Positions 1 to 64,000 of a DNA stretch of 64,000 bases are shown here, in pieces. Origin of the DNA: Bacteroidota bacterium (GTDB lineage Bacteria > Bacteroidota > Bacteroidia > Chitinophagales > Chitinophagaceae); contig JABDAZ010000002.1 in the NCBI GenBank assembly GCA_013288945.1, positions 1 to 64,000 of the forward strand, in the 5' to 3' direction. Made by a program: the position numbers and the translations under genes. Within the stretch, counting starts at the first letter, position 1. Every line of letters begins with the position of its first letter. The notes beneath the pieces were generated by a model, which saw only the letters and a list, made by a program, of their open reading frames with translations, was not told the origin of the DNA and made no database searches.

Positions 1-1
1 T

Positions 2-85
2 GGTTTAAAAGAAGGTGATACGATTATTGTTGATGGCTTCCAGGGATTGTATGATGGGCAGTTGATTACTACAGACGGAAAATGA
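2..85 (+). CDS. C-terminal end of an RND efflux periplasmic adaptor (membrane fusion protein), truncated by the window edge
   Basis: Twenty-seven codons are open from the left edge to a TGA. The translation contains GLKEGDTIIVDGFQGLYDG, which resembles the last beta-hairpin of HlyD/MFP adaptors, where a Gly-Leu-x-x-Gly-Asp turn is followed by a Val-Asp/Glu-Gly strand. Such adaptors link an inner-membrane RND pump to a TolC-like outer membrane channel. The next gene on the same strand is an RND pump, which supports the call. Only the tail is visible, so substrate class and length are unknown. The gap to the pump gene (265 bases) is long for an operon and holds two kinds of repeat. Confidence 0.6.
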   Translation, partial: GLKEGDTIIVDGFQGLYDGQLITTDGK

Positions 86-90
86 TTTAT

Positions 91-153
91 GATGTGAAAT
101 GTATGGTGTACGAAGTTAGATGCGGGATGTAAGATTGGAGATGTGAAAGATGA
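91..153. repeat. Heptad-period repeat array (GATGCGG type)
   Basis: Nine successive 7-base units can be read without a gap: gatgtga, aatgtat, ggtgtac, gaagtta, gatgcgg, gatgtaa, gattgga, gatgtga, aagatga. Most begin with GAT. The array starts six bases after the adaptor stop codon. The GATGCGG unit recurs at 8.2, 11.8 and 62.0 kb. No clear inverted arm was found here. Confidence 0.6.
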
Positions 154-278
154 ATTTATTAATGAGCGCATTTATTTTTTGTATGGAGATAATGTGAGGA
201 TGATGAATATTAATAAATATTTGATGGAGAATTTTTAGAGAAATTATTAATAAACCATGGCTGCGCAAAGAACCAAAC

Positions 279-335
279 GTACAAGAGTGCGACGCAACGA
301 TGCTTATAAGAATTACAACTGTTGGGTACAAAATA
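279..335 (+). repeat. Dispersed GCGACGCAAC element, copy 1
   Basis: The core GTGCGACGCAACGATG lies at 287-302, preceded by gtacaaga and followed about 20 bases later by tgttgggtacaaaat, a variant of the TGCYGGTTACA block seen in copies 2 and 4. The core ends 48 bases before the RND start codon and has the same orientation as that gene. Confidence 0.7.
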
Positions 336-350
336 TTTTAAATTAATTGT

Positions 351-3300
351 ATGAGCGCTATCGAAAATATTAAGGGAAAGTTCAAAGAGTTTGGGCCTAC
401 TTCATGGAGCATCAGTAATAAAACGGCTATTTATTTAGTGATGTTGTTTGTAAGCATTTGGGGCGTTTACAAATTTGTTTCGCTGCCGAAAGAACAGTTT
501 CCTGATATTATTATCCCGACAATTTATGTGCAAACAACTTATGTCGGCAACTCGCCAAAAGATATTGAGAACCTGGTAACGCGCCCGATTGAAAAACAAA
601 TAAAAGGAATTACCGGCGCGAAAATTAAAAAATTTACAAGCACATCGCAGCAGGATTATTCTGCGATTATTGTTGAGTTTGATACTGAAGTAAAAACAGA
701 AGTTGCCCTGCAAAAAGTGAAAGATGCGATTGATAAATCGAAACAAGATTTACCAACAGATTTAACTGTTGAACCAACTGCGCTTGAAGTAAATTTAAGT
801 GACCAGCCAATAATGTATGTGAATTTGAGTGGCGATTATGATTTGCAAAGATTGAAAAAATACAGTGACGATTTAAAAGATCGGCTGGAAGATTTGCCGC
901 AAATAAACAGGATTGATGTTGTTGGCGCACCTGAACGTGAGTTTCAGATTAATGTAGATAATTACCGTATGCAGAGCGCGGGCGTTACGTTTGATGATAT
1001 TAATAACGCAGTAAAAAGCGAGAACCTCGATATTTCCGGTGGCTTGCTTGATGTTGGAAATATGAAACGCACGCTTCAATTAAAAGGGCAATTAAAAACT
1101 GCAAATGATATTTCGCAAATTGTTGTGCGCAACTCAACCGGAGCGCCGATTTATTTAAAAGATATTGCTGTTGTTAAAGACACAACAAAAGAAAAAGAAA
1201 GCTATGCGCGGCTGGATGGAAAAAATGTAGTTACACTCAACATTATAAAACGCAGCGGCGAAAATTTAATTGAAACAAGTGAAGCTGTTCAACAAGCTGT
1301 TGATGAAGCACGCGGCGTTTTATATCCGAAAGATTTGAAAGCGGTTGTAACCGGCGATCAAAGTGTAAAAACAAAATCATCTTTTAAAGATTTGGTTAAT
1401 TCTATCGTTATCGGTTTTATATTGGTGCTTTTGGTATTGATGTTTTTTATGGGCGTAACAAATGCATTTTTTGTTGCCTTATCTGTGCCGCTGAGTATGT
1501 TTGTTGCATTCGTATTTTTACCTGCGGCAGATTTAATAATCGGAAGCCATGTTACATTAAATTTCATGGTGCTGTTTTCTTTATTGTTTGCATTGGGAAT
1601 TATTGTGGATGATGCAATTGTTGTGATAGAAAACACACACAGGATTTTTGTAGAAGGCGCAGGAAAATTAAATGTGCAGGTTGCCGCGAAAATGGCTGCC
1701 GGCGAGGTTTTCGTGCCGGTGCTTGCGGGAACATTAACAATGCTTGCGCCGTTTTTTCCATTGCTTTTCTGGCCGGGCATTATTGGTAAGTTCATGGTGT
1801 ATTTGCCAACCATGTTAATCTTTACACTCGCTGCATCATTAATTGTTGCGTTTATAATGAACCCTGTTTTTGCGGTTGATTTTATGAACCATCCTGAAGA
1901 TGAAGTTGAAAAGAAAAGTGATATTTTTAAGAAGCCATATTTCTGGGTAACCATTGGCATAGGAATTCTTTTTGATCTTGCCCACGTAACATTTCTTGGT
2001 AACCTGCTTATCTTTTTTATGTTGCTGGTTTTATTAAACCGTTATGTATTGGACGGTGCAATTCACGCATTTCAAAATCGTGCATTGCCATGGATAATGG
2101 GGCATTATGAAAGCTTGTTGCGCTGGTCGTTAAAAGGATGGAGGCCGGTGCATTTATTACTCGGCACTTTCGGTTTATTAATACTTTCATTTATGTTGTT
2201 CAGCGCTTCCGTTTCTTCAGGAAGAGTTGGTGTTGTATTTTTTCCAAAGGCAGATCCAAACCAGATTTATGTGTATTTAAAATTGCCTGTAGGAACAAAT
2301 GTTGATTATACAGATTCCATCACAAGAATGCTTGAAAGCCGCGTGGATAAAGTGATTGGCGTTGATAGCGGAAAGAAAAACCCTATTGTTGAAAGTGTTA
2401 TCAGTAACGTTGCTATTGGTGCAAGTGATCCTGCAGTTGGCGATAGAAGTACACGAAGCGAGTTGGGAAGAGTGCAGGTTTCTTTTGTTGAATTTGAAAA
2501 AAGAAATGGCGTTTCTACAAGGCCTTATCTTGATAAAATCCGCGCAGCGATGATTGGTGTTCCAGGTTCGCAAATAAGTGTTGACCAGGAAAGCGGCGGG
2601 CCGCCAACCGATCCTCCCATTAATATAGAAATTGCCAGCGAAGATTTTGATGACTTGATTAAAACTGCAAGCGCATTAAAAAATTATTTAGATTCAATAC
2701 AAGTTCCTGGTGTGGAAGAATTGAAGATGGATATCGATTTGAATAATCCTGAAATTACATTAACAGTCGACAGGCAGCGTGCATTAATAGCAGGTATTTC
2801 ATCTACACAAATTGGCCAGCAAATAAGAACCGCATTGTTTGGCAGAGAAGTTTCAAAAATAAAAGAAGGCAAAGACGAATATAAAATTCAGTTGCGCAAT
2901 AATGAATTGCAAAGGCAAAATCTTACCAATTTATTAAACATGAATGTGAGCTTCCGCGATATTGCCAGCGGCGGAATGGTAAAAAATATTCCAATCAGTT
3001 CACTTGTAAAAGTGGAGCCGACAAGCACATTAGGAAGTGTAAAACGTAAGAATCAAAAACGGTTGATTACATTAACATCAAACGTGCTTACAACAAAAGG
3101 TTTTAATGCAACCGGTGTAAATGCAGACATTGCAAAACACATTGCAGACTTCAAGAAAAAACCAGATGATGTAACGATAAAACAAACTGGTGAGGGCGAA
3201 CAACAAGCAGAAACAGGCGCGTTTCTTTTATCTGCTTTGGTTATTGCATTAATGACGATTTTGTTAGTGCTTGTAACGCAGTTTAATAGTGTAAGCAAAT

Positions 3301-3944
3301 CCATTATCATTTTAACGGAGATTGTGTTTAGCGTAATTGGTGTGTTTCTTGGTTTTACAATTAGTGGTATGGAAGTTTCTGTATTAATGACAGGGCTCGG
3401 AATTGTAGGCCTGGCGGGCATTGTAGTGAAGAACGGAATTTTGGTAATTGAATTTACAGATGAACTTCGCGGCCGAGGAATTAAAACGCGTGAAGCTGTG
3501 ATACAAGCCGGTAAAACACGCATTATACCAGTGTTGCTTACAGCAGTTGCGGCGATACTTGCATTTATACCGATTGCTGTTGGCTTTAATATAAATTTCG
3601 TAACATTATTTTCTGAATTGAACCCGCATATATTTTTGGGTGGAGACAACGTTGCATTCTGGAAGCCATTAAGCTGGACAATTATTTTTGGTTTGGCATT
3701 CGCATTTTTTATGACGTTGTTTATGGTGCCCGGAATGTATTTAATTGCAGAGCGTTTAAGAAAACCAATGCGCAGAATGTTTGGTGGCAAATGGATTTCA
3801 TTCCTCGGTATTCCACCATTAATATTTTTGTTTATTCCGCTGATGATTGTAACTGCATTTATTCATAACGCACAAGTAAGCAGAAGGCGAAGAAGCTCAA
3901 TAACACAACCGGCAGATAAAGTATTTACAGGAAGCTGGTTTTAA
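351..3944 (+). CDS. RND-family multidrug efflux pump, AcrB/HAE1-like, extended form
   Basis: A 1197-residue inner-membrane pump expected to export hydrophobic compounds by proton antiport with a periplasmic adaptor and an outer membrane channel. Visible signatures are the first transmembrane helix at about 24-45, FPDIIIPTIYVQTTYVG at 50-66, the paired acidic residues of TM4 (D420, D421 in GIIVDDAIVVIENTHR), and GIVVKNGILVIEF with the lysine of the proton-relay helix near the C-terminus. Classical pumps have about 1030-1050 residues. The surplus here lies in an extra hydrophobic block at about 525-630 between the two halves and in an added C-terminal membrane segment with a basic RRRR tail. 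The ATG at 351 precedes a normal cytoplasmic N-terminus. The adaptor tail lies upstream; no outer membrane channel gene is in the window. Substrate is not predictable. Confidence 0.9.
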   Translation: MSAIENIKGKFKEFGPTSWSISNKTAIYLVMLFVSIWGVYKFVSLPKEQFPDIIIPTIYVQTTYVGNSPKDIENLVTRPIEKQIKGITGAKIKKFTSTSQQDYSAIIVEFDTEVKTEVALQKVKDAIDKSKQDLPTDLTVEPTALEVNLSDQPIMYVNLSGDYDLQRLKKYSDDLKDRLEDLPQINRIDVVGAPEREFQINVDNYRMQSAGVTFDDINNAVKSENLDISGGLLDVGNMKRTLQLKGQLKTANDISQIVVRNSTGAPIYLKDIAVVKDTTKEKESYARLDGKNVVTLNIIKRSGENLIETSEAVQQAVDEARGVLYPKDLKAVVTGDQSVKTKSSFKDLVNSIVIGFILVLLVLMFFMGVTNAFFVALSVPLSMFVAFVFLPAADLIIGSHVTLNFMVLFSLLFALGIIVDDAIVVIENTHRIFVEGAGKLNVQVAAKMAAGEVFVPVLAGTLTMLAPFFPLLFWPGIIGKFMVYLPTMLIFTLAASLIVAFIMNPVFAVDFMNHPEDEVEKKSDIFKKPYFWVTIGIGILFDLAHVTFLGNLLIFFMLLVLLNRYVLDGAIHAFQNRALPWIMGHYESLLRWSLKGWRPVHLLLGTFGLLILSFMLFSASVSSGRVGVVFFPKADPNQIYVYLKLPVGTNVDYTDSITRMLESRVDKVIGVDSGKKNPIVESVISNVAIGASDPAVGDRSTRSELGRVQVSFVEFEKRNGVSTRPYLDKIRAAMIGVPGSQISVDQESGGPPTDPPINIEIASEDFDDLIKTASALKNYLDSIQVPGVEELKMDIDLNNPEITLTVDRQRALIAGISSTQIGQQIRTALFGREVSKIKEGKDEYKIQLRNNELQRQNLTNLLNMNVSFRDIASGGMVKNIPISSLVKVEPTSTLGSVKRKNQKRLITLTSNVLTTKGFNATGVNADIAKHIADFKKKPDDVTIKQTGEGEQQAETGAFLLSALVIALMTILLVLVTQFNSVSKSIIILTEIVFSVIGVFLGFTISGMEVSVLMTGLGIVGLAGIVVKNGILVIEFTDELRGRGIKTREAVIQAGKTRIIPVLLTAVAAILAFIPIAVGFNINFVTLFSELNPHIFLGGDNVAFWKPLSWTIIFGLAFAFFMTLFMVPGMYLIAERLRKPMRRMFGGKWISFLGIPPLIFLFIPLMIVTAFIHNAQVSRRRRSSITQPADKVFTGSWF

Positions 3945-3966
3945 ATAAAATTTTATTAATAAAATT

Positions 3967-3998
3967 AAAAGCCCCGTAATTTTTTCGGGGCTTTTTTT
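3967..3998 (+). terminator. Rho-independent terminator of the RND pump gene
   Basis: The stem AAAAGCCCCG pairs with CGGGGCTTTT around a short TAATTTTTT loop, and the strand continues with a run of T. It lies 22 bases after the pump stop codon. Confidence 0.85.
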
Positions 3999-4012
3999 AT
4001 GTGAATGAAAAA

Positions 4013-4085
4013 ATATTGAATAGCCATCATCAATATCAAGTATTAACAATGATTTGATTATTGAATATTGTTTGTTGAATATTTT
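4013..4085. repeat. Weak heptad-period repeat (TGAATAT type)
   Basis: From 4055 the units tgattat, tgaatat, tgtttgt, tgaatat follow each other at exactly 7 bases. An imperfect opposing arm with tattga and tatcaa words lies at 4013-4045. It is less regular than the other heptad loci. Confidence 0.35.
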
Positions 4086-4139
4086 TTTTAATAGAAGTTG
4101 ATTTGATAAAAAGATCAACGCTTAATTGAAAAACTAAAA

Positions 4140-4195
4140 GTACAAGTGTGCGACGCAACGATGGTGAATTGAAATACAAATGCTGGTTACAAAAA
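4140..4195 (+). repeat. Dispersed GCGACGCAAC element, copy 2
   Basis: The core GTGCGACGCAACGATG is at 4148-4163, preceded by gtacaagt and followed by TGCTGGTTACAAAAAATTT. This is the best-preserved copy and defines the element. It lies between convergent genes, unlike copies 1, 3, 4 and 6, which precede a start codon. Confidence 0.75.
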
Positions 4196-4221
4196 ATTTA
4201 TTAATAGAAATTATAGTGCAT

Positions 4222-4260
4222 AAAAAAATCCGGAGTTATTAATGCTCCGGATTTTGTTTT
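4222..4260 (-). terminator. Rho-independent terminator of the BI-1 gene
   Basis: AAAATCCGGAG and CTCCGGATTTT form an 11-bp stem around TTATTAATG. Read on the minus strand the hairpin is followed by a T-run. It begins 17 bases beyond the stop codon of the BI-1 gene; weaker T-runs on the plus side could make it bidirectional. Confidence 0.85.
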
Positions 4261-4276
4261 TATTTATTAATAAAAA

Positions 4277-5047
4277 TTAATTTCTGCTGCTTGCGAAGCG
4301 GCTTAATAATTTTAAAATTTCAATGTACAACCAAACCAATGTTACCAATAATCCAAATGCGCCATACCATTCCATGTATTTTGGTGCGCCCATTTGTTCG
4401 CCGGTTTCTATTCTTTCAAAATCTAAAATGAGGCTTAATGCTGCGATAACGATTACAAAAATATTAATGCCAATTCCAAGCGGGCTAAAATCGTTCCAGC
4501 TCATAAAAGGCATGTTTACATGGAATAAAGAAAGTATCCAGTAAACCATATAGAATAAAAATATTCCCATGGTTGCCGATACGATAACGGCTTTGAATTT
4601 TGCTGTTGGTTTAATAATCCTGAAATTATATAGTAGAAACATTACAAGCGCAACCGAGAATGTGAGGCCAACAGCCTGCATTACAATGCCCGGATATTTT
4701 TGGCCAACCATATTATTTACAATCACAGAAAATGCGCCCAACAACAAACCTTCCATTAATGCATAAGGCGGCGCAAGATACCGTGCTGTAGCGGGTTTGA
4801 AAGAAATGATCAATCCGGTTATTAATCCGCCGATTAATCCAACCCACATTAATGTCATCATCGTTTCTGCTTTTGAAACCATGAACAAATGCCAGTTGTA
4901 CGTTGCGCCGGCAATTACCATAAACAATAAGAAACCAAATTTAGCGATGGAACCTCTCACAGTCATTGCGCCATCGTGGGCAGTACTAAGCGAACTATTA
5001 AAAATTTTTTCGCTTAAAGTAGGATTGCCAGATTCAAAAAGTGCCAT
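4277..5047 (-). CDS. Bax inhibitor-1/YccA family integral membrane protein
   Basis: A 256-residue polytopic membrane protein with seven hydrophobic segments starting at about residue 35. The N-terminal part (ESGNPTLSEKIF followed by GAMTVRGSIAK) and the membrane-plus-short-tail organisation match the prokaryotic BI-1 group usually annotated YccA-like or BaxI_1. The family includes calcium-leak channels (for example Bacillus YetJ) and modulators of membrane proteases; the physiological role in Bacteroidota is not established. Interestingly FtsH, a protease whose E. coli homologue is modulated by YccA, is also in this window but far away. The ATG is well placed and the gene is monocistronic with its own terminator. 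Confidence 0.85.
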   Translation of the reverse strand: MALFESGNPTLSEKIFNSSLSTAHDGAMTVRGSIAKFGFLLFMVIAGATYNWHLFMVSKAETMMTLMWVGLIGGLITGLIISFKPATARYLAPPYALMEGLLLGAFSVIVNNMVGQKYPGIVMQAVGLTFSVALVMFLLYNFRIIKPTAKFKAVIVSATMGIFLFYMVYWILSLFHVNMPFMSWNDFSPLGIGINIFVIVIAALSLILDFERIETGEQMGAPKYMEWYGAFGLLVTLVWLYIEILKLLSRFASSRN

Positions 5048-5186
5048 AGTTATAGAGTTTTAATTTTTGTCAATTTACAAAACAGGTTGCAAAGTTAATA
5101 ATGATTCAAAAGAAAACAAGTATTGAAAATGCTGCGCGCTGTTAATCATTTTATATAAAACATTTTAAAAGATCAGGAGTTTGAAA

Positions 5187-6041
5187 TCAATATAATTTTA
5201 ACAATACTTCTTTGATGTCATCAAATTTTGTCCACGGAATAAAATGGTTTGCACCGGGAATTAATTTTACTTCAATATGGCTGGCGTTTATTAATAATTT
5301 TTTTCCATACTCTACATTGCCCGGCGGAACCCAAGTATCAGCCATTCCGTGAATAAAAAAAACAGGACAGGTAATTTTAGAGAAATCATCTTTTAAATAA
5401 ACAAGATCTTTTTTAAGAAACCATAGTTCTTCATTGGAAGGACGCATGGCGCCGGGCACAAAATAGGTGAGTGGCGTTTTATAAAGAATTGGCCGCCATT
5501 TTTCCGGTTTTTCTTCATCAGGATCTATTGAGCCGGAAATAATAACCATGCCTGAAAATGTGCTTGGATTATCAGCAACAAGTTTCACAATCATCGGGCC
5601 ACCGAGCGAATGGCCGGCGATATACATTGGTTTTTTATTATTAAGAATCGTAAACAACGGACTTATTAATTGCGATTGCCTTGCCAAATGTTCCGGCGTT
5701 CCATAATCGCTGTAACCAAAGCCAGGCCTGTCGATAGCAACCATGCGGAAACGTTGCAGCAAATCTTTATCTTTTAAATACTTTTGAAAAGCATCCCAGC
5801 TTCCCGGCGTGCCATGTACAAAAAATAAAGTTGGTAAAGTATCATTTCCTGTTAATGCATAATGCAAATGTTTTCCATCAACAACAATTGTTGCGGTTGT
5901 TAATGCAACGCCGCTTTGTTCAAAATCTTTTTTTGCTTTATCATCGGGTTCGCGCATCATCATGCAGCTTTGCGCAAGCACAAGCCATATTAATAATATG
6001 ATTCCAACAACCAAAAACATGCGCATAAAAAAACGTTTCAT
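5187..6041 (-). CDS. Membrane-anchored or exported alpha/beta hydrolase
   Basis: A 284-residue serine hydrolase. Residues 5-27 form a hydrophobic signal or anchor ending in LAQSC, which is only a poor lipobox. The fold signatures are the oxyanion motif HGTPG (76-80), the nucleophile elbow GHSLGG (S145), an acid at D235 (HGMADTWVPP) and the histidine H266 (GANHF). Together these form a complete catalytic triad. The substrate cannot be inferred; related proteins are annotated only as alpha/beta fold hydrolases. It lies 74 bases downstream of ricT, with a terminator hairpin between them, so it probably has its own promoter. The N-terminal sequence suggests action in the periplasm. Confidence 0.85.
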   Translation of the reverse strand: MKRFFMRMFLVVGIILLIWLVLAQSCMMMREPDDKAKKDFEQSGVALTTATIVVDGKHLHYALTGNDTLPTLFFVHGTPGSWDAFQKYLKDKDLLQRFRMVAIDRPGFGYSDYGTPEHLARQSQLISPLFTILNNKKPMYIAGHSLGGPMIVKLVADNPSTFSGMVIISGSIDPDEEKPEKWRPILYKTPLTYFVPGAMRPSNEELWFLKKDLVYLKDDFSKITCPVFFIHGMADTWVPPGNVEYGKKLLINASHIEVKLIPGANHFIPWTKFDDIKEVLLKLY

Positions 6042-6062
6042 GATAATAATATTCCTGAATGT

Positions 6063-6096
6063 AAAAAACCATCCTGATATTATCAGAATGGTTTTT
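6063..6096 (-). terminator. Terminator hairpin downstream of ricT
   Basis: AAAAACCAT and ATGGTTTTT pair, with an inner CTGAT/ATCAG stem separated by single-base bulges. Read on the minus strand it is followed by TTTTTTAC. It lies 20 bases beyond the ricT stop codon. Confidence 0.75.
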
Positions 6097-6115
6097 AAAA
6101 GTTAACGAAAGATTT

Positions 6116-7345
6116 TTATCTCGGTTTATTTCTTTGCGGCGGCGGCTGTGGCGGGCGCCTGTTATTATTATTGTTTGGATTGTTATTATTAGAATTGTTG
6201 TTGTTCGGATTATTGCGCTGAGGTTGTTGCGGCCTTTTTTTGCGATCGTTTTTATCAAGGCTTTTTAAACTTATTTGCCCAACCAAATCAACAAAACCAT
6301 GTTCTTCTTCTTTTGGTTTTCCGGTGCTCACTTCCACAGGTTCCAATCCGTCAGGAATATTATTCTGCGAGTTTAATAGTTTTATTTTTTTAACGCGTTC
6401 AATCGTAAGCGGATATTGTTTGTTGCTGTCTGGCAACACATACCACATCAGGTTTTTAAAAATATCTTTCTTTATTAATAATGCATTTCCTTTTGCAACA
6501 CGCAAGGTTTCGCAGTTGTCAGGAAATCCCTGCAACGCATCTAAATAAGTATCCAGTTCATAATTCAAACAACATTTTAATCGTCCGCACTGGCCGCTTA
6601 ATTTGGTTTGATTAATAGATAAATTTTGATAACGCGCAGCAGTTGTATTAACAGATTTAAAATCTGTAAGCCATGTGCTGCAACACAATTCACGCCCGCA
6701 ACTTCCGATGCCGCCAACTTTTGCAGCTTCCTGCCTTGCACCAATTTGTTTCATTTCCACCTTCACACGAAACTCTGACGCAAATATTTTTATCAGCTCG
6801 CGAAAATCCACACGATCATCCGCAATATAAAAAAACGTTGCTTTTCTTCCATCTGCCTGAATTTCCACTTCGCTCATTTTCAAATCCAAATTCAATTGGC
6901 GAGAAATGGCTCTTGCACGAACCAACGCATTTTTTTCGCGATCTTTATTTTGCTGCCTCACTTCCAAATCGCGATCACTTGCTTTGCGCAAAATTTTTTT
7001 CAGCTCCGGGTTATTTTCATCAACGCCTTTCTTTTTTAATTGCAACCGAACCGTTTCACCCGTTAATGAAACTTCGCCCACATCAAAACCACTTACGCCT
7101 TCCACGCTAATCATATCGCCTTTTTCAAAAAGATAAGTCGTAATGTTTCTGTAAAAATCTTTTCGGCTGCCATTATTAAAACTTACTTCTACAATCCTGC
7201 AACCACTTTCCGGATCGCTGAAAGGAAGATTCGCCAGCCAGTCGTGCACATTCAAACGGTTGCAACCGCCCGTGCTGCAACCACCATTACTTTTACATCC
7301 GCCTGGTTTTCCATCAGCAGAAGTTCCACAATTACCACATCCCAT
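6116..7345 (-). CDS. ricT: PSP1-domain protein, RicT/YaaT-like regulatory iron-sulfur protein
   Basis: A 409-residue cytoplasmic protein. The PSP1 domain spans roughly 40-270 and carries the cysteine clusters typical of the family: GSCGRELCC (C216, C221, C222) and GQCGRLKCC (C253, C258, C259). The N-terminus is also cysteine-rich. In Bacillus RicT/YaaT joins RicA and RicF in an iron-sulfur complex that promotes RNase Y-dependent mRNA processing; the Bacteroidota role is not known. The C-terminus from about 345 is a low-complexity Asn/Pro/Gln/Arg tail, longer than needed for the domain. It is downstream of holB, as in Firmicutes, with one small membrane gene between. I chose ATG 7345; a TTG two codons earlier (7351) is possible. 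Confidence 0.85.
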   Translation of the reverse strand: MGCGNCGTSADGKPGGCKSNGGCSTGGCNRLNVHDWLANLPFSDPESGCRIVEVSFNNGSRKDFYRNITTYLFEKGDMISVEGVSGFDVGEVSLTGETVRLQLKKKGVDENNPELKKILRKASDRDLEVRQQNKDREKNALVRARAISRQLNLDLKMSEVEIQADGRKATFFYIADDRVDFRELIKIFASEFRVKVEMKQIGARQEAAKVGGIGSCGRELCCSTWLTDFKSVNTTAARYQNLSINQTKLSGQCGRLKCCLNYELDTYLDALQGFPDNCETLRVAKGNALLIKKDIFKNLMWYVLPDSNKQYPLTIERVKKIKLLNSQNNIPDGLEPVEVSTGKPKEEEHGFVDLVGQISLKSLDKNDRKKRPQQPQRNNPNNNNSNNNNPNNNNNRRPPQPPPQRNKPR

Positions 7346-7419
7346 ATTCAAAATAAATTAACGCATGAATAATAAATAAGAAAAAATAATGGGGAAACCA
7401 GCAGCGGAATTCTATGAAG

Positions 7420-7444
7420 CGTTTGTTGCGTCGCACTCTTGTAC
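7420..7444 (-). repeat. Dispersed GCGACGCAAC element, copy 3
   Basis: On the minus strand the sequence reads GTACAAGAGTGCGACGCAAC, identical to copy 1 in this part. The downstream GGTTACA block is not obvious. The core ends 79 bases before the ricT start codon, in the same orientation. The surrounding gap (7346-7899) otherwise holds only the heptad element at 7673-7903 and a small AACCCG/CGGGTT hairpin near 7632-7647. Confidence 0.65.
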
Positions 7445-7672
7445 AGTTCCAGCTTTATTCAGCACAGTTTCTTATGCAAGCCTGGCGTGATTATTTAAAG
7501 TCTCTGCCAACGGCGGCATTAATATCACGGTATAAAATATGTTGTACAAAATAACTTTTCAAACGATTTCGAATTCACTCATCAGTTTCATTTTCACTGG
7601 CCAGGTTTTTTCCCGCATCCATTTCTTTCCAAACCCGTTTCCGGGTTATTAACAAATATACTACGAAAATTT

Positions 7673-7903
7673 GAGATGATACCGGATGTATGTTTTGTGA
7701 TTTGTTATAGTGATTTAAGATTCGCGTTGCGGGATTCGAGAAATGTGGTTTAAAGATTTTAGCATGAATGATTAATAGAAATTTGTTTCCAAAATTTTCA
7801 CGATTTGCATAAATTATAATTAAAAATAAATCCCGAATCACGTATCCCGAAACTCGAATCAAAACCCGAATCTCGCAACACGTATCTTCATCAATCATCT
7901 CAA
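7673..7903. repeat. Inverted heptad-period repeat (GATTCGG type)
   Basis: The left arm (about 7673-7785) has 7-base words such as ttcgcgt, tgcggga, ttcgaga, aatgtgg. The right arm (about 7829-7903) has the complementary words aatcccg, aatcacg, tatcccg, aaactcg, aatcaaa, acccgaa. The arms can fold back across about 45 bases. The right arm ends inside the last codon of the small membrane protein gene. Confidence 0.6.
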
Positions 7904-8133
7904 ACGCGTTTTTTAAACAAAGCCGCAACCGCAACAACACACCAAGTTGCTTCTAAAACAATAAATGGATTATAATTAATAAGCACCGACGCATAACAAG
8001 ACAAACCCGCACCAATAATATTCAGGAAAATATACAATTTACTTTCCGGCAAAATGAACCGAAACAAATTCATAAAAAATGCAATTAATAAAAGCATAAC
8101 GCCAAGCGAACCAATGATTGTTGAAAAATTCAT
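7900..8133 (-). CDS. Small membrane protein, CBU_0592-like
   Basis: A 77-residue protein with three hydrophobic segments and a C-terminal basic tail (ALFKKRV). Its pattern of LLLIAFFMN near the N-terminus, NIIGAG in the middle and EATWCVVAVAALF near the end resembles the short CBU_0592 membrane family, whose function is unknown. It begins with ATG at 8133, immediately beside a heptad repeat, and its stop codon abuts another. The gene therefore sits between two repeat elements inside the holB-ricT interval. Its function cannot be assigned. Confidence 0.7.
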   Translation of the reverse strand: MNFSTIIGSLGVMLLLIAFFMNLFRFILPESKLYIFLNIIGAGLSCYASVLINYNPFIVLEATWCVVAVAALFKKRV

Positions 8134-8354
8134 GATGTGAGATGTTGAATGTGAAACGGGTTGCGGGATTCGGGATGTTTTGGGATATGTGATTTTAGAT
8201 GCGCGATATGCGATGCGGGATTTTCAGTTAATCAAATTTGAGAGTTTAGTTTTTTAATAATATATTTTTGAGGCAAACAAAAAATCTGAAACCACATTTC
8301 CCGAATCCCGTAACCCGCATCTAAAATCATACATCCGACATCAAAATCACATCA
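8134..8354. repeat. Inverted heptad-period repeat bridging two gene ends
   Basis: The left arm (8134-8225) reads gatgtga, gatgttg, aatgtga, aacgggt, tgcggga, ttcggga, tgttttg. The right arm (8284-8354) read on the other strand gives GATGCGGGTTACGGGATTCGG. The central 60 bases are unrelated AT-rich sequence. The left arm begins at the base after one start codon, and the right arm overlaps the last codons and stop of holB. Confidence 0.65.
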
Positions 8355-9552
8355 CCACCGCCACTGTTTTATTTGCAATAATATGATAGAGTTTTATTGT
8401 TAATGCATGAAAAAGCATTTTCGCATTTGCGTTGCGTTCTATATAATAACTTGCTTTATCAAGTTCTTCAATAATCGCTTGTTGTTGTGAAATGTCTGCA
8501 ATTTTATTTAAGCGAATCGCAAAATCTTTTTCATTATCGGGAACGCGCAACTGCGCGCCATCCATCACTTTCACGCGGATTGCCTGTTCCAATAAATGAT
8601 TAAAATATCTTAAAAATTGTTTCTGTCTTTCTCTTCCGAGTTTACTTACATCATCAATCCATTTTACTTGCGCAACCGGGCCGGTTTTTAAAATTGCATT
8701 CAGCCATTCTCTTAATAATCCCTGCCAGTCTTCATCTGCGTGTTGCAAAATTTGTAATGCTTCATGATAATTTCCTTCGCTGATGGATGCAACCTGCCTT
8801 GCCTGGTCAACAGAAATTTTTGCGCGTTGTATTAATGCGTTTTCAATATCAACAGTTTCCAATGCAGGAATTTTTACCAATTGTGTTCTTGATAAAATCG
8901 TTTGCAGTATTAATGATTCATTTTCTGCAACAAAAATAAACAGTGTATTCGCCGGCGGTTCTTCAATCAGTTTTAATAATTTATTTCCTTCATTGCCAAG
9001 ATATTCCGGCATCCACATGATTAATATTTTATAACCACTTTCAAAACTTTTTAAACTGAGTTTGTAATTGATATCGTTGCATTCGTGCGCAGTAATATTT
9101 CCCTGTTTATTTTCTGCGCCGATAAATTGCAGCCAGTCGTACACATTTCCGTAAGGATGTTTGGAAATAAATTCGCGCCATTCCGTAATAAAATTTGTGC
9201 TCACTGGTTTATCGCCAGTTTTTTTTGGAATAACCGGATAAGAAAAATGAATATCAGGGTGAATCAATTGTCGCGCTTTTATGCAAGATGCGCAAACGCC
9301 GCACGCATCTGCTGGCGCATTATTAATGGCCAGTGACTGACTTTCTTCTTCGCCAAATAATGATGCAGAAGAATCTTTTTTACCATTTACTTTTTCGCAA
9401 ACAATATATTGTGCAAATGCAAGTGCGAGTGATAATGCGCCGCTTCCTTCCGGGCTTAAAAATAATAATGCATGGCTTAAGCGATTGTGAAAAACCATTT
9501 CAGCCAAATGTTGCTTTACCTCATTTTGCCCGATAACATTTTTAAAAGACAT
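8347..9552 (-). CDS. holB: DNA polymerase III delta' subunit (clamp-loader component)
   Basis: A 401-residue AAA+ family protein that would act in the clamp loader, placing the sliding clamp on DNA. It begins MSFKNVIGQNEVKQHL, typical of the family. The P-loop is degenerate (SPEGSGALSL at 33-42, no GKT), as expected for delta' as opposed to the ATPase subunit DnaX. A zinc motif follows with C52, C84, C87 and C90 (CGVCASC). The sensor-like region with ELLIEEP-type sequence (KLIEEPPANTLFIF) is also present. It lies upstream of ricT, an arrangement shared with Bacillus. The last codons overlap a repeat arm, suggesting that the repeat has moulded the very C-terminus. Confidence 0.88.
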   Translation of the reverse strand: MSFKNVIGQNEVKQHLAEMVFHNRLSHALLFLSPEGSGALSLALAFAQYIVCEKVNGKKDSSASLFGEEESQSLAINNAPADACGVCASCIKARQLIHPDIHFSYPVIPKKTGDKPVSTNFITEWREFISKHPYGNVYDWLQFIGAENKQGNITAHECNDINYKLSLKSFESGYKILIMWMPEYLGNEGNKLLKLIEEPPANTLFIFVAENESLILQTILSRTQLVKIPALETVDIENALIQRAKISVDQARQVASISEGNYHEALQILQHADEDWQGLLREWLNAILKTGPVAQVKWIDDVSKLGRERQKQFLRYFNHLLEQAIRVKVMDGAQLRVPDNEKDFAIRLNKIADISQQQAIIEELDKASYYIERNANAKMLFHALTIKLYHIIANKTVAVVM

Positions 9553-9594
9553 GTGGCAAAGATAACTGAACGTTGATTTTTTTAGTAATGAATT

Positions 9595-9655
9595 AAAAAA
9601 GTTATGGGTTATGAATTATGAGTTATTAATAACTCATAATTCATAACCCATAACT
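9595..9655 (-). terminator. Perfect 56-bp palindrome with heptad period, acting as a terminator of the glutathione peroxidase gene
   Basis: Positions 9600-9655 are a perfect inverted repeat with no spacer, centred between 9627 and 9628. Each arm is itself a heptad series: gttatgg, gttatga, attatga, gttatta. On the minus strand the hairpin is followed by TTTTTT, so it looks like a strong intrinsic terminator for the upstream gene. It lies 26 bases after that gene's stop codon and 48 bases before the holB start. Confidence 0.85.
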
Positions 9656-9681
9656 AATCAGAAAATATTTCTTCGAAAAAT

Positions 9682-10194
9682 TTAGTTCAAATATTTTGTA
9701 ATCTCATCGCTCATCGGCGTTACTTTGCTTGGAAAAACTGCAATCAATTTTCCATTTTCATCAACCAAAAATTTGGTGAAGTTCCATTTAATTGGATCTG
9801 GCGAACCCAATTTTTTTGCTTCTTCAGTTAAGTATTTAAAAAGCGGATGAATATTTTCTCCAACAACATCTACTTTCTCTGCCATCGGAAAAGTAACTCC
9901 ATAATTTTTCATGCAAAACGCTTTGATGTCTTCATTTGTTCCAGGTTCCTGGTGGCCAAAATTATTTGCAGGAAAACCGATGATCACCAATTTGTCTTTA
10001 TATTTTTCATACAATTTTTCCAAATCTGCATATTGTGGCGTGAAACCGCATTTGGAAGCTGTATTAACGATTAATATTTTTTTGCCTTTGTAACTTGATA
10101 GATCAATTGTACTTCCGTCAAGTCCGGGAACTTTAAAATCGTGTACTGTCATTGCAGCAACTAATAATAATGAAAGGATTGCTAAACGTATCAT
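9682..10194 (-). CDS. Glutathione peroxidase-family thiol peroxidase, exported
   Basis: A 170-residue member of the GPx family, which reduces peroxides, in bacteria usually with thioredoxin as donor. The peroxidatic cysteine is C49 in NTASKCGFTPQY; the catalytic glutamine and tryptophan motifs appear as IIGFPANNFGHQEPG and WNFTKFLVD. A cysteine in AFCMKNYG could be the resolving residue. I chose the ATG at 10194 because it starts a signal peptide (MIRLAILSLLLVAAM); the longer frame from a TTG at 10230 would bury it. Export implies periplasmic peroxide defence. The gene is monocistronic and ends at a perfect palindrome. Confidence 0.88.
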   Translation of the reverse strand: MIRLAILSLLLVAAMTVHDFKVPGLDGSTIDLSSYKGKKILIVNTASKCGFTPQYADLEKLYEKYKDKLVIIGFPANNFGHQEPGTNEDIKAFCMKNYGVTFPMAEKVDVVGENIHPLFKYLTEEAKKLGSPDPIKWNFTKFLVDENGKLIAVFPSKVTPMSDEITKYLN

Positions 10195-10297
10195 GGTAAA
10201 TGGTTTTTGATGATAACAATATAGCGGCAAGTTAGTTTATTAACCTAAAATTTTTTCTTTTAAAATATTAATTGAAGAATAATTTTTTGAAGAAATA

Positions 10298-11683
10298 TTA
10301 TTGTTTTTCATAACATCCTAAATCTGTTTTTCCATTAACAGTTCTTGTATTTCCATCCAAATCAAAAGGAATAGAAGTATTGATTCCCGAATCCAAAGTC
10401 GGAGAATTGACTTTTAAATGAAAGTTATAAAACATGGTTTGATTATTAACACTGTCAAACATCGGATCAATGTTCAACATATGTGTATTGGTAACGGCTG
10501 GCGTATTTTTAATTTTCCATAAGCAATTTGTAAAACTAATTGCCGGCGAACTTCCTTGTGTTGAAACAACAACTTCATCAACAACACTTCCATTATCGCC
10601 CCAAAAAATGCTATTAATAAAATTTGCAGTTAATGCAAACGATGAATTATTTCCAGGTAAATAATCACTCACATTTAAAACCGGTTGCAAGTGCGACATA
10701 TAATTATTTGAATAACTCGCAACCGTGCAATTGGTGAAATTATAATTTCCACCGGCTGTAATTACAATGTTTCTTCCGCAATTACTTATCAAACAATTTC
10801 TCGCTTGAATATCGGATTGTGTTGCCAAAACTCCTGCATCATAAATGTTATTAATAATGCATTCATTTAAAATAATTTTTGGATTATTATTTACAGAAAG
10901 CCCACTTGCAATAATGCCCTGGTAAGCATTATTAATAACTGCAAACTCCAATAAATTATTTTTGCTTGATGGATTGAAAATCACGCCAGGCCAGCTTCCC
11001 GGGAAATTGTTATAAGGAACATCCAATCGATCGCTTGCAAAATAAATGCGTGTGCTGTCATATTTTTGTCCTTGAATTTGCAATGTTCCGTTTACAATAA
11101 AAGGCGCATTGGCATGCAAATAAATTTTGCATCCCGGCTGAATATTTAATGTTGCATTGCTATCAATTTGTAATGAACCAAGAACAACATAAGGCAAGTT
11201 ATTTGTCCATATTGTGTTGCTGGAAATTTCTTTGTTGTTTAAAAAATTTGCATTTTGCCCGTAAGCCTGCAACTGAATATATTTTTGATTTCCATTAAAA
11301 AAAACCTGGATACTGTCTTGCAAAATAAAAGCAAGGTTTGCTGATGAAGGATTAATAAAAACAGAAACAAAAATATAAATGCTATCGTTCGCATTTATTT
11401 CAATATTGTTTGCTTCAGAAACTGCAGCGCCATCAATATTAATTTTAAAAACAGAAGAAGCGCCGCCCATTAATTTGACATCTGATAAATTTATTTTCTG
11501 ATTATTTTGATTGTAAATTTTTACCTGTTGCGTGATGGAACCCGTTGAAACAAAAACCGTATCGAAAGCAACTGTGTCTGCAGAAAAATTTATTTGCGCA
11601 TCTTTAGTTGTGATAAAAGAATTTTTTTTGCAACCGAAAATAAAAACCGTTATTAATAATATCAGCAGTACTAATTTTTTCAT
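10298..11683 (-). CDS. Lipoprotein with right-handed beta-helix and choice-of-anchor-Q-like C-terminus
   Basis: A 461-residue lipoprotein. The signal peptide ends in VFIFGC, so C18 would be lipidated. The region from about 30-140 resembles an immunoglobulin-like beta domain (FDTVFVSTGSITQQVKIYN). From about 165-360 there are irregular repeats rich in Asn and Ile (NNPKIILNECIINN, ARNCLISNCG, NYNFTNCTV) typical of parallel beta-helix proteins. The end (SPTLDSGIN, DLDGNTR, DLGCYE) matches the choice-of-anchor Q domain. Likely surface-exposed; its ligand is unknown, and no catalytic residues can be picked out. Such proteins often bind or cleave polysaccharides, but that is inference. Confidence 0.75.
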   Translation of the reverse strand: MKKLVLLILLITVFIFGCKKNSFITTKDAQINFSADTVAFDTVFVSTGSITQQVKIYNQNNQKINLSDVKLMGGASSVFKINIDGAAVSEANNIEINANDSIYIFVSVFINPSSANLAFILQDSIQVFFNGNQKYIQLQAYGQNANFLNNKEISSNTIWTNNLPYVVLGSLQIDSNATLNIQPGCKIYLHANAPFIVNGTLQIQGQKYDSTRIYFASDRLDVPYNNFPGSWPGVIFNPSSKNNLLEFAVINNAYQGIIASGLSVNNNPKIILNECIINNIYDAGVLATQSDIQARNCLISNCGRNIVITAGGNYNFTNCTVASYSNNYMSHLQPVLNVSDYLPGNNSSFALTANFINSIFWGDNGSVVDEVVVSTQGSSPAISFTNCLWKIKNTPAVTNTHMLNIDPMFDSVNNQTMFYNFHLKVNSPTLDSGINTSIPFDLDGNTRTVNGKTDLGCYEKQ

Positions 11684-11756
11684 CAGTTCAAAAATACGAA
11701 GAGTGAATTGTGTTTTATTAATAACGGAAATTAATTGGTAAAGTTGTGGTGGAAGA

Positions 11757-11990
11757 GATGCGGGATTTTAGATACGAGATTTGGATACGAGATTCGAGAT
11801 ACGTGATTTTTGATTTTTGATTTCTGTTTTCTGTTTTCTATTTTCTGATTTCTGATTTCTGATTTCTGTTTTCTGATTTCTGATTTCTGATTTCTGTTTT
11901 CTGTTTTCTGTTTTCTGTTTTCTATTGGACACGTAAGATAAATATTTTGAATACTCAATCGCGTATCCCGAAACCCGAATCTTTTAAAAT
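11757..11990. repeat. Heptad array of 24 units plus a short opposing arm
   Basis: From 11757 to 11924 the sequence can be cut into 24 consecutive 7-base units: four of the GATGCGG/GATACGA kind, then atacgag, attcgag, atacgtg, then variants of atttctg and ttttctg. The shift from one heptad family to another keeps the phase. A short opposing arm (tatcccg, aaacccg, aatcttt) lies at about 11962-11982. The array lies between comF and the beta-helix gene. Confidence 0.85.
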
Positions 11991-12689
11991 CTATGTTGAA
12001 GTATAAGCAAGTGTTCCAATACTAACTTTTGTTCCTTCAACGCGAAGCAATTCCATCGCGCACGATTCGAGCGTTGCGCCAGTTGTTACAACATCGTCTA
12101 TTAATAAAATGTGTTTGTTTTGAATTGATTTGGAATCTTTCACTTCAAATTTTCCTTCAATATTTTGCCAGCGTTCAATTCGGTTTTTGCGTGTTTGTGT
12201 TTCCGTTGCAATTGCACGGATTATTGTATTTTTTAAAACAGGAACATTCATTATTTCACTAACGCCTTCACATAAAACAGTTGCCTGGTTATAGCCGCGT
12301 ATTTTTTCTTTGGAAGAAAAAAGCGGAAGCGGAATTAGTGCATCAATATTATTATAAAGATTGGATTTGATTAATGCGTTGCCCATCATTTTTCCAAAAT
12401 AAAAACCAATTTCTTTTTTGCCTCGATATTTAAATTCATGCAGCAAATTTTGCAAAACAGAATCTTTTGTAAAATATAAAAGCCCCATTGCGTTTGTAAT
12501 GCCAATCCTTCCGCGAAAAATTTTTTCTACAGGATTATTTTGATGAGCAGCAAACTGAGTGGTGGAAAGGCTTTCAGAACATTGAAGACAAATTAATTGC
12601 CCGTCATTAATCAAATCACTTCCGCAGCCCGAACAAATATGCGGAAAGAAAAGATGCGAAAAACTATGGATAAGGTTTGTTGCGGTCAT
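11991..12689 (-). CDS. comF: ComF-family phosphoribosyltransferase-like protein
   Basis: A 232-residue protein with the ComF layout: an N-terminal zinc ribbon (C19, C22, C34, C37) followed by a type I phosphoribosyltransferase fold. The PRPP-binding loop LLIDDVVTTGAT is at about 195-206. In naturally competent bacteria ComF helps bring imported single-stranded DNA to the recombination machinery; in other bacteria its role is less clear. Here it precedes no competence operon, but comEC and radA are also in the window. It begins with ATG and follows radA on the same strand after 116 bases that hold a heptad repeat. Confidence 0.88.
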   Translation of the reverse strand: MTATNLIHSFSHLFFPHICSGCGSDLINDGQLICLQCSESLSTTQFAAHQNNPVEKIFRGRIGITNAMGLLYFTKDSVLQNLLHEFKYRGKKEIGFYFGKMMGNALIKSNLYNNIDALIPLPLFSSKEKIRGYNQATVLCEGVSEIMNVPVLKNTIIRAIATETQTRKNRIERWQNIEGKFEVKDSKSIQNKHILLIDDVVTTGATLESCAMELLRVEGTKVSIGTLAYTST

Positions 12690-12705
12690 TGATTAATTAT
12701 TAATC

Positions 12706-12803
12706 GTGAATGGTCAATGATGAAAGATGAATCGGTAATTTATTCTATTAATAACATTTGTATTTTATTATTATTCATTTTTTACCATTCACCATTCACT
12801 TTT
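12706..12803. repeat. Inverted heptad-period repeat (GTGAATG type)
   Basis: The left arm reads gtgaatg, gtcaatg, atgaaag, atgaatc, ggtaatt (12706-12740). The right arm reads cattttt, taccatt, caccatt, cactttt (12776-12803), whose complement is GTGAATGGTGAATGG. Both arms keep period 7. It fills the gap between radA and comF, ending three bases before the radA stop codon. Confidence 0.7.
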
Positions 12804-12805
12804 TT

Positions 12806-14182
12806 TCACGAAAACAAATATTGATATACTTCATCAACACGTCCCATACTTACAACTTCAATATTAAACTTTTGATTTTTTAATCCTTTTTGATTGTATT
12901 TGGAAACAAGAATTTTTTCGAAACCAAGTTTTTCTGCTTCGGCAATGCGTTGTTCAATTCTATTAACGGCGCGTATTTCACCACTTAAACCAACTTCGCC
13001 TGCAAAACAAATATGTTGCGGCAACGAAACATCTTCGTAAGAACTTAATAATGCACACAGCACAGCCAAATCAATAGAAGGATCTTCAACTTTTAATCCG
13101 CCGGCAATATTTAAAAAAACATCTTTTACACCAAAATGAAATCCGCCGCGCTTTTCTAGAACAGCTAATAATAATTGTAAACGGCGCAAATCGAAACCCG
13201 TTACGGTTCTTTGGGGCGTTCCGTAAACAGATTGCGTTACCAGCGCCTGCACTTCTATTAATAAAGGCCGCATGCCTTCGATGGTTGCAGCGATTGCAAC
13301 GCCGCTAAGTTGATCTTCGCGTTGTGTTATTAATAATTCGCTTGGATTATTAACGCCGCGCATGCCTGAGTCACTCATTTCATAAATTCCCAATTCTGAT
13401 GTGCTGCCGAATCGGTTTTTTAAAGTTCTTAAAATCCGATACGCATAATGTCGGTCACCTTCAAATTGAAGAACGGTGTCAACCATATGTTCTAAAATTT
13501 TTGGACCTGCAATGATTCCATCTTTTGTAATATGGCCAATTAAAAAAACAGGAGTGTTTGTTTCTTTTGCGAAGCGTTGAAATTCGGAAGCGCATTCGCG
13601 AATTTGTGAAACACTTCCTGGTGATGATTCTATATAAGGTGATTGCAAAGTTTGGATCGAATCAACAATTACTAATTGTGGTTTTAGTTTTTTTATTTCC
13701 TGAAAAATAATTTGTGTTGATGTTTCTGTAAGCAAATAAAAATTTTCATTTTGAATTTTCAAACGATCTGCGCGCATTTTAATTTGCTGTTCACTTTCTT
13801 CACCACTTATATATAAGGTGATAATATTTTTTAACAACAAACCATTTTGTAAAAACAAAGTACTCTTTCCGATTCCCGGTTCGCCGGCAACAAGAATAAT
13901 ACTTCCTGCAACAATGCCACCGCCTAAAACCCTGTTCAGCTCTGCATCTTCGCTGATTATTCTTTTTTCTTCACCACTTGTTACTTCATTAATCGCAATT
14001 GTTTTTATTTCTTTTTTATCTGAAGAAAATTTTTTCCAATCAGTTTCACCATTCTTATTATCTTTTGTAATTACTTCTTCAACAAATGTATTCCACTGTT
14101 CGCAGCTCGGGCATTTACCTAACCACTTTGCACTTTCATATCCGCAGTTGCTGCAAAAAAAAGCTGTTTTTATTTTACTCAT
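12806..14182 (-). CDS. radA: DNA repair protein RadA
   Basis: A 458-residue RecA-like motor that promotes branch migration during recombination. The N-terminal zinc finger uses C10, C13, C24 and C27. Walker A is GEPGIGKST (101-109), followed by the RadA-specific KNRFG motif at 256-260. The C-terminal half is a Lon-protease-like domain without an active site, as usual in RadA. Length is standard. It starts with ATG at 14182; the leader carries an AAGAAAATTT/AAATTTTCTT hairpin at 14245-14274 whose significance is unknown. Confidence 0.95.
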   Translation of the reverse strand: MSKIKTAFFCSNCGYESAKWLGKCPSCEQWNTFVEEVITKDNKNGETDWKKFSSDKKEIKTIAINEVTSGEEKRIISEDAELNRVLGGGIVAGSIILVAGEPGIGKSTLFLQNGLLLKNIITLYISGEESEQQIKMRADRLKIQNENFYLLTETSTQIIFQEIKKLKPQLVIVDSIQTLQSPYIESSPGSVSQIRECASEFQRFAKETNTPVFLIGHITKDGIIAGPKILEHMVDTVLQFEGDRHYAYRILRTLKNRFGSTSELGIYEMSDSGMRGVNNPSELLITQREDQLSGVAIAATIEGMRPLLIEVQALVTQSVYGTPQRTVTGFDLRRLQLLLAVLEKRGGFHFGVKDVFLNIAGGLKVEDPSIDLAVLCALLSSYEDVSLPQHICFAGEVGLSGEIRAVNRIEQRIAEAEKLGFEKILVSKYNQKGLKNQKFNIEVVSMGRVDEVYQYLFS

Positions 14183-14894
14183 GTTGTAAAGATAAAAGTA
14201 TTTGTAAGAAGCAAATGTTGGATCGATGATATAGAAATTGATGAAAGAAAATTTATAGATCGAAAAATTTTCTTGTTATTAATGATCAAAAAATAACGAT
14301 CAAAAAAATTGTAATTGGAATGATTAAGAAGATGATTCACTTTCTATTTAAGAACAAAAGAAATGATAACTATGAAGTAATAAAAAGTAAAAAGGTCAGC
14401 ACTACTGCTGACCTCTTACTTACTAACCCATTAAATTCTTCCACTAAATTACAAATTAGCGCCACATAACAAAATTATTTTTTTGCTGTGTTAATAACTT
14501 CCCCAAGACTAAAGGAATTGAAAATCTGGTGATCTATATATGCATTAAATTTATATTTAATTGATTATTAAATATTTATAAACATAAAAAAATAAAGTTG
14601 ATAATAACGGAAATTAAAAATAAATAATAATAAGATTAAAATGCTGAAAACAAATTGTGTGATTTAATAATATTTAATAAATAATCATTTTAATAAAAAA
14701 AAATGAACTGTTTAAATTTTACTGTTATATAATTTATTTAATTAATAAATCAGTGTAAATATCTATATACTTATGCACAAAGGAAAAAATTCACTGGTTA
14801 AAAGGTCGTATTTTTCCACTTGTCAGCTTTTTTTGCCGGTATTTATATTTTTTACTTTATCTTTAATATGTTTCTAACCAAAACTATACTACAC
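14183..14894. other. Long AT-rich intergenic region between divergent radA and susC
   Basis: No credible gene is seen in these 712 bases. They hold two hairpins: 14245-14274 in the radA leader, and 14386-14421, where AAGTAA and TTACTT flank the 7-bp stem GGTCAGC/GCTGACC. The second lacks a T-run on either strand and may be a leftover terminator or an RNA element. The stretch 14500-14760 is extremely AT-rich and probably contains the susC promoter, but no box can be named with confidence. Confidence 0.5.
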
Positions 14895-17800
14895 ATGAGA
14901 AAATTTAAAAATCTGATGGTAGGCATTTTACTGCTTACCGTTGCAGGCATAAATGCCCAGACAAAACAAGTAACCGGAAAGGTTACTGATCCGACCGGGG
15001 CTCCAATTCCCGGAGCTACGATTAAAGTCAGAGGAGCAAAAACCGGAACCAGCGCTGGTTCTGACGGCTCATTTAAATTAGCTACGCCAGAAAATGCCGT
15101 ATTAATAATTACTGGCATTGGTTATGAAAGCAAAGAATTAAAAACTGGAAGTACAACAAATCTTTCCATTCAATTAACCCAAGACAGTAAAGCATTAAGT
15201 GAAGTTGTGGTAACTGGTGTTGGCACTGCAACAAGTAAAAGAAAACTCGGTATTTCTGTTGAGTCAATCGGTGCAGATAAACTACCGCAAGTCCCTATTT
15301 CATCATTGGATCAGGCGTTGGTTGGTAAAATAGCCGGTGCACAAATTTCATCAGTATCCGGAAATCCCGGTGATCAAGTTAATATCGTATTAAGAGGTAT
15401 TAACAGCGTTCAAAACGGAACAAGGCCAATGATTATGATGGACGGGGTTGAAATTCCATTCGCCAACTTGACTACATTAGATCTTTCACAAGTTGCAAGA
15501 GTTGAGGTAGTACAAGGTGCTGCTTCTGCCTCATTATATGGCGCGCAAGGTGCGAACGGTGTAATTCAGATTTTCAGTAAGAAAGGAATAAAGGGCAAAA
15601 TAACAGTTAACTTTTCATCAAGTTACGGCCAAAGTTCATTTATCAACTCTGGGCATTTCAGTAATGCCAATAAACATCCCTACCTAACCGATGCAAATGG
15701 AAATATTATAGCATATGATACGGCAGGTGGTTTTAATGCTGGAGATAAATTAAGTATAGACTCTAATGTTGGAAACGTTTTGGGTGATATGGCTTACCGT
15801 TTTGGCTCCGAAAATAATCCAAATGCGGTTTCTGGTGAAGGTGCCAGCAATTCCCGTTACGGAATATTAGATCCATTAAATAAAAATGATCAATCTTATA
15901 AAGGCAATTTTCATTATTATGATCATTTTAAACAGGTTTATCAAGGCGCACCTTCTACCAACAATACTTTATCCATTAGCGGCGGTGGGGACAAAATAGA
16001 TTATAATATAGGCGTATCTAATAATAGGACAAATTCTCCTTTTTTAAAGGATAATGGCTATATAGACAGAACCAACATTATAGGAAATGCGGGAATAGAA
16101 GTATTCAAAGGATTTACTTTGCGTTCTATAACCAGCTTGGCTTATACAAAGAACACCATGCATCCTTCATTAGGTGCGCCGGGTGGAGCGGGCGGACTTG
16201 GAGCTCCTAGCGGATATGGTTATGGCACAAGTAATGCGAATGTTGGTGCAGTGTATAGTTTTTTAAATACTCCGTCATTTTTTAATTTAGAAGATACAAT
16301 TGTGGGAGGCGTGCCTGCGCTTAATTTCTTTATACCGGGTATTAATATCGGTGCTAATGCAGGCAATCCTTACTATAATAAACATTATAGTAAAGGCGAC
16401 GGAAACAGATATGATATAACGCAAAGCTTCGAAGCCAAATATAATGTGAATAGATTTGTAAGCTTGGTTGGCCATTATGGTATTTCTTATAAAAATGAAA
16501 ATGATATTTGGACATATTATAATCAAAGCCTGAATGGTGCATCTAACTACTTCGGAGGTTGGTTCAGCGCCTACAATGGTAATGATAATACCGGCGAAGT
16601 AAATAATTTTCAATATAATCAGACGAAACAAAACTTATCTGGAAACGCGGTGGTTAAATTGGATTTCGACAAAGATTTTCATTTGAAATTACCTATTCAA
16701 TCCACTACATTGTTTGGATATGATTATAGAAAAAATACTTATAAAGAATTAGATTTCGCAGGCCTTTCACTACCGTTACAACCTCCATTTTTATTGTTGG
16801 CAACGAAGTCACAGGAAATCATTGGCCAATACAACGAAACTTGGGTAACGTATGGTTATCTTGTTAATCAGCAATTTGATATTGGTGACTGGGGTGGTAT
16901 ATCAGGAGGTTTCAGAACTGATTACTCATCTGCTTTTGGTGAAGGCCACACACCTTTTACTTTCCCGCATGTAAATGGTTATATCAACCTAAATTCTTTT
17001 AATTTTTGGAACAATTTAACTGACTTATTACCCAATTTTAAATTGAGAGCTGCTTATGGTAAAGCGGGCGTTCAACCTGGCCCTTATCAAAGACAAAGTA
17101 CTTTAAATTTACAACCAACAGGGCCAACTCAGTCGGCTTATTCAAACCAAACTTCAGTTAATAACCCTGGATTAGGCGTTGAAATTTCGTCTGAAACTGA
17201 ATATGGTACTGACTTTACAGTAAACACAAGTGATAAAGGAAGTTGGTTGAAAAATTTAAATTTTGCAATTACATATTGGAAAAGACATACTGATAATGCA
17301 ATTTATAATAGAGTGTTGCCAATATCTACGGGTACTACAAGCATTGTAGACAATGTTATTGCATTATCTTCCAAAGGTTGGCAATTATCAGTAAATATTC
17401 CGGTTTACCAAACTAGAAACTGGACATGGGATTTCACAGCTAATTTCGGACATCAAAGCTCTATAATCAATTCTATTGTTGGTGGTGATATACCATTAGG
17501 TTCTGCAGCGGGTTCATCAACTGAAATTTTGAAAGCTGGTGCTAAGATTGGTCAGATTTATGGCCTCAAAGTGTTAACGAATGTAAACCAGTTAAGAGCT
17601 GACGGCAAGACGCCTTTTATAGATGTTGCAGACCAAGGCAATTATTCCATTGCAAGCAGCGGTTATGTAGTAAACAATCAATCCAAAGCGCTTTTTATAT
17701 CTGATGAAACAACTCCTTTGGGCGATCCAAATCCAAAGCTTACTTCATCGTTTATTAATAGCCTTACGTACAAAGGATTTATAAGTTTTGGATTTCAGTT

Positions 17801-18251
17801 TGACTGGATAAGCGGATCGCACCTTTACAACCAAACAGACGAGTGGATGTACAGAGAAGGCATCAGCGGTGATTGGACAAAACCAGTAACTATTAATGGG
17901 CAAACAGGCGCTTGGACTGCATATTATGCAAGTGCTTATTATGGAGAAGGAAACACAGCACATGGAGTTGGTAACGATGTTACAAAAAGCTTCTTCTACC
18001 GCGACGCCTCTTTTTGGAGATTGAGAAACGTTTCTTTAGGTGTTGATTTTTCCAGGTTTATCAAAACAGGCCTGCTTAAAAAATTGCAGCTTGTAATAAG
18101 TGGCAGAAACTTGCTGACTTTCACAAAGTATCCTGGACTTGATCCAGAAATTAGTTCAGGCCAGTCTAATTCAGCATTCGACAGAGGCATTGACCATAGT
18201 ACAATTCCTAACCTGAAGTCATACCAAGCAACTTTGAATGTTACCTTATAA
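14895..18251 (+). CDS. SusC/RagA-family TonB-linked outer membrane transporter
   Basis: An 1118-residue TonB-dependent transporter that would form the barrel of a SusCD nutrient-import complex. It starts with a signal peptide (MRKFKNLMVGILLLTV, cleavage after NAQ), then a carboxypeptidase-regulatory-like domain (VTGKVTDPTGAPIPGATIKV), the SEVVVTG segment, the plug domain (about 115-235, including VLRGINSVQNG and GAQGANGVIQIFSK) and a long barrel ending in TLNVTL. The frame is open further upstream from a TTG at 14820, but ATG 14895 gives the proper signal peptide. The susD gene follows after 23 bases. No glycoside hydrolase, peptidase or sigma/anti-sigma pair is adjacent, so the substrate is unknown. 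Confidence 0.92.
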   Translation: MRKFKNLMVGILLLTVAGINAQTKQVTGKVTDPTGAPIPGATIKVRGAKTGTSAGSDGSFKLATPENAVLIITGIGYESKELKTGSTTNLSIQLTQDSKALSEVVVTGVGTATSKRKLGISVESIGADKLPQVPISSLDQALVGKIAGAQISSVSGNPGDQVNIVLRGINSVQNGTRPMIMMDGVEIPFANLTTLDLSQVARVEVVQGAASASLYGAQGANGVIQIFSKKGIKGKITVNFSSSYGQSSFINSGHFSNANKHPYLTDANGNIIAYDTAGGFNAGDKLSIDSNVGNVLGDMAYRFGSENNPNAVSGEGASNSRYGILDPLNKNDQSYKGNFHYYDHFKQVYQGAPSTNNTLSISGGGDKIDYNIGVSNNRTNSPFLKDNGYIDRTNIIGNAGIEVFKGFTLRSITSLAYTKNTMHPSLGAPGGAGGLGAPSGYGYGTSNANVGAVYSFLNTPSFFNLEDTIVGGVPALNFFIPGINIGANAGNPYYNKHYSKGDGNRYDITQSFEAKYNVNRFVSLVGHYGISYKNENDIWTYYNQSLNGASNYFGGWFSAYNGNDNTGEVNNFQYNQTKQNLSGNAVVKLDFDKDFHLKLPIQSTTLFGYDYRKNTYKELDFAGLSLPLQPPFLLLATKSQEIIGQYNETWVTYGYLVNQQFDIGDWGGISGGFRTDYSSAFGEGHTPFTFPHVNGYINLNSFNFWNNLTDLLPNFKLRAAYGKAGVQPGPYQRQSTLNLQPTGPTQSAYSNQTSVNNPGLGVEISSETEYGTDFTVNTSDKGSWLKNLNFAITYWKRHTDNAIYNRVLPISTGTTSIVDNVIALSSKGWQLSVNIPVYQTRNWTWDFTANFGHQSSIINSIVGGDIPLGSAAGSSTEILKAGAKIGQIYGLKVLTNVNQLRADGKTPFIDVADQGNYSIASSGYVVNNQSKALFISDETTPLGDPNPKLTSSFINSLTYKGFISFGFQFDWISGSHLYNQTDEWMYREGISGDWTKPVTINGQTGAWTAYYASAYYGEGNTAHGVGNDVTKSFFYRDASFWRLRNVSLGVDFSRFIKTGLLKKLQLVISGRNLLTFTKYPGLDPEISSGQSNSAFDRGIDHSTIPNLKSYQATLNVTL

Positions 18252-18274
18252 CGTTAAATTAAATTGAACAGATT

Positions 18275-19987
18275 ATGCAAAAAATAAATCTTCAAATACT
18301 GAAAAAACTTTTTTATGGCCTTCACTATTCGGCAATAATTATTGCGATGGTGTTGGTAAGCTCTTGCAAAAAAGATCTAAATCAAATCAATCCTAATGCG
18401 CCTACTCTTCCGGGTAATGTGATTAATGAAACAGGTATTACTTCTTATGCTTTAGGAGGCGTTTACTGGAATGGTTTCAATTACAGTGATGGCTGGTTAG
18501 GCAATAGTTATTTCTCTTTGCCATGGGGTTATCATGAATTGATGGGTGATGTTGCCGGCGGTGGTGCAGGTTCTAATAATCAAACTACTACCATGGGTGT
18601 TCCCGACAGTTTTACTCCAGATCCTGTAGGCGCTCCAAGTACTGTTATTTCGAATCCTAGCCCGCAAGTCACAATTATCAGAAGTTTTAATAATGCTTCG
18701 CAAACAAGTAATGGTAACAATGCATTGTATTATGAGTGGACAAACATGTATGCTATGATCGATGCGATGAATACTGCAATTGCACAGCTTCCCAGCGTAA
18801 GCGGGATGACTGCTGACAAAGATTCAACGATAAAAGCCTGGTGCTATTGGTGGAAAGGTTATGCCTATGCCCAAATCGGAACTTTATACTATGCCGGTTT
18901 GATTGAAGATAAACCCAATACTATTGTGAGCAATTTCGTAAGTCAGTCTGCCATGATTGACGAATCAAATCACCAGTTGAATAATGCTTTGACGGCATTA
19001 AAAGCTATTTCTAGTCAGAGCGATTATGCCACTGTAATTGCTGAATTGATTCCTCAACAAAATCAAGTGGGTTTAGGTTTGCCTTTATCGTCTGCGCAAT
19101 GGATAGGGACTATTAATACTATGTTGGCAAGAAATATTTTATTAAATAAATTGTCGCCATTTGTTAATGGCAACCCGGCTGCCGCAATTACGGGTGCGAG
19201 CATTCCTGCTATCACATCTGCTGATTGGACATCTATTATTGCTTATTGTACAGCGGGAGTTCAAAATGGAGATTTCGTATTTACAGGAAGGTCTGCGCCT
19301 TCAAATTCATATTTTACGGCAACAGGTGGAACTGTCGCTTCTTTAAGCGCTTTTAGTAACCAAGGTTCAACCTATAAAGTAAGTGAAAGATTAGTACAGC
19401 AATTTCAACCAGGTGATAATAGATTAGCTAATTTTACTACCGCTAATGGCACATTTACGGGTGATGCAGTTACCAATTCTACCCGTTATAGCTTGGTGGA
19501 TGGAACAGCTCTAGGGTTGACCGGAATTAATATTTTAGGTTCGAGAATGGTTGGTGGCCTTGAAATTTATATTGGGCCAACTTATGAGGAAAATGCATTA
19601 ATGCTGGCTGAAGCATATATTCAAACCGGAAAAATTTCACAAGGCCTGGCTTTAATCGACGCTGTCAGAACATATCAGGGAGCTGGCCTTACAGCACTTA
19701 GCCCAAGTTTATCATTAACACAGGCATTAACTGTATTGACTCAAGAACGCTTGGCAGCTTTAGCATATAGAGGCCTTTCTTATTACGATTTAAGAAGATG
19801 GGGTTGGATTTATGGTGCTGCAAAAGGCGGCGGCAGATGGGGTTGCAATTTGATATATAATTCAACGGTATATACTAATGCGTATATCAACTATAATTAT
19901 ATGGATTATTGGGATGTGCCTGGAGATGAAACAGAAAAAAATCCTCCGTCTGCAACAAGCGCAGCGGTTATGAACCCAAATTATTAA
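18275..19987 (+). CDS. SusD/RagB-family nutrient-binding lipoprotein
   Basis: A 570-residue outer-membrane lipoprotein that would act as the lid of the SusC channel. The signal peptide is unusually long, with the lipobox LVSSC at C31. The N-terminal CKKDLNQINPNAP, the mid-region helical repeats, and the C-terminal ALAYRGLSYYDLRRWG motif are typical of SusD. The length is near the middle of the family range. It shares an operon with susC and is followed 23 bases later by a strong terminator. Ligand unknown; the lack of nearby enzymes means this could be a peptide or oligosaccharide importer. Confidence 0.92.
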   Translation: MQKINLQILKKLFYGLHYSAIIIAMVLVSSCKKDLNQINPNAPTLPGNVINETGITSYALGGVYWNGFNYSDGWLGNSYFSLPWGYHELMGDVAGGGAGSNNQTTTMGVPDSFTPDPVGAPSTVISNPSPQVTIIRSFNNASQTSNGNNALYYEWTNMYAMIDAMNTAIAQLPSVSGMTADKDSTIKAWCYWWKGYAYAQIGTLYYAGLIEDKPNTIVSNFVSQSAMIDESNHQLNNALTALKAISSQSDYATVIAELIPQQNQVGLGLPLSSAQWIGTINTMLARNILLNKLSPFVNGNPAAAITGASIPAITSADWTSIIAYCTAGVQNGDFVFTGRSAPSNSYFTATGGTVASLSAFSNQGSTYKVSERLVQQFQPGDNRLANFTTANGTFTGDAVTNSTRYSLVDGTALGLTGINILGSRMVGGLEIYIGPTYEENALMLAEAYIQTGKISQGLALIDAVRTYQGAGLTALSPSLSLTQALTVLTQERLAALAYRGLSYYDLRRWGWIYGAAKGGGRWGCNLIYNSTVYTNAYINYNYMDYWDVPGDETEKNPPSATSAAVMNPNY

Positions 19988-20009
19988 TACGTTTTTTTTA
20001 AAGTTAATG

Positions 20010-20044
20010 AGAGGCTAATTCAGAAATGATTAGCCTCTTTTTTT
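20010..20044 (+). terminator. Rho-independent terminator of the susCD operon
   Basis: AGAGGCTAAT and ATTAGCCTCT form a perfect 10-bp stem around TCAGAAATG, followed by TTTTTTT. It lies 23 bases after the susD stop codon. Confidence 0.9.
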
Positions 20045-20079
20045 CATTATAATTTCCATTGAGTATAATAAACATATTT

Positions 20080-20810
20080 ATGAAAACATTCATCGTTATT
20101 CTTTTTTCGATAATATCATTTTCTATATGTGCACAACAGAATTTAGATATTGGCGCTCCTGCTGAATCCGGCGGAAATTATGGCTCGATTAATTATGTGG
20201 ACATGTCGTCGTTGGGTAAAAAAAAGATTGAAAATTTTTCATATACTGATATTTCCGGTTCGCCTTTTTGGAATGACAGTTGGAATACTGCTTTGCTTTT
20301 TTTAAATAACAAAAATGCAGTAAAAGTAGAAAAAGCCAAACTTAATTTATATAATGGCGAAGTGCATTTTATTAATAAAAGCAATGTCGAACTGGTTGCT
20401 GAAAACGATTATATTAAAAAATAATTTTTTTTAAAGGTGCTGATACAACAAAAATCCTGGGGGTTTTTGAGGCTTTTGCTGACAGTTCCAGTTCAACAAA
20501 ATTTTCTTTTTTCCAAGTGTTTAATGAAGGCGCTATAAAATTTCTTGAATTGAAAAAAGCAATTATTGAAGAAAAAGAATATAATCCATTGGTGGGCGCA
20601 AAGGAACACGCTTTTATTCTTAAAGAAAGTTATGCTGTAGCGAATAACAATGATGTTATAAAAGTCAAGCTAAGTCAATCAAGCATTTTGCCAATAATAA
20701 AACCGTCTTCAGAAGCTTATCAATGGTTGAAGCAAAATAACAACAAGCTTAAGAGTGTAAACGAAGTAATTTCTTTTTTGAATTACTATAATACTATTTT
20801 AAAAAAATAA
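20080..20810 (+). pseudogene. Secreted protein of unknown function interrupted by a frameshift
   Basis: The first part (20080-20424) encodes 114 residues with a signal peptide (MKTFIVILFSIISFSICAQ). It stops at ATT AAA AAA TAA. Reading one base back from that stop, the frame continues without a break from 20421 to 20810 (IIFFKGADTTKILGVFE and onward, ending NTILKK). The joined product would be about 243 residues. The junction lies in A6 followed by T8, so a homopolymer error, a true indel, or programmed slippage on AAAAAAT are all possible. The protein family is not recognised. It follows susCD but is separated by a terminator. An earlier TTG at 20059 is less likely as the start. Confidence 0.7.
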
Positions 20811-20864
20811 TGCAAGAGAATTAGTAGCATTAATAGTTATTCTATTAATAAATATTTAAAAACT

Positions 20865-22418
20865 TTACAGCTTTATCTCTTCATCATGTTTATCAAAAAA
20901 ATGAAATTCTGTGAGGTGATAATTGGTGTTGGGTTTAATCTTGACCTGCTGTTTGTATTTCCATCTCCATTTCCATTGTTTTGAATTGAAGAGAATTCCT
21001 TTGGTGAGATAAGCAAACATTATTGGATGAACTGCAAGCACCAAATCTTTATGTTGGTGATTAATGAGATAACTTAAATTCTTTTCAATTTCATCTTCCA
21101 GTATTAATGCAGAAGAAATTTTTCCGGTGCCATTGCAGCTTGGGCAAATTTCCTGTGTATTAATAGTTACTTCAGGTTTCATACGCTGGCGCGTAACCTG
21201 CATCAAACCAAATTTTGAAATCGGCAACACCGCATGTTTTGCACGGTCCGTGCGCATAAAACCTTCCATTGCTTCCATCAGCTTGCGCTTATTATCCGGA
21301 AGCTTCATATCAATAAAATCGATGACGATAATGCCGCCCAAATCGCGCAGGCGCAATTGCCTTGCTATTTCTTCAGCGGCTTCGAGGTTTGTCTCTAATG
21401 CGTTTTGCTCTTGGTTATTGCTTACACTTTTATAACCGCTGTTTACATCAATTACGTGCAACGCTTCCGTATGCTCAACAATTAGATATGCGCCGCTTGG
21501 GAGATTAACCGTTTTTCCAAAAGCAGCTTTTACTTGTTTTGTAATACCAAACTGATCAAAAATTGGTGAGCCATTATGATAATAAGAAACGATATCTATT
21601 TTATCGGGAGCAATTCTTTGTATGTAAGTTTTCGTATCATTAAAAATATTACGATCATTAACAACGATTTTATTAAAGTCTTCATTTAATAAATCGCGCA
21701 GCATGCTTGTCGCTTTTGTTTGCTCGCTTAATATTTTCGCTGGGGCAACAGAACCTTTTAAATTATGTTGAAGCGCTTTCCAGGTTTCTACAAGTTCAGA
21801 AAGATCTTCATGCAACTCTGCCGTATTTTTTCCTTCCGCTGCTGTGCGAACAATTACACCAAAATTTTTTGGTTTGATGGCTTCAACTATTTTTTGCAGC
21901 CGTTTGCGTTCTTCAGATGAATGTATTTTTCTGGAAACGGCAACGATATCATTAAACGGAGTAATTACAACAAACCTGCCCGGCAAAGAAACTTCGCAAC
22001 TTAAGCGCGGGCCTTTTGCAGCAATGGGTTCTTTAAGAATTTGTACAAGAATATTTGGCTTGCCGCTTAATACTTCATTAATCTTTCCTGTTTTTACAAT
22101 TTCAGGTTCTACATGAAATGAGGCAAAATCCAGTTCTTCGCCTCCATTTTCGTTCATTGTCATTTGTGTAAACTTGAGCAATGATCTTGCATAAGGGCTC
22201 AAATCTGTATAATGAAGAAATGCATCTTTTTCGAAGCCAACATCAACAAATGCGGCATTCAATCCCGGAATAAGTTTTTTTACTTTTCCAAGATACAAAT
22301 CACCGACTGCAAAGCTGGCATCAGCTTTTTCATGGTGCAATTCTACCAGCTTTTTATCCTCCAAAAGCGCTATTTCAACGCCTTGCGGGGCTGCATTTAT
22401 TATCAGTTCCTTGTTCAA
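20865..22418 (-). CDS. rng: Ribonuclease G/E family endoribonuclease
   Basis: A 517-residue RNase G-type enzyme for rRNA maturation and mRNA turnover. The N-terminus has the S1-like segment (VGDLYLGKVKKLIPGLNAAFVDVG at 38-61 in part). The metal-binding aspartates are D324 (HVIDVNSG) and D367 (IIVIDFIDM). The zinc-link is CPSC at 425-428. There is no long C-terminal degradosome scaffold, so it resembles RNase G more than E. The frame is closed three codons upstream, leaving TTG at 22418 as the start. A 16-bp palindrome sits just before it. HU, a TPR protein and a tiny ribosomal protein lie upstream on the same strand, a common Bacteroidota neighbourhood. Confidence 0.93.
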   Translation of the reverse strand: MNKELIINAAPQGVEIALLEDKKLVELHHEKADASFAVGDLYLGKVKKLIPGLNAAFVDVGFEKDAFLHYTDLSPYARSLLKFTQMTMNENGGEELDFASFHVEPEIVKTGKINEVLSGKPNILVQILKEPIAAKGPRLSCEVSLPGRFVVITPFNDIVAVSRKIHSSEERKRLQKIVEAIKPKNFGVIVRTAAEGKNTAELHEDLSELVETWKALQHNLKGSVAPAKILSEQTKATSMLRDLLNEDFNKIVVNDRNIFNDTKTYIQRIAPDKIDIVSYYHNGSPIFDQFGITKQVKAAFGKTVNLPSGAYLIVEHTEALHVIDVNSGYKSVSNNQEQNALETNLEAAEEIARQLRLRDLGGIIVIDFIDMKLPDNKRKLMEAMEGFMRTDRAKHAVLPISKFGLMQVTRQRMKPEVTINTQEICPSCNGTGKISSALILEDEIEKNLSYLINHQHKDLVLAVHPIMFAYLTKGILFNSKQWKWRWKYKQQVKIKPNTNYHLTEFHFFDKHDEEIKL

Positions 22419-22419
22419 T

Positions 22420-22435
22420 CTAAATTATAATTTAG
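22420..22435. promoter_or_regulatory. 16-bp perfect palindrome directly upstream of rng
   Basis: CTAAATTATAATTTAG is a complete palindrome one base before the TTG start of rng. It could be an operator or an RNA hairpin occluding translation. RNase E autoregulates through its leader in E. coli, but no such element is known for this group, so this is only a suggestion. Confidence 0.3.
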
Positions 22436-22547
22436 CATCTCATCAATACATCACACTAAAAGGAAATTACTGAAAGGGATTTATTACAAAACCGCGGGCA
22501 AGCAATTTGCTGCGATAGTAGTAAATAAAATATTCAGCTACGGGAAA

Positions 22548-22574
22548 GAAAACCGGGTTAATGCACCCGGTTTA
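22548..22574 (-). terminator. Hairpin downstream of the small ribosomal protein gene
   Basis: AAACCGGGT and ACCCGGTTT form a 9-bp stem around TAATGC. On the minus strand it is followed by TCTTTCCC, a weak T-tract. It lies 6 bases beyond the stop codon. Confidence 0.6.
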
Positions 22575-22579
22575 AAAAC

Positions 22580-22675
22580 TTATTTATTCTTCTTCTTATG
22601 ACGGTTTTTTCTTAGTCTCTTTTTTCGCTTATGTGTAGCGATTTTATGACGTTTACGTTTTTTACCACAAGGCAT
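22580..22675 (-). CDS. 31-residue AURKAIP1/COX24-domain protein (mS38-like small ribosomal protein)
   Basis: The frame begins ATG at 22675 and encodes MPCGKKRKRHKIATHKRKKR followed by 11 more mostly basic residues, then TAA. About two thirds of the residues are Lys, Arg or His. This matches the tiny conserved proteins of Bacteroidota annotated as AURKAIP1/COX24 domain-containing, related to mitochondrial small-subunit protein mS38. It is therefore probably a ribosomal small-subunit component. It lies between a TPR gene and rng on the same strand and has its own hairpin. Confidence 0.85.
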   Translation of the reverse strand: MPCGKKRKRHKIATHKRKKRLRKNRHKKKNK

Positions 22676-22744
22676 ACAAAATGCGTTTTTTTTGTTTAAA
22701 AATAATTTTTCACTTCCCGTGCTTTCTTAATAAATAAAAAAGCT

Positions 22745-23596
22745 TTATTGTAATAACTTAATGCGTTTATCTATTTCAGTTATAATGTTCGGATCAACAA
22801 TTAATTTTTTACTTGCCTGGTACCACTTCACAGCTTCTGCTTTATCACCTTTTTGCTCGTTCACCTGTGCCAGCGTAAGTATCGCTTCTATATTATTTGG
22901 CTGATGTTTAACCACTTTTGTTAACCGCTCTACCGCTTTATCCAATTGCCCGGATTGCAAACCGCCTAAACCGAGCATGAATTCGGCATACATATTTGAT
23001 GTATCGCGCCGTGCCACTTCCAATATTCGCTGAATGCCCTGCATTACTTCCTGTGGATTGCTTGCCGTGCTTCCAAAAATGTAACAAGCGCCCAACCCAA
23101 CTTTTGATGAATCGTTCGACGGATTAATCTGCAAAGCCTTTTCAAATAACCCTTTCGCTTCATTTGCCATCCAGCTTTTTAAGCCCGCATCATCCTGCCC
23201 GCGAAGGTTCTCCAAAAATAATTGGGCTGCAAAGGTGAGGTTTTTTTCAGAATTTTCCAACTTCGCGCTTTCTCCTGTATAATATATATATGGAAGAAAT
23301 CCTTCACGCACAGAATCTTTCCAAAAAATAGCTAATTGATCGTAAGATTTTATTTGCTGATTTTTTACATCGCCGCGAACTACAGAATTTTCTAAACGGT
23401 TTACGTAAGAGAGTTGTGAAGGGCTAAGTTTAGATTTTGAAGCCTGTAAAATATCCTGTGCAGTTATAGTTTTTGCTGATGCAGCAGTGGATGTTTCCGA
23501 AGATTTTTTTTGTGGTGGAACGGTTTGCCCGAAAAAAAATAATACCAGTAAGATTATTAATCCAAAAGATGCTACAATGATTTGCTGTTTCTTCAC
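22745..23596 (-). CDS. Membrane-anchored tetratricopeptide-repeat protein
   Basis: A 283-residue protein with one N-terminal membrane helix (residues 7-25, IIVASFGLIILLVLFFFG) and a periplasmic or cytoplasmic TPR region. The repeats are visible at about 150-175 (GLFEKALQINPSNDSSKVGLGACYI), 188-250 in part and AKVNEQ-type units (AILTLAQVNEQKGDKAEAVKWY). It lies 23 bases after the HU gene on the same strand, so the two are likely co-transcribed. This HU-TPR-rng order recurs in Bacteroidota, but the function is unknown; a role as scaffold for RNA or ribosome assembly factors is speculation. Confidence 0.8.
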   Translation of the reverse strand: MKKQQIIVASFGLIILLVLFFFGQTVPPQKKSSETSTAASAKTITAQDILQASKSKLSPSQLSYVNRLENSVVRGDVKNQQIKSYDQLAIFWKDSVREGFLPYIYYTGESAKLENSEKNLTFAAQLFLENLRGQDDAGLKSWMANEAKGLFEKALQINPSNDSSKVGLGACYIFGSTASNPQEVMQGIQRILEVARRDTSNMYAEFMLGLGGLQSGQLDKAVERLTKVVKHQPNNIEAILTLAQVNEQKGDKAEAVKWYQASKKLIVDPNIITEIDKRIKLLQ

Positions 23597-23619
23597 TATT
23601 TTTTATTTAAACAGCGAAA

Positions 23620-23940
23620 TTACATTTCTTCATCAAGGTTTGGCGCGTCTTCTTTAACTGATTGTAATTTTTTTACTTCAGCAGTAAATTCTTTGGCAGG
23701 TTTAAATGCAGGAATATAATGTTCGGGAATATGAACGGCAACATTTTTCTTAATGTTTCTTCCGATTTTTGCAGCGCGTTTTTTTGTAATAAAACTACCA
23801 AAGCCGCGGATGTAAATATTTTCACCCTGGGCCAATGTGTCTTTTACTTCTTTAAACATGGTTTCCAAAGTAACCAGCACATCAACCTTTGGTATACCAG
23901 TTTTGTCCGATATTTGGTTAACAAGGTCCGCCTTTCTCAT
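23620..23940 (-). CDS. HU/IHF-family DNA-binding protein
   Basis: A 106-residue histone-like protein. It has the N-terminal helices (MRKADLVNQISDKTG), the beta-arm core (GENIYIRGFGSFITKKRAAKIGRN) and the AFKPAKEF motif at the end of the arm. An acidic tail (KEDAPNLDEEM) extends the 90-residue standard fold. It bends DNA and organises the nucleoid; a specific role cannot be inferred. It is the first gene of the HU-TPR-ribosomal protein-rng cluster and diverges from mutY across 195 bases, where their promoters must lie. Confidence 0.93.
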   Translation of the reverse strand: MRKADLVNQISDKTGIPKVDVLVTLETMFKEVKDTLAQGENIYIRGFGSFITKKRAAKIGRNIKKNVAVHIPEHYIPAFKPAKEFTAEVKKLQSVKEDAPNLDEEM

Positions 23941-24135
23941 TGATATTGTTTTATAAGTTTCTGATTATAAATATATAATAAAATAAGTAATCTACCATCA
24001 AACGGTTCAATTTGTTATTTATTATAGAAAAACTTTTTTAGTTAATATTAAAACCAGTTATAAAATAGGGCACATTAATAAAACAAAGTTTTTAAAAATT
24101 TATTATTAAGGGTGATTACTTAGCTTTTTAAAAAG

Positions 24136-25212
24136 ATGAAGGAAACCGTTTTTACAAAAAATTTATTGTTGTGGAATAAAAAATCCAACACACGCTTAAT
24201 GCCGTGGAAGGGTGAAAAAGATGCTTATAAAATATGGCTGAGCGAAATTATTTTGCAGCAAACGCGCGTGGAACAAGGCTGGGCTTATTACGAAAAATTT
24301 ATTAATGCATTTCCCACTGTTCATCATCTTGCAAAAGCGCCGGAGCAGCAGGTTTTTAAAATGTGGGAAGGCCTGGGTTATTATAACCGCTGCAAAAATT
24401 TAATTGAAACTGCTAAAATAATTTCAGAAAAATATGATGGAAAATTTCCGGATTCGTATGAAGAAATAAGAAATTTAAAAGGAATCGGCCCATATACAGC
24501 TGCAGCAATTTCTTCTTTTGCATATAATCTTCCTTATGCAGTTGTTGATGGAAATGTTGAACGCGTTTTAGCAAGATATTTTGGCGACACAACTCCGGTG
24601 GATACGACCATCGGCAAAAAATTTTATACAGCTTTAGCAACAAAATTATTGGATAAAGAGCAGGCTGGCACCTATAACCAGGCGATTATGGATTTTGGCG
24701 CAGTAATTTGTAAACCCAAAAATCCACTATGCGAAATTTGCGTGCACCAAAAAAATTGCACAGCTTTTCAAACAAATAATGTTGGCAATTTACCGGTAAA
24801 GAAAAAAGCAATTCAAAAAAAAATCCGCTGGTTTTATTATTTTATTATTGAAGTAAATGGCGCAACATATATTCATCAGCGAAAGCAAAATGATATTTGG
24901 CAAAACCTGTATGAATTTGTTTTGTATGAAACCAGCGAGCCATTGTACCAGCAGGAAATTATCGAATCAACTTTCTTTAAAAACCTTTTTGGCAAACAAA
25001 AAATAAATGTAAAAAAAGTATCTCCGGTTTATAAACAACAGCTCACGCATCAAACTATTAACGGGCAGTTTATTAATGTTTCCATCAATAAAAATATTTC
25101 TTTTTTAAAAGATTATAAACTGGTTATTAATAAAGAAATAAATCAATATGCTTTTCCGCGCTTTATAACAGCTCATTTGCAGCAAACCCATACTGAACAA
25201 CAACTATTTTAA
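24136..25212 (+). CDS. mutY: A/G-specific adenine DNA glycosylase MutY
   Basis: A 358-residue base-excision repair enzyme that removes adenine opposite 8-oxoguanine. Catalytic residues are E37 (WLSEIILQQTRV) and D138 (VVDGNVERVLARYFG), with the helix-hairpin-helix LKGIGPYTAAAI before it. The iron-sulfur loop is C192, C199, C202 and C208 with the standard C-x6-C-x2-C-x5-C spacing. The C-terminal NUDIX-like domain (about 230-345) recognises 8-oxoguanine. The gene starts with ATG and leads the mutY-ssb-gldE-gldD series known from gliding Bacteroidota. Confidence 0.95.
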   Translation: MKETVFTKNLLLWNKKSNTRLMPWKGEKDAYKIWLSEIILQQTRVEQGWAYYEKFINAFPTVHHLAKAPEQQVFKMWEGLGYYNRCKNLIETAKIISEKYDGKFPDSYEEIRNLKGIGPYTAAAISSFAYNLPYAVVDGNVERVLARYFGDTTPVDTTIGKKFYTALATKLLDKEQAGTYNQAIMDFGAVICKPKNPLCEICVHQKNCTAFQTNNVGNLPVKKKAIQKKIRWFYYFIIEVNGATYIHQRKQNDIWQNLYEFVLYETSEPLYQQEIIESTFFKNLFGKQKINVKKVSPVYKQQLTHQTINGQFINVSINKNISFLKDYKLVINKEINQYAFPRFITAHLQQTHTEQQLF

Positions 25213-25332
25213 ATTGGCACCAAAACTGTTAATGTAATAATAATCAAGATTTTTATCTTTTTTTCTCTGGAAAAAAATTAACTTTAAGAGGAATTTTTTT
25301 ACAGAAGATTTATAAACTTTAAACTCCATTCT

Positions 25333-25761
25333 ATGCGAGGCGTTAACAGGGTTATGCTTATCGGCAATTTGGGGAAAGATCCGGATATACAATATTTGGA
25401 AGGAAATATTGCCGTTGCAAAATTTTCCCTGGCTACCACTGAAACTTTTAAAGACAGATCGGGTAAGCTTGTTTCGCAAACTGAATGGCATACGGTTGTT
25501 TTGTGGCGCGGCCTTGCAGAATTGGCAAGTAAATATTTGCACCGCGGCAGCCTCGTTTATATTGAAGGAAAGTTAAAAACAAGAAGTTGGGAAGATAAAG
25601 AAGGCAATAAAAAATTTGCTACAGAAGTTGTTGGCGATAATTTGATAATGCTCGATAAAAGATCCGACGGAGTTAATACTAACGGTCATGAAGGAGTTGA
25701 AGGCAACACGAATCCTGATATTCCTTCCATCGGCGAAGGTTCTGAAGATTTGCCGTTTTAA
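25333..25761 (+). CDS. ssb: Single-stranded DNA-binding protein
   Basis: A 142-residue protein with the OB fold of bacterial SSB (MRGVNRVMLIGNLGKDPDIQ at the start, TEWHTVVLWRGLAELASKYL and GSLVYIEGKLKTRSW further on). The C-terminal region is acidic and disordered and ends in EDLPF, the short peptide that recruits replication and repair partners. Length is shorter than the E. coli protein but normal for this phylum. It follows mutY after 120 bases. Confidence 0.95.
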   Translation: MRGVNRVMLIGNLGKDPDIQYLEGNIAVAKFSLATTETFKDRSGKLVSQTEWHTVVLWRGLAELASKYLHRGSLVYIEGKLKTRSWEDKEGNKKFATEVVGDNLIMLDKRSDGVNTNGHEGVEGNTNPDIPSIGEGSEDLPF

Positions 25762-25862
25762 GAAAAACATTTTATTAAATTTGCTTGTGCTGAAATAGTC
25801 AGTTTGCAAAAACTTTCTTATTAATAATTGATCGTGCTTTTGTTTAACGAAAATTAATTGCT

Positions 25863-27209
25863 TTGGATCCTCTGCTTAATGTTGGTTTTTTTGTTGATCG
25901 GTTATCGTTTTTTTTACTTGTTATTAATCCGCAGGCAACTACAGTTCTTGCAATCGGCATTCTCTTTTTATTAATAATTTCCTTCGTTGTTTCCGGTTCA
26001 GAAGTTGCATTTTTTTCACTCAGTTTTAAAGATATTAATATCTTAAAAACAAAGCACGATGTGTCGTGGAAACGCATTGCAAATTTATTAGAAGAACCAA
26101 AAACATTACTTGCATCATTAATAATTGCAAACACTTTTGTAAACGTTGCAATCATCATTCTCTCCAATTTTTTAATAGATCAGGTAACGCCGCTGCGCGA
26201 AAAAATATGGTTGGAATTTCCGGTAAAAGTTGTGTCAGTAACTTTTGTGCTCGTGCTATTTGGCGAAGTGATGCCGAAGATTTGGGCATCGCAAAATAAT
26301 CTGCAGTTTGCATATTATACATCAGGCGTTGTTGAAATTATCCATCTTCTTTTTAAAAGAGTAAGCAGTTGGATGATTGGCCAATCTGATGGTATTGAAA
26401 AATTTTTAGGAAGAAGAAAATCTGCAAAATATAATTTAGAAGAATTGGATCATGCCATTGACATGTCTACCAATAATGATGCGTCTGAAGAAGAAAAAAA
26501 TATATTGAAAGGCATTATAAAATTCGGCCACATAACGGTGAAACAGATTATGAAAACCAGGCTCGATGTAAATGGTATTGAATATGATATTTCTTTTGCT
26601 GATTTAAAAAAGAAAGTAGAAGAATTACATTATTCCCGCTTGCCGGTTTATAAAAATAGTTTGGATGAAATTATTGGAATGGTTCATACAAAAGATTTAA
26701 TCCCGTTTTTAAATGAACCGGATAATTTTGACTGGCACAAGTTATTAAGGCCACCATATTTTGTGCACGAACATAAACTGATTGAAGATTTATTAAAAGA
26801 ATTTCAAAGCAAGCGCACGCATTTTGCAATTGTGGTTGATGAATTTGGCGGCACAAATGGCATTGTAACGTTAGAAGATATTCTTGAAGAAATTATCGGC
26901 GATATAAAAGATGAATTTGATGATGAAGAAAACACCGACAAACAATCAGAAGATGGCAGCTATATGTTTGAAGGAAGAACGATGATTAATGATGTTTGCA
27001 AAACAATGAATTTGCCTGCAGATACTTTTGACCAGGTAAAAGGCGAAAGCGATTCTGTTGCAGGTTTAATACTTGAACTTGCAGGAGAAATCCCGAAAAT
27101 AAACGATGTAATTCCTTGCGGCGATTTTGAATTTACCATTGTTGATGCTGACAGCAGCCGTATAAAAAAAGTAAAAGTTGTGGTGAAAACAACACATGCC
27201 AAATCATAA
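25863..27209 (+). CDS. gldE: Gliding motility-associated protein GldE (CNNM/CBS/CorC-type membrane protein)
   Basis: A 448-residue protein with an N-terminal DUF21/CNNM membrane domain (about 28-190), paired CBS domains (about 205-335, MKTRLDVNGIEY and RTHFAIVVDEFGGTNGIVTLEDILEEIIG) and a C-terminal CorC/HlyC domain. In Flavobacterium johnsoniae gldE lies beside gldD, and it partially compensates for gldD defects. The protein resembles magnesium or cobalt transporters. The upstream frame is closed by TAA, so the start is the TTG at 25863. It lies 29 bases before gldD, likely one transcript. Confidence 0.9.
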   Translation: MDPLLNVGFFVDRLSFFLLVINPQATTVLAIGILFLLIISFVVSGSEVAFFSLSFKDINILKTKHDVSWKRIANLLEEPKTLLASLIIANTFVNVAIIILSNFLIDQVTPLREKIWLEFPVKVVSVTFVLVLFGEVMPKIWASQNNLQFAYYTSGVVEIIHLLFKRVSSWMIGQSDGIEKFLGRRKSAKYNLEELDHAIDMSTNNDASEEEKNILKGIIKFGHITVKQIMKTRLDVNGIEYDISFADLKKKVEELHYSRLPVYKNSLDEIIGMVHTKDLIPFLNEPDNFDWHKLLRPPYFVHEHKLIEDLLKEFQSKRTHFAIVVDEFGGTNGIVTLEDILEEIIGDIKDEFDDEENTDKQSEDGSYMFEGRTMINDVCKTMNLPADTFDQVKGESDSVAGLILELAGEIPKINDVIPCGDFEFTIVDADSSRIKKVKVVVKTTHAKS

Positions 27210-27238
27210 AATTTTTCTCATCAAAGAAAATAATTTAA

Positions 27239-27838
27239 GTGCTTAATAAAATATTTTTTGTTTCTTGTTGCTTTTTTATTTCCACCTTATTAATAGTTTC
27301 ATGCAACAGTGCGTACACGCCAAAGCCGCGTGGATACTATAAGATAGCGTTTCCGCAACATCAATACCAGCAATTTAACCAACCCGGTTTTCCTTATTCG
27401 TTTGAATATCCAACGTACGCAAATATTATTCGCGACACTACTTTTTTTGAAGACAAACCTGAAAATCCATATTGGATTAATATAGATTTTCCACGCTTTA
27501 ATGCGCGCATTTATATGAGCTATAAAGCAATTGGAAAAAACAGCTTCGACAAGCTGAAAGAAGATGCTTACAAAATGAGTTACAAGCATACGTACAAAGC
27601 AACTTCCATTGAAGACACTGCATTTAAAACGCCGCTTGGAGTGAGTGGGATATTTTTTACTGTTGGCGGAAATGCAGCGACTGCAAAACAATTTTTTGCA
27701 ACAGATTCTACAAGGCATTTTTTGCGCGGCGCTTTATATTTTGATACAGCGCCAAATGAAGATTCTCTCGGCATTGTAAATAATTTTTTGCAGGAAGATA
27801 TGAAGCACCTTATTAATACTTTGCAATGGAAAGATTAA
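27239..27838 (+). CDS. gldD: Gliding motility lipoprotein GldD
   Basis: A 199-residue lipoprotein with lipobox LLIVSC (C22) and the family signature YTPKPRGYYKIAFP. Other conserved stretches are FPYSFEYPTYA, FEDKPENPYWINI and the region ending AALYFD-like (LRGALYFDTAPN). GldD is essential for gliding and T9SS function in F. johnsoniae. A stop codon lies directly upstream in frame, so GTG at 27239 is the start. No other T9SS or gliding gene is in the window, so motility itself cannot be concluded. Confidence 0.9.
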   Translation: MLNKIFFVSCCFFISTLLIVSCNSAYTPKPRGYYKIAFPQHQYQQFNQPGFPYSFEYPTYANIIRDTTFFEDKPENPYWINIDFPRFNARIYMSYKAIGKNSFDKLKEDAYKMSYKHTYKATSIEDTAFKTPLGVSGIFFTVGGNAATAKQFFATDSTRHFLRGALYFDTAPNEDSLGIVNNFLQEDMKHLINTLQWKD

Positions 27839-27886
27839 TGAATAAAAACTTGTTCTGTTATCTTTGTAACTGAAAAAAAATAAATT

Positions 27887-28477
27887 TTGATAGCGATTGA
27901 TAATGTTTTGGTAAGTGATGATGTTGTTGAAAAACAATTTGTGTGCGACCTTAATAAATGCAAAGGCGGTTGCTGCGAAGATGGCGATGCAGGCGCACCT
28001 TTGGAAAAAGATGAACTTGAAATTTTGAATGAAATTTATGAAGTTGTAAAACCTTATCTCACCAAAGAAGGCATTAAAGAAATTGAAACACGCGGCCGTT
28101 ACAATTATGATCGCGAGTATGGATGGGTAACGCCAACTATTAATGGAAGCATGTGTGCGTACGGCTTGCGCGATAAAAATGGAATTATAAAATGTGGAAT
28201 TGAACAAGCATATTATGATGGAAAAATAAGTTGGAAAAAACCAATCAGTTGCCATTTGTATCCGATACGCGTTAAGAAATCGAAAGAATATGAAATGCTG
28301 AATTATGAACCACGTGAAGATATGTGCAACCCGGCATGCGTGCTTGGCGAAAAATTGAAAGTGCCCACTTATGTTTTTTTAAAAGAACCATTAATAAGAA
28401 AATACGGCGAAGATTTTTATGGAGTTTTAGAACAGGTTGCACAACAATATTTCGATGCACAAAAAACTAAAAGCTGA
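27887..28477 (+). CDS. DUF3109 family cysteine-rich protein
   Basis: A 196-residue soluble protein of the DUF3109 family, whose function is unknown. The visible signature is KQFVCDLNKCKGGCCEDGDAG near the N-terminus, then ISCHLYPIRV and a CNPACVLGEKL cluster. The eight or so conserved cysteines suggest metal or iron-sulfur binding, as in other YkgJ-like families. The frame is closed by TAA just upstream, so the start is the TTG at 27887. It follows gldD after 48 bases. Its last codons directly precede a dispersed repeat. Confidence 0.85.
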   Translation: MIAIDNVLVSDDVVEKQFVCDLNKCKGGCCEDGDAGAPLEKDELEILNEIYEVVKPYLTKEGIKEIETRGRYNYDREYGWVTPTINGSMCAYGLRDKNGIIKCGIEQAYYDGKISWKKPISCHLYPIRVKKSKEYEMLNYEPREDMCNPACVLGEKLKVPTYVFLKEPLIRKYGEDFYGVLEQVAQQYFDAQKTKS

Positions 28478-28528
28478 AGTGTGCGACGCAACGATGATGA
28501 ATAAAGATGAAATGCCGGTTACAAAAAA
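28478..28528 (+). repeat. Dispersed GCGACGCAAC element, copy 4
   Basis: GTGCGACGCAACGATG at 28481-28496 is followed by TGCCGGTTACAAAAAAATTT. Only three bases separate it from the DUF3109 stop codon, and the core ends 65 bases before the lutB start in the same orientation. Confidence 0.75.
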
Positions 28529-28561
28529 ATTTCTGAAAAATTTATTAATACGATTTTATTA

Positions 28562-29941
28562 ATGAGCAATACATCTTCCATATTTGATATTAAGAGCGCT
28601 GATAAAGCTGCGGATTTAGAACACCGGCGCAAAATCAATTTTAATATTGCAAAATACAATGCGGTTGTGCCTGCTGGCAAAAAACAATTTGACAATATTA
28701 ACCTCGCGCGCGAACGTGCAAAAAATATAAAATGGAAAGCGATTGAAACGCTTGATACGCAACTTGAACAATTTGAAGCAGCATTAACAAAGCGCGGCGG
28801 AAAAGTTATTTGGGCCGAAAATGCACAGGAAGCGCTGGATGAAATATTAATGATTTGTAAAGAAAAAAATTGCCGCTCCATTGTGAAAAGTAAAAGCATG
28901 GTGACGGAAGAAATTAAGCTAAATGATTTTTTAGAAAAGAATAATATTGAAAGTGTAGAAACCGATTTGGGTGAATATATTCAGCAGCTTGATGGTGAAG
29001 CGCCTTATCATATTGTGACGCCCGCAATGCATAAAAGCAAAGAAGATGTTGCGAAATTGTTTCATGAAAAATTAGGTACACCAATTGATCTTACACCTGA
29101 AGAACTCACTTTGGTTGCGCGCGAAAAATTGCGCAAAAAATATGTAGAAGCAGAGATCGGAATTACCGGCGCAAATTTTATAATCTCAGATATCGGCGCA
29201 ATCGCTGTTACAGAAAATGAAGGCAATGGAAGATTGAGTTGCTCATTTCCAAAAACACATATTGTAATTGTTGGCATTGAAAAAGTAATTCCATCATTAA
29301 CCGATTTAGCGTTGTTCTGGCCGTTGCTTGCAACTTATGGAACGGGGCAACAGATTACAGTTTATAATACAATCGTAACTGGCCCGAAACAAAATAATGA
29401 GGTTGATGGACCGGAAGAAATGTATGTGATTTTGCTCGATAATGGAAGAACGAATATTCTTGCTAATGAAAAATCGCGCGAGAGTTTGTATTGCATTCGT
29501 TGTGGTGCTTGTTTAAATGCTTGCCCGGTTTATAAAAATATTGGCGGCCATAGTTATGGCACAACATACAGTGGCCCGATTGGCGCGGTTATTACGCCGC
29601 ACCTGAAGCAAATGGATGAATGGAAACATCTAAGTTATGCGTCATCGCTTTGCGGAAATTGCACAGAAGTTTGCGCAGTAAAAATAAATTTGCATGAATT
29701 GTTATTGGATAATCGCCATGAAGCAGTGATAGAAGGAAATCCATCTTGGAGTGAAAAAATTGCATGGAAAGTTTGGAAGCAAGCAAGCTTGAAAAGAAAT
29801 TTAATGAACATGGGAAATAAAAAAATGAAGGACTGGATGGTGAATAAAGTTTTTAAAGCATGGACAGCACATCGTGCGGATTTGGATTTTAGCCAAAAAA
29901 CATTCAACCAGCAATGGAAAGAAAAACATGGTGAAAAATAA
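28562..29941 (+). CDS. lutB: LutB/LldF-type iron-sulfur protein of L-lactate oxidation
   Basis: A 459-residue protein of the LutB family, which in Bacillus works with LutA and LutC to oxidise L-lactate to pyruvate. The LUD domain occupies about 60-290. Two [4Fe-4S] motifs follow: C311, C314, C317, C321 (CIRCGACLNACP) and C364, C367, C371 (CGNCTEVCAV). The ATG sits in a TTATTAATG context. No lutA is adjacent; a LutC-like protein is at 49.2 kb. The first 55 residues before the LUD domain are normal for the family. Electron acceptor unknown. Confidence 0.9.
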   Translation: MSNTSSIFDIKSADKAADLEHRRKINFNIAKYNAVVPAGKKQFDNINLARERAKNIKWKAIETLDTQLEQFEAALTKRGGKVIWAENAQEALDEILMICKEKNCRSIVKSKSMVTEEIKLNDFLEKNNIESVETDLGEYIQQLDGEAPYHIVTPAMHKSKEDVAKLFHEKLGTPIDLTPEELTLVAREKLRKKYVEAEIGITGANFIISDIGAIAVTENEGNGRLSCSFPKTHIVIVGIEKVIPSLTDLALFWPLLATYGTGQQITVYNTIVTGPKQNNEVDGPEEMYVILLDNGRTNILANEKSRESLYCIRCGACLNACPVYKNIGGHSYGTTYSGPIGAVITPHLKQMDEWKHLSYASSLCGNCTEVCAVKINLHELLLDNRHEAVIEGNPSWSEKIAWKVWKQASLKRNLMNMGNKKMKDWMVNKVFKAWTAHRADLDFSQKTFNQQWKEKHGEK

Positions 29942-29968
29942 AAATAAAATCATTTGTCGTAATTTATC

Positions 29969-29994
29969 AGCCGGTTAACCAACCGGTTTTTTTG
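29969..29994 (+). terminator. Terminator of lutB
   Basis: CCGGTT and AACCGG form a short stem around AACC, followed by a T7 run. It lies 29 bases beyond the lutB stop codon and just before the next start codon. Confidence 0.7.
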
Positions 29995-30011
29995 TTGACA
30001 GATTTTTATTA

Positions 30012-31322
30012 ATGATTTTATACAGCACACATATTACTCCGCGGCTTCAATACATTGTTGATTTTTTCAGCAAAGAATTATTTGAAAAACCAATTGAAAT
30101 TATAACCGACAAAGAAAAATTTATTAATAGCAATGAACCTAAAATAAATTATTCTGATCTTGAATTTAATGAGCACGAATTTTTTATTCATAATACATCA
30201 ATACTTTTTGAAAATACAATAAGGCGTTATGAAATTGATTGCTTCGAATTAAATTATCACAAAGCATTTTTTCAAACCAACGGAGATTTTTCATTTGATA
30301 TTTTTGCCGCTTCATTTTATTTATTAAGCCGGTATGAAGAATATTTGCCGCATACAAAAGACGAATATGGAAGATATCCGCACGCGGCTGCAATTGCGTA
30401 CCAGCAAGGCTTTCTGCAAACACCATTAATAAATATCTGGATTAATGATTTTAAAAAATCATTGCAAAAAAAATTTCCTGAAATTATTTTCCGATATCAT
30501 TCTTTCCAATTTATCCCAACGTATGATATTGATATCGCTTATTCTTATTTGCACAAAGGCTGGAAAAGAAATATTGGCGCATTAATAAAATCTTTATTGC
30601 ACGGAAAATTTTCTCAAATTATTGAACGATTAAAAGTGCTTCGAGGAAAGAAAACAGATCCGTTTGATTCTTACGAATGGCTCGATTCCTTGCATTTATA
30701 TTGCCGTGTAAAAGCAATGTATTTTTTTCTTGTTGCGCGCGAACAAAAAGGTTACGACAAAAATATTTCACCCGAAAAAAAAGCCCTTCAGGATTTAATT
30801 CAATATCATTCTTCCGGTTATAATATTGGCGTTCATCCATCGTGGCAAAGTGGCGATGATGAAAAAATATTGAAAGAAGAAATTGAATGGTTAAATATTA
30901 TCAGCGATAAAAAAATTATTAATAGCCGCCAACATTATATACGGATGAATTTGCCGGAGACTTACAGACAACTTATTAATGCCGGCATTGAAAAAGATTT
31001 TTCGATGGGATATGGCAGCATCAACGGTTTCAGGGCTTCTGTTGCTTCTTCTTTTTTTTGGTTTGATTTAGAAAAGAATGAACAAACTCTTTTAGAAATT
31101 TTTCCATTTTGTTTTATGGATGCTAATTCTTTTTATGAACAAAAGTTCACCGCGCAACAAGCGATGGATGAATTGCTGCATTATTATCGCGCAATAAAAA
31201 AGATAAATGGATTAATGATTACGATTTGGCATAACCAATTTCTCGGCACCAATTTTCATTTTGCAGGATGGAAAGAAGTGTATGAAATTTTTTTAAAAGA
31301 AGAAGTGTATTGGGATATGTAA
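30012..31322 (+). CDS. Polysaccharide deacetylase family protein (DUF7033-type)
   Basis: A 436-residue protein of the kind annotated as polysaccharide deacetylase in Bacteroidota. An N-terminal domain (about 1-165, with ASFYLLSRYEEYL) precedes the NodB-like part. The first NodB motif is PTYDIDIAY (D172, D174), and GVHPSW around residue 288 supplies the histidine motif. There is no signal peptide, so it may act in the cytoplasm on lipid-linked or nucleotide-linked glycans, which is inference. ATG 30012 lies in another TTATTAATG context. It ends convergent with purH. Confidence 0.75.
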   Translation: MILYSTHITPRLQYIVDFFSKELFEKPIEIITDKEKFINSNEPKINYSDLEFNEHEFFIHNTSILFENTIRRYEIDCFELNYHKAFFQTNGDFSFDIFAASFYLLSRYEEYLPHTKDEYGRYPHAAAIAYQQGFLQTPLINIWINDFKKSLQKKFPEIIFRYHSFQFIPTYDIDIAYSYLHKGWKRNIGALIKSLLHGKFSQIIERLKVLRGKKTDPFDSYEWLDSLHLYCRVKAMYFFLVAREQKGYDKNISPEKKALQDLIQYHSSGYNIGVHPSWQSGDDEKILKEEIEWLNIISDKKIINSRQHYIRMNLPETYRQLINAGIEKDFSMGYGSINGFRASVASSFFWFDLEKNEQTLLEIFPFCFMDANSFYEQKFTAQQAMDELLHYYRAIKKINGLMITIWHNQFLGTNFHFAGWKEVYEIFLKEEVYWDM

Positions 31323-31349
31323 ATTAATTTTCAGTTTAATAAAATTAAT

Positions 31350-31395
31350 ACCAGCATTGGTTTTCATGGCATCATCGTTGCGTCGCAATCCTTTC
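31350..31395 (-). repeat. Dispersed GCGACGCAAC element, copy 5
   Basis: On the minus strand: ATTGCGACGCAACGATGATG, followed about 15 bases later by AATGCTGGTATT, a variant of the TGCYGGTTACA block. Here the core is a longer odd palindrome, TTGCGACGCAA. It lies between convergent genes. Confidence 0.65.
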
Positions 31396-31487
31396 ATCTT
31401 CAGATTATAAATTGAGCTATGATTTTAGAATAAACTCAAAAAAATATTTTTCATTCCTTCTTAAAAATCACAGCTAACACTTCACTG

Positions 31488-33014
31488 TTAATGTTTAAAA
31501 TGCCGCATTCCCGTAATCACCATTGCTAATTTATTTTGCACGCAATATTCAATAGAATCCTTGTCGCGTATAGATCCGCCGGGTTGTATAAAAACTTCAA
31601 TGCCTTCTGCATGCGCAATTTGCACACAATCATTAAACGGAAAAAACGCATCTGATGCAAGCACTGCGCCATGTAAATCAAACTTAAATTGATTTGCTTT
31701 TTCAATGGCTTGCCTTAATGAATCAATGCGGCTTGTTTGTCCGCAACCTTTGCCAATAAGCTGTTTATTTTTTATTAATGCAATCGCATTCGATTTTAAA
31801 TGTTTGCAAACAAGGTTCGCAAATTTTAAATTTTCTTTTTCATTATCAGTTGTTTCACGTCCGCCGGCTTCTTTCCATTCACTATAATTTCCTTCATCAT
31901 TCTGCTGAATTAAAACGCCGTTTAATAAAGATTTATATTGTTGTTTATTAATAAAATTATTTTTCTGTTGTAACAAAATTCTGTTCTTTTTCGATTTTAA
32001 AATTTCCAATGCATCCGCATCAAAAGCAGGCGCAATCAGCACTTCAAAGAAAATTTCACTGATAGCTTCAGCCGTAATTTTATCAATTGGTGCATTACAA
32101 ACCAGCACGCCGCCAAATGCACTTTCAGGATCGCCGGCCAATGCATTGTCCCAAGCTTCTTTCAAAGTTTTGCGCGAAGCAATACCGCAAACATTTGTAT
32201 GTTTTATAATTGCAAAAACAGTTTCATTGTTTTCTGCAACTTTAAATTCATTAATCAATTGCACGGCGGCATCCACATCAACAATATTATTATACGATAA
32301 TTCTTTTCCATTCAACTGATCAAAAATTTCATCAAGCTTTCCATAAAAACTCGCTGACTGGTGCGGGTTTTCACCATAGCGCAATGATTTTGGATCAGGA
32401 ACAGATTCTAAAAAATAATCTGCATTTGTTGGATTAAAATATTTGGCAATCGCAACATCATAATGCGCACAAACTTCAAATGCTTTTGCAGCAAGCAAAC
32501 GTCTTTGCTCTAAAGTAGTTTCACCATTTTGTTCGTTCAATAAATCTTCTAAAAAACTGTATTCATCTTTTGATCCAACAACCACAACGTATTTATGATT
32601 TTTTGCTGCCCCGCGAATCATTGATGGTCCGCCCACATCTATCTTTTCAATAATCGCCGCATCATCATTTGTTGATGCAACTGTTTCTTCAAACGGATAT
32701 AAATCAACAATCACTAAATCAATTTCCGGGATTTTATATTGAGCCATTTCCTGCACATCAGTTTCATTTTCACGCCTTGCCAAAATGCCGCCAAACACAG
32801 ACGGGTGCAGCGTTTTAACCCTTCCGCCCAAGATAGATGGATAAGTGGTTAATGACTCAACAGCAATACAAGGAACGCCTAATGTCTCAATAAATTTTTG
32901 TGTGCCGCCGGTTGAATAAATAGTTATACCGAGGCTGTGTAATTTTTTTACAATACTATCTAAACCATCTTTATAAAAAACGGAAATGAGGGCTGATTGA
33001 ATTTTTTTTGTCAT
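31488..33014 (-). CDS. purH: Bifunctional AICAR formyltransferase/IMP cyclohydrolase
   Basis: A 508-residue enzyme for the last two steps of purine synthesis, from AICAR to IMP. The N-terminal IMP cyclohydrolase domain (1-140) starts with KIQSALISVFYKDGLDSIVK and has the GGTQKF and ILGGRVKTLHP motifs. The C-terminal AICAR transformylase contains LRYGENPHQSASFYG and SDAFFPFNDCV. The length is normal (about 510-530). No other purine gene is nearby. It starts at ATG 33014, 32 bases downstream of comEC on the same strand, so the two may share a transcript. Confidence 0.96.
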   Translation of the reverse strand: MTKKIQSALISVFYKDGLDSIVKKLHSLGITIYSTGGTQKFIETLGVPCIAVESLTTYPSILGGRVKTLHPSVFGGILARRENETDVQEMAQYKIPEIDLVIVDLYPFEETVASTNDDAAIIEKIDVGGPSMIRGAAKNHKYVVVVGSKDEYSFLEDLLNEQNGETTLEQRRLLAAKAFEVCAHYDVAIAKYFNPTNADYFLESVPDPKSLRYGENPHQSASFYGKLDEIFDQLNGKELSYNNIVDVDAAVQLINEFKVAENNETVFAIIKHTNVCGIASRKTLKEAWDNALAGDPESAFGGVLVCNAPIDKITAEAISEIFFEVLIAPAFDADALEILKSKKNRILLQQKNNFINKQQYKSLLNGVLIQQNDEGNYSEWKEAGGRETTDNEKENLKFANLVCKHLKSNAIALIKNKQLIGKGCGQTSRIDSLRQAIEKANQFKFDLHGAVLASDAFFPFNDCVQIAHAEGIEVFIQPGGSIRDKDSIEYCVQNKLAMVITGMRHFKH

Positions 33015-33046
33015 GATTAATTTTCTTGAAGAGCCGCAAAACTACA

Positions 33047-35140
33047 TCAATCCACATTCATCACAAAAGCACCTTTATCAACAACGGAATAAGAGGAAAG
33101 ATGGAGTTGTTCACATTCCTGTTTCCACTTATTAATTTTCCATGCGGCATTTGATGCATCAAAAATAAATTGGTTGCAGTTGAAAACTGTACTAAGATTT
33201 GAAATTTTTAAAGAAGGATTTTTAGACACTATAATAACATCAACATTTATTTTTATTAATGATGGAACAAATGAAATGGCTTGATCTATTATTAATATTT
33301 TTTTGTTGTTGAATAGAAAAATATTGTTTCCATGCAATAGTGAACAAACTTGATTTGATGAAGAAACACGTTTATTAATACGCGAAGGTTTTAAATGAAA
33401 ATTTTGTAAGAAGCCATCGTTATATAAAATGCTGTCGCCTTTGAATAAAAAATTATTTCCGCTTATAAAATCAATCGCTCCATGTTGCGGAATATTGTAA
33501 ACAATCATTTGTTTTTGTTGTGATGATTGCCAGAAAGAAAAACTTCTTACCATAAAAAAACACAACAAACTTATTAATGCAATGTGAAATGCATTTTTGT
33601 TTTTGAAAAACAAAAACGCTGAAAAGTAGGCTATCACTGCGTATAATAAGATTACTTGGAAAATATTAATAGATAAATTATTCCATAATGAAAATGGAAT
33701 GGTTTGCATGTGTTCAATAAAACTGTTCATCAACCAGATCAACCACGATAAAATTGCACCCAAAAATTTTGCGATTATTGGAATAAAAGAAATGCTCAAT
33801 AATATTAATTCACCAAATAAAATAATGCTGGAAAGCGGAACTGCAACAAGGTTTGTAAGCAAAAAATAATTTGGAAACTGGTGGAAATAATAGATACTGA
33901 TTGGTGTTGTGAGTATTTGCGCAGCAATGCTGATTGCAATAAGTTCCCAAATAAAATCAAGTATTTTATTTTGAATATAAAACCAGTTATAAATTGGTTT
34001 CATAAAAATTACAATACTTAAAACAGCCCCGTAAGAAAGTTGAAAGCCTACATCCCACAGCCAGAAAGGATTGTAGCACAATAATAAAAATGCTGATGCC
34101 GCCAAATTGTTATAGATAGAACTTTGTTTTGAAAAACTTTCACCAATAACAATGCACGTAAGCATAACCGCAGCACGCAACACAGATGGCGATGCGCCAG
34201 ACATTACGCTGAATAACCACAATGTGATAATGATGGAAACAGGTTTAAATAATTTTACAAACCTTAATTTTTTAAACGGTTTAAAAAGCAGCAATAAAAA
34301 ACCATAAATCAATGCAAGCTGCATTCCTGAAATGGCGATGATATGTACAACGCCAGTGTTTGCATATGACTGCACCAAATTTTTATCTAAGTCATCTTTA
34401 TAACCTATTAATAAAGCTTCTGCAAGCCCGGATTCTTTTGAGCCATTAATATATTTGTGAAGTAGGTTTACTGTTTTTGCACGTATCGTAAACAATAGTT
34501 TTTTTAATGCATTTTCATTTGTATTTGGCAACAAAACAAACTCATTTCGTTTTAAAAAAACTTGCTGATAGATTCCCTGAAACGCGCAGTAGCGTTGATA
34601 ATCGAACGCACCGGGATTGCCAGAATTTTTTATTAATGCGAGGGATTTTTTAAAAATAATTTGTGAACCATAATCAAGTTGCGGCAATAAACTATCTTTT
34701 TGAAAATAAATAAAAACTGAACCTTCAACATTATTTACAGAATCATTAATAACAACAGCATTAACTGTTGAAAGCGCTTTGAAAGATTTTTCTTTTTCTG
34801 ACAATGGTTCTTCCAAAGTTGCTATTATATAGCCTTCATCTGTATAATAATTATTAATAAATTTTTTGTGGTGCGAAATATCCTGGTAGTAAGTAAGCAA
34901 TACGCCAGTAAAAAATAATAATGCATTCAGCGAAAAACCATTCAGCCAATATAATTTGAATTGAATAAAAGGTTTACTGAATTGAAAACCCAATAATAAA
35001 ATGATAATAGCAGTTGAAATAATCCAACTGATATTTATTGGCACACGTAAATTCCATTGCACAATAATGCCAAGCATTAATGGAATTATCAAACGCAGAA
35101 AAGGCGCTTCTTTCCAAACAGGAACCGGTTTAAAGGTCAT
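33047..35140 (-). CDS. comEC: ComEC/Rec2-family DNA internalisation-related membrane protein
   Basis: A 697-residue polytopic membrane protein. It has an N-terminal DUF4131-like region (about 20-195) and the competence domain with HIIAISGMQLAL at 266-277 followed by several helices. The family forms the channel for single-stranded DNA uptake. The C-terminus beyond about 560 has only a degraded version of the metallo-beta-lactamase domain: no HxHxDH motif is visible, as in many Bacteroidota copies. Together with comF and radA, uptake capacity is plausible but not shown. Confidence 0.88.
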   Translation of the reverse strand: MTFKPVPVWKEAPFLRLIIPLMLGIIVQWNLRVPINISWIISTAIIILLLGFQFSKPFIQFKLYWLNGFSLNALLFFTGVLLTYYQDISHHKKFINNYYTDEGYIIATLEEPLSEKEKSFKALSTVNAVVINDSVNNVEGSVFIYFQKDSLLPQLDYGSQIIFKKSLALIKNSGNPGAFDYQRYCAFQGIYQQVFLKRNEFVLLPNTNENALKKLLFTIRAKTVNLLHKYINGSKESGLAEALLIGYKDDLDKNLVQSYANTGVVHIIAISGMQLALIYGFLLLLFKPFKKLRFVKLFKPVSIIITLWLFSVMSGASPSVLRAAVMLTCIVIGESFSKQSSIYNNLAASAFLLLCYNPFWLWDVGFQLSYGAVLSIVIFMKPIYNWFYIQNKILDFIWELIAISIAAQILTTPISIYYFHQFPNYFLLTNLVAVPLSSIILFGELILLSISFIPIIAKFLGAILSWLIWLMNSFIEHMQTIPFSLWNNLSINIFQVILLYAVIAYFSAFLFFKNKNAFHIALISLLCFFMVRSFSFWQSSQQKQMIVYNIPQHGAIDFISGNNFLFKGDSILYNDGFLQNFHLKPSRINKRVSSSNQVCSLLHGNNIFLFNNKKILIIDQAISFVPSLIKINVDVIIVSKNPSLKISNLSTVFNCNQFIFDASNAAWKINKWKQECEQLHLSSYSVVDKGAFVMNVD

Positions 35141-35625
35141 GCAAGAAAGTTAGGAAAAATTGTACTACTTATTGCCTTTTCAAATTATTATTACGCGCAG
35201 CAAACTGCCTTAAGCAATTTGCCTGGATAAGAATAATGGACGCTGTTAATGGAAAAAAAAATTGTAATTTATGGAAAGAGCCGAAACCGTTAGAGGTTGT
35301 GATAAGAGTTTGCGCACAAGTTCAAATAAATGTAACAGATTAGATATTTTTTAGCCCGAAAACGATCACAGTTTTTGACATTATTTATACAGGTGAAATG
35401 ATGTGTTTTTTCACATAAATATTTATGCATTTAGACGCCTTTTTTAAATTAAACGTCACGCATTCTCTTCTCGATTCTTCACAAATATTACTGATCTTCT
35501 TTATTTTATAAATATTATATATCTGTAATTAATTGATTAACATTTTTTTATAGTATTAATTATCGGTGCATGCAAATTATTTTCACTGAGTTAATTATTT
35601 AAAAAACTCTTTAAAAACAAATGCA
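35141..35625. other. Intergenic region between divergent comEC and the 156-residue gene
   Basis: These 485 bases hold no convincing gene. The half near 35626 is very AT-rich and probably contains promoters in both directions. A TTGACA at about 35375 and TATACA near 35386 are too close together to be a sigma-70 promoter and are not the Bacteroidota consensus. Confidence 0.4.
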
Positions 35626-36096
35626 ATGAATACTATTCAAAAAAAAGCACTATCTGTCGGTAAATACGTAAATTCCGAACACGTTGATTCTATTATCAGA
35701 ACTTACAAAAAAGAAAAATGGCTGCATAATTCAAAGCGCCTCGGAAAGCCGGACTCTTTAAGTGTGTGGTATAGCGTTGAAGAATTGGAATGTTTTATTG
35801 CAAACAGCAAAAAAAATGGAGCTGACGGCATTAAACTTTCCTTTGCTGCATATCCTGAAAATCATGCACCCCTTCCGGAATATGAAGGATTGCAAACAAT
35901 TGTTTTGGTAGCCACCAAAAAGAAGAAATCGGCAAATGGAATTTCTGACAAAAATATTTATGTTACAAAAAATGGCTCAACAGAAATCCTTGCATACAAT
36001 GCAGGCAAATTATGCCCGCCTTATTGCGCCGCAGATTTTACCGAAATTGGAGTAACACTAATTGATAAAGGCGAAGATGGATTAGCTGTTATTTAA
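35626..36096 (+). CDS. Conserved hypothetical protein of 156 residues
   Basis: A soluble protein with no signal peptide or membrane segment, starting MNTIQKKALSVGKYVNSEHV. Its middle (DSLSVWYSVEELECFIANSK) looks like a globular helix-strand unit, and a short Cys-Pro-Pro-Tyr-Cys motif (KLCPPYCAAD) near the C-terminus could bind metal or form a disulfide. It ends in a strong terminator, so it is monocistronic. I do not recognise the family. The product looks Bacteroidota-specific; this is impression only. Confidence 0.65.
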   Translation: MNTIQKKALSVGKYVNSEHVDSIIRTYKKEKWLHNSKRLGKPDSLSVWYSVEELECFIANSKKNGADGIKLSFAAYPENHAPLPEYEGLQTIVLVATKKKKSANGISDKNIYVTKNGSTEILAYNAGKLCPPYCAADFTEIGVTLIDKGEDGLAVI

Positions 36097-36112
36097 ATTA
36101 ATTTAAAAAAGT

Positions 36113-36150
36113 AAAATAAAACCTTTCCACTTGGGAAGGTTTTATTTTTT
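36113..36150 (+). terminator. Terminator of the 156-residue gene
   Basis: AAAATAAAACCTT and AAGGTTTTATTTT pair around a small TCC/GGG-containing loop, followed by TTTTTT. It begins 17 bases after the stop codon. Confidence 0.8.
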
Positions 36151-36187
36151 AGCACGTTCATAAATAATCTGTTTATTTTAGCAGTAA

Positions 36188-36832
36188 ATGGATTCTATAT
36201 TAATCTCTTTTATTTTTATTAGTTTATGTTCAGGTACATTTATCTGTTTAAAAAAAAATGCACCTTCATATATTAAACCATTTCCTTTTTTTTTGCTTGC
36301 TACAATTTGTGTTGAACTGACAGCGCTTTTATTATTTTATAAAAAAATAAGCAATACCATTCTTTATAACATTTTTACAAGCTGTGAATTTATTTTTTAT
36401 TTCTACATACTTCGTTTGATTATTAAAAATAAAAAAGCAAAAAAAATAATTTTAACCTGCCTTTTTATTTTTCCTTTTTTATGTGCGTATGAAATCATTT
36501 TTGTGATGAAGCATGATGGGTTTCATTCCATAACTTATGCATTGGGATGTTTAATAATTGTTTCTATGTGCGTTTATTATTTTTTGGAATTATTTCAATT
36601 GCCGCAGTCGATCGATTTAAAACGCGAGCCTGCTTTCTGGATATGTTCAGGCTTATTATTTTATTACACCTGTAGTTTTCCTTTATTTGCATTTGTAAAT
36701 TACTTAAATAATTTACCTGTTTTTGTTGCAAAAAATTTATCATTACTAGTTAGTTTAACCAATTATTTACTGTACACATCTTTTACCATTTCATTTTTAT
36801 GCAGGCTCAAAACCAGCAATTTTTCGGCATAA
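36188..36832 (+). CDS. Polytopic membrane protein of unknown function, coupled to a histidine kinase gene
   Basis: A 214-residue protein with about six or seven hydrophobic segments (for example 5-20, 31-50, 60-78, 86-105, 117-135, 151-170, 182-200), and short charged loops. It has no recognisable enzyme motif. The 3' end overlaps the start of the histidine kinase gene by 34 bases, which suggests translational coupling. By position it could be a membrane sensor or input module for the kinase, which itself has only one membrane helix. Such small membrane proteins often precede NarX-like kinases in this phylum; that is from memory and unverified. Confidence 0.7.
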   Translation: MDSILISFIFISLCSGTFICLKKNAPSYIKPFPFFLLATICVELTALLLFYKKISNTILYNIFTSCEFIFYFYILRLIIKNKKAKKIILTCLFIFPFLCAYEIIFVMKHDGFHSITYALGCLIIVSMCVYYFLELFQLPQSIDLKREPAFWICSGLLFYYTCSFPLFAFVNYLNNLPVFVAKNLSLLVSLTNYLLYTSFTISFLCRLKTSNFSA

Positions 36833-37632
36833 TAATTATAGGCGTTTTGCTTGCTTTGCTCCTCGTAGGGTTTATCGTTGCTATGCTATTTTTATACCAG
36901 CGCAGGCAGCACCGGCAAGAGCGCGAACTTGCTGTATTAAAAGATCAATACGATAATGAATTGCTGCGTTCGCAACTGGAAATACAGGAATCGACTTTTC
37001 GCGTTATTGCGCAGGAGCTGCATGATAATATAGGCCAGGTTCTTTCGGTTGTAAAATTGTCTTTATCCATTCTTCCTATACAAAAAAATGATCCGGCTTT
37101 TGAAAGTGTGCAGAGTTGCCGCGAAATGCTGAATAAAGTTATTTATGATATGGCCGACCTCACAAAAAGCCTTCATACAGATCGCATTGCGCAAATTGGT
37201 ATTAAAGAAGCTATAAAATATGAATTGGATAATTTGCGCAAAACCGGTTTGCTCGAAGTAGAGTTTTTTGAATCGGGCGAAGAAAATTCTATGGAAGAAC
37301 AAAAAGGGATTTTCTTATTCAGGATGTTTCAGGAAATGCTTAATAATATTTTGAAACATTCACAAGCAACGCGCGTAATTGTTTCGGTTATTTATCTGAT
37401 AGATAATATTTTTGTTTTAAAAGTTGAAGATAACGGCATCGGGTTTAATGTTTCAAAAAAACAAAAACAGGTTTCATCTTCAAGTGGTATTGGTTTAAAA
37501 AGTTTGAAGAACCGTGCGCGATTAATAGGCGCTGATGTATTAATAGAAAGCGAGCCGGGAAAAGGAACAATCATAACTATCAAATTGCCATTAATAACAG
37601 ATAATGCATTAACAGATTATGCGGATAAATAA
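36799..37632 (+). CDS. Membrane-bound sensor histidine kinase, NarX/LiaS-type
   Basis: A 277-residue kinase. One membrane helix (8-32) is followed by a short linker and the HisKA_3 dimerisation domain with phosphoacceptor H75 in IAQELHDNIGQ. The ATPase domain shows the N-box (QEMLNNILKHS), G1 (VEDNGIGF) and G2-like GIGLKSLKNRARLIG motifs. There is no periplasmic sensor domain, so signals may come from the membrane or from the upstream membrane protein. Its 3' end overlaps the response regulator by 14 bases. Confidence 0.92.
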   Translation: MQAQNQQFFGIIIIGVLLALLLVGFIVAMLFLYQRRQHRQERELAVLKDQYDNELLRSQLEIQESTFRVIAQELHDNIGQVLSVVKLSLSILPIQKNDPAFESVQSCREMLNKVIYDMADLTKSLHTDRIAQIGIKEAIKYELDNLRKTGLLEVEFFESGEENSMEEQKGIFLFRMFQEMLNNILKHSQATRVIVSVIYLIDNIFVLKVEDNGIGFNVSKKQKQVSSSSGIGLKSLKNRARLIGADVLIESEPGKGTIITIKLPLITDNALTDYADK

Positions 37633-38278
37633 AAAAATTCAGGTTGCCATTGCAGACGACCATACTTTATTAAGAAAGGCGCTTGCACGGCTTATTTATT
37701 CTTTTGAAGATTATGCAGTTTTGTTTGAAGCAGATAATGGTAAAGAAGTAAAGAAAAATATTTTGTCTGCAGGCATTCCCGATATTGTTTTGCTTGATGT
37801 AAATATGCCCGGTATGGATGGTTTTGAAACCGTGAAATGGTTATTCGAAACTTATCCGCAGGTAAAAGTGCTTGCGCTGTCCATGTTTAGTGATGAAAAA
37901 ACGATTATTAAAATGCTGCGGCTCGGCGCGAAAGGATACATCCTAAAAAATATTGAACCCGAAGAATTGAAGCAGGCACTTGATTCGGTAATGAAAAAGG
38001 ATTTTTATTTGTCTGAATATATTTCAGGAAAAGTTATCAGCGGGTTGCATAATGGCGAAGGCATTCCCGATGAACAGGAAATTGTTTTGAATGAAAAAGA
38101 AAAAGAATTTTTACGATTGATTTGTTCTGATCTTTCTTATAAAGATATTGCTGTAAAAATGGGCATCCGCATCCGCAATGTTGAAGATTACCGCAACTCA
38201 ATGTTTGAGAAATTAAAAGTAAAAACCCGCGTTAGCCTTGCCATGTTTGCTATTAAACATGGTTTTGTGCAGCCATAA
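37619..38278 (+). CDS. NarL/FixJ-family response regulator
   Basis: A 219-residue two-domain regulator. The receiver domain has D13, D14, the phosphoacceptor D60 (LLDVNMPGMDG), and K110 (GYILKN). The C-terminal LuxR-type helix-turn-helix is at about 155-212 (LSYKDIAVKMGIRIRNVEDY). It overlaps the kinase gene, so the two form a cognate pair. The target genes are unknown; no LuxR-type operator can be identified by eye. Confidence 0.92.
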   Translation: MRINKKIQVAIADDHTLLRKALARLIYSFEDYAVLFEADNGKEVKKNILSAGIPDIVLLDVNMPGMDGFETVKWLFETYPQVKVLALSMFSDEKTIIKMLRLGAKGYILKNIEPEELKQALDSVMKKDFYLSEYISGKVISGLHNGEGIPDEQEIVLNEKEKEFLRLICSDLSYKDIAVKMGIRIRNVEDYRNSMFEKLKVKTRVSLAMFAIKHGFVQP

Positions 38279-38300
38279 AAAATCAAACAAAAATAAAAAA

Positions 38301-41126
38301 TTATTTACTCAAATACATACTTCTGTCTTTATACAACTGACGGAAATATGGATCACGCAAATCTTTAATAAAACGAATTGCTTCGCCGGTTGATTTCATT
38401 TCTGGCCCGAGTTCTTTATTAACGCCGGGAAATTTATTGAAACTAAAAACTGGTTCCTTAATAGCAAAACCTTTCAGCTTTTTTTCGAAAGTGAAATCAG
38501 TAAGTTTATATGCACCAATCATTATTTTGGTGGCAATATTCAAATAAGGAATTTGATAAGCTTTTGCAATAAACGGCGTAGTGCGCGATGCGCGCGGGTT
38601 TGCTTCAATCACAAAAACTTTATCGTTCTTAATCGCAAACTGGATATTAATAAGGCCTTTGATGTTTAATGCGCGTGCAATTTTTTCTGCATAATGTTCC
38701 ATCGTTGTTACAACAAGTGGCGTGAGATTAAACGCAGGTAAAACTGCATTGCTATCACCACTGTGAATTCCGGCAGGTTCAATATGTTCCATCACGCCCA
38801 TTAGGTGAAAATTTTGTCCATCAAAAATCGCATCTACTTCTGCTTCCTGGCAACGATCCAAAAAATGATCAACCAAAATTTTATTTCCTGGAATATGCTT
38901 TAATAAACTGATAACCGCTTTTTCAACTTCATCATCATTAATAACGATTCGCATGCGTTGCCCGCCCAGCACATAACTTGGGCGAACAAGAACAGGATAA
39001 CCAACTTTGTTTGCAACCTTCACAGCTTCATCAACATTGTGCGCAGTGCCATATTCAGGATAAGGAATATTGAGTTCTTTCAGCATATCACTAAAGCGGC
39101 CGCGATCTTCCGCAATGTCCATGCTGTCGTATGAAGTGCCAATAATTTTAATGCCTTTTTCCTGTAATTTTTCTGCAAGCTTTAATGCTGTTTGCCCGCC
39201 AAGCTGAACGATTACGCCTTCTGGTTTTTCATGTTCAATAATCTCCCACAAATGCTCCCAATACACGGGTTCAAAATATAATTTATCAGCGATATCAAAA
39301 TCAGTAGAAACAGTTTCCGGATTACAATTTACCATGATGGCTTCATAACCGCATTCTTTAATAGCAAGCAAACCATGAACGCAGCAATAATCAAACTCAA
39401 TGCCTTGGCCGATCCTGTTTGGCCCGGAGCCAAGAACAATTATTTTTTTCTTATCACTTACTTTGCTTTCGTTGGCATTGCCGCCCTCAAAAGTTGAATA
39501 GAAATATGGAGTCTTCGCTTCAAATTCTGCGGAGCAAGTATCAACCATTTTAAACACGCGCGTAATGCCTGCCGCTTTTCTTTTTTCATACAAAGCATCT
39601 TCGGTTCCATCATTCATGATGCGGCAAATCTGTTCATCACTAAACCCAAAACTTTTTGCTTGCTTTAATAATTCAATTGGTAAATTATCCAATTTATATT
39701 TTGATATTTCTTTTTCAAGGTTGCAAATTTTTTCTATTTCATATAAAAACCAACGATCAATTCCATTAGTTGCTTTTGAAATAGTGCCCACAGAAATGCC
39801 AGCCATTAATGCATCTTTAATACGAAAAATGCGATCCCATTTTGGTATCTTAATATATTCCAGCAACTCTTCTGCGTGCATTAAACTTTTTCCATAATAA
39901 CCTAAACCAACAGCATTGTTTTCCAAACTCTGACAAGCTTTTTGAACAGCTTCCGTAAAACTTCTTCCAATGGCCATTACTTCACCAACACTTTTCATTT
40001 GCAATCCGAGTGTATCATTTGCACCTTTAAATTTATCAAAATTCCAGCGCGGCATTTTTACAATCACATAATCCTGAACTGGTTCAAAATATGCAGAAGT
40101 TGTTTGGGTGATTTGATTTTTTAATTCATCCAAATTATAACCAATCGCCAATTTTGCCGCCACTTTTGCAATCGGATAACCGGTTGCTTTTGATGCAAGC
40201 GCAGATGAACGGCTCACGCGCGGATTTATTTCTATCGCAATAATTTCTTCTGTTGATGGATTAAGCGCGAACTGCACATTACAACCTCCGGCAAAATTTC
40301 CGAGGTCGCGCATCATCATTATTGCAGTATTGCGCATCAGTTGAAACGCAGTGTCACTCAGCGTCATAGCCGGTGCAACGGTTATTGAGTCGCCGGTATG
40401 AACGCCCATCGGATCAAAATTCTCAACCGTGCAAATGATGACTACATTGTTATTTGCATCGCGTAATAATTCCAGTTCAAATTCCTTCCAACCTAACACG
40501 GCAACTTCAACAAGCACTTCATGAATAGGCGAAGCTTGCAACCCGCGGTTCAACGCTTCATCCAATTCATCTTTATCATGCACAAAACTTCCACCGGTTC
40601 CGCCCAATGTAAATGACGGGCGGATTACCAATGGAAAACCAATTTCCTGTGCAAATTCTTTTCCTTCTAAAAAAGAATTAGCAGTTTTTGCGCGGGCAAC
40701 AGGAACTTTTAATTCAATCATCCATTGCCGAAATTTTTCCCTGTCTTCTGCTTTATCAATCGCTTTAATATCTACGCCGATTAATCTCACACCATATTTT
40801 TCCCACACGCCTAAATCTTCTGCTTCTTTCGCGAGGTTTAATGCAGTTTGCCCGCCCATTGTTGGAAGGACTGCATCAATTTTATTTTCTTCTAAAATTT
40901 GTTCAATGCTTTCCACCGTTAATGGCAATAAATATACTTTGTCAGCCATCATCGGATCCGTCATAATCGTGGCGGGATTGCTGTTAATCAGAATCACTTC
41001 AACGCCTTCTTCGCGCAGGCTGCGCGCAGCTTGCGTTCCGGAATAATCAAATTCGCAGGCCTGGCCGATTACAATCGGGCCCGAACCAATAATAAGTACT
41101 GAATGAATGGAAGTATCTCTTGGCAT
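38301..41126 (-). CDS. carB: Carbamoyl-phosphate synthase large chain, short form lacking the allosteric domain
   Basis: A 941-residue ATP-grasp synthetase that makes carbamoyl phosphate from bicarbonate, glutamine-derived ammonia and two ATP, for pyrimidines and arginine. Both halves are visible: the N-terminal one begins VLIIGSGPIVIGQACEFDYS and the second begins IIVLGSGPNRIGQGIEFDYC. E. coli CarB has about 1073 residues with an MGS-like regulatory domain after about 935; this protein ends at that boundary. I chose ATG 41126 rather than an upstream start, since PRDTSIHSVLI follows directly. carA is not in the window. Convergent with the response regulator. Confidence 0.95.
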   Translation of the reverse strand: MPRDTSIHSVLIIGSGPIVIGQACEFDYSGTQAARSLREEGVEVILINSNPATIMTDPMMADKVYLLPLTVESIEQILEENKIDAVLPTMGGQTALNLAKEAEDLGVWEKYGVRLIGVDIKAIDKAEDREKFRQWMIELKVPVARAKTANSFLEGKEFAQEIGFPLVIRPSFTLGGTGGSFVHDKDELDEALNRGLQASPIHEVLVEVAVLGWKEFELELLRDANNNVVIICTVENFDPMGVHTGDSITVAPAMTLSDTAFQLMRNTAIMMMRDLGNFAGGCNVQFALNPSTEEIIAIEINPRVSRSSALASKATGYPIAKVAAKLAIGYNLDELKNQITQTTSAYFEPVQDYVIVKMPRWNFDKFKGANDTLGLQMKSVGEVMAIGRSFTEAVQKACQSLENNAVGLGYYGKSLMHAEELLEYIKIPKWDRIFRIKDALMAGISVGTISKATNGIDRWFLYEIEKICNLEKEISKYKLDNLPIELLKQAKSFGFSDEQICRIMNDGTEDALYEKRKAAGITRVFKMVDTCSAEFEAKTPYFYSTFEGGNANESKVSDKKKIIVLGSGPNRIGQGIEFDYCCVHGLLAIKECGYEAIMVNCNPETVSTDFDIADKLYFEPVYWEHLWEIIEHEKPEGVIVQLGGQTALKLAEKLQEKGIKIIGTSYDSMDIAEDRGRFSDMLKELNIPYPEYGTAHNVDEAVKVANKVGYPVLVRPSYVLGGQRMRIVINDDEVEKAVISLLKHIPGNKILVDHFLDRCQEAEVDAIFDGQNFHLMGVMEHIEPAGIHSGDSNAVLPAFNLTPLVVTTMEHYAEKIARALNIKGLINIQFAIKNDKVFVIEANPRASRTTPFIAKAYQIPYLNIATKIMIGAYKLTDFTFEKKLKGFAIKEPVFSFNKFPGVNKELGPEMKSTGEAIRFIKDLRDPYFRQLYKDRSMYLSK

Positions 41127-41448
41127 ATAAATAAAAACAAATTGCGCAAAAGTAAGGCTGCGCAATTAAATTTCACGATTAATTTTTAAAGAATTTCTAA
41201 AACCCTTGCCCGCGTTGGTTTTCAACAGATATTATGCTTTTATTAATGAAACATTTTTGCCGAAAAAATGCATGAATTTATTAATGAACGCTATTAATAA
41301 AAAGAATAAATGATGGAAAATAAGTTTTACACAAAATTTTAAATTGGTATAAAATTGGATAAGAAAATGTGCTGAAAATATTATCGAATAATATTTTAGT
41401 GAATCGAAAATCCTTTTTTAATCACGCCATTTAAAATTTGAAAACACC
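41127..41448. other. Intergenic region upstream of divergent carB and the papain-like gene
   Basis: These 322 bases contain no gene. They hold four ATTAAT-type words but no hairpin or heptad array. Promoters for both flanking genes must lie here. No RNA element for carbamoyl-phosphate control, such as a PyrR target, was seen. Confidence 0.4.
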
Positions 41449-42411
41449 ATGAAAAACTCATTCAGCAAAGCCATGCTTGGGCTTACTTTCACGGCATTTA
41501 TCCTCAACGGATGTTCCAAAACAGATTTAAAAAACCCTACATTATCAGATGATAATTCTACCGTAACTCCAATACATAATTACGGAGTATTAACACCATC
41601 ATTTGAACAGTACGCGAATGTGCCAATTTATTCGCCGGCAAATTTCCGATCAACAACGGAAAATGGAACAACGCAGGCATTGCCAAGTGTGGTAACGTTG
41701 GCAACGCCGCCAGTTAGAGATCAGGGACAACTTGGTTCATGCACTTCTTTTTGCGGAACAGAAGCGTATGAAATTTTGTATTATTACGGGCATGGATCTT
41801 TCCCAACTACATTAAGCCCGGCATTTCTTTACTATTGCGAACGCGTAAAAATTTTGGGAGAAAAAATTACTGCAGATAATGGAGCGTACATGGTTGACAT
41901 TCCTGAAGTTTTGCAGAAATACGGCGTTTGCCTGGAAAGCTTGTATCCTTATCCGAGCAGTGATAAATCTACAGCGTATAAAACTGCGCCGGCAACTGCA
42001 GATTTTACAAATGCGCTGAATTATGTAATTGGGCCAAAATCTACAAACTATGCATTAATAAATTCCGGTGACACTGCTGCGGTAAAAAATTTATTAAGAA
42101 ATAATATCCCGGTGATGATGGGCCTTAATGTATATGATAATTCAAAGTACCAATATTTTGAAGGATTGAATTCAACCAATAACACATACAACCCACTTAC
42201 ATCAACTGGCGCATTGGCGCAAGGTGTTTCATTGTTAGGCGGCCACGCTACGCCGATTGTAGGATACGATGAAACTAAAAAAGCATTCTTAGTTCAAAAT
42301 TCATGGGGAACAAGTTGGGGCAAAGCTGGTTTTTATTATATGCCATATTCTGTATTTATGAGCACGAAGATTGTTCCGCAAGGCGGCGTTTTTTATGCAA
42401 CGCTTGATTAA
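41449..42411 (+). CDS. Papain-like (C1) cysteine peptidase lipoprotein
   Basis: A 320-residue lipoprotein with lipobox LNGC (C22). The catalytic elements of the papain family are complete: oxyanion Q92 and nucleophile C98 in RDQGQLGSCTSF, H266 in GGHATPIVGYD, and N284 in VQNSWGTSWGKAGFYYMP. No inhibitory I29 propeptide is evident; about 55 residues precede the peptidase domain. Likely anchored at the cell surface or periplasm and degrading peptides. It is monocistronic with its own terminator. Confidence 0.9.
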   Translation: MKNSFSKAMLGLTFTAFILNGCSKTDLKNPTLSDDNSTVTPIHNYGVLTPSFEQYANVPIYSPANFRSTTENGTTQALPSVVTLATPPVRDQGQLGSCTSFCGTEAYEILYYYGHGSFPTTLSPAFLYYCERVKILGEKITADNGAYMVDIPEVLQKYGVCLESLYPYPSSDKSTAYKTAPATADFTNALNYVIGPKSTNYALINSGDTAAVKNLLRNNIPVMMGLNVYDNSKYQYFEGLNSTNNTYNPLTSTGALAQGVSLLGGHATPIVGYDETKKAFLVQNSWGTSWGKAGFYYMPYSVFMSTKIVPQGGVFYATLD

Positions 42412-42450
42412 TAAATTGCGCGCAACAAATTTAATTTGTAGGATATTTTT

Positions 42451-42484
42451 AAGGCCGGATTTTTTATCCGGCCTTTATTTTTTT
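42451..42484 (+). terminator. Terminator of the papain-like peptidase gene
   Basis: AAGGCCGGAT and ATCCGGCCTT form a 10-bp stem around TTTTTT and run into TATTTTTTTT. It lies 39 bases after the stop codon. Confidence 0.88.
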
Positions 42485-42526
42485 AAATAAATTATTAATG
42501 ATGGTTTTTTAATAAGCATTTTTTAA

Positions 42527-42559
42527 ATAAAAAAAGCCTCAGTTATTAAAACTGAGGCT
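42527..42559 (-). terminator. Terminator of the 71-residue protein gene
   Basis: AGCCTCAGTT and AACTGAGGCT form a 10-bp stem; on the minus strand it is followed by TTTTTTTATTT. It lies 26 bases beyond the stop codon of the small gene, facing the previous terminator. Confidence 0.85.
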
Positions 42560-42585
42560 GGATAATAACCGATATATATGGAGTA

Positions 42586-42801
42586 TTAATTGTTGTGATA
42601 AGAAGCAAGTTCAATATCATCAAGCACAATTCCACCTTTACGCGCAAGTGATCGGCGCTCTGCCATTAATCGCTTGTTATCGTATTTACTTCTGATTTTA
42701 AAAACCCATTTTTGTTTGGCCTCTTCGCCTTTAAATGTTCCGATAACGGTTCCTATTGTAACCGCGAGAAACACCACCATTTTATTCCTGTAACTTTTCA
42801 T
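42586..42801 (-). CDS. Small protein with an N-terminal membrane helix, unknown function
   Basis: A 71-residue product. Residues 8-22 form one hydrophobic segment (MVVFLAVTIGTVIGTF), followed by a basic stretch (KQKWVFKIRSKYDNKRLMAERRSLARK) and a tail with LDDIELASYHNN. It may be an inner-membrane protein with a cytoplasmic tail, possibly YtxH-like, but no family can be asserted. It has a clear ATG and a strong terminator, which argues that it is a real gene. Confidence 0.65.
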   Translation of the reverse strand: MKSYRNKMVVFLAVTIGTVIGTFKGEEAKQKWVFKIRSKYDNKRLMAERRSLARKGGIVLDDIELASYHNN

Positions 42802-43095
42802 GACAAATTTTTAAACAATTAGCTTTATTATTAAGACAACTTTCATTAGCCAAAAGCTGTACCAATTTTTTTAAATCATTGTTTTTTTTAACAACTTTTT
42901 TAAACGGTTATTAGGATTTATAAAAAAAATTGTTATGGAAAAATCCTGAAACGCTTATTGCGCGCGGATTATGATGTGAAGATTGTAATTTATTTTTATG
43001 CGTGTTAATTTTTTCTTATCAACTCTGCCACTTTAGTAGGAAGCTTGCAGATTTTTTTAATGAGATTTGCAGTGTTTTTTAAAAACTACTTATTA

Positions 43096-44805
43096 ATGAA
43101 ACCATTTTATATATCCGTTATCTTTTTTTGTTTTTTCCATTCATCTTTTTCGCAAATATTTCCAGCAAAAAATTACCCGCAGGGATATTTTCGTGATCCA
43201 TTAAATGTTCCAATAAGCCTTGCGGGAAATTTTGGGGAACTCAGGCCCAATCACTATCACATGGGTTTAGACATTCGCACAGAGAAGCGCGAAAATTTGC
43301 AAGTGTATGCAGCTGCTGATGGATATATTGCCAAAATAAAAATTGAACCCGCAGGTTTTGGCCAGGCGATTTATATTAATCATCCAAATGGTTACACAAC
43401 TGTTTACGCGCACCTGAATGAATTTTTGCCGGCGCTTGCTGCTTATATAAAACAGCAGCAATACAAAATGGAATCGTGGAGAATTTTCATCAACATTCCG
43501 CCAAATATGTTTCCTGTAAAAAAAGGCGATTTCATTGCATTATCAGGAAGCACGGGTGGTTCGGAAGCGCCGCATGTGCATTTTGAAATCCGCAACACTG
43601 CGACAGACGTGAATTACAACCCGATGCTATTCGGGTTACCTATTGCTGATAATACAAAACCAACTGTTGTGCGATTAGCAATGTACGATTGCACAAAAAG
43701 CGTGTATGAACATTCGCCCAAAATTTTCCCCGTGCGAAAAATTGGAAATGATTTTTCAATTGCAGGAAATGTTATTAATACTTCATCTCCCAAAATTAGT
43801 TTTGCCATTAATGCATTTGATACAGAATCCGGAACGCCAAATCACAATGGAATTTTTCAATCTGTTTTGTATGATAATGATAAACCGGTTATTGGTTTTG
43901 AAATGAACAATATCAGTTATGATAATACACGAAATATTAATGCGCATATTGATTATAAAACCAAAACAAACGGCGGCCCGTTTTTGCAGCAATTGTTTAA
44001 TTTATACGGTTATGTAAATTCAATTTATCACAGCGCAAGTGGCGATGGAACAATTGATGTGAGCGATGGAAATGCGCATAATATTAAAATAACAGTAACC
44101 GATCCTTATGGCAACAATTCTGAATTAAAATTTGTGGTAAAATATAAACCAGGTTTTATTAATAAGTCTGTTGCGCCGGGAAAAATGTTTTACCCGCAAA
44201 TGCTCGATGGTTTTGAAACAGAAGACTGCGCATTTTATATTGGCGAAAAATGTTTGTACGATTCTGTGCATATTAATTACACAAAATCAAATCCTGAATA
44301 TACTGATGTTGTTTCGCAAGTTCATACTATTGGCGCGGCTTATATTCCTTTGCAGGATTCGTTTTTGGTGCGCATCAAACCAAACAATAATTTTTCTATT
44401 AATAAAAAAAACAAAGTGGTGATGGAACGTTTTGCTGCCGGAAAAAGAAGCGTTGAAAAAGTGGTTTGGCAAAATGATTGGGCTTCTGCAAAGTTCCGCG
44501 ATTTTGGAAGTTTTCAATTGGTGGTTGATGAAGAAGCGCCGCAAATTATTCCCGTAGGAATTATTAATAATGCAAACCTCGGCCATGTTGCAAGAATTGT
44601 TTTTATTGTAAAAGATAATCTTGAATCATTCAAAAATTTTCGGGCAGAATTAGATGGCAAGTGGCTGAAGTTTACCAACGATAAAGGCAAATCTTTTATT
44701 TATAAATTTGATGAACATTGCCCGCCGGGAAAACATGATTTAAAAATAACTGTGGAAGATGAAGCAGGAAATGTGGCGGAGAAGACTTTTAGTTTTACGC
44801 GATGA
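43096..44805 (+). CDS. M23-family metallopeptidase, exported
   Basis: A 569-residue exported protein. The N-terminal signal is MKPFYISVIFFCFFHSSFSQ. A LytM-type M23 domain spans about 35-180, with H55 and D59 (YHMGLDI), and HVHFEI carrying H160 and H162. These zinc-binding residues are complete, so peptidoglycan cross-link cleavage is plausible. The remaining 390 residues look like all-beta domains (ISFAINAFDTESG, LKITVEDEAGN) that may bind cell wall or act in envelope assembly. I chose ATG 43096 in a TTATTAATG context rather than a TTG at 43045, because the former gives a clean signal peptide. It is monocistronic, followed by a heptad element. Confidence 0.85.
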   Translation: MKPFYISVIFFCFFHSSFSQIFPAKNYPQGYFRDPLNVPISLAGNFGELRPNHYHMGLDIRTEKRENLQVYAAADGYIAKIKIEPAGFGQAIYINHPNGYTTVYAHLNEFLPALAAYIKQQQYKMESWRIFINIPPNMFPVKKGDFIALSGSTGGSEAPHVHFEIRNTATDVNYNPMLFGLPIADNTKPTVVRLAMYDCTKSVYEHSPKIFPVRKIGNDFSIAGNVINTSSPKISFAINAFDTESGTPNHNGIFQSVLYDNDKPVIGFEMNNISYDNTRNINAHIDYKTKTNGGPFLQQLFNLYGYVNSIYHSASGDGTIDVSDGNAHNIKITVTDPYGNNSELKFVVKYKPGFINKSVAPGKMFYPQMLDGFETEDCAFYIGEKCLYDSVHINYTKSNPEYTDVVSQVHTIGAAYIPLQDSFLVRIKPNNNFSINKKNKVVMERFAAGKRSVEKVVWQNDWASAKFRDFGSFQLVVDEEAPQIIPVGIINNANLGHVARIVFIVKDNLESFKNFRAELDGKWLKFTNDKGKSFIYKFDEHCPPGKHDLKITVEDEAGNVAEKTFSFTR

Positions 44806-44816
44806 ATTATTAATGT

Positions 44817-44918
44817 GCTAATTAGCAAATTTGAAAATGAAGAAGCACAAATGTTAATGAACTTATTAATAATTTCATTGAACCATTTTCAAACTTTCAA
44901 ATCAAATTTTCAAATTGA
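44817..44918. repeat. Inverted heptad-period repeat (TTTGAAA type)
   Basis: The left arm has gctaatt, agcaaat, ttgaaaa, tgaagaa, gcacaaa; the right arm has tttcaaa, ctttcaa, atcaaat, tttcaaa, ttgattt. The complement of the right arm repeats TTTGAAA. It fills the gap between the M23 gene and bcp, ending four bases before the bcp start codon. Confidence 0.65.
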
Positions 44919-44921
44919 TTT

Positions 44922-45392
44922 ATGATTATTTTAAAAGAAGGCGATAAAGCGCCGGCGTTTTCAGGAAAAGATCAGGATGGAAAAAAAATTTCCCTGGCAG
45001 ATTATAAAGGGAAAAAAGTAGTCATTTATTTTTATCCGCAAGATGATACGGAAACCTGCACCATACAAGCCTGCAACCTGCGCGACAATTATGCTTTATT
45101 AAAAAAAGAAGGTTTTACAATTCTCGGCATCAGCCCCGATGATGAAAAAAGCCATAAAAAATTTGAAACAAAATTTGATTTGCCTTACACATTAATCGCC
45201 GATACACAACACACGATTATTAATAAATTCGGCGTGTGGGGCGAAAAGCAAATGTTTGGGAATAAATATATGGGGCTGCACCGAACCACTTTTGTAATTG
45301 ATGAAAAAGGGATTATTAAAAAAATATTTTTAAAACCAAAATCAAAACAACACGCGGAGGAGATCGTGAAGGCGTTGAAGGAAATTAAATAG
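44922..45392 (+). CDS. bcp: Thioredoxin-dependent thiol peroxidase (BCP/peroxiredoxin)
   Basis: A 156-residue peroxiredoxin of the BCP/PrxQ group. The peroxidatic cysteine C46 lies in DDTETCTIQAC; the resolving C51 is five residues later, as in E. coli Bcp (C45, C50). It reduces hydrogen peroxide and organic peroxides with thioredoxin. No signal peptide, so it is cytoplasmic, complementing the exported GPx at 9.7 kb. The ATG at 44922 follows a heptad element directly. Confidence 0.93.
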   Translation: MIILKEGDKAPAFSGKDQDGKKISLADYKGKKVVIYFYPQDDTETCTIQACNLRDNYALLKKEGFTILGISPDDEKSHKKFETKFDLPYTLIADTQHTIINKFGVWGEKQMFGNKYMGLHRTTFVIDEKGIIKKIFLKPKSKQHAEEIVKALKEIK

Positions 45393-45431
45393 GATGCTAT
45401 TTAAAGTAGTTTTTTAAAATGGATACAAAAA

Positions 45432-45638
45432 ATGGTTCGTTATAAAATAATAATTTACTTTTTAATATTAGTAATTTTCTTTTTAGGCTTTTATGAAAAA
45501 TTAACTGGAAATATTTTAAATGAGCGTTATTATATTTACAGACATGGAATTACTCACATGACTATTTCAGGAAATTTATTAATGTTTCTCGCGTTCTTTT
45601 TATTTATAGTTTGTAGCTATGTTTTCAAAAAATATTAA
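45432..45638 (+). CDS. Small putative membrane protein, unknown
   Basis: A 68-residue product with two hydrophobic stretches (5-21, KIIIYFLILVIFFLGF, and 48-63, LLMFLAFFLFIVCSYVF) separated by a polar loop. It begins with ATG 39 bases after bcp, in the same direction. No family recognised. The membrane pattern and a lack of any competing frame support a real gene, but short AT-rich frames can arise by chance, so this is tentative. Confidence 0.5.
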   Translation: MVRYKIIIYFLILVIFFLGFYEKLTGNILNERYYIYRHGITHMTISGNLLMFLAFFLFIVCSYVFKKY

Positions 45639-45659
45639 TAATTGCAAATAGATAAACTT

Positions 45660-46436
45660 TCAAATCACCCAACTAACTTCCCCAAAATCAAAACTTCTTT
45701 CGATTGTATTAACAGTTATTAATCTGCCCTGCGGGGTTACTTCTTTTATTAATGTTTCAAAAATTGTTTCATCTTTTTTCAATCTTACTATTTCATTTCT
45801 TTTGTATAAACGTTGGTTGTAATCATTAATAATTTCATTATTCTTTTTATTTATTAATGAGCGATATCTTTTATCAATGCAAATGCACAGTTCTTTGGCG
45901 AGATGAATAACATCAAAGGTTTTTCCGGATTCTTTTTTTAATGATGTCGGGTTTGGCAAATGCGCATCAAATATTTCCTGGTTGATATTAATGCCGGTGC
46001 CTGCAATGGCCCACTGCCATTTATTTCCATGCAAAATGTTTTCTATTAAAATGCCCCCTGTCTTTCTGTCATTAATGTATAAATCGTTTGGCCATTTTAT
46101 AAAAATTTTATCACTTAGATATTTACTTAAAAAATCATTACATGCAAGTGCAATGCACGCGCTTAATAAAAATTGCTGATCGATGGAAATGAAGGCTGGT
46201 TGCAGCACTGCGCTCATGGTAATGTTTTCTCCAGGCTTTGCGGCCCATGTTTTTCCGCGCTGCCCTTTGCCTGCAAATTGGTGGTGCGCAAAGAAAACGT
46301 TTCCTTCGAAAGCCAATCCTGCATGAACCTGTGCCATGGCATAGTTGTTGGTACTGTCAACCGATTGCAACTCAATAAAAGTATAGCCGGAAGGAAGTTC
46401 GGGTTTTAGTGGATGGATGGTGGTGGGATGTGACAA
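45660..46436 (-). CDS. birA: Biotin--[acetyl-CoA-carboxylase] ligase
   Basis: A 258-residue enzyme that attaches biotin to carboxyl carrier proteins. The biotin-binding motif is AGKGQRGKTWAAKPGENI, followed by the IKWPNDLYINDRKTGGILIE block and GTGININ. There is no N-terminal helix-turn-helix, so it is a monofunctional ligase and not a repressor. The start appears to be TTG at 46436; no ATG is available upstream or shortly downstream before the conserved DSTN. It diverges from rsfS. Confidence 0.93.
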   Translation of the reverse strand: MSHPTTIHPLKPELPSGYTFIELQSVDSTNNYAMAQVHAGLAFEGNVFFAHHQFAGKGQRGKTWAAKPGENITMSAVLQPAFISIDQQFLLSACIALACNDFLSKYLSDKIFIKWPNDLYINDRKTGGILIENILHGNKWQWAIAGTGININQEIFDAHLPNPTSLKKESGKTFDVIHLAKELCICIDKRYRSLINKKNNEIINDYNQRLYKRNEIVRLKKDETIFETLIKEVTPQGRLITVNTIERSFDFGEVSWVI

Positions 46437-46444
46437 AAGATTAC

Positions 46445-46452
46445 TATTTTTG
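46445..46452 (+). promoter_or_regulatory. Possible Bacteroidota -7 element (TATTTTTG) ahead of rsfS
   Basis: TATTTTTG matches the phylum's TAnnTTTG consensus and lies 140 bases before the rsfS start. No good -33 TTG box is seen 19-21 bases upstream, so this is weak. Confidence 0.25.
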
Positions 46453-46591
46453 AGCGGTGCGAAAATAAGATATGTATTTTATAATTTGAGCAAACAAGCA
46501 ACAGTAAAGGATTTGAGGGCACAGGAAATGGAAAAGAATAATAGCTTACTTCACACTTTACAATATAATTCATCACAAAACGTCTTTATTA

Positions 46592-46996
46592 TTGGAACAA
46601 TTGTCTGTATTAGCTACCCGTAAAAAAACAGGCGTAGCGCGAGTAACGAGGAATTCGAAAATTTTTAAAACAATCATCCACGCAATACAGGAAAAAAAGG
46701 GAGAATTTATAGTGTCTCTCGATCTTCATAAAATCCATGAAGCGGTTGCAGATTTTTTTATCGTTTGTGAAGCCAAAAGCACCACACAGGTAAAAGCAAT
46801 TGCAGACTATATTGAAGAAGAAGTAAGCAAGGTTTGCGGAGAAGATGCGTATAAACATGAGGGAAGACAAGCTTCTCAGTGGATTTTGATTGATTATGTA
46901 AACATCGTTGTTCATGTAATGCAACCCGAAACCAGGAAGTTTTATAAACTGGAAGAAATGTGGAGCGATGGAAAATCAGAAGAACATCCCGGATAA
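46592..46996 (+). CDS. rsfS: Ribosome silencing factor RsfS
   Basis: A 134-residue protein of the RsfS/Iojap family, which binds uL14 and blocks joining of ribosomal subunits under nutrient limitation. The typical segments are SKIFKTIIHAIQEKKGE, DLHKIHEAVADFFIVCEAKS and GRQASQWILIDYVNIVVHV. The first 20 residues (MEQLSVLATRKKTGVARVTR) precede the fold and are not conserved; the start is TTG. It precedes ftsH, a recurrent gene order in Bacteroidota. Confidence 0.93.
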   Translation: MEQLSVLATRKKTGVARVTRNSKIFKTIIHAIQEKKGEFIVSLDLHKIHEAVADFFIVCEAKSTTQVKAIADYIEEEVSKVCGEDAYKHEGRQASQWILIDYVNIVVHVMQPETRKFYKLEEMWSDGKSEEHPG

Positions 46997-47119
46997 TTGA
47001 TGATGATATAATGGATAATAAAGCTTTAACAAACTTATCGCTCGTTATAATGTTATATAATTTTTGAATTTTTACTTTTCATTTTTTAATTAATAAGAAC
47101 AGTCCACGAAAAATAAAAT

Positions 47120-49225
47120 ATGCCACAGGAAGATTTGAAACAAAACGATAAAAGTAATTTTCCCCGGTTCAGGCCGAGAGGAGATGATGATAGCAGCAAT
47201 CCTAAAAAAGGCCCAAAGTTTAATATCTACTGGATATGGGGAATTATTGCAGTGGTATTATTGGCGTTCCAGTTTTTTCCTGCATTTTCTCCGGATGCAC
47301 ACCAGATTGAAGAATTGGATTTCAGAAAAGAAATGCTTGCAAAAGGCGACGTAGAAAAATTGGATTTGATTTCCAATAAAGCTGAAGTTCGCGTTTATAT
47401 TAAAAAAGACAGCCTTCAAAAATCTTATTATCGCGATAAGCTCGGAAAAAATGGATGGACAGGAAATGGCGTTGCCAAAGAAGGCCCGCAGTTTGAATTT
47501 AAAGTTTCTGATGTAAAAGATTATGAAAAAGTGCTCCGCGAGTTCTTTTTAAAAAACCCGGGAATACAGGAAGTTAATATAGAATCAAAACAGGAAGGCG
47601 AATGGTTTGGCCCGATTTTACAATTAATCGTTCCTATTTTAATAATCGTATTAATATGGGTGATGCTGATGCGCAAAATGGGTGGACAAGCCGGAAGCGG
47701 TGGTCCAGGCGGCATTTTTAATATTGGCAAATCGAAAGCAACCTTGTTTGATAAAGGAACAAAAGTAGCTATCACTTTTAATGATGTTGCAGGTTTGGAT
47801 GAAGCGAAAGTGGAAGTGATGGAAATTGTTGACTTCTTAAAAAATCCCAAAAAATATACAGCGCTTGGTGGTAAAATTCCGAAAGGAGCATTGCTTGTTG
47901 GCCCTCCGGGAACAGGTAAAACTTTGCTTGCAAAAGCAATGGCTGGTGAAGCACAGGTCCCATTTTTTTCTATGAGTGGTTCTGACTTTGTCGAATTATT
48001 TGTGGGTGTTGGTGCAAGCCGCGTGCGAGATTTATTTAAACAAGCGCGCGAAAAAGCGCCATGTATAATTTTTATAGATGAAATAGATGCAATAGGCCGC
48101 GCCCGCGGAAAGAATGCAATCATGAGCAATGACGAACGCGAAAGCACATTGAATCAATTATTGGTGGAGATGGATGGTTTCGGCGGTGACAGTGGTATTA
48201 TCGTTTTAGCAGCAACAAACCGCCCGGATGTTTTGGATACAGCATTATTGCGCCCGGGTCGTTTCGACAGGCAAATTTCTATTGATAAACCAGATTTGAA
48301 AGGACGTGAAGCCATCTTTAAAGTGCATTTGAAACCAATTAAAATTTCGAGCAAATTAGATATTCATAAACTGGCTGAACAAACGCCAGGTTTTGCAGGT
48401 GCAGATATTGCAAACGTTTGTAATGAAGCCGCATTAATAGCTGCAAGAAAAGGAAAAGATAATGTGGAGATGGAAGATTTCCAGGATGCAGTTGATCGTG
48501 TAATCGGTGGTTTGGAAAAGAAAAATAAAATCATTTCACCAGATGAAAAGAAAATCATTGCATATCACGAAGCTGGTCACGCCATTTGTGGTTGGTATTT
48601 GGAACATGCATATCCGTTATTAAAAGTCACCATCGTTCCGCGCGGCGTTGCTGCATTAGGTTATGCGCAATACACAGCGAAGGAACAATATTTATATAAT
48701 ACAGATCAGTTGTTTGAACAAATTTGTATGACACTTGGCGGACGCGCGAGTGAAGAATTAAATTTTGGAAAAATTTCTACCGGCGCGCAAAATGATTTGC
48801 AACAAATCACACGCATTGCATATTCAATGGTTACGGTTTATGGAATGAATGACAAAGTGGGTAAAGTAAGTTTTTATGATCCTGCACAGGAAAATTCTTT
48901 TACAAAACCATACTCGGAAGAAACATCAAAATTAATTGATGAAGAAGCGCGTAAATTAATTGACCGCGCATACGAATACACGAAAGAATTATTATTATCA
49001 AAAACAAAAGAAGTAAAAATTCTGGCCGAAGCATTATTGCTGAGAGAGGTTTTATTCCAAAGTGATGTGGAAGCATTAATAGGCAAACGCCCTTTTGAAG
49101 AAAAAAGATTGCTTGATGTAACTGAACCAGCAGAAGCAGATCACACAAAAGAAGTTGTTATTGAAAACAGAACAACTTCCGGAACAACAACTGTTAATCC
49201 TCAAGTGCCGGAAGAAGTAAAATAA
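47120..49225 (+). CDS. ftsH: ATP-dependent zinc metalloprotease FtsH
   Basis: A 701-residue membrane protease for quality control of membrane proteins. Two membrane helices (36-53 and 166-184) flank a periplasmic region. The AAA domain has Walker A GPPGTGKT (261-268), Walker B IIFIDEID (316-323) and the second region of homology. The zinc site is HEAGH at 483-487, with the third ligand expected downstream. Length is typical (E. coli 644, this clade near 700). A short 4-base gap to the next gene argues for co-translation. Confidence 0.97.
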
Positions 49226-49229
49226 GATT

Positions 49230-49871
49230 ATGAAAGTATCACCTGCAAAGGAAAATATACTTAAAAAAATAAGACAGGCGTTGAGTCAATCAACGCCTGT
49301 TCCTTTTCCACAAAGCGAAGGAAATAATTCTGTTTATAATGCAGCACAACAGGAATTGGAAATTGAATTTGCAGAAAAATTTACCAACCTGCTTGGCAAA
49401 TTTGTGTATTGTATTAATGAGCAGGAAATGGCCGTGCAACTAAACAATCTTGTGAAGCATAATGATTGGAAAAATATTTTTTGCAGGGAAGATAAACTGA
49501 AAGATATTTTACAAACGAATTCCATCAATTATTTATCGCAGGCAGATTTAAACAATTGCGATGCCGGCATTACAAGCTGCGAATTATTAATAGCAAGAAC
49601 CGGCAGCATTGTGATGAGTGCCGCGCAGCAAAGCGGCCGCACAGTAAGCGTTTATTCTCCCATACATATTTGCATCGCGTACACAAATCAATTGGTGTAT
49701 GATATTAAAGAAGGCCTGCAATTATTAAAAGAAAAATACCAAAACAATCTTCCATCATTAATAACCTTTGCAACCGGCCCGAGCCGCACTGCAGATATTG
49801 AAAAAACTTTAGTAGTTGGTGTGCATGGTCCAAAAGAAGTGTATGTTTTTTTAGTTGATAATATTGATTAG
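49230..49871 (+). CDS. lutC: LutC/YkgG-family LUD-domain protein
   Basis: A 213-residue protein of the LutC (YkgG) family, a subunit of the LutABC lactate oxidation system, though many single-domain members have unknown roles. The LUD fold is recognised by LGKFVYCINE, CDAGITSCELLIARTGSIVMS, and GPSRTADIEKTLVVGVHGPKE, which forms the ending. It lies 4 bases after ftsH, an arrangement I recall from other Bacteroidota, where this gene is not beside lutA or lutB. Whether it serves lactate metabolism is therefore uncertain. Confidence 0.85.
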   Translation: MKVSPAKENILKKIRQALSQSTPVPFPQSEGNNSVYNAAQQELEIEFAEKFTNLLGKFVYCINEQEMAVQLNNLVKHNDWKNIFCREDKLKDILQTNSINYLSQADLNNCDAGITSCELLIARTGSIVMSAAQQSGRTVSVYSPIHICIAYTNQLVYDIKEGLQLLKEKYQNNLPSLITFATGPSRTADIEKTLVVGVHGPKEVYVFLVDNID

Positions 49872-49953
49872 GTTATTGTTTTTATTAACGATAATATTTT
49901 AATACTATAATTTTTTATTTTGAAATTGTAATTTTAAATACAATCAATTCATC

Positions 49954-50133
49954 ATGACAGAAATTATTTTTATAATAGAAGATGCGCTGGATGGAGGTTT
50001 TACAGCAAAAGCATTAGGCGAAAGCATATTTACAGAAGCGGAAACAATCGAACAATTAAAAGTAAATATGCGAGAAGCCGTCGAATGTCATTTTGATGAA
50101 AAAAATATGATTGCCGAAAAATTATTCAACTGA
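49954..50133 (+). CDS. HicB-like antitoxin-family protein, apparently orphan
   Basis: A 59-residue frame from ATG 49954: MTEIIFIIEDALDGGFTAKA, then LGESIFTEAETIEQL, ending in CHFDEKNMIAEKLFN. It matches the small HicB-like/UPF0150 family often misannotated as 2-oxoisovalerate dehydrogenase: a beta-strand, Gly-Gly-Tyr/Phe-Thr-Ala motif, and EAxTIEEL helix. Such antitoxins usually pair with a HicA toxin gene directly after or before. None is present: lpxH begins 51 bases later. The usual C-terminal RLHIVRDE-type strand is missing or replaced, so the protein may be decayed. Confidence 0.7.
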   Translation: MTEIIFIIEDALDGGFTAKALGESIFTEAETIEQLKVNMREAVECHFDEKNMIAEKLFN

Positions 50134-50184
50134 TCTTTTTTACTTCTGCATTAGATTTACATTTGATAAATTATAAAGCAGTTC

Positions 50185-50970
50185 ATGCAAATTTCTTCTT
50201 CTAAAAAAATATATTTTCTTTCTGATTTTCATCTTGGCGCGCCAAATTATGACGCAAGTTTAATCCGCGAAAAACGCATCGTTCAGTTTTTAGATGAAAT
50301 AAAAAAAGATGCTGCAATCATTTTTATCGTTGGCGATCTTTTTGATTTTTGGTACGAATACAGAACTGTTGTCCCAAAAGGTTATACACGGATTTTAGGA
50401 AAATTGGCAGAGCTAACCGACAGCGGAATTGCTATGCATTTTTTTGTTGGCAACCACGATATGTGGATGAGCGGATATTTTGAAAAGGAATTAAACATCC
50501 CCGTTTATTATGAACCGAAAGCATTTGAATGGAATGGAAAAAAATTTTTAATCGGCCACGGCGATGGATTAGGCCCGGGCGATGAAGGATATAAATTCAT
50601 TAAAAAAATATTCAGGAATAAATTTTGCCAATGGCTGTTTGGTATTTTGCCACCGGCTGTTGGTGTTGGCCTTGCAAATTATTTTAGCCGAAAAAGCCGC
50701 GCTGCAACTGGACAATTGGACGAACATTTTTTAGGCGAAGAAAATGAATGGCTGATAACTTATTGCAAAGAAGTTTTACAAAACCAATACTTTGATTATC
50801 TTGTTTTCGGACACAGGCATTTGCCGATTGATTTTAAATTGAAAGATGGAAGCAGGTATATTAATCTTGGCGATTGGATTAATTATTGCACCTATGCTGT
50901 GTTTGACGGAGATAATTTATTATTACAATCGTGGTTGCCGGAAATGGAAAATAAAATTATAAAAGCATAA
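50185..50970 (+). CDS. lpxH: UDP-2,3-diacylglucosamine diphosphatase (LpxH-like)
   Basis: A 261-residue calcineurin-fold phosphoesterase that would hydrolyse UDP-2,3-diacylglucosamine to lipid X in lipid A synthesis. Metal ligands appear in order: DFHLG (D14, H16), GDLFDFWYEY, GNHDMW, GHGDGLGPGD and FGHRHLP. The length and the GDLFDFWYEY motif fit the LpxH group. It overlaps the following gene by one base (TAATG), indicating coupling. Confidence 0.92.
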   Translation: MQISSSKKIYFLSDFHLGAPNYDASLIREKRIVQFLDEIKKDAAIIFIVGDLFDFWYEYRTVVPKGYTRILGKLAELTDSGIAMHFFVGNHDMWMSGYFEKELNIPVYYEPKAFEWNGKKFLIGHGDGLGPGDEGYKFIKKIFRNKFCQWLFGILPPAVGVGLANYFSRKSRAATGQLDEHFLGEENEWLITYCKEVLQNQYFDYLVFGHRHLPIDFKLKDGSRYINLGDWINYCTYAVFDGDNLLLQSWLPEMENKIIKA

Positions 50971-51782
50971 TGCGTTTCAACTTTTTATTAATCATTTCAT
51001 TGTTTTTTATTTTGCAAACCGCGCGTGCGCAAAATGATTCTTCATTTTCTTTAACGAGAACGATGCAGGCAGATGTTGCCGATTTTACAGTTGACAATGT
51101 GGGCAACGTTTATCTTCTTACAAAAAATAATTTATTAAAAAAGTTTGATCAGAATGGTGATTCGGTTACGGTGTTTAATGCTGTAACCCGCTTTGGCGAT
51201 ATCTCTTATATTGATGTAAGCAACCCTTTAAAAATTTTATTGTACTATAAAGATTTTGCAACGATTGTTGAAGTAGATCGTTTCCTCAATATTTTAAATA
51301 CAATTGATTTGCGCAGCCTTGGTATTTTCCAGGTGAAAGCAATTGGATTGGCGTATGATAATAACTTATGGATTTATGATGAGCTGGATGCAAAACTAAA
51401 ACGCATTGGTGATGATGGCACATTAATAGATCAGACAACAGACTTCCGGCAATTGTTTGATACCATTCCTGATCCATCATTAATAACTGACCAGGGCGGT
51501 TTGGTTTATTTGTATGATGTTGCAAAAGGTGTGTATGTGTTTGATCATTACGGCACATTAAAAAGCCATGTGCAATTAAATGGCTGGCGCGATTTTACAG
51601 TGATTGATAAAAATTTAGTAGGAAGAAATGATCGCTATTTTTTAAAATACCAGTTGGGAAAAATTACAATTCAGCAGGAGCCTTTGCGCGATGCATATTT
51701 AAATGCAAGCAAAATAAAAATTACGCAATCTGCAATTTATGTGCTCAAAAAAAATATGCTTGAAATTTATACCCGCCGCTAA
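50970..51782 (+). CDS. Secreted protein with beta-propeller-like repeats, unknown
   Basis: A 270-residue exported protein with signal peptide MRFNFLLIISLFFILQTARA. The mature part shows repeating strands with the pattern V-x-N-V-Y-L-L (DNVGNVYLLTKNNLLKKF, DNNLWIYDELDAKLKRI, DQGGLVYLYDVAKGVYVF), typical of NHL or six-bladed propellers. No catalytic motif. It is translationally coupled to lpxH (one-base overlap), which suggests an envelope function; this is inference. Confidence 0.75.
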   Translation: MRFNFLLIISLFFILQTARAQNDSSFSLTRTMQADVADFTVDNVGNVYLLTKNNLLKKFDQNGDSVTVFNAVTRFGDISYIDVSNPLKILLYYKDFATIVEVDRFLNILNTIDLRSLGIFQVKAIGLAYDNNLWIYDELDAKLKRIGDDGTLIDQTTDFRQLFDTIPDPSLITDQGGLVYLYDVAKGVYVFDHYGTLKSHVQLNGWRDFTVIDKNLVGRNDRYFLKYQLGKITIQQEPLRDAYLNASKIKITQSAIYVLKKNMLEIYTRR

Positions 51783-51842
51783 AACCTATTCGTGCGAATT
51801 ACAATAAATTTGCGGTTTGATCAATACAATTAATTTTTCTTC

Positions 51843-52940
51843 ATGCACGATTTCTGGAATCAAATTATATTAAGCAATCCTGTTAAAAAATATATTGGCG
51901 TAGCCATTACCATTTTACTGGCGCTTATTCTTAAACGTTTTTTATCAAGGTTTATCGCGGGATTATTATTTCGTTTGGTAAAACGTTTTTCATCTGGTAT
52001 AGAAAAATCATCTTTTATTAATCTTATCGCAACGCCTATTTCAACATTTGTTTTTGTATTTATTTCATTTGCTGCGTTGGAAAAATTACATTTTCCGGAA
52101 GAGTTTGATTTTGATATTTATGAAGTTTCGTCAAAAGAAATTATTCATGCAATAGGTATCACTGTAATTCTTTGCGGCTTCATTTGGTTATTAATGCGCA
52201 CGATTGATTTTATCGCAATGATAATGCAGCAAAAAGCAAATGCAGAAGGCGATTTAAGAGACAATCAAATCATTACTTTTTTCCGCGATTTTTTAAAAGC
52301 GATAACAGGAATCATCGGCATATTAATGATTCTCGGTTTTGCATTTCATTTTGAAGTAACCAAACTAACAACAGGCCTCGGCATTGCAGGAGCCGCGCTG
52401 GCACTGGCTGCCAAAGAAAGTGTCGAAAATTTAATTGCCTCATTTATCATTTTTTTTGACAAACCTTTTACCGCAGGCGATACCATTAAAGTGCAAGGTT
52501 TTACAGGAATGATTGAAAAAATTGGTTTAAGAAGTACACGTATCAGAACAGATCAAAAAACATATGTAACGGTGCCCAACAAACAAATGGTTGACAGCAT
52601 AGTTGACAACCTTACATTAAGAACGCAGCGAAAAGCAGAAATACGTTTGCAAATAAGTTTGTCCGCATCGTTAGAAACGCTCACGCAATTTACAGAAGGC
52701 ATAGAAAAAATTTTGAAAAAAGACATTATGGAAAGCCCGACTGTTTTTTTAAATGACATCGCGCCAAATGCGTTTTTGGTAAATGTAGATTATTTTACGT
52801 CAACCATTTCATTAAACGATTTTAATAGCCTTAAACAAAAAATAAATTTGGAAATTTTAGAGTTGATGTCGCAATTAAAAATTGAAATGGCAGGAGCGAG
52901 TACAGATATTCGCGTGACGAATAATTCTCCGATAAATTAG
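51843..52940 (+). CDS. Small-conductance mechanosensitive channel family protein (MscS-like)
   Basis: A 365-residue channel that would release solutes upon hypo-osmotic shock. It has about four N-terminal helices (21-38, 58-78, 96-121, 139-160) before the pore helix region GLGIAGAALALAAKESVENL, where alternating Gly and Ala pack the pore as in MscS TM3. The beta domain (KPFTAGDTIKV, VPNKQMVDSIVDN) and the C-terminal cytoplasmic vestibule follow. Length is near 365, longer than E. coli MscS (286). The last codon of the gene abuts a heptad repeat that probably terminates its mRNA. Confidence 0.9.
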   Translation: MHDFWNQIILSNPVKKYIGVAITILLALILKRFLSRFIAGLLFRLVKRFSSGIEKSSFINLIATPISTFVFVFISFAALEKLHFPEEFDFDIYEVSSKEIIHAIGITVILCGFIWLLMRTIDFIAMIMQQKANAEGDLRDNQIITFFRDFLKAITGIIGILMILGFAFHFEVTKLTTGLGIAGAALALAAKESVENLIASFIIFFDKPFTAGDTIKVQGFTGMIEKIGLRSTRIRTDQKTYVTVPNKQMVDSIVDNLTLRTQRKAEIRLQISLSASLETLTQFTEGIEKILKKDIMESPTVFLNDIAPNAFLVNVDYFTSTISLNDFNSLKQKINLEILELMSQLKIEMAGASTDIRVTNNSPIN

Positions 52941-53075
52941 TTGACGTTTGACAGATGACTGTTGACTGATTTATAATTTTATCAATATTATTTTTGCAAA
53001 AAGCCTTTAATGTTTATAAAATATTAAAAGGTATAAATCATTCACTCCGTCAACTGTCATCTTTCAACCGTAAAC
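52940..53075. repeat. Inverted heptad-period repeat (GTTGACA type) between convergent genes
   Basis: The left arm is gttgacg, tttgaca, gatgact, gttgact, gatttat (52940-52974). The complement of the right arm (53041-53075) reads GTTTACG, GTTGAAA, GATGACA, GTTGACG. Four heptads therefore match in order across arms. The right arm is followed by TTTTTAT. The arms flank AT-rich sequence of 66 bases; the first base of the left arm is the last base of the mscS stop codon. Confidence 0.75.
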
Positions 53076-53078
53076 TTT

Positions 53079-53696
53079 TTATAAACTGGCTTTAAGTTCT
53101 AACAAAAAACCTTTTACTTGTTGCAGTTTATTAATCGCTTCAAAACGTTCCTGCGATTTTTTATTTTTCTTTAAAAAATCTTTTGCGCCTTCGATGGTGT
53201 ATTTGCGCTGGCGAAGTAAATGATAAATTAAATGCAGGTTTTTAATATCAACCGGGCGAAAATGGCGATCACCTTTTTTATTTTTTCTTGGCTGGATAAT
53301 ATCAAATTCATTCTCCCAAAAACGAAGTAAAGAATGGTTTACGCGAAACATTTCTGCAACCACGCCCATTGAATAATATTGTTTTTGAAACAAAATTTCA
53401 TCATCAGGAATATTAATCAAATCAGCTTCTGCAGATGTTTCTTTAATAGATTTTCTGCCGCGTGTTGATTTTATTTTTTCAGCAATTACAGGTTCATTAA
53501 TAACTTCCGGAATTGCTGTTATTTCTTCTGCTGCCTCTTTTTTTTCTTCAACCGTTATTATTGGTTTCAATGCTTTCAAACGCACGCCAACGTTTACGGG
53601 TGGCTGTTCTGCATGTATTATTAATGCTGCTTTTTCTTCCTTCAATTCTGTTTCTGCAGCAAAATCAAATGCTATTTGTGATAATAATTTGTCCAT
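53079..53696 (-). CDS. MerR-family transcriptional regulator with long N-terminal extension
   Basis: A 205-residue regulator. The winged helix of MerR is in the C-terminal half (about 107-180): QKQYYSMGVVAEMFRVNHSLLRFWENEF, ending near IEGAKDFLK. The first 105 residues are acidic and low in complexity, which is unusual but common in this Bacteroidota group. There is no ligand-binding C-terminal domain. The gene lies between the M23 peptidase gene and mscS and may control the peptidase, as the neighbourhood is conserved in my memory of the phylum; unverified. Confidence 0.8.
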   Translation of the reverse strand: MDKLLSQIAFDFAAETELKEEKAALIIHAEQPPVNVGVRLKALKPIITVEEKKEAAEEITAIPEVINEPVIAEKIKSTRGRKSIKETSAEADLINIPDDEILFQKQYYSMGVVAEMFRVNHSLLRFWENEFDIIQPRKNKKGDRHFRPVDIKNLHLIYHLLRQRKYTIEGAKDFLKKNKKSQERFEAINKLQQVKGFLLELKASL

Positions 53697-53815
53697 AGTA
53701 AAATCAATTTGTAAAAAAATAAATCCTATTGATAAAATACGGATGAGTTAAGGGCGGGATAAATATTAATTCTGCAAGCAAGATACAAATTTCAAGCCAA
53801 TGAAGGTTAAGAAAA

Positions 53816-53972
53816 CAAGGTTCAAGGTTCAAGAATCAAGGTTCAAGAGTCAGGAAATAAAATCCAACGTTCAATGCCCAAAATCCAATGCTATAATTTG
53901 ATTTTTACAATCGTATTATTGTTCCTTGAATCTTGTGCCTTGATTCTTGAACCTTGAATCTTGATTCTGGAT
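53816..53972. repeat. Inverted heptad-period repeat (CAAGGTT type)
   Basis: From 53816 twelve or so heptads begin mostly with CAA: caaggtt twice, caagaat, caaggtt, caagagt, caggaaa, taaaatc, caacgtt, caatgcc, caaaatc, caatgct. The right arm (53924-53972) is the complementary series ccttgaa, tcttgtg, ccttgat, tcttgaa, ccttgaa, tcttgat, tctggat. The right arm abuts the stop codon of the M23 gene. Confidence 0.8.
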
Positions 53973-54944
53973 TTAGTCAAAACTCTGGTTACTCGATGCT
54001 GCAAGTTTCAGCAACCTGTCGTATTGTTCGGGAGTAATATCGTTGTAAAAATAATAAACAGGATCAACGGTGTCGACATTTCTGTGCACTTCATAATGGC
54101 AGTGCGGGCCGGTACTTTTTCCGGTGCTTCCAACCCAGCCGATAATTTCACCACGTTTTACTTTTTCTCCCGGATGCACTTTTACACGAAACATATGGCC
54201 GTATAAAGTTTTATATCCATAACCGTGATTAATAACAACATGGTTTCCGTAACCATTTCCTGTATTGCCCGCAGTTTCAATTGTTCCGTTTGCCGTTGCA
54301 TAAATCGGCGTTCCCTGTGGCGCAGCAAAATCAAGCCCGGCGTGAAATTTAGTGGTTTTATAAACTGGATCAATCCTATATCCATAGCCAGAAGCAATCC
54401 TGCTTAAATCTTTATTATTAACAGGCTGAATCGCTGGCGTGCATGCCAATAGTTGCTCTTTATTTTTTACAAAACCATCAATTTCAGAATAAGATTTTGT
54501 TTGAACCGCAATGCGCGAAGTAAGATTGTTTAAAGTATTTGCAATGGAAGTCGATAAATTTTCCTGGTCCATTCCCTGCACGAGTTGAATTTCCTTTTGC
54601 TGATCCAACGCTTTTGCACGCGCGCTATCGGGAATTGGGTTGGCTTCAAAAATGGCGCGGTACACATGGTTATCGCGTTTTTCCAACTCGCCCATTTGCT
54701 CCTGCAATTTTTTTATTTTATCATCCAGCACATAATAATTATCCTTCAGCGCTTCATTTCTTTGTATTAATCTTTTTTCATTTGCCGAAGGAAAATATTT
54801 GTACGCAATGGAAACAAGTATAACGGCAGTTACCATCGACGTTGAAAAAAAACCAAGCACACGCAAGAGTTTTACCCGGAGTGGTGTCTCCAGTTTTTCA
54901 TAACGGAGCGTATTGGTATTATAATAATATTTTATTTTCTTCAT
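53973..54944 (-). CDS. M23-family metallopeptidase with coiled coil, membrane-anchored
   Basis: A 323-residue peptidoglycan hydrolase-like protein. One membrane helix (30-48) is followed by a coiled coil (about 55-95, KKLQEQMGELEKR) and then the M23 domain from about 180. Zinc ligands are H201 and D205 (FHAGLDFAAP) and H283 (GPHCHYEV). Similar proteins, NlpD or EnvC-like, cleave or activate cleavage of cell-wall cross-links. It diverges from alaS, a gene order I recall from other Bacteroidota. The stop codon abuts a heptad element. Confidence 0.88.
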   Translation of the reverse strand: MKKIKYYYNTNTLRYEKLETPLRVKLLRVLGFFSTSMVTAVILVSIAYKYFPSANEKRLIQRNEALKDNYYVLDDKIKKLQEQMGELEKRDNHVYRAIFEANPIPDSARAKALDQQKEIQLVQGMDQENLSTSIANTLNNLTSRIAVQTKSYSEIDGFVKNKEQLLACTPAIQPVNNKDLSRIASGYGYRIDPVYKTTKFHAGLDFAAPQGTPIYATANGTIETAGNTGNGYGNHVVINHGYGYKTLYGHMFRVKVHPGEKVKRGEIIGWVGSTGKSTGPHCHYEVHRNVDTVDPVYYFYNDITPEQYDRLLKLAASSNQSFD

Positions 54945-54998
54945 GCTGCAAGCTGTTATTAAACCGTTTTACAGGTTAATAAAACAATTTGAATCGCG

Positions 54999-55006
54999 TA
55001 CTTTTG
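54999..55006 (+). promoter_or_regulatory. Possible -7 promoter element upstream of alaS
   Basis: TACTTTTG matches the Bacteroidota -7 consensus TAnnTTTG. It lies 76 bases before the chosen alaS start codon in the 137-base divergent region. The -33 position (about 54975) reads GGTTAA, not a clean TTG. Confidence 0.3.
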
Positions 55007-55081
55007 CACCGCTATAATAATGCGGGATTACAAATATAATTCTTAGCCACTCAACCAACAACCAAAGATTTATTGCACATG

Positions 55082-57904
55082 ATGACAAGCGCAGAGATAC
55101 GGCAGCAGTTTATGGATTTTTTTAAATCGAAAGGGCATGTGATTGTTCCTTCCGCACCGATTGTTATTAAGAATGATCCGACATTACTATTCACGAATGC
55201 CGGGATGAACCAGTTTAAAGAATTTTTTTTAGGAAATAAAAAAGCGCCAAACCCGCGCGTGGCCGACACGCAAAAATGTTTGCGCGTAAGTGGCAAGCAC
55301 AATGATTTGGAAGAAGTGGGCGTAGATACTTATCACCACACGATGTTTGAAATGCTGGGCAACTGGAGCTTTGGCGATTATTTTAAAAAAGAAGCCATTG
55401 CATATAGCTGGGAATTATTAACGGAAGTATATAAACTGGATAAGGAAAAATTATATGTTACCATTTTTGAAGGCGATGAAAAAGAAGGCCTGCCGCGCGA
55501 TGAAGAAGCTTTTAATGAATGGAAAAAATGGATTGGCGAAGACCGGATTTTACTCGGAAATAAAAAAGATAATTTTTGGGAAATGGGCGACACCGGCCCT
55601 TGCGGCCCATGCACAGAAATACATGTTGATTGCAGAAGCGATGAAGAAAAAAAATTGATTGATGGAAAAACGCTCGTTAATAATGATCATCCGCAGGTAA
55701 TTGAAATTTGGAATAATGTATTCATTCAATTCAACCGCTTAAAAGATGGAACGCTGGAACCTTTGCCTGCAAAGCATGTAGATACAGGAATGGGTTTTGA
55801 AAGATTGGTGCGCGTGCTGCAAAACAAACAAAGTAATTATGATACAGATGTTTTTACGGGAACGATTAATGGAATAGAAAAAATTACGAATAAAAAATAC
55901 GGATATACAGACAGCAAACAGGATATTGCTTTTCGTGTGCTGGCAGATCATATCCGAGCGATTGCATTTACAATTGCAGACGGTCAACTGCCATCCAACA
56001 CTGGCGCGGGTTACGTGATACGAAGAATTTTGCGAAGAGCAGTACGTTATTTTTATTCTTACTTGGATTATAAGCAACCATTATTATTTCAATTAATGCC
56101 ATTGCTTGCAAAACAATTTGAAAATGTTTTTCCGGAATTAATAAAGCAATTGGATTTTGTTGTGAAAGTTGTTAAAGAAGAAGAAGATAGTTTTTTGAGG
56201 ACGTTGGAAAAGGGACTGAAAAGATTTGAACAAATAAGATTTGATAAAATAAAGTTGTTTAATCAAAATGTTATTCAAAATTGTTTAATAGGAGGAAATT
56301 CACAATTGGATTCTTTTATTCAAATATTGGGTGAAGAAGAATATTATTCCATGCCTATTAATCTTAGTCAGAAAGCAATTGATTTATTAACAGAAAACGG
56401 GAAATACTCGAATAATAAAGCAAATATGGATATCTATGCTTTTACCTCTCAAAATGACTTGGTAATTGATGGATATTATGGTTTTGAACTTTATGACACT
56501 TATGGATTTCCATTTGACTTGACAAAACTTCTTGCATCTGAGTCAGGTTTGACTATAGATGAAATAGGATTTGAAAAACAGATGCAACAACAAAAATCCC
56601 GTTCACGCGCGGCAACTGCAATTGATACGGAAGACTGGATTGTGCTTAATGAAAATGTATCAACAGAATTTGTTGGTTATGATACATTGGAAATAAAAAG
56701 CAAAATAATTAAGTACAGAAAGGTAAAAGCAAAAGGCAAAGAAGCATTTCAACTGGTTTTAAATACAACTCCATTTTACGCTGAAAGTGGCGGCCAGGTT
56801 GGCGATACGGGAAAATTAATTATTAATAACGAGGAATTAATAATTACTGATACAAAGAAAGAGAATGATTTGATTATTCATTTTGCAGATGCATTGCCAA
56901 CTGATTTTGCAGATGAAGTAATCGCAAAAGTTGATATTAATAAGAGGAAGGAAACTGCTGTACATCATTCAGCAACACATTTATTGCATGCTGCATTAAG
57001 ACAAGTTCTCGGAACGCACGTTGCGCAAAAAGGTTCGTTTGTAAATGATGAATATCTGCGTTTCGATTTTTCTCATTTTGCAAAAATGACGGACAGTGAA
57101 ATTGAACAGGTTGAAAAAATAGTGAATGAAAAAATCCGCGAAAATATTCCCGTTGTTATTAATGAAATGCCAAAGGATGAAGCGCTGAAACTCGGTGCCA
57201 TGGCTTTGTTTGGAGAAAAATATGGTGACAGAGTGAGAGTTGTTGTTATCGATCCAAAATATTCTGTTGAGCTTTGTGGTGGCACACATGTTGGCGCAAC
57301 TGGCGAACTCGGCTTCTTTAAAATAAAACAGGAAACGGCTGTTGCTGCAGGCGTTCGCCGCATTGAAGCGATTAGCGGAAAAGCTGCTGAAGCATTTATT
57401 AATGAACAATTCAGCACAATTAAATCTATCAAAGAATCTTTAAAAAATCCGAAGAATATTAATAAAGCAATCGACAATTTGCAGTCGGAAAATAATGATC
57501 TTAAAAAACATATTGAACATCTCGAAGCGCGCCAATTGGTTATTATAAAAAATGAATTGCTGCTGAAAGATGAAATCATTAATCAGATAAATTTTATCGG
57601 AAGTATTGTTGAAGTAACGAATGCAGATGCGTTAAAAAAACTTTGCAACGATTTAAAAAATCATCTCCGCGATTTTGTAATTGTGCTTTGCGCAAACATT
57701 GGCGGAAAGCCGTTTGTAGCAGTTTGTATTGCTGAAAATGTTGTTGCTGCAAAAAATTTAGATGCAGGAAAAATTATTAAAGAACACATTGCGCCATTAA
57801 TAAATGGCGGCGGCGGCGGACAAAAAACTTTGGCAACTGCCGGCGGACAAGATGCAAGTAATTTACAATCGGTTATTAATAAAGTGAAAGCGCTAATCTC
57901 ATAA
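55082..57904 (+). CDS. alaS: Alanine--tRNA ligase with an expanded catalytic-domain insertion
   Basis: A 940-residue enzyme that charges tRNA-Ala. It starts MTSAEIRQQFMDFFKSKGH; two in-frame ATG codons (55079, 55082) follow a TTG, and 55082 fits the family start. Catalytic motifs include TNAGMNQFKEFFLG, GDTGPCGPCTEIH and DTGMGFERL. The editing domain shows HHSATHLLHAAL and CGGTHVGATGELG, and the C-terminal DHHA1 region has a Gly-rich NGGGGGQ. About 75 residues (385-460, SQLDSFIQILGEEEYYSM and adjacent) lie where other AlaRS have about 20. The length exceeds the usual 870-880 by that amount. Confidence 0.93.
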   Translation: MTSAEIRQQFMDFFKSKGHVIVPSAPIVIKNDPTLLFTNAGMNQFKEFFLGNKKAPNPRVADTQKCLRVSGKHNDLEEVGVDTYHHTMFEMLGNWSFGDYFKKEAIAYSWELLTEVYKLDKEKLYVTIFEGDEKEGLPRDEEAFNEWKKWIGEDRILLGNKKDNFWEMGDTGPCGPCTEIHVDCRSDEEKKLIDGKTLVNNDHPQVIEIWNNVFIQFNRLKDGTLEPLPAKHVDTGMGFERLVRVLQNKQSNYDTDVFTGTINGIEKITNKKYGYTDSKQDIAFRVLADHIRAIAFTIADGQLPSNTGAGYVIRRILRRAVRYFYSYLDYKQPLLFQLMPLLAKQFENVFPELIKQLDFVVKVVKEEEDSFLRTLEKGLKRFEQIRFDKIKLFNQNVIQNCLIGGNSQLDSFIQILGEEEYYSMPINLSQKAIDLLTENGKYSNNKANMDIYAFTSQNDLVIDGYYGFELYDTYGFPFDLTKLLASESGLTIDEIGFEKQMQQQKSRSRAATAIDTEDWIVLNENVSTEFVGYDTLEIKSKIIKYRKVKAKGKEAFQLVLNTTPFYAESGGQVGDTGKLIINNEELIITDTKKENDLIIHFADALPTDFADEVIAKVDINKRKETAVHHSATHLLHAALRQVLGTHVAQKGSFVNDEYLRFDFSHFAKMTDSEIEQVEKIVNEKIRENIPVVINEMPKDEALKLGAMALFGEKYGDRVRVVVIDPKYSVELCGGTHVGATGELGFFKIKQETAVAAGVRRIEAISGKAAEAFINEQFSTIKSIKESLKNPKNINKAIDNLQSENNDLKKHIEHLEARQLVIIKNELLLKDEIINQINFIGSIVEVTNADALKKLCNDLKNHLRDFVIVLCANIGGKPFVAVCIAENVVAAKNLDAGKIIKEHIAPLINGGGGGQKTLATAGGQDASNLQSVINKVKALIS

Positions 57905-58016
57905 TCCGATTTTAGCGTTTGAAAAAAGATTTCCGAAAAATTTCGTAGTTTCAAATATTCCATTATATTTGATGTACGAAATTTGACGTAGATAATTATT
58001 TCACACAAAAAAAATA

Positions 58017-59045
58017 ATGATGAAAAAATATTTTTTGAAATCTGTAAGCCTTGCTGCTATTGTGTTAGCGCTTAATGTCCGCTCTTTTGCGCAAGATACT
58101 CCACCGCCTCCTCCGCCGCATATAATTGAAGATGGCAATAATCATGAAGAAATTATTATTTCCAAAAAAGGCGATAAAGATATAAAGATGACTGTTGAAA
58201 TTAAAGACGGCCAGATTTATATTAATGGAAAAAAAACAGATGAGTTTAGCGATGATAATATTTCCATTCATAAAAGAATAAAACGTGAGATTAATGATGA
58301 TGCTTTTTCTTTTTCTGCGCCTGAATCGCCTTATCAAAATGGAAGTTGGAATTATAATACCTATTCAGATATGTATTCGGGCCACACGGCTTTTTTGGGC
58401 GTGAGTTCAGAAAAAACGGAAGATGGTGCAAAAATTATTGAAGTAACAAAAGAAAGCCCTGCGGAAAAATCTGGCTTGCAAAAAGGCGATGTGATTACAA
58501 AGATTAATGACGCAAAAATTGAAACGCCGGAAGATTTATCAAAGGCAATTCATTCTTACAAAGTAGAAGATAAAGTGGCAGTTACTTTTAAACGCGATAA
58601 TAAAGAACAAAAAGTTACTGCTGTGCTCGAAAAATTAAAAGGCACTTTCAACAAGTCTTTTAATATTACTATTCCGGATATGGATATGGCGCAAATGCCA
58701 ACAGTAAAAGAGTATGGCGGAATGAACAAAATGTATGGCCCGCGCGCGTTTTCAATAAAATATGATAAGCCAAAAATTGGTATTAAAGCGCAGGATACGG
58801 AAGATGGCAAAGGTGTAAAAGTGCTTGATGTGGATGATGAATCTCCGGCTGAAAAAGCGGGTATTAAAGAGGATGATATTATTACGGAATTTGATGGAAA
58901 GATTGTGAACAGTGCTGATGCACTTGCAGCAGCATCGCGCGCGGCCAAAGATAAAAGTGTATTTAAAGTAAAATTTAAAAGAGATGATAAACAACAGGAA
59001 GTGGAAATTAAAATTCCAAAGAAATTAAAAACTGCTGATTTATAA
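58017..59045 (+). CDS. Exported protein with two PDZ domains
   Basis: A 342-residue exported protein. The signal peptide is MMKKYFLKSVSLAAIVLALN, followed by a Pro-rich turn (TPPPPPPH). Two PDZ domains are visible, about 122-205 (AFLGVSSEKTEDGAKIIEVT, ESPAEKSGLQKGDVITKIND) and 250-330 (IGIKAQDTEDGKGVKVLDVD, ESPAEKAGIKEDDIITEF). No serine-protease triad precedes them, so this is not a complete DegP-like protease; it may be a periplasmic adaptor. An adjacent ATG at 58020 is equally possible as the start. A terminator follows. Confidence 0.85.
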   Translation: MMKKYFLKSVSLAAIVLALNVRSFAQDTPPPPPPHIIEDGNNHEEIIISKKGDKDIKMTVEIKDGQIYINGKKTDEFSDDNISIHKRIKREINDDAFSFSAPESPYQNGSWNYNTYSDMYSGHTAFLGVSSEKTEDGAKIIEVTKESPAEKSGLQKGDVITKINDAKIETPEDLSKAIHSYKVEDKVAVTFKRDNKEQKVTAVLEKLKGTFNKSFNITIPDMDMAQMPTVKEYGGMNKMYGPRAFSIKYDKPKIGIKAQDTEDGKGVKVLDVDDESPAEKAGIKEDDIITEFDGKIVNSADALAAASRAAKDKSVFKVKFKRDDKQQEVEIKIPKKLKTADL

Positions 59046-59072
59046 TTTGTAATTACGCTGATTTTTTGAATG

Positions 59073-59106
59073 AAGAGTTGCCCTGCAGGCAGCTCTTTTT
59101 TTTTTT
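59073..59106 (+). terminator. Terminator of the PDZ protein gene
   Basis: AAGAGTTGCC and GGCAGCTCTT pair with one G-T wobble around CTGCA, followed by ten or more T. It lies 27 bases after the stop codon. Confidence 0.85.
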
Positions 59107-59241
59107 AATAAACGTGAAAATTGATTTGAACCATTCGTCATTATAGCGACATGAAATACCGTGTGAATGCGGTATTTTTGCTGCTCACTTTTTAAAGTTA
59201 ATAATGCAAACTGATTTGCAGATTGCTGAATAAAGAACAAT

Positions 59242-59285
59242 TGTAAAAGTGTGCGACGCAACTGATGATGATTAAAGAACTACTG
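59242..59285 (+). repeat. Dispersed GCGACGCAAC element, copy 6
   Basis: GTGCGACGCAAC at 59251-59262, preceded by gtaaaa and followed by TGATGATG. The core ends 40 bases before the gatB start, in the same orientation. The GGTTACA block is not evident. Confidence 0.65.
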
Positions 59286-59302
59286 ATCACTCAATAAAAA
59301 TA

Positions 59303-60754
59303 ATGGCAGTTAATTACGATAAATATGAAATAGTTGTTGGGCTTGAAGTGCATGCGCAACTGCTTACGCAAACAAAATTATTTTGTGGCGACAGCGCTTC
59401 ATTTGGTGGCGAACCGAACACGCATGTAAGTGCAATTACACTTGGCCATCCCGGAACGTTGCCGAAGCTGAGTAAAAAAGCTGTTGAATATGCAGTGAAA
59501 ATGGGTTTGGCCTGCCATTGCGAAATTGAACGCCATAATTATTTTGCACGCAAAAATTATTTTTATCCTGATTTGCCGAAAGGTTATCAGATTACGCAGC
59601 ATACAACGCCCATTTGCAAAGGCGGTTTTGTTGTTATTAAAACTGCAAACGGAGACAAAAATATTTTATTAAACCGCATTCATTTAGAAGAAGATGCCGG
59701 CAAAAGTTTGCATGATGTGGATGAAAAAAATACAAGCATTGATTATAACCGCGCAGGCGTTCCATTGATTGAAATCGTTACGGAGCCTTGCTTGCAGAGC
59801 AGCGATGAGGCTTTTTTATATTTAACGGAGCTGCGAAAAATTTTGCGCTATACTGAAGTTTGCGATGGCAATATGGAAGAAGGAAGTATGCGTTGCGATG
59901 CGAATGTGTCGATACGATTGAAGGGTGAAAAAAAGTTGGGGACGAAGGTTGAAGTAAAGAATTTAAATTCTATACGTAACGTGAAACGTGCAATTGAATT
60001 TGAAACAAAACGATTAATAGAATTGGTTGAAAATGGCGGAAATGTAACGCAGGAAACAAGAAGTTTTGATGCAAATAACGGAACAACATTTTCAATGCGC
60101 ACAAAAGAAGATGCAAATGACTACCGCTATTTTGCTGATCCGGATTTGACGCCGTTTAATATCACGGATATTTTTTTGGAAGAAATTAAAAAAACAATTC
60201 CTGCATTGCCGGAAGAATTAATTGCGAAATATACCAGCGTATTAATGCTGCCCGAATATGATGCGCGTGTGATTTGTGATGATAAAGAAACGTCTGATTT
60301 TTTTGAAAAAATAATTAAGCAAACAACAAATTATAAAGCCGCCGCAAACTGGTTAATCGGCCCGATAAAATCTTATTTAAATGAAAACAGTTTATTAATA
60401 AAAGATTTTTCTGTTAGTGCAGAAACGCTTGCGCAACTAATACAATTGGTTGATGAAGGCAAAGTAAATTTTTCAGTAGCATCAACAAAAATTTTACCTG
60501 AATTAATAAAAGATAAAAACGCAAACCCGCTGGAAGTGGCTACAGCACTGAATTTGGTGCAAAGTTCGGATACAAGTGAAGTTTTAATTTGGGTGGAAGA
60601 AGCACTCGCAAAAATGCCGGATAAAGTTGCAGAATATAAAAAAGGCAAGAAAGGATTAATCGGTTTATTTGTTGGCGAAGTAAAAAGAATATCAAAAGGA
60701 AAAGCAGATCCAAAACTTACGAATGAAATATTATTACAAAAATTAAATAGTTAG
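59303..60754 (+). CDS. gatB: Aspartyl/glutamyl-tRNA amidotransferase subunit B
   Basis: A 483-residue subunit of GatCAB, which converts Glu-tRNA(Gln) or Asp-tRNA(Asn) to the amide form. It begins with the conserved IVVGLEVHAQLLTQTKLFC and shows DLPKGYQITQ, RIHLEEDAGKS, DYNRAGVPLIEIVTEP and EGSMRCDANVSIR. The C-terminal YqeY-like tail domain is from about 330. GatA and GatC are elsewhere. ATG 59303 fits the conserved start. Confidence 0.96.
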   Translation: MAVNYDKYEIVVGLEVHAQLLTQTKLFCGDSASFGGEPNTHVSAITLGHPGTLPKLSKKAVEYAVKMGLACHCEIERHNYFARKNYFYPDLPKGYQITQHTTPICKGGFVVIKTANGDKNILLNRIHLEEDAGKSLHDVDEKNTSIDYNRAGVPLIEIVTEPCLQSSDEAFLYLTELRKILRYTEVCDGNMEEGSMRCDANVSIRLKGEKKLGTKVEVKNLNSIRNVKRAIEFETKRLIELVENGGNVTQETRSFDANNGTTFSMRTKEDANDYRYFADPDLTPFNITDIFLEEIKKTIPALPEELIAKYTSVLMLPEYDARVICDDKETSDFFEKIIKQTTNYKAAANWLIGPIKSYLNENSLLIKDFSVSAETLAQLIQLVDEGKVNFSVASTKILPELIKDKNANPLEVATALNLVQSSDTSEVLIWVEEALAKMPDKVAEYKKGKKGLIGLFVGEVKRISKGKADPKLTNEILLQKLNS

Positions 60755-60778
60755 TCAACGTGTTTATCAATCTTAAAA

Positions 60779-61948
60779 ATGAAAATAAATTTTATGCATA
60801 AAAAAATATTGTGGTTATTAATGAGCGGTACATTTTTATTAATGTATTCATGCAAACAAAACGGGCAAAATAAATTTCATGTGGTTGGAAGTTTTAAAAA
60901 TGCAACGGTAACAAAAGTTGCGCTGCTTTCTATACCAACCGGAAAAGATCAATTGCCTGTTACTTTGGATTCTGCAAAACTTTCAGGAAGCAATGGCAGC
61001 TTCAGTTTAACGGCTAGTGGAAAAAAACAGGAAATTTATGAACTTGTTTTTGGAGATAATATTCCGGTGCCAATTATTAATGATGCAGAGGAAATAAAAG
61101 TAGATGTAGACTTAGGAAAAAAAGATGATTACTATGAAGTAAGCGGTTCGCCTGCAAGCACGATGTTGAAAGATTTGATAAGTACTTTTGGAAAAAAGAA
61201 TTTTGAAGTAGATAGGCAATTTGCTGAGCTGGATAGTTTGAAAAAAGCAAATGCACCTGATAGTATTATGATTACGGCAACTGCAACAAAAAATAATACG
61301 ATTGAAGATTTGAATAGTTATTTAAAAAATTTTATTGAAAAAAGTTCAAACGGTTCATTAAGTGTGCTTGCTTTAGGTTGGGCATCTCGCAGTTTATCAA
61401 CGCCGGATTTTGAAAAAGAATTGGCTGTTGTAACAAAAAAATTCCCTGATAATTTAGTGTTGCAGGATATGCGCAAAAGTTATTATGCACAAAAAACACA
61501 AGCACAAACGCCTGAACCTACATCAGGCACATGGGTTGGCAAACCCGCGCCGGAACTGAGTTTGGATGATGCCGATGGAAAAGCTATTCCACTTTCTTCA
61601 TTTAAAGGAAAATATGTTTTGGTAGATTTTTGGGCGAGCTGGTGTGGCCCGTGCAGAATGGAAAACCCGAATGTTGTAAAAGCATATTCAGAATATAAAA
61701 ATAAAAATTTTGCCATACTTGGTGTGTCGCTTGATAAAGATAAAGGAGCGTGGCAAAAAGCAGTAAAGGATGATAATTTATCGTGGGCGCAGGTGAGCGA
61801 TTTAAAATATTGGAACAGCCATGCTGTTGAAGTTTTTCAATTCCAGGGAATACCTTTTAATATATTGGTTGATCCACAGGGAAAAATAATTGCACAGGAA
61901 TTACGCGGAGCAGATTTAGAAAATAAATTAAAAGAAGTGTTGCAGTAA
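60779..61948 (+). CDS. TlpA-type thioredoxin-fold disulfide reductase lipoprotein with DUF4369-like N-domain
   Basis: A 389-residue lipoprotein with lipobox LMYSC (C25). The N-terminal all-beta domain (about 33-125) matches the DUF4369 arrangement (FHVVGSFKNATVTKVALL). The C-terminal thioredoxin domain (about 255-389) has the redox motif WCGPC (C289, C292) and PFNILVDPQGKIIA. It would act in the periplasm to reduce disulfides, for example in cytochrome maturation. It follows gatB after 24 bases and ends at an inverted heptad element that provides a terminator. Confidence 0.88.
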   Translation: MKINFMHKKILWLLMSGTFLLMYSCKQNGQNKFHVVGSFKNATVTKVALLSIPTGKDQLPVTLDSAKLSGSNGSFSLTASGKKQEIYELVFGDNIPVPIINDAEEIKVDVDLGKKDDYYEVSGSPASTMLKDLISTFGKKNFEVDRQFAELDSLKKANAPDSIMITATATKNNTIEDLNSYLKNFIEKSSNGSLSVLALGWASRSLSTPDFEKELAVVTKKFPDNLVLQDMRKSYYAQKTQAQTPEPTSGTWVGKPAPELSLDDADGKAIPLSSFKGKYVLVDFWASWCGPCRMENPNVVKAYSEYKNKNFAILGVSLDKDKGAWQKAVKDDNLSWAQVSDLKYWNSHAVEVFQFQGIPFNILVDPQGKIIAQELRGADLENKLKEVLQ

Positions 61949-61953
61949 GGTTT

Positions 61954-62040
61954 AAGATGTAATTGTGTGAGTAAGATTTTAGATGCGGGATTCGAGATAC
62001 GGGATTAATATTTTAAAATCCCTTATTCGTGTCCCGCATC
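61954..62040 (+). terminator. Heptad-type hairpin terminator of the TlpA-like gene
   Basis: The left arm has gatgcgg, gattcga, gatacgg, gattaat (61982-62009); the right arm gives ttaaaat, cccttat, tcgtgtc, ccgcatc, complementary in part. GATGCGGGA pairs with TCCCGCATC-like sequence at the ends. On the plus strand the hairpin is followed by GTTTTTTATA. It lies between the convergent TlpA-like and MMPL genes. Confidence 0.75.
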
Positions 62041-62050
62041 GTTTTTTATA

Positions 62051-64000
62051 TCAAGCATTTTGTTTTTTCTTTCCCAATGTTATTAATAAAGTTGGCAGGA
62101 AAATAAGGTTGGTTAATGTGGCCATTATTAATGTAAGTGAAGTTAACCATCCCAATGCTTTTGTTCCGCCAAAGCCGCTGAAACAAAAAATTCCAAAGCC
62201 TGCTATTAATACCAATGATGTATAAATAATACTAATTCCCGTTGTGTGAATGGTATTAATAACCGTTTGTTTTTGATCGGCTTTTCCGTTTGCAAGTTCT
62301 TGTTTATAATTTACTAAAAACCGGATGGTGATATCAATTGCAATTCCAAGCGCAATGCTGAAAACCAATACGGTAGAAGGTTTCAGCGAAACGCCAACCC
62401 AACCCATTACGCCTGCAGTTATTACCAACGGAATCATATTTGGTATTAATGAACACAGCAAAATGCGCAGCGATTTAAATAAATACAACATGCAAATTGC
62501 TATTAAAATAAACGCATACAATATACTTTGCTGCAATCCTTTTATAATAAAATTGCTTCCTTCCAAATAAGTTACGCTGCTGCCGGTAAATACAATTTTA
62601 TATTTTGATGAATCGAATAATTGGGCAGATTTTTTTTCAATATCATTTAATATTAATGGCAATTTAATAGTGCCAACATCCATCATATTTACACTAATGC
62701 GTGTTTGTTGTTTGTTGCTGTCAATAAAAGAATTTACAAGTTTTAAAAAATTATTTTTCTTGTTGCTGCTGTCATTTGGTTTTGTATTTAAATAAGCAGC
62801 AAGAAATGAAATATCAAATTGATTTGGCAAACCATAACTGGAACTGTCGCCCTCATAATAAGCCTGGCGCACAAACTTTAATCCTTCAACAATTGATAAT
62901 GGTTTTGCAAGGTTTGGTTTTGCTTCAATATATTTTGAAAGCTGATCAATCTTATCAAAAGTTTGCAGTGGATTAATGCGCAAACCATTTTTTCTTTTGG
63001 TATCAATCACAATTTCCAACGGCATCACACCTCTGAAATTTGCTTCAAAAAATTTAAGATCTTTATACATGCGATCTGTCTTTGGCAAATCATCAACAAC
63101 AAACCCTTCTGATTTAATTTTTGTAATTCCAATCACTGAAATAACCAGCACAATTGCAGTAACTGCATACACTGTTTTTTGATGGTTTAAAGTCCATTTT
63201 TCCAATACATTTAAAACAGATGTAAGCCATTTGTTTTTTAAATAACGCGTATGTTTTTCTTTCGGATCTGGCAGGTAACTCAACACGCCGGGTATTAATA
63301 TAAACGATATAAAAAACAACATCATTATATTAATGCCAGCCACAACGCCAAACTCATTTAATATAGCACTCTTGGTTAATGCAAACACGCCAAACCCAAT
63401 AGCAGCGGTGATGTTACAGAATAAAGTAACAATGCCCATTTTGCGGATCATCTCATACAACGCTTTCGTTTTATCGCGCGTTTCATTGTATGATGTATGA
63501 AATTTATTTAAAAAATAAATACAATTTGGTATGCCGATTACAACAACAAGCGGCGGAATAACGCCTGATAATAATGTGATTTTATAACCAAATAAATCCA
63601 TCGTTCCGAGGCTCCAAATCACACCGATTAATACCACTGCAAGCGATAAAAACATCGTGCTAAAACTCCTGAAAAAAAGCAATAAAATAAGTGCAGATAA
63701 AAGAATAGAACTCACTAAAAACACTTTCATTTCATTGGCAATTTTCACCGCCATATTTGTGCGTATAAACGGAAGCCCGCTGTAATGCATCTCAATATTA
63801 TGTTTGCTGCCAAACTCATCTCCTGCATCATTAATAGCTTTTACAGTAATGGTTCTTCTTGCAGAAGCCATGATATCGCGATTTACATTTACTGCAATCA
63901 AATAAGTATTTGTTTGCGCGTTGTATAATAAGCCACGATAAAAAATCAAATTAAAAAAAACTTTTTTGCTGCTATCAGTTTCTTGCTGCGATAAATTTGC
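62051..64000 (-). CDS. MMPL/RND-type transporter, N-terminus beyond the window edge
   Basis: At least 649 residues are visible and the frame stays open to the right edge, so the gene is truncated by the window and not at its real start. It has two repeats of five to six membrane helices each: NEMKVFLVSSILLSALILLLFF and LQQSILYAFILIAICMLYLF begin the two halves. The patterns GYKITLLSGVIPPLVVVIGI and KPSTVLVFSIALGIAIDITI fit the RND/SSD family of lipid or hydrophobe exporters often called MMPL. Substrate unknown. The hydrophilic loops lie between helices 1-2 and 7-8. Confidence 0.85.
   Translation of the reverse strand, partial: ANLSQQETDSSKKVFFNLIFYRGLLYNAQTNTYLIAVNVNRDIMASARRTITVKAINDAGDEFGSKHNIEMHYSGLPFIRTNMAVKIANEMKVFLVSSILLSALILLLFFRSFSTMFLSLAVVLIGVIWSLGTMDLFGYKITLLSGVIPPLVVVIGIPNCIYFLNKFHTSYNETRDKTKALYEMIRKMGIVTLFCNITAAIGFGVFALTKSAILNEFGVVAGINIMMLFFISFILIPGVLSYLPDPKEKHTRYLKNKWLTSVLNVLEKWTLNHQKTVYAVTAIVLVISVIGITKIKSEGFVVDDLPKTDRMYKDLKFFEANFRGVMPLEIVIDTKRKNGLRINPLQTFDKIDQLSKYIEAKPNLAKPLSIVEGLKFVRQAYYEGDSSSYGLPNQFDISFLAAYLNTKPNDSSNKKNNFLKLVNSFIDSNKQQTRISVNMMDVGTIKLPLILNDIEKKSAQLFDSSKYKIVFTGSSVTYLEGSNFIIKGLQQSILYAFILIAICMLYLFKSLRILLCSLIPNMIPLVITAGVMGWVGVSLKPSTVLVFSIALGIAIDITIRFLVNYKQELANGKADQKQTVINTIHTTGISIIYTSLVLIAGFGIFCFSGFGGTKALGWLTSLTLIMATLTNLIFLPTLLITLGKKKQNA

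Follow-up and report, generated by a model that had tools for sequence, protein, structure and literature searches.

Heptad arrays in the 64-kb window

The window is a 64-kb stretch of DNA (positions 1 to 64,000, forward strand, of contig JABDAZ010000002.1, assembly GCA_013288945.1) from a Bacteroidota bacterium of the Chitinophagaceae, a soil bacterium. No tRNA and no Rfam match was found in it. Its intergenic regions hold arrays of degenerate 7-nt units (heptads), most of them with an inverted second arm. Eleven regions had been listed in a first-pass annotation, and two further segments absent from that list are given with them below. For each region the best lag-7 segment was scored against 1,000 dinucleotide shuffles; 200 shuffles were used when any lag from 4 to 21 was allowed to win, and 60 for the inverted second arm, with p ≤ 0.03 counted as beating the shuffles.

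About 82-154, no strand: single-arm array of GATGTGA-type words, lag-7 score 17 (region 91-153: lag 7 p = 0.001; no second arm found, inverted repeat p = 0.5)
4013-4085, no strand: weak array of period 7/14 in a convergent intergenic region (p = 0.012 at lag 7 and 0.003 at lag 14; inverted repeat p = 0.03; any lag allowed to win, p = 0.095)
7673-7903, no strand: heptad hairpin of GATNNNN-type words (e.g., GATTCGC, GATACGT) with two arms and an AT-rich loop (lag 7 p < 0.001; inverted repeat 0 of 60 shuffles)
8134-8354, no strand: heptad hairpin of GATGCGG words from the lag-7 and inverted-repeat analysis, best-paired arms at about 8176-8220 and 8299-8343
9600-9655, no strand: perfect 56-bp palindrome of GTTATGA/GGTTATG/AATTATG units
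11757-11990, no strand: GATACGA arms around a long TGATTTC/TTTTCTG array (11804-11923; 17 units, 17.1 copies by TRF; lag-7 score 110.5)
12706-12803, no strand: heptad hairpin of GTGAATG/GTCAATG words
42445-42526: additional period-14 segment, which by eye overlaps an ordinary GC hairpin
44817-44918, no strand: listed earlier, excluded here (lag 7 p = 0.78; inverted repeat p = 0.08)
47050-47096, no strand: additional T-rich period-7 array, lag-7 score 15.5
About 52940-53075, no strand: GTTGACA/GATGACA hairpin in a convergent intergenic region
About 53813-53972, no strand: CAAGGTT/CAAGAAT hairpin, arms at about 53813-53863 and 53915-53966
61954-62040, no strand: GATGCGG/GATTCGA/GATACGG hairpin where two genes converge (p = 0.003 at lag 7 and < 0.001 at lag 14; inverted repeat 0 of 60 shuffles)

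Of the 11 listed regions, 10 show a significant lag-7 signal, 9 of them at p ≤ 0.003; the claim of a period of 7 fails at 44817-44918, whose top lags are 13, 21 and 8, and which was excluded because its period is not 7. The second arm, described as usual, beat the shuffles in 9 of the 11, the exceptions being 91-153 and 44817-44918. Several hairpins lie directly at gene ends: the one at 8134-8354 adjoins the stop codon of the DNA polymerase III delta' gene (8347-9552, minus strand; Pfam PF13177), 2 nt separate the end of that at 12706-12803 from the stop codon of the minus-strand gene 12806-14182, the GTTGACA/GATGACA hairpin (52941-53074) is 0 nt away from one of its flanking stop codons and 4 nt away from the other, and the CAAGGTT/CAAGAAT array runs up to the stop codon of the minus-strand gene 53973-54836.

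Period, gene position and arm pairing across the genome

The genome scan covered 1.256 Mb of 3.03 Mb (41%), with genes called by our own codon model and 742 intergenic regions of at least 40 nt; segments scoring at least 14 at each lag were compared with the mean of three shuffles. The genome-wide lag-7 excess that the first-pass annotation had proposed as a check was present, with 133 segments versus 6.3 in shuffles, together with its harmonics (lag 14, 106 versus 8.0; lag 21, 44 versus 4.3; lag 28, 33 versus 2.3). Lag 8 forms a minor class (37 versus 7.3), lag 3 is also raised (56 versus 7.3), and, multiples of 7 apart, no other lag up to 42 gave more than 20 segments. Overall, 156 arrays were located in 142 of the 742 regions, which places tandem 7-nt units at many intergenic loci. 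The period also appears in inverted repeats found without using it: the 20 that score at least 25 gave 0.53 at arm lag 7 and 0.54 at lag 14, with 0.26 to 0.32 at the other lags from 4 to 15. To call it exact was too strong, as the units are degenerate, with a mean within-arm identity of 0.64 (lags 7 and 14, 63 heptadic hairpins); the near-perfect tandem units of "simple" repeats, which degenerate families need not have, were not found.

A third of the arrays abut a stop codon, twice the chance level: 52 of 156 start no more than 3 nt from one, versus 22.6 ± 2.8 under random placement. Two Niastella isolate genomes with a median protein identity of 91% were compared, and abutment within 8 nt was found for 12 of 27 arrays in N. 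soli (versus 3.2) and 12 of 35 in N. yeongjuensis (versus 5.0). Start codons showed no clear excess (22 of 156 versus 17.9 ± 2.7). Arrays per kb amount to 1.10 between convergent, 1.01 between co-directional and 0.55 between divergent genes, and polarity is conserved, the 5' arms being G-rich.

The arms comprise roughly two to sixteen degenerate heptads. In 63 hairpins they pair in register at 0.78, an excess biased upward because the best register was chosen; a shift by 7 or 14 lowers the value to 0.68, and other offsets give 0.31. Two complementary strands of 7-nt repeats form the stem.

Such hairpins might be selected RNA structures at gene 3' ends, serving as stabilisers or terminators, with the period of 7 only a manner of building stems. 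The stop-codon abutment repeated in both Niastella species and the higher density between convergent and co-directional genes argue for this, as do some compensatory changes (9 paired double changes versus 3.2 expected). This covariation is modest when set beside 49 pair-breaking single changes, and other inverted repeats show at least as much of it (25 versus 6.4). Selection for a structure had been raised in the first-pass annotation; at the RNA level it gained no support from the wobble test, in which the sense strand of 47 hairpins showed no bias (48 G.U versus 66 A.C). In favour of the RNA explanation, co-directional regions with arrays have terminator-like hairpins somewhat less often (2 of 73 versus 17 of 191 without), and convergent regions differ little (5 of 20 versus 13 of 41). 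The short-loop stem followed by a U-tract that marks intrinsic terminators was not found: loops of the heptadic hairpins have a median length of 28.5 nt, and U-tracts are not enriched (16 of 70 versus 20 of 82 other inverted repeats). Together with the terminator-like hairpin counts, these features leave termination unsupported as the main role. By eye, at least three Niastella arrays contain or adjoin ordinary GC terminators, which, like the lack of an Rfam match in the window, speaks against the RNA explanation, and we consider it rather unlikely.

Shared words and their turnover between relatives

The arrays had been described as locus-specific in sequence, with only the period shared. This is wrong, because the same words recur across the genome: a common 12-mer links 286 locus pairs versus 39.6 in a column-permuted control, and a common 28-mer links 3 versus 0.5. 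Roughly ten word classes can be counted by eye (e.g., GTTGACA, GTTATGA, GTTAGCT, GTGAATG), so the loci do not align to one ordinary consensus, the outcome that would have told against the original proposal. Sharing resides in the arms (82 pairs versus 6.4 shuffled) and hardly in the loops, where a 12-mer is common to 5 locus pairs versus 2.8 shuffled (60 loops). A 16-mer common to 2 loop pairs comes from a separate GTCGCAC repeat. Nor is the sharing local, since 4 of 168 sharing pairs fall within one 20-kb piece, versus 107 of 5,995 among all pairs. Recurrence of one word at many loci is also seen in the Niastella genomes. The vocabulary shared with other genera is modest, a 12-mer in common with arms of this genome being found in 13 of 43 Niastella arms (versus 4.1), 17 of 60 arms of other Chitinophagaceae (versus 9.2) and 2 of 9 arms of the order, class and phylum samples (versus 1.6).

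Stop codons in all three frames were rejected as a general reason for the period, because GGCAGAA, frequent in N. yeongjuensis, by eye contains no stop; stop density was 0.106 on the G-rich strand and 0.057 on the other, versus 0.094 and 0.053 in the column-permuted control.

By comparing the two Niastella genomes, we found that sites persist while words and unit numbers change. Arrays occur in both species in 21 of 174 orthologous regions versus 4.8 expected (score at least 12), and in 10 versus 2.6 at a score of at least 14; an AT-rich array in front of the PSP1 gene is an example of a kept site with changed words. A difference of 7 nt separates the two species in each arm at N. soli C1:612120, and in one arm at locus 919916. 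Among gaps of 4 to 35 nt, 17 of 94 in array regions are multiples of 7 versus 11 of 112 in regions without arrays, a weak excess to be set beside the pair being too distant.

Dispersal of words without local clustering, and the presence or absence of arrays between orthologous regions, would also be expected of non-autonomous mobile elements such as MITEs or REPINs, and the genome holds two Y1 transposase (PF01797) genes. The first-pass annotation had set repeat spread aside, which the genome-wide dispersal does not support; what is dispersed, however, is arm words, not whole elements with their loops. The arrays resemble REP/REPIN elements (PMC3116915, PMC3733652) as dispersed intergenic palindromes, but REPs keep a family sequence, whereas here the period is kept and arm words are shared; several word classes and few long identical copies were found instead of a sequence-conserved palindrome family. 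The separate, sequence-conserved GGCGTCGCACTCTTGTAC family (186 places) looks a better fit for the genome's REP-type repeat. The internal sequence that MITEs share between terminal repeats was likewise hardly seen in the loops, and none of the seven one-sided pairs inspected showed, by eye, a clean insertion with a duplicated target. Arrays and Y1 transposases show no pattern of association: flank piece L256 has arrays and one GTCGCAC repeat, and L255 has neither. Mobile elements of this kind appear improbable.

If the polymerase slipped in 7-nt steps at each locus independently, as a purely local process, this would agree with the survey of Mrazek et al. (2007), in which heptanucleotides were the most abundant category of long simple repeats in most genomes and a polymerase-contact explanation was proposed (as cited in PMC4679880 and PMC4692102). 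This account is already weakened, since it predicts neither the same words at so many loci nor mirrored second arms, and seems quite improbable. That the heptads are ordered sites of a protein contacting DNA every 7 bp is highly improbable: many words do look, by eye, like a constant 4-mer plus three variable bases, and polarity is conserved, but one genome holds many different words, and the universal consensus sought by EM over phase and strand was weak (gain of 0.19 versus 0.165 nats per base in a column-permuted control that was flawed, being re-segmented and keeping 64 of 142 arms).

Precedents and proposed origin of the arrays

Heptamer repeats themselves have precedents. The STRR sequences of cyanobacteria are, like the present arrays, dispersed tandem heptanucleotides. 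Three tandem heptanucleotides are mentioned for Calothrix in PMC4692102, whose main subject in the sections available is the degenerate, intergenic heptamers GGGAATC and GGGGA(C/T)T of Xanthomonas and Nostoc. On the coding strand they mostly follow a stop codon by 0 to 50 bp, and some overlap it; they are under-represented between divergent genes and can form stem-loops where inverted. Most of these repeats recur between corresponding genes of two relatives, with varying length and sequence (PMC4692102). These features are common to our arrays. The paper examines one G-quadruplex-forming word per genome, whereas the roughly ten words found here are not repeats of G tracts, and mirrored arms occur commonly.

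In the P6b stem of the Nostoc trnL intron, 7-nt repeats of Class I (TDNGATT) or Class II (NNTGAGT) pair across the hairpin, classes are replaced independently while the structure stays, and 7-nt units are gained or lost on one or both sides, as far as the portion of PMC4476775 at hand describes; this is, however, a single tRNA-Leu group I intron locus, and our arrays occupy many loci between genes. The TAACTGA direct repeats found in Beggiatoaceae, cyanobacteria and five Bacteroidetes are also intergenic heptamer arrays with other heptamers mixed in, and their indels between two Cyanothece strains are mostly 7-nt steps; in the main genome studied most of them immediately precede start codons, and one repeat is indirect (PMC4679880, in the parts available). 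Here arrays show no clear excess at start codons, and the 60 most frequent words listed for this genome do not include TAACTGA. With both the gene-end position and polarity of the Xanthomonas and Nostoc heptamers and the word-class replacement of the trnL stem in print, the earlier statement that no such family had been described went too far. Our arrays belong with dispersed heptameric repeats, as intergenic tandem 7-nt units with the same word at many loci, and what is new is a multi-word, genome-wide hairpin system in Chitinophagaceae.

The best reading, to which we give about an even chance, is a dispersed DNA-level repeat family whose 7-nt units are turned over and homogenised across arms and loci, probably by template switching. 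The copying with a 7-base step suggested at the outset is retained in this form, given the mirrored arms, the conservation of sites with change of words and the single 7-nt differences; the period is common to all word classes and to relatives. Units would be gained and lost through 7-nt slippage, template switching across the hairpin may copy one arm onto the other again and again, and distant arrays may likewise serve as templates for one another by way of the words they have in common, so that a few words would spread through the genome. Growth would be tolerated right behind the stop codon, with transcript effects secondary. The strong polarity and the stop-codon abutment could also mean selection. 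More tentatively, a trans-acting copying process with a 7-nt step might link arrays both within hairpins and between distant loci; heptad hairpins that template one another would leave the genome with a small, evolving vocabulary of words behind its genes.

The over-representation of seven-base repeats in bacteria, a question asked in 2007, was still unexplained in 2015 (PMC4692102, in the section available). The arrays provide many natural replicates in one lineage, with the same sites, the same period, different words and mirrored second arms, which can separate mutation mechanism from function and make the exchange of words between distant loci testable. They also warn that intergenic hairpins of Chitinophagaceae need not be terminators or regulatory RNAs. 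If the copying reading is true, period and place would be inherited in this family while the words are exchanged like a dialect.

Period 7 in the window and across the genome

The first-pass annotation had described eleven intergenic regions of the window (C2:1-64000) as runs of 7-nt units, usually with an inverted second arm. We recovered period 7 in 10 of the 11 and an inverted arm beyond shuffles in 9; region 44817-44918 has neither. GATACGA-type arms enclose a TGATTTC/TTTTCTG array of 17 units at 11804-11923, so that one word's array is nested in another's hairpin.

From the 3.03-Mb draft genome (completeness 72.9), 61 pieces including the window (60 fetched besides it; 1.256 Mb) were sampled, and a simple codon model called 1114 genes and 742 intergenic regions of at least 40 nt. 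The proposed genome-wide excess of self-match at a 7-nt shift was borne out, with 133 segments at a lag-7 score of at least 14 against 6.3 in the control (mean of three dinucleotide shuffles) and 88 against 1.0 at a score of at least 18. Harmonics are visible at lags 14, 21, 28, 35 and 42; among other raised lags, lag 8 is a minor class and lag 3 gives 56 against 7.3 in shuffles. Merging lags 7 and 14 yielded 156 arrays in 142 of the 742 regions. An independent inverted-repeat search that makes no use of the period (676 of the 742 regions, those of 40 to 500 nt) returned 79 repeats with a score of at least 18 against 2 in one shuffle. Arm identity in those scoring at least 25 (n = 20) was 0.53 at lag 7 and 0.54 at lag 14, all remaining lags between 4 and 15 giving 0.26 to 0.32. 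Among repeats scoring 10 to 18, lag 7 was barely above the rest (0.36 to 0.37 against about 0.30 to 0.36).

Hairpin architecture and position beside genes

Among 146 inverted repeats with a score of at least 15 and arms of at least 20 nt, 63 are heptadic, with a within-arm identity of 0.64. Their arms match at 0.78 in the best register, 0.68 when shifted by 7 or 14 and 0.31 at other offsets; 59 of the 63 hairpins match better in the best register than when shifted, a count biased by the choosing of that register. Unit variants thus tend to follow one another in mirrored order in the two arms, as in AGTTGACGGTTGACAGATGACAGTTGACAGAA. The median loop is 28.5 nt (70 heptadic inverted repeats). Under that filter, G outnumbers C in the 5' arm of 54 repeats and C outnumbers G in 11, with ties making up the remainder; for 82 other inverted repeats the counts are 46 and 33.

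Of the 156 arrays, 52 come to within 3 nt of a stop codon against 22.6 ± 2.8 by random placement in the same regions, one source of bias being that the same codon-model gene calls define both regions and stops; the corresponding figures for start codons are 22 against 17.9 ± 2.7, and most arrays (104 of 156) are not within 3 nt of a stop. With coding sequence added, 56 of the array ends this close to a stop were re-found: 12 started after the stop codon, 31 overlapped it by 1 to 10 nt and 13 had an overlap above 10 nt. The two Niastella isolates agree, with 12 of 27 arrays within 8 nt of a stop in N. soli (against 3.2 ± 1.3) and 12 of 35 in N. yeongjuensis (against 5.0 ± 1.5). Among array ends no more than 15 nt from a stop, read outward from it, 68 have more G than C and 11 more C than G, against 175 and 217 for the first 30 nt beyond the stop in array-free regions; the Niastella ratios are 12:2 and 13:3 (controls 93:88 and 80:92). 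Since the start-side control is also skewed (333:154, studied genome), only the stop side is special in polarity. The same position and polarity occur in the heptamer repeats of Xanthomonas and Nostoc (PMC4692102). In structure, the hairpins come closest to a known system in the Nostoc P6b stem (PMC4476775).

Words shared among loci, and arrays in relatives

The claim that each locus has its own sequence did not survive, as tandem-heptad counts and shared 12-mers place the same words at many loci. The top of the tandem-heptad list consists of AT-rich words that are frequent in shuffles too (AAAAAAT, 55 against 26). AACTGTC (GTTGACA class) recurs in 15 intergenic regions, AACTCAT (GTTATGA) and AATGGTG (GTGAATG) in 13 each, and AACAGCT (GTTAGCT) and ACAGATG (GATGACA) in 12 each, all against 0 in one shuffle; by eye, there are roughly ten word classes. 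For 142 arms in 110 regions, a 12-mer is common to 286 region pairs against 39.6 when heptad columns are permuted within each array (maximum 48 in 10 runs). Clustering by shared words put 85 of the 110 regions in five clusters and left 25 alone; the largest holds 64, with several words joined via mixed arrays (14 of the 64 displayed). Long identical copies are rare (28-mer common to 3 pairs against 0.5 in the control), and no local clustering of sharing is seen: of the 168 pairs with a common 14-mer, 4 fall in one 20-kb piece, as do 107 of all 5995 pairs. Locus pairs with words in common number 30 in N. soli (against 2.8) and 105 in N. yeongjuensis (against 8.7).

A mobile element would have a common loop, and loops are hardly shared (12-mer in 5 pairs against 2.8 shuffled) while arms are (82 against 6.4), which argues against that reading; the 16-mer common to two loop pairs derives from a separate GTCGCAC... 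repeat, as do the printed examples among 40 sharing flank pairs (against 15.6).

The sequence-conserved repeat GGCGTCGCACTCTTGTAC is found at 186 places genome-wide (91 + 95; at most 2 mismatches; reversed control 0), including two in the window:
279-296, GGCGTCGCACTCTTGTAC repeat
7427-7444, GGCGTCGCACTCTTGTAC repeat
With its CGTC core it resembles REP-type elements, and a relative of it stands upstream of the PSP1-domain gene at two related loci, L092 and L098. Two Y1 transposase genes (PF01797; G000:C6:61039-61380 and C14:19041-19379 of the studied genome) are possible partners of the GTCGCAC repeat. In the intergenic part of the 1.256 Mb sampled from G000, the AT-rich motif ATTAATAA has a density of 2.34 per kb, compared with 0.26 after shuffling, and is about equally dense in arms and loops. 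A tandem run of five paralogues, each of about 800 aa (34 to 43% identity), at L043:5552-19372 has heptad arrays of several word classes in several neighboring intervals.

The window's DNA polymerase III delta' protein matches Chitinophagaceae and other Bacteroidota MAGs and isolates (64 to 79% identity in the 80 loci kept), and on this basis the studied genome is taken to belong to Chitinophagaceae. Around the delta' gene in these 80 loci, 54 of the 742 intergenic regions have a lag-7 segment scoring at least 14 (0 in one shuffle), and 34 of the 80 loci do; lag 14 gives 32 against 1, lag 8 gives 20 against 2, and no other lag between 4 and 21 exceeds 12. Upstream of the PSP1-domain gene, 10 of 30 loci with a recognised start carry an array (lag-7 score at least 12.5), AT-rich and partly different in sequence among species; none of the remaining 20 scores above 9.25.

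Lag-7 segments per 10 kb of intergenic DNA (samples small)
Studied genome: 8.1
N. yeongjuensis: 7.0
N. soli: 3.6
delta' loci (72 of 80; pieces below 8 kb dropped): 3.5
Order sample (12 of 20 pieces): 3.0
Three further family genomes (1 segment): 1.5
Class sample (1 segment; shuffle level): 0.8
Phylum sample (1 segment; shuffle level): 0.7

Inheritance of sites and a proposed turnover of units

The N. soli and N. yeongjuensis stretches compared hold 291 orthologous genes (median 91% protein identity), and 174 of 253 orthologous intergenic regions measure at least 40 nt in both. Arrays scoring at least 12 are present in both species in 21 of the 174 regions against 4.8 expected by independence, in one only in 16 and in neither in 137; at a score of at least 14, both have them in 10 against 2.6. 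Because arrays in both species exceed independence, array sites tend to be inherited. Words drift, as we read the alignments: at C1:707496 both arms have CRGTTNC units in one species where its relative has ARGTTNC; 612120 differs by 7 nt in each arm plus a T-A/C-G pair exchange; 919916 differs by one 7-nt unit; and 663071 has a heptad hairpin in one species and a short octad hairpin in the other. At the more distant Niastella loci L059, L061 and L056, arms around one terminator are, by eye, heptads in two species and octads in the third. The N. soli and N. yeongjuensis stretches show minor periods 8 and 11 (with 16 and 22) besides 7, octad and 11-mer versions of the same array kind.

In most genomes heptamers outnumber every other category of long simple repeats, and a polymerase-contact hypothesis was proposed for them (Mrazek 2007, as given in PMC4679880 and PMC4692102); TAACTGA repeats occur in five Bacteroidetes, according to PMC4679880. 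Full-text searches of a library with few subscription-journal papers, judged by the titles and abstract openings of the papers listed, gave none on heptad hairpins in Chitinophagaceae. To our knowledge, none of those five Bacteroidetes belongs to this family.

Maintenance of the hairpins as RNA would predict an excess of G.U among mismatches on the transcribed strand; 47 co-directional hairpins show no such excess (48 G.U against 66 A.C), and U-tracts are no more frequent at heptadic hairpins than at other inverted repeats. True terminators were seen by eye inside or beside some arrays. Covariation is modest, with 9 paired double changes against 3.2 expected and 49 pair-breaking single changes (over 16 directional comparisons, each pair being counted from either side), and other inverted repeats covary at least as strongly (25 against 6.4; 49 comparisons). 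Indels of 7-nt multiples are weakly enriched in the Niastella pair (17 of 94 in array regions against 11 of 112), which counts against 7-nt turnover. The period, the words, the mirrored arms, the position and the inherited sites are observed, and the process proposed as the best fit to them is a turnover of 7-nt units at the DNA level, combined with template switching: units would be gained and lost on the DNA, and template switching may act between the two arms of a hairpin and also between a hairpin and arrays elsewhere.
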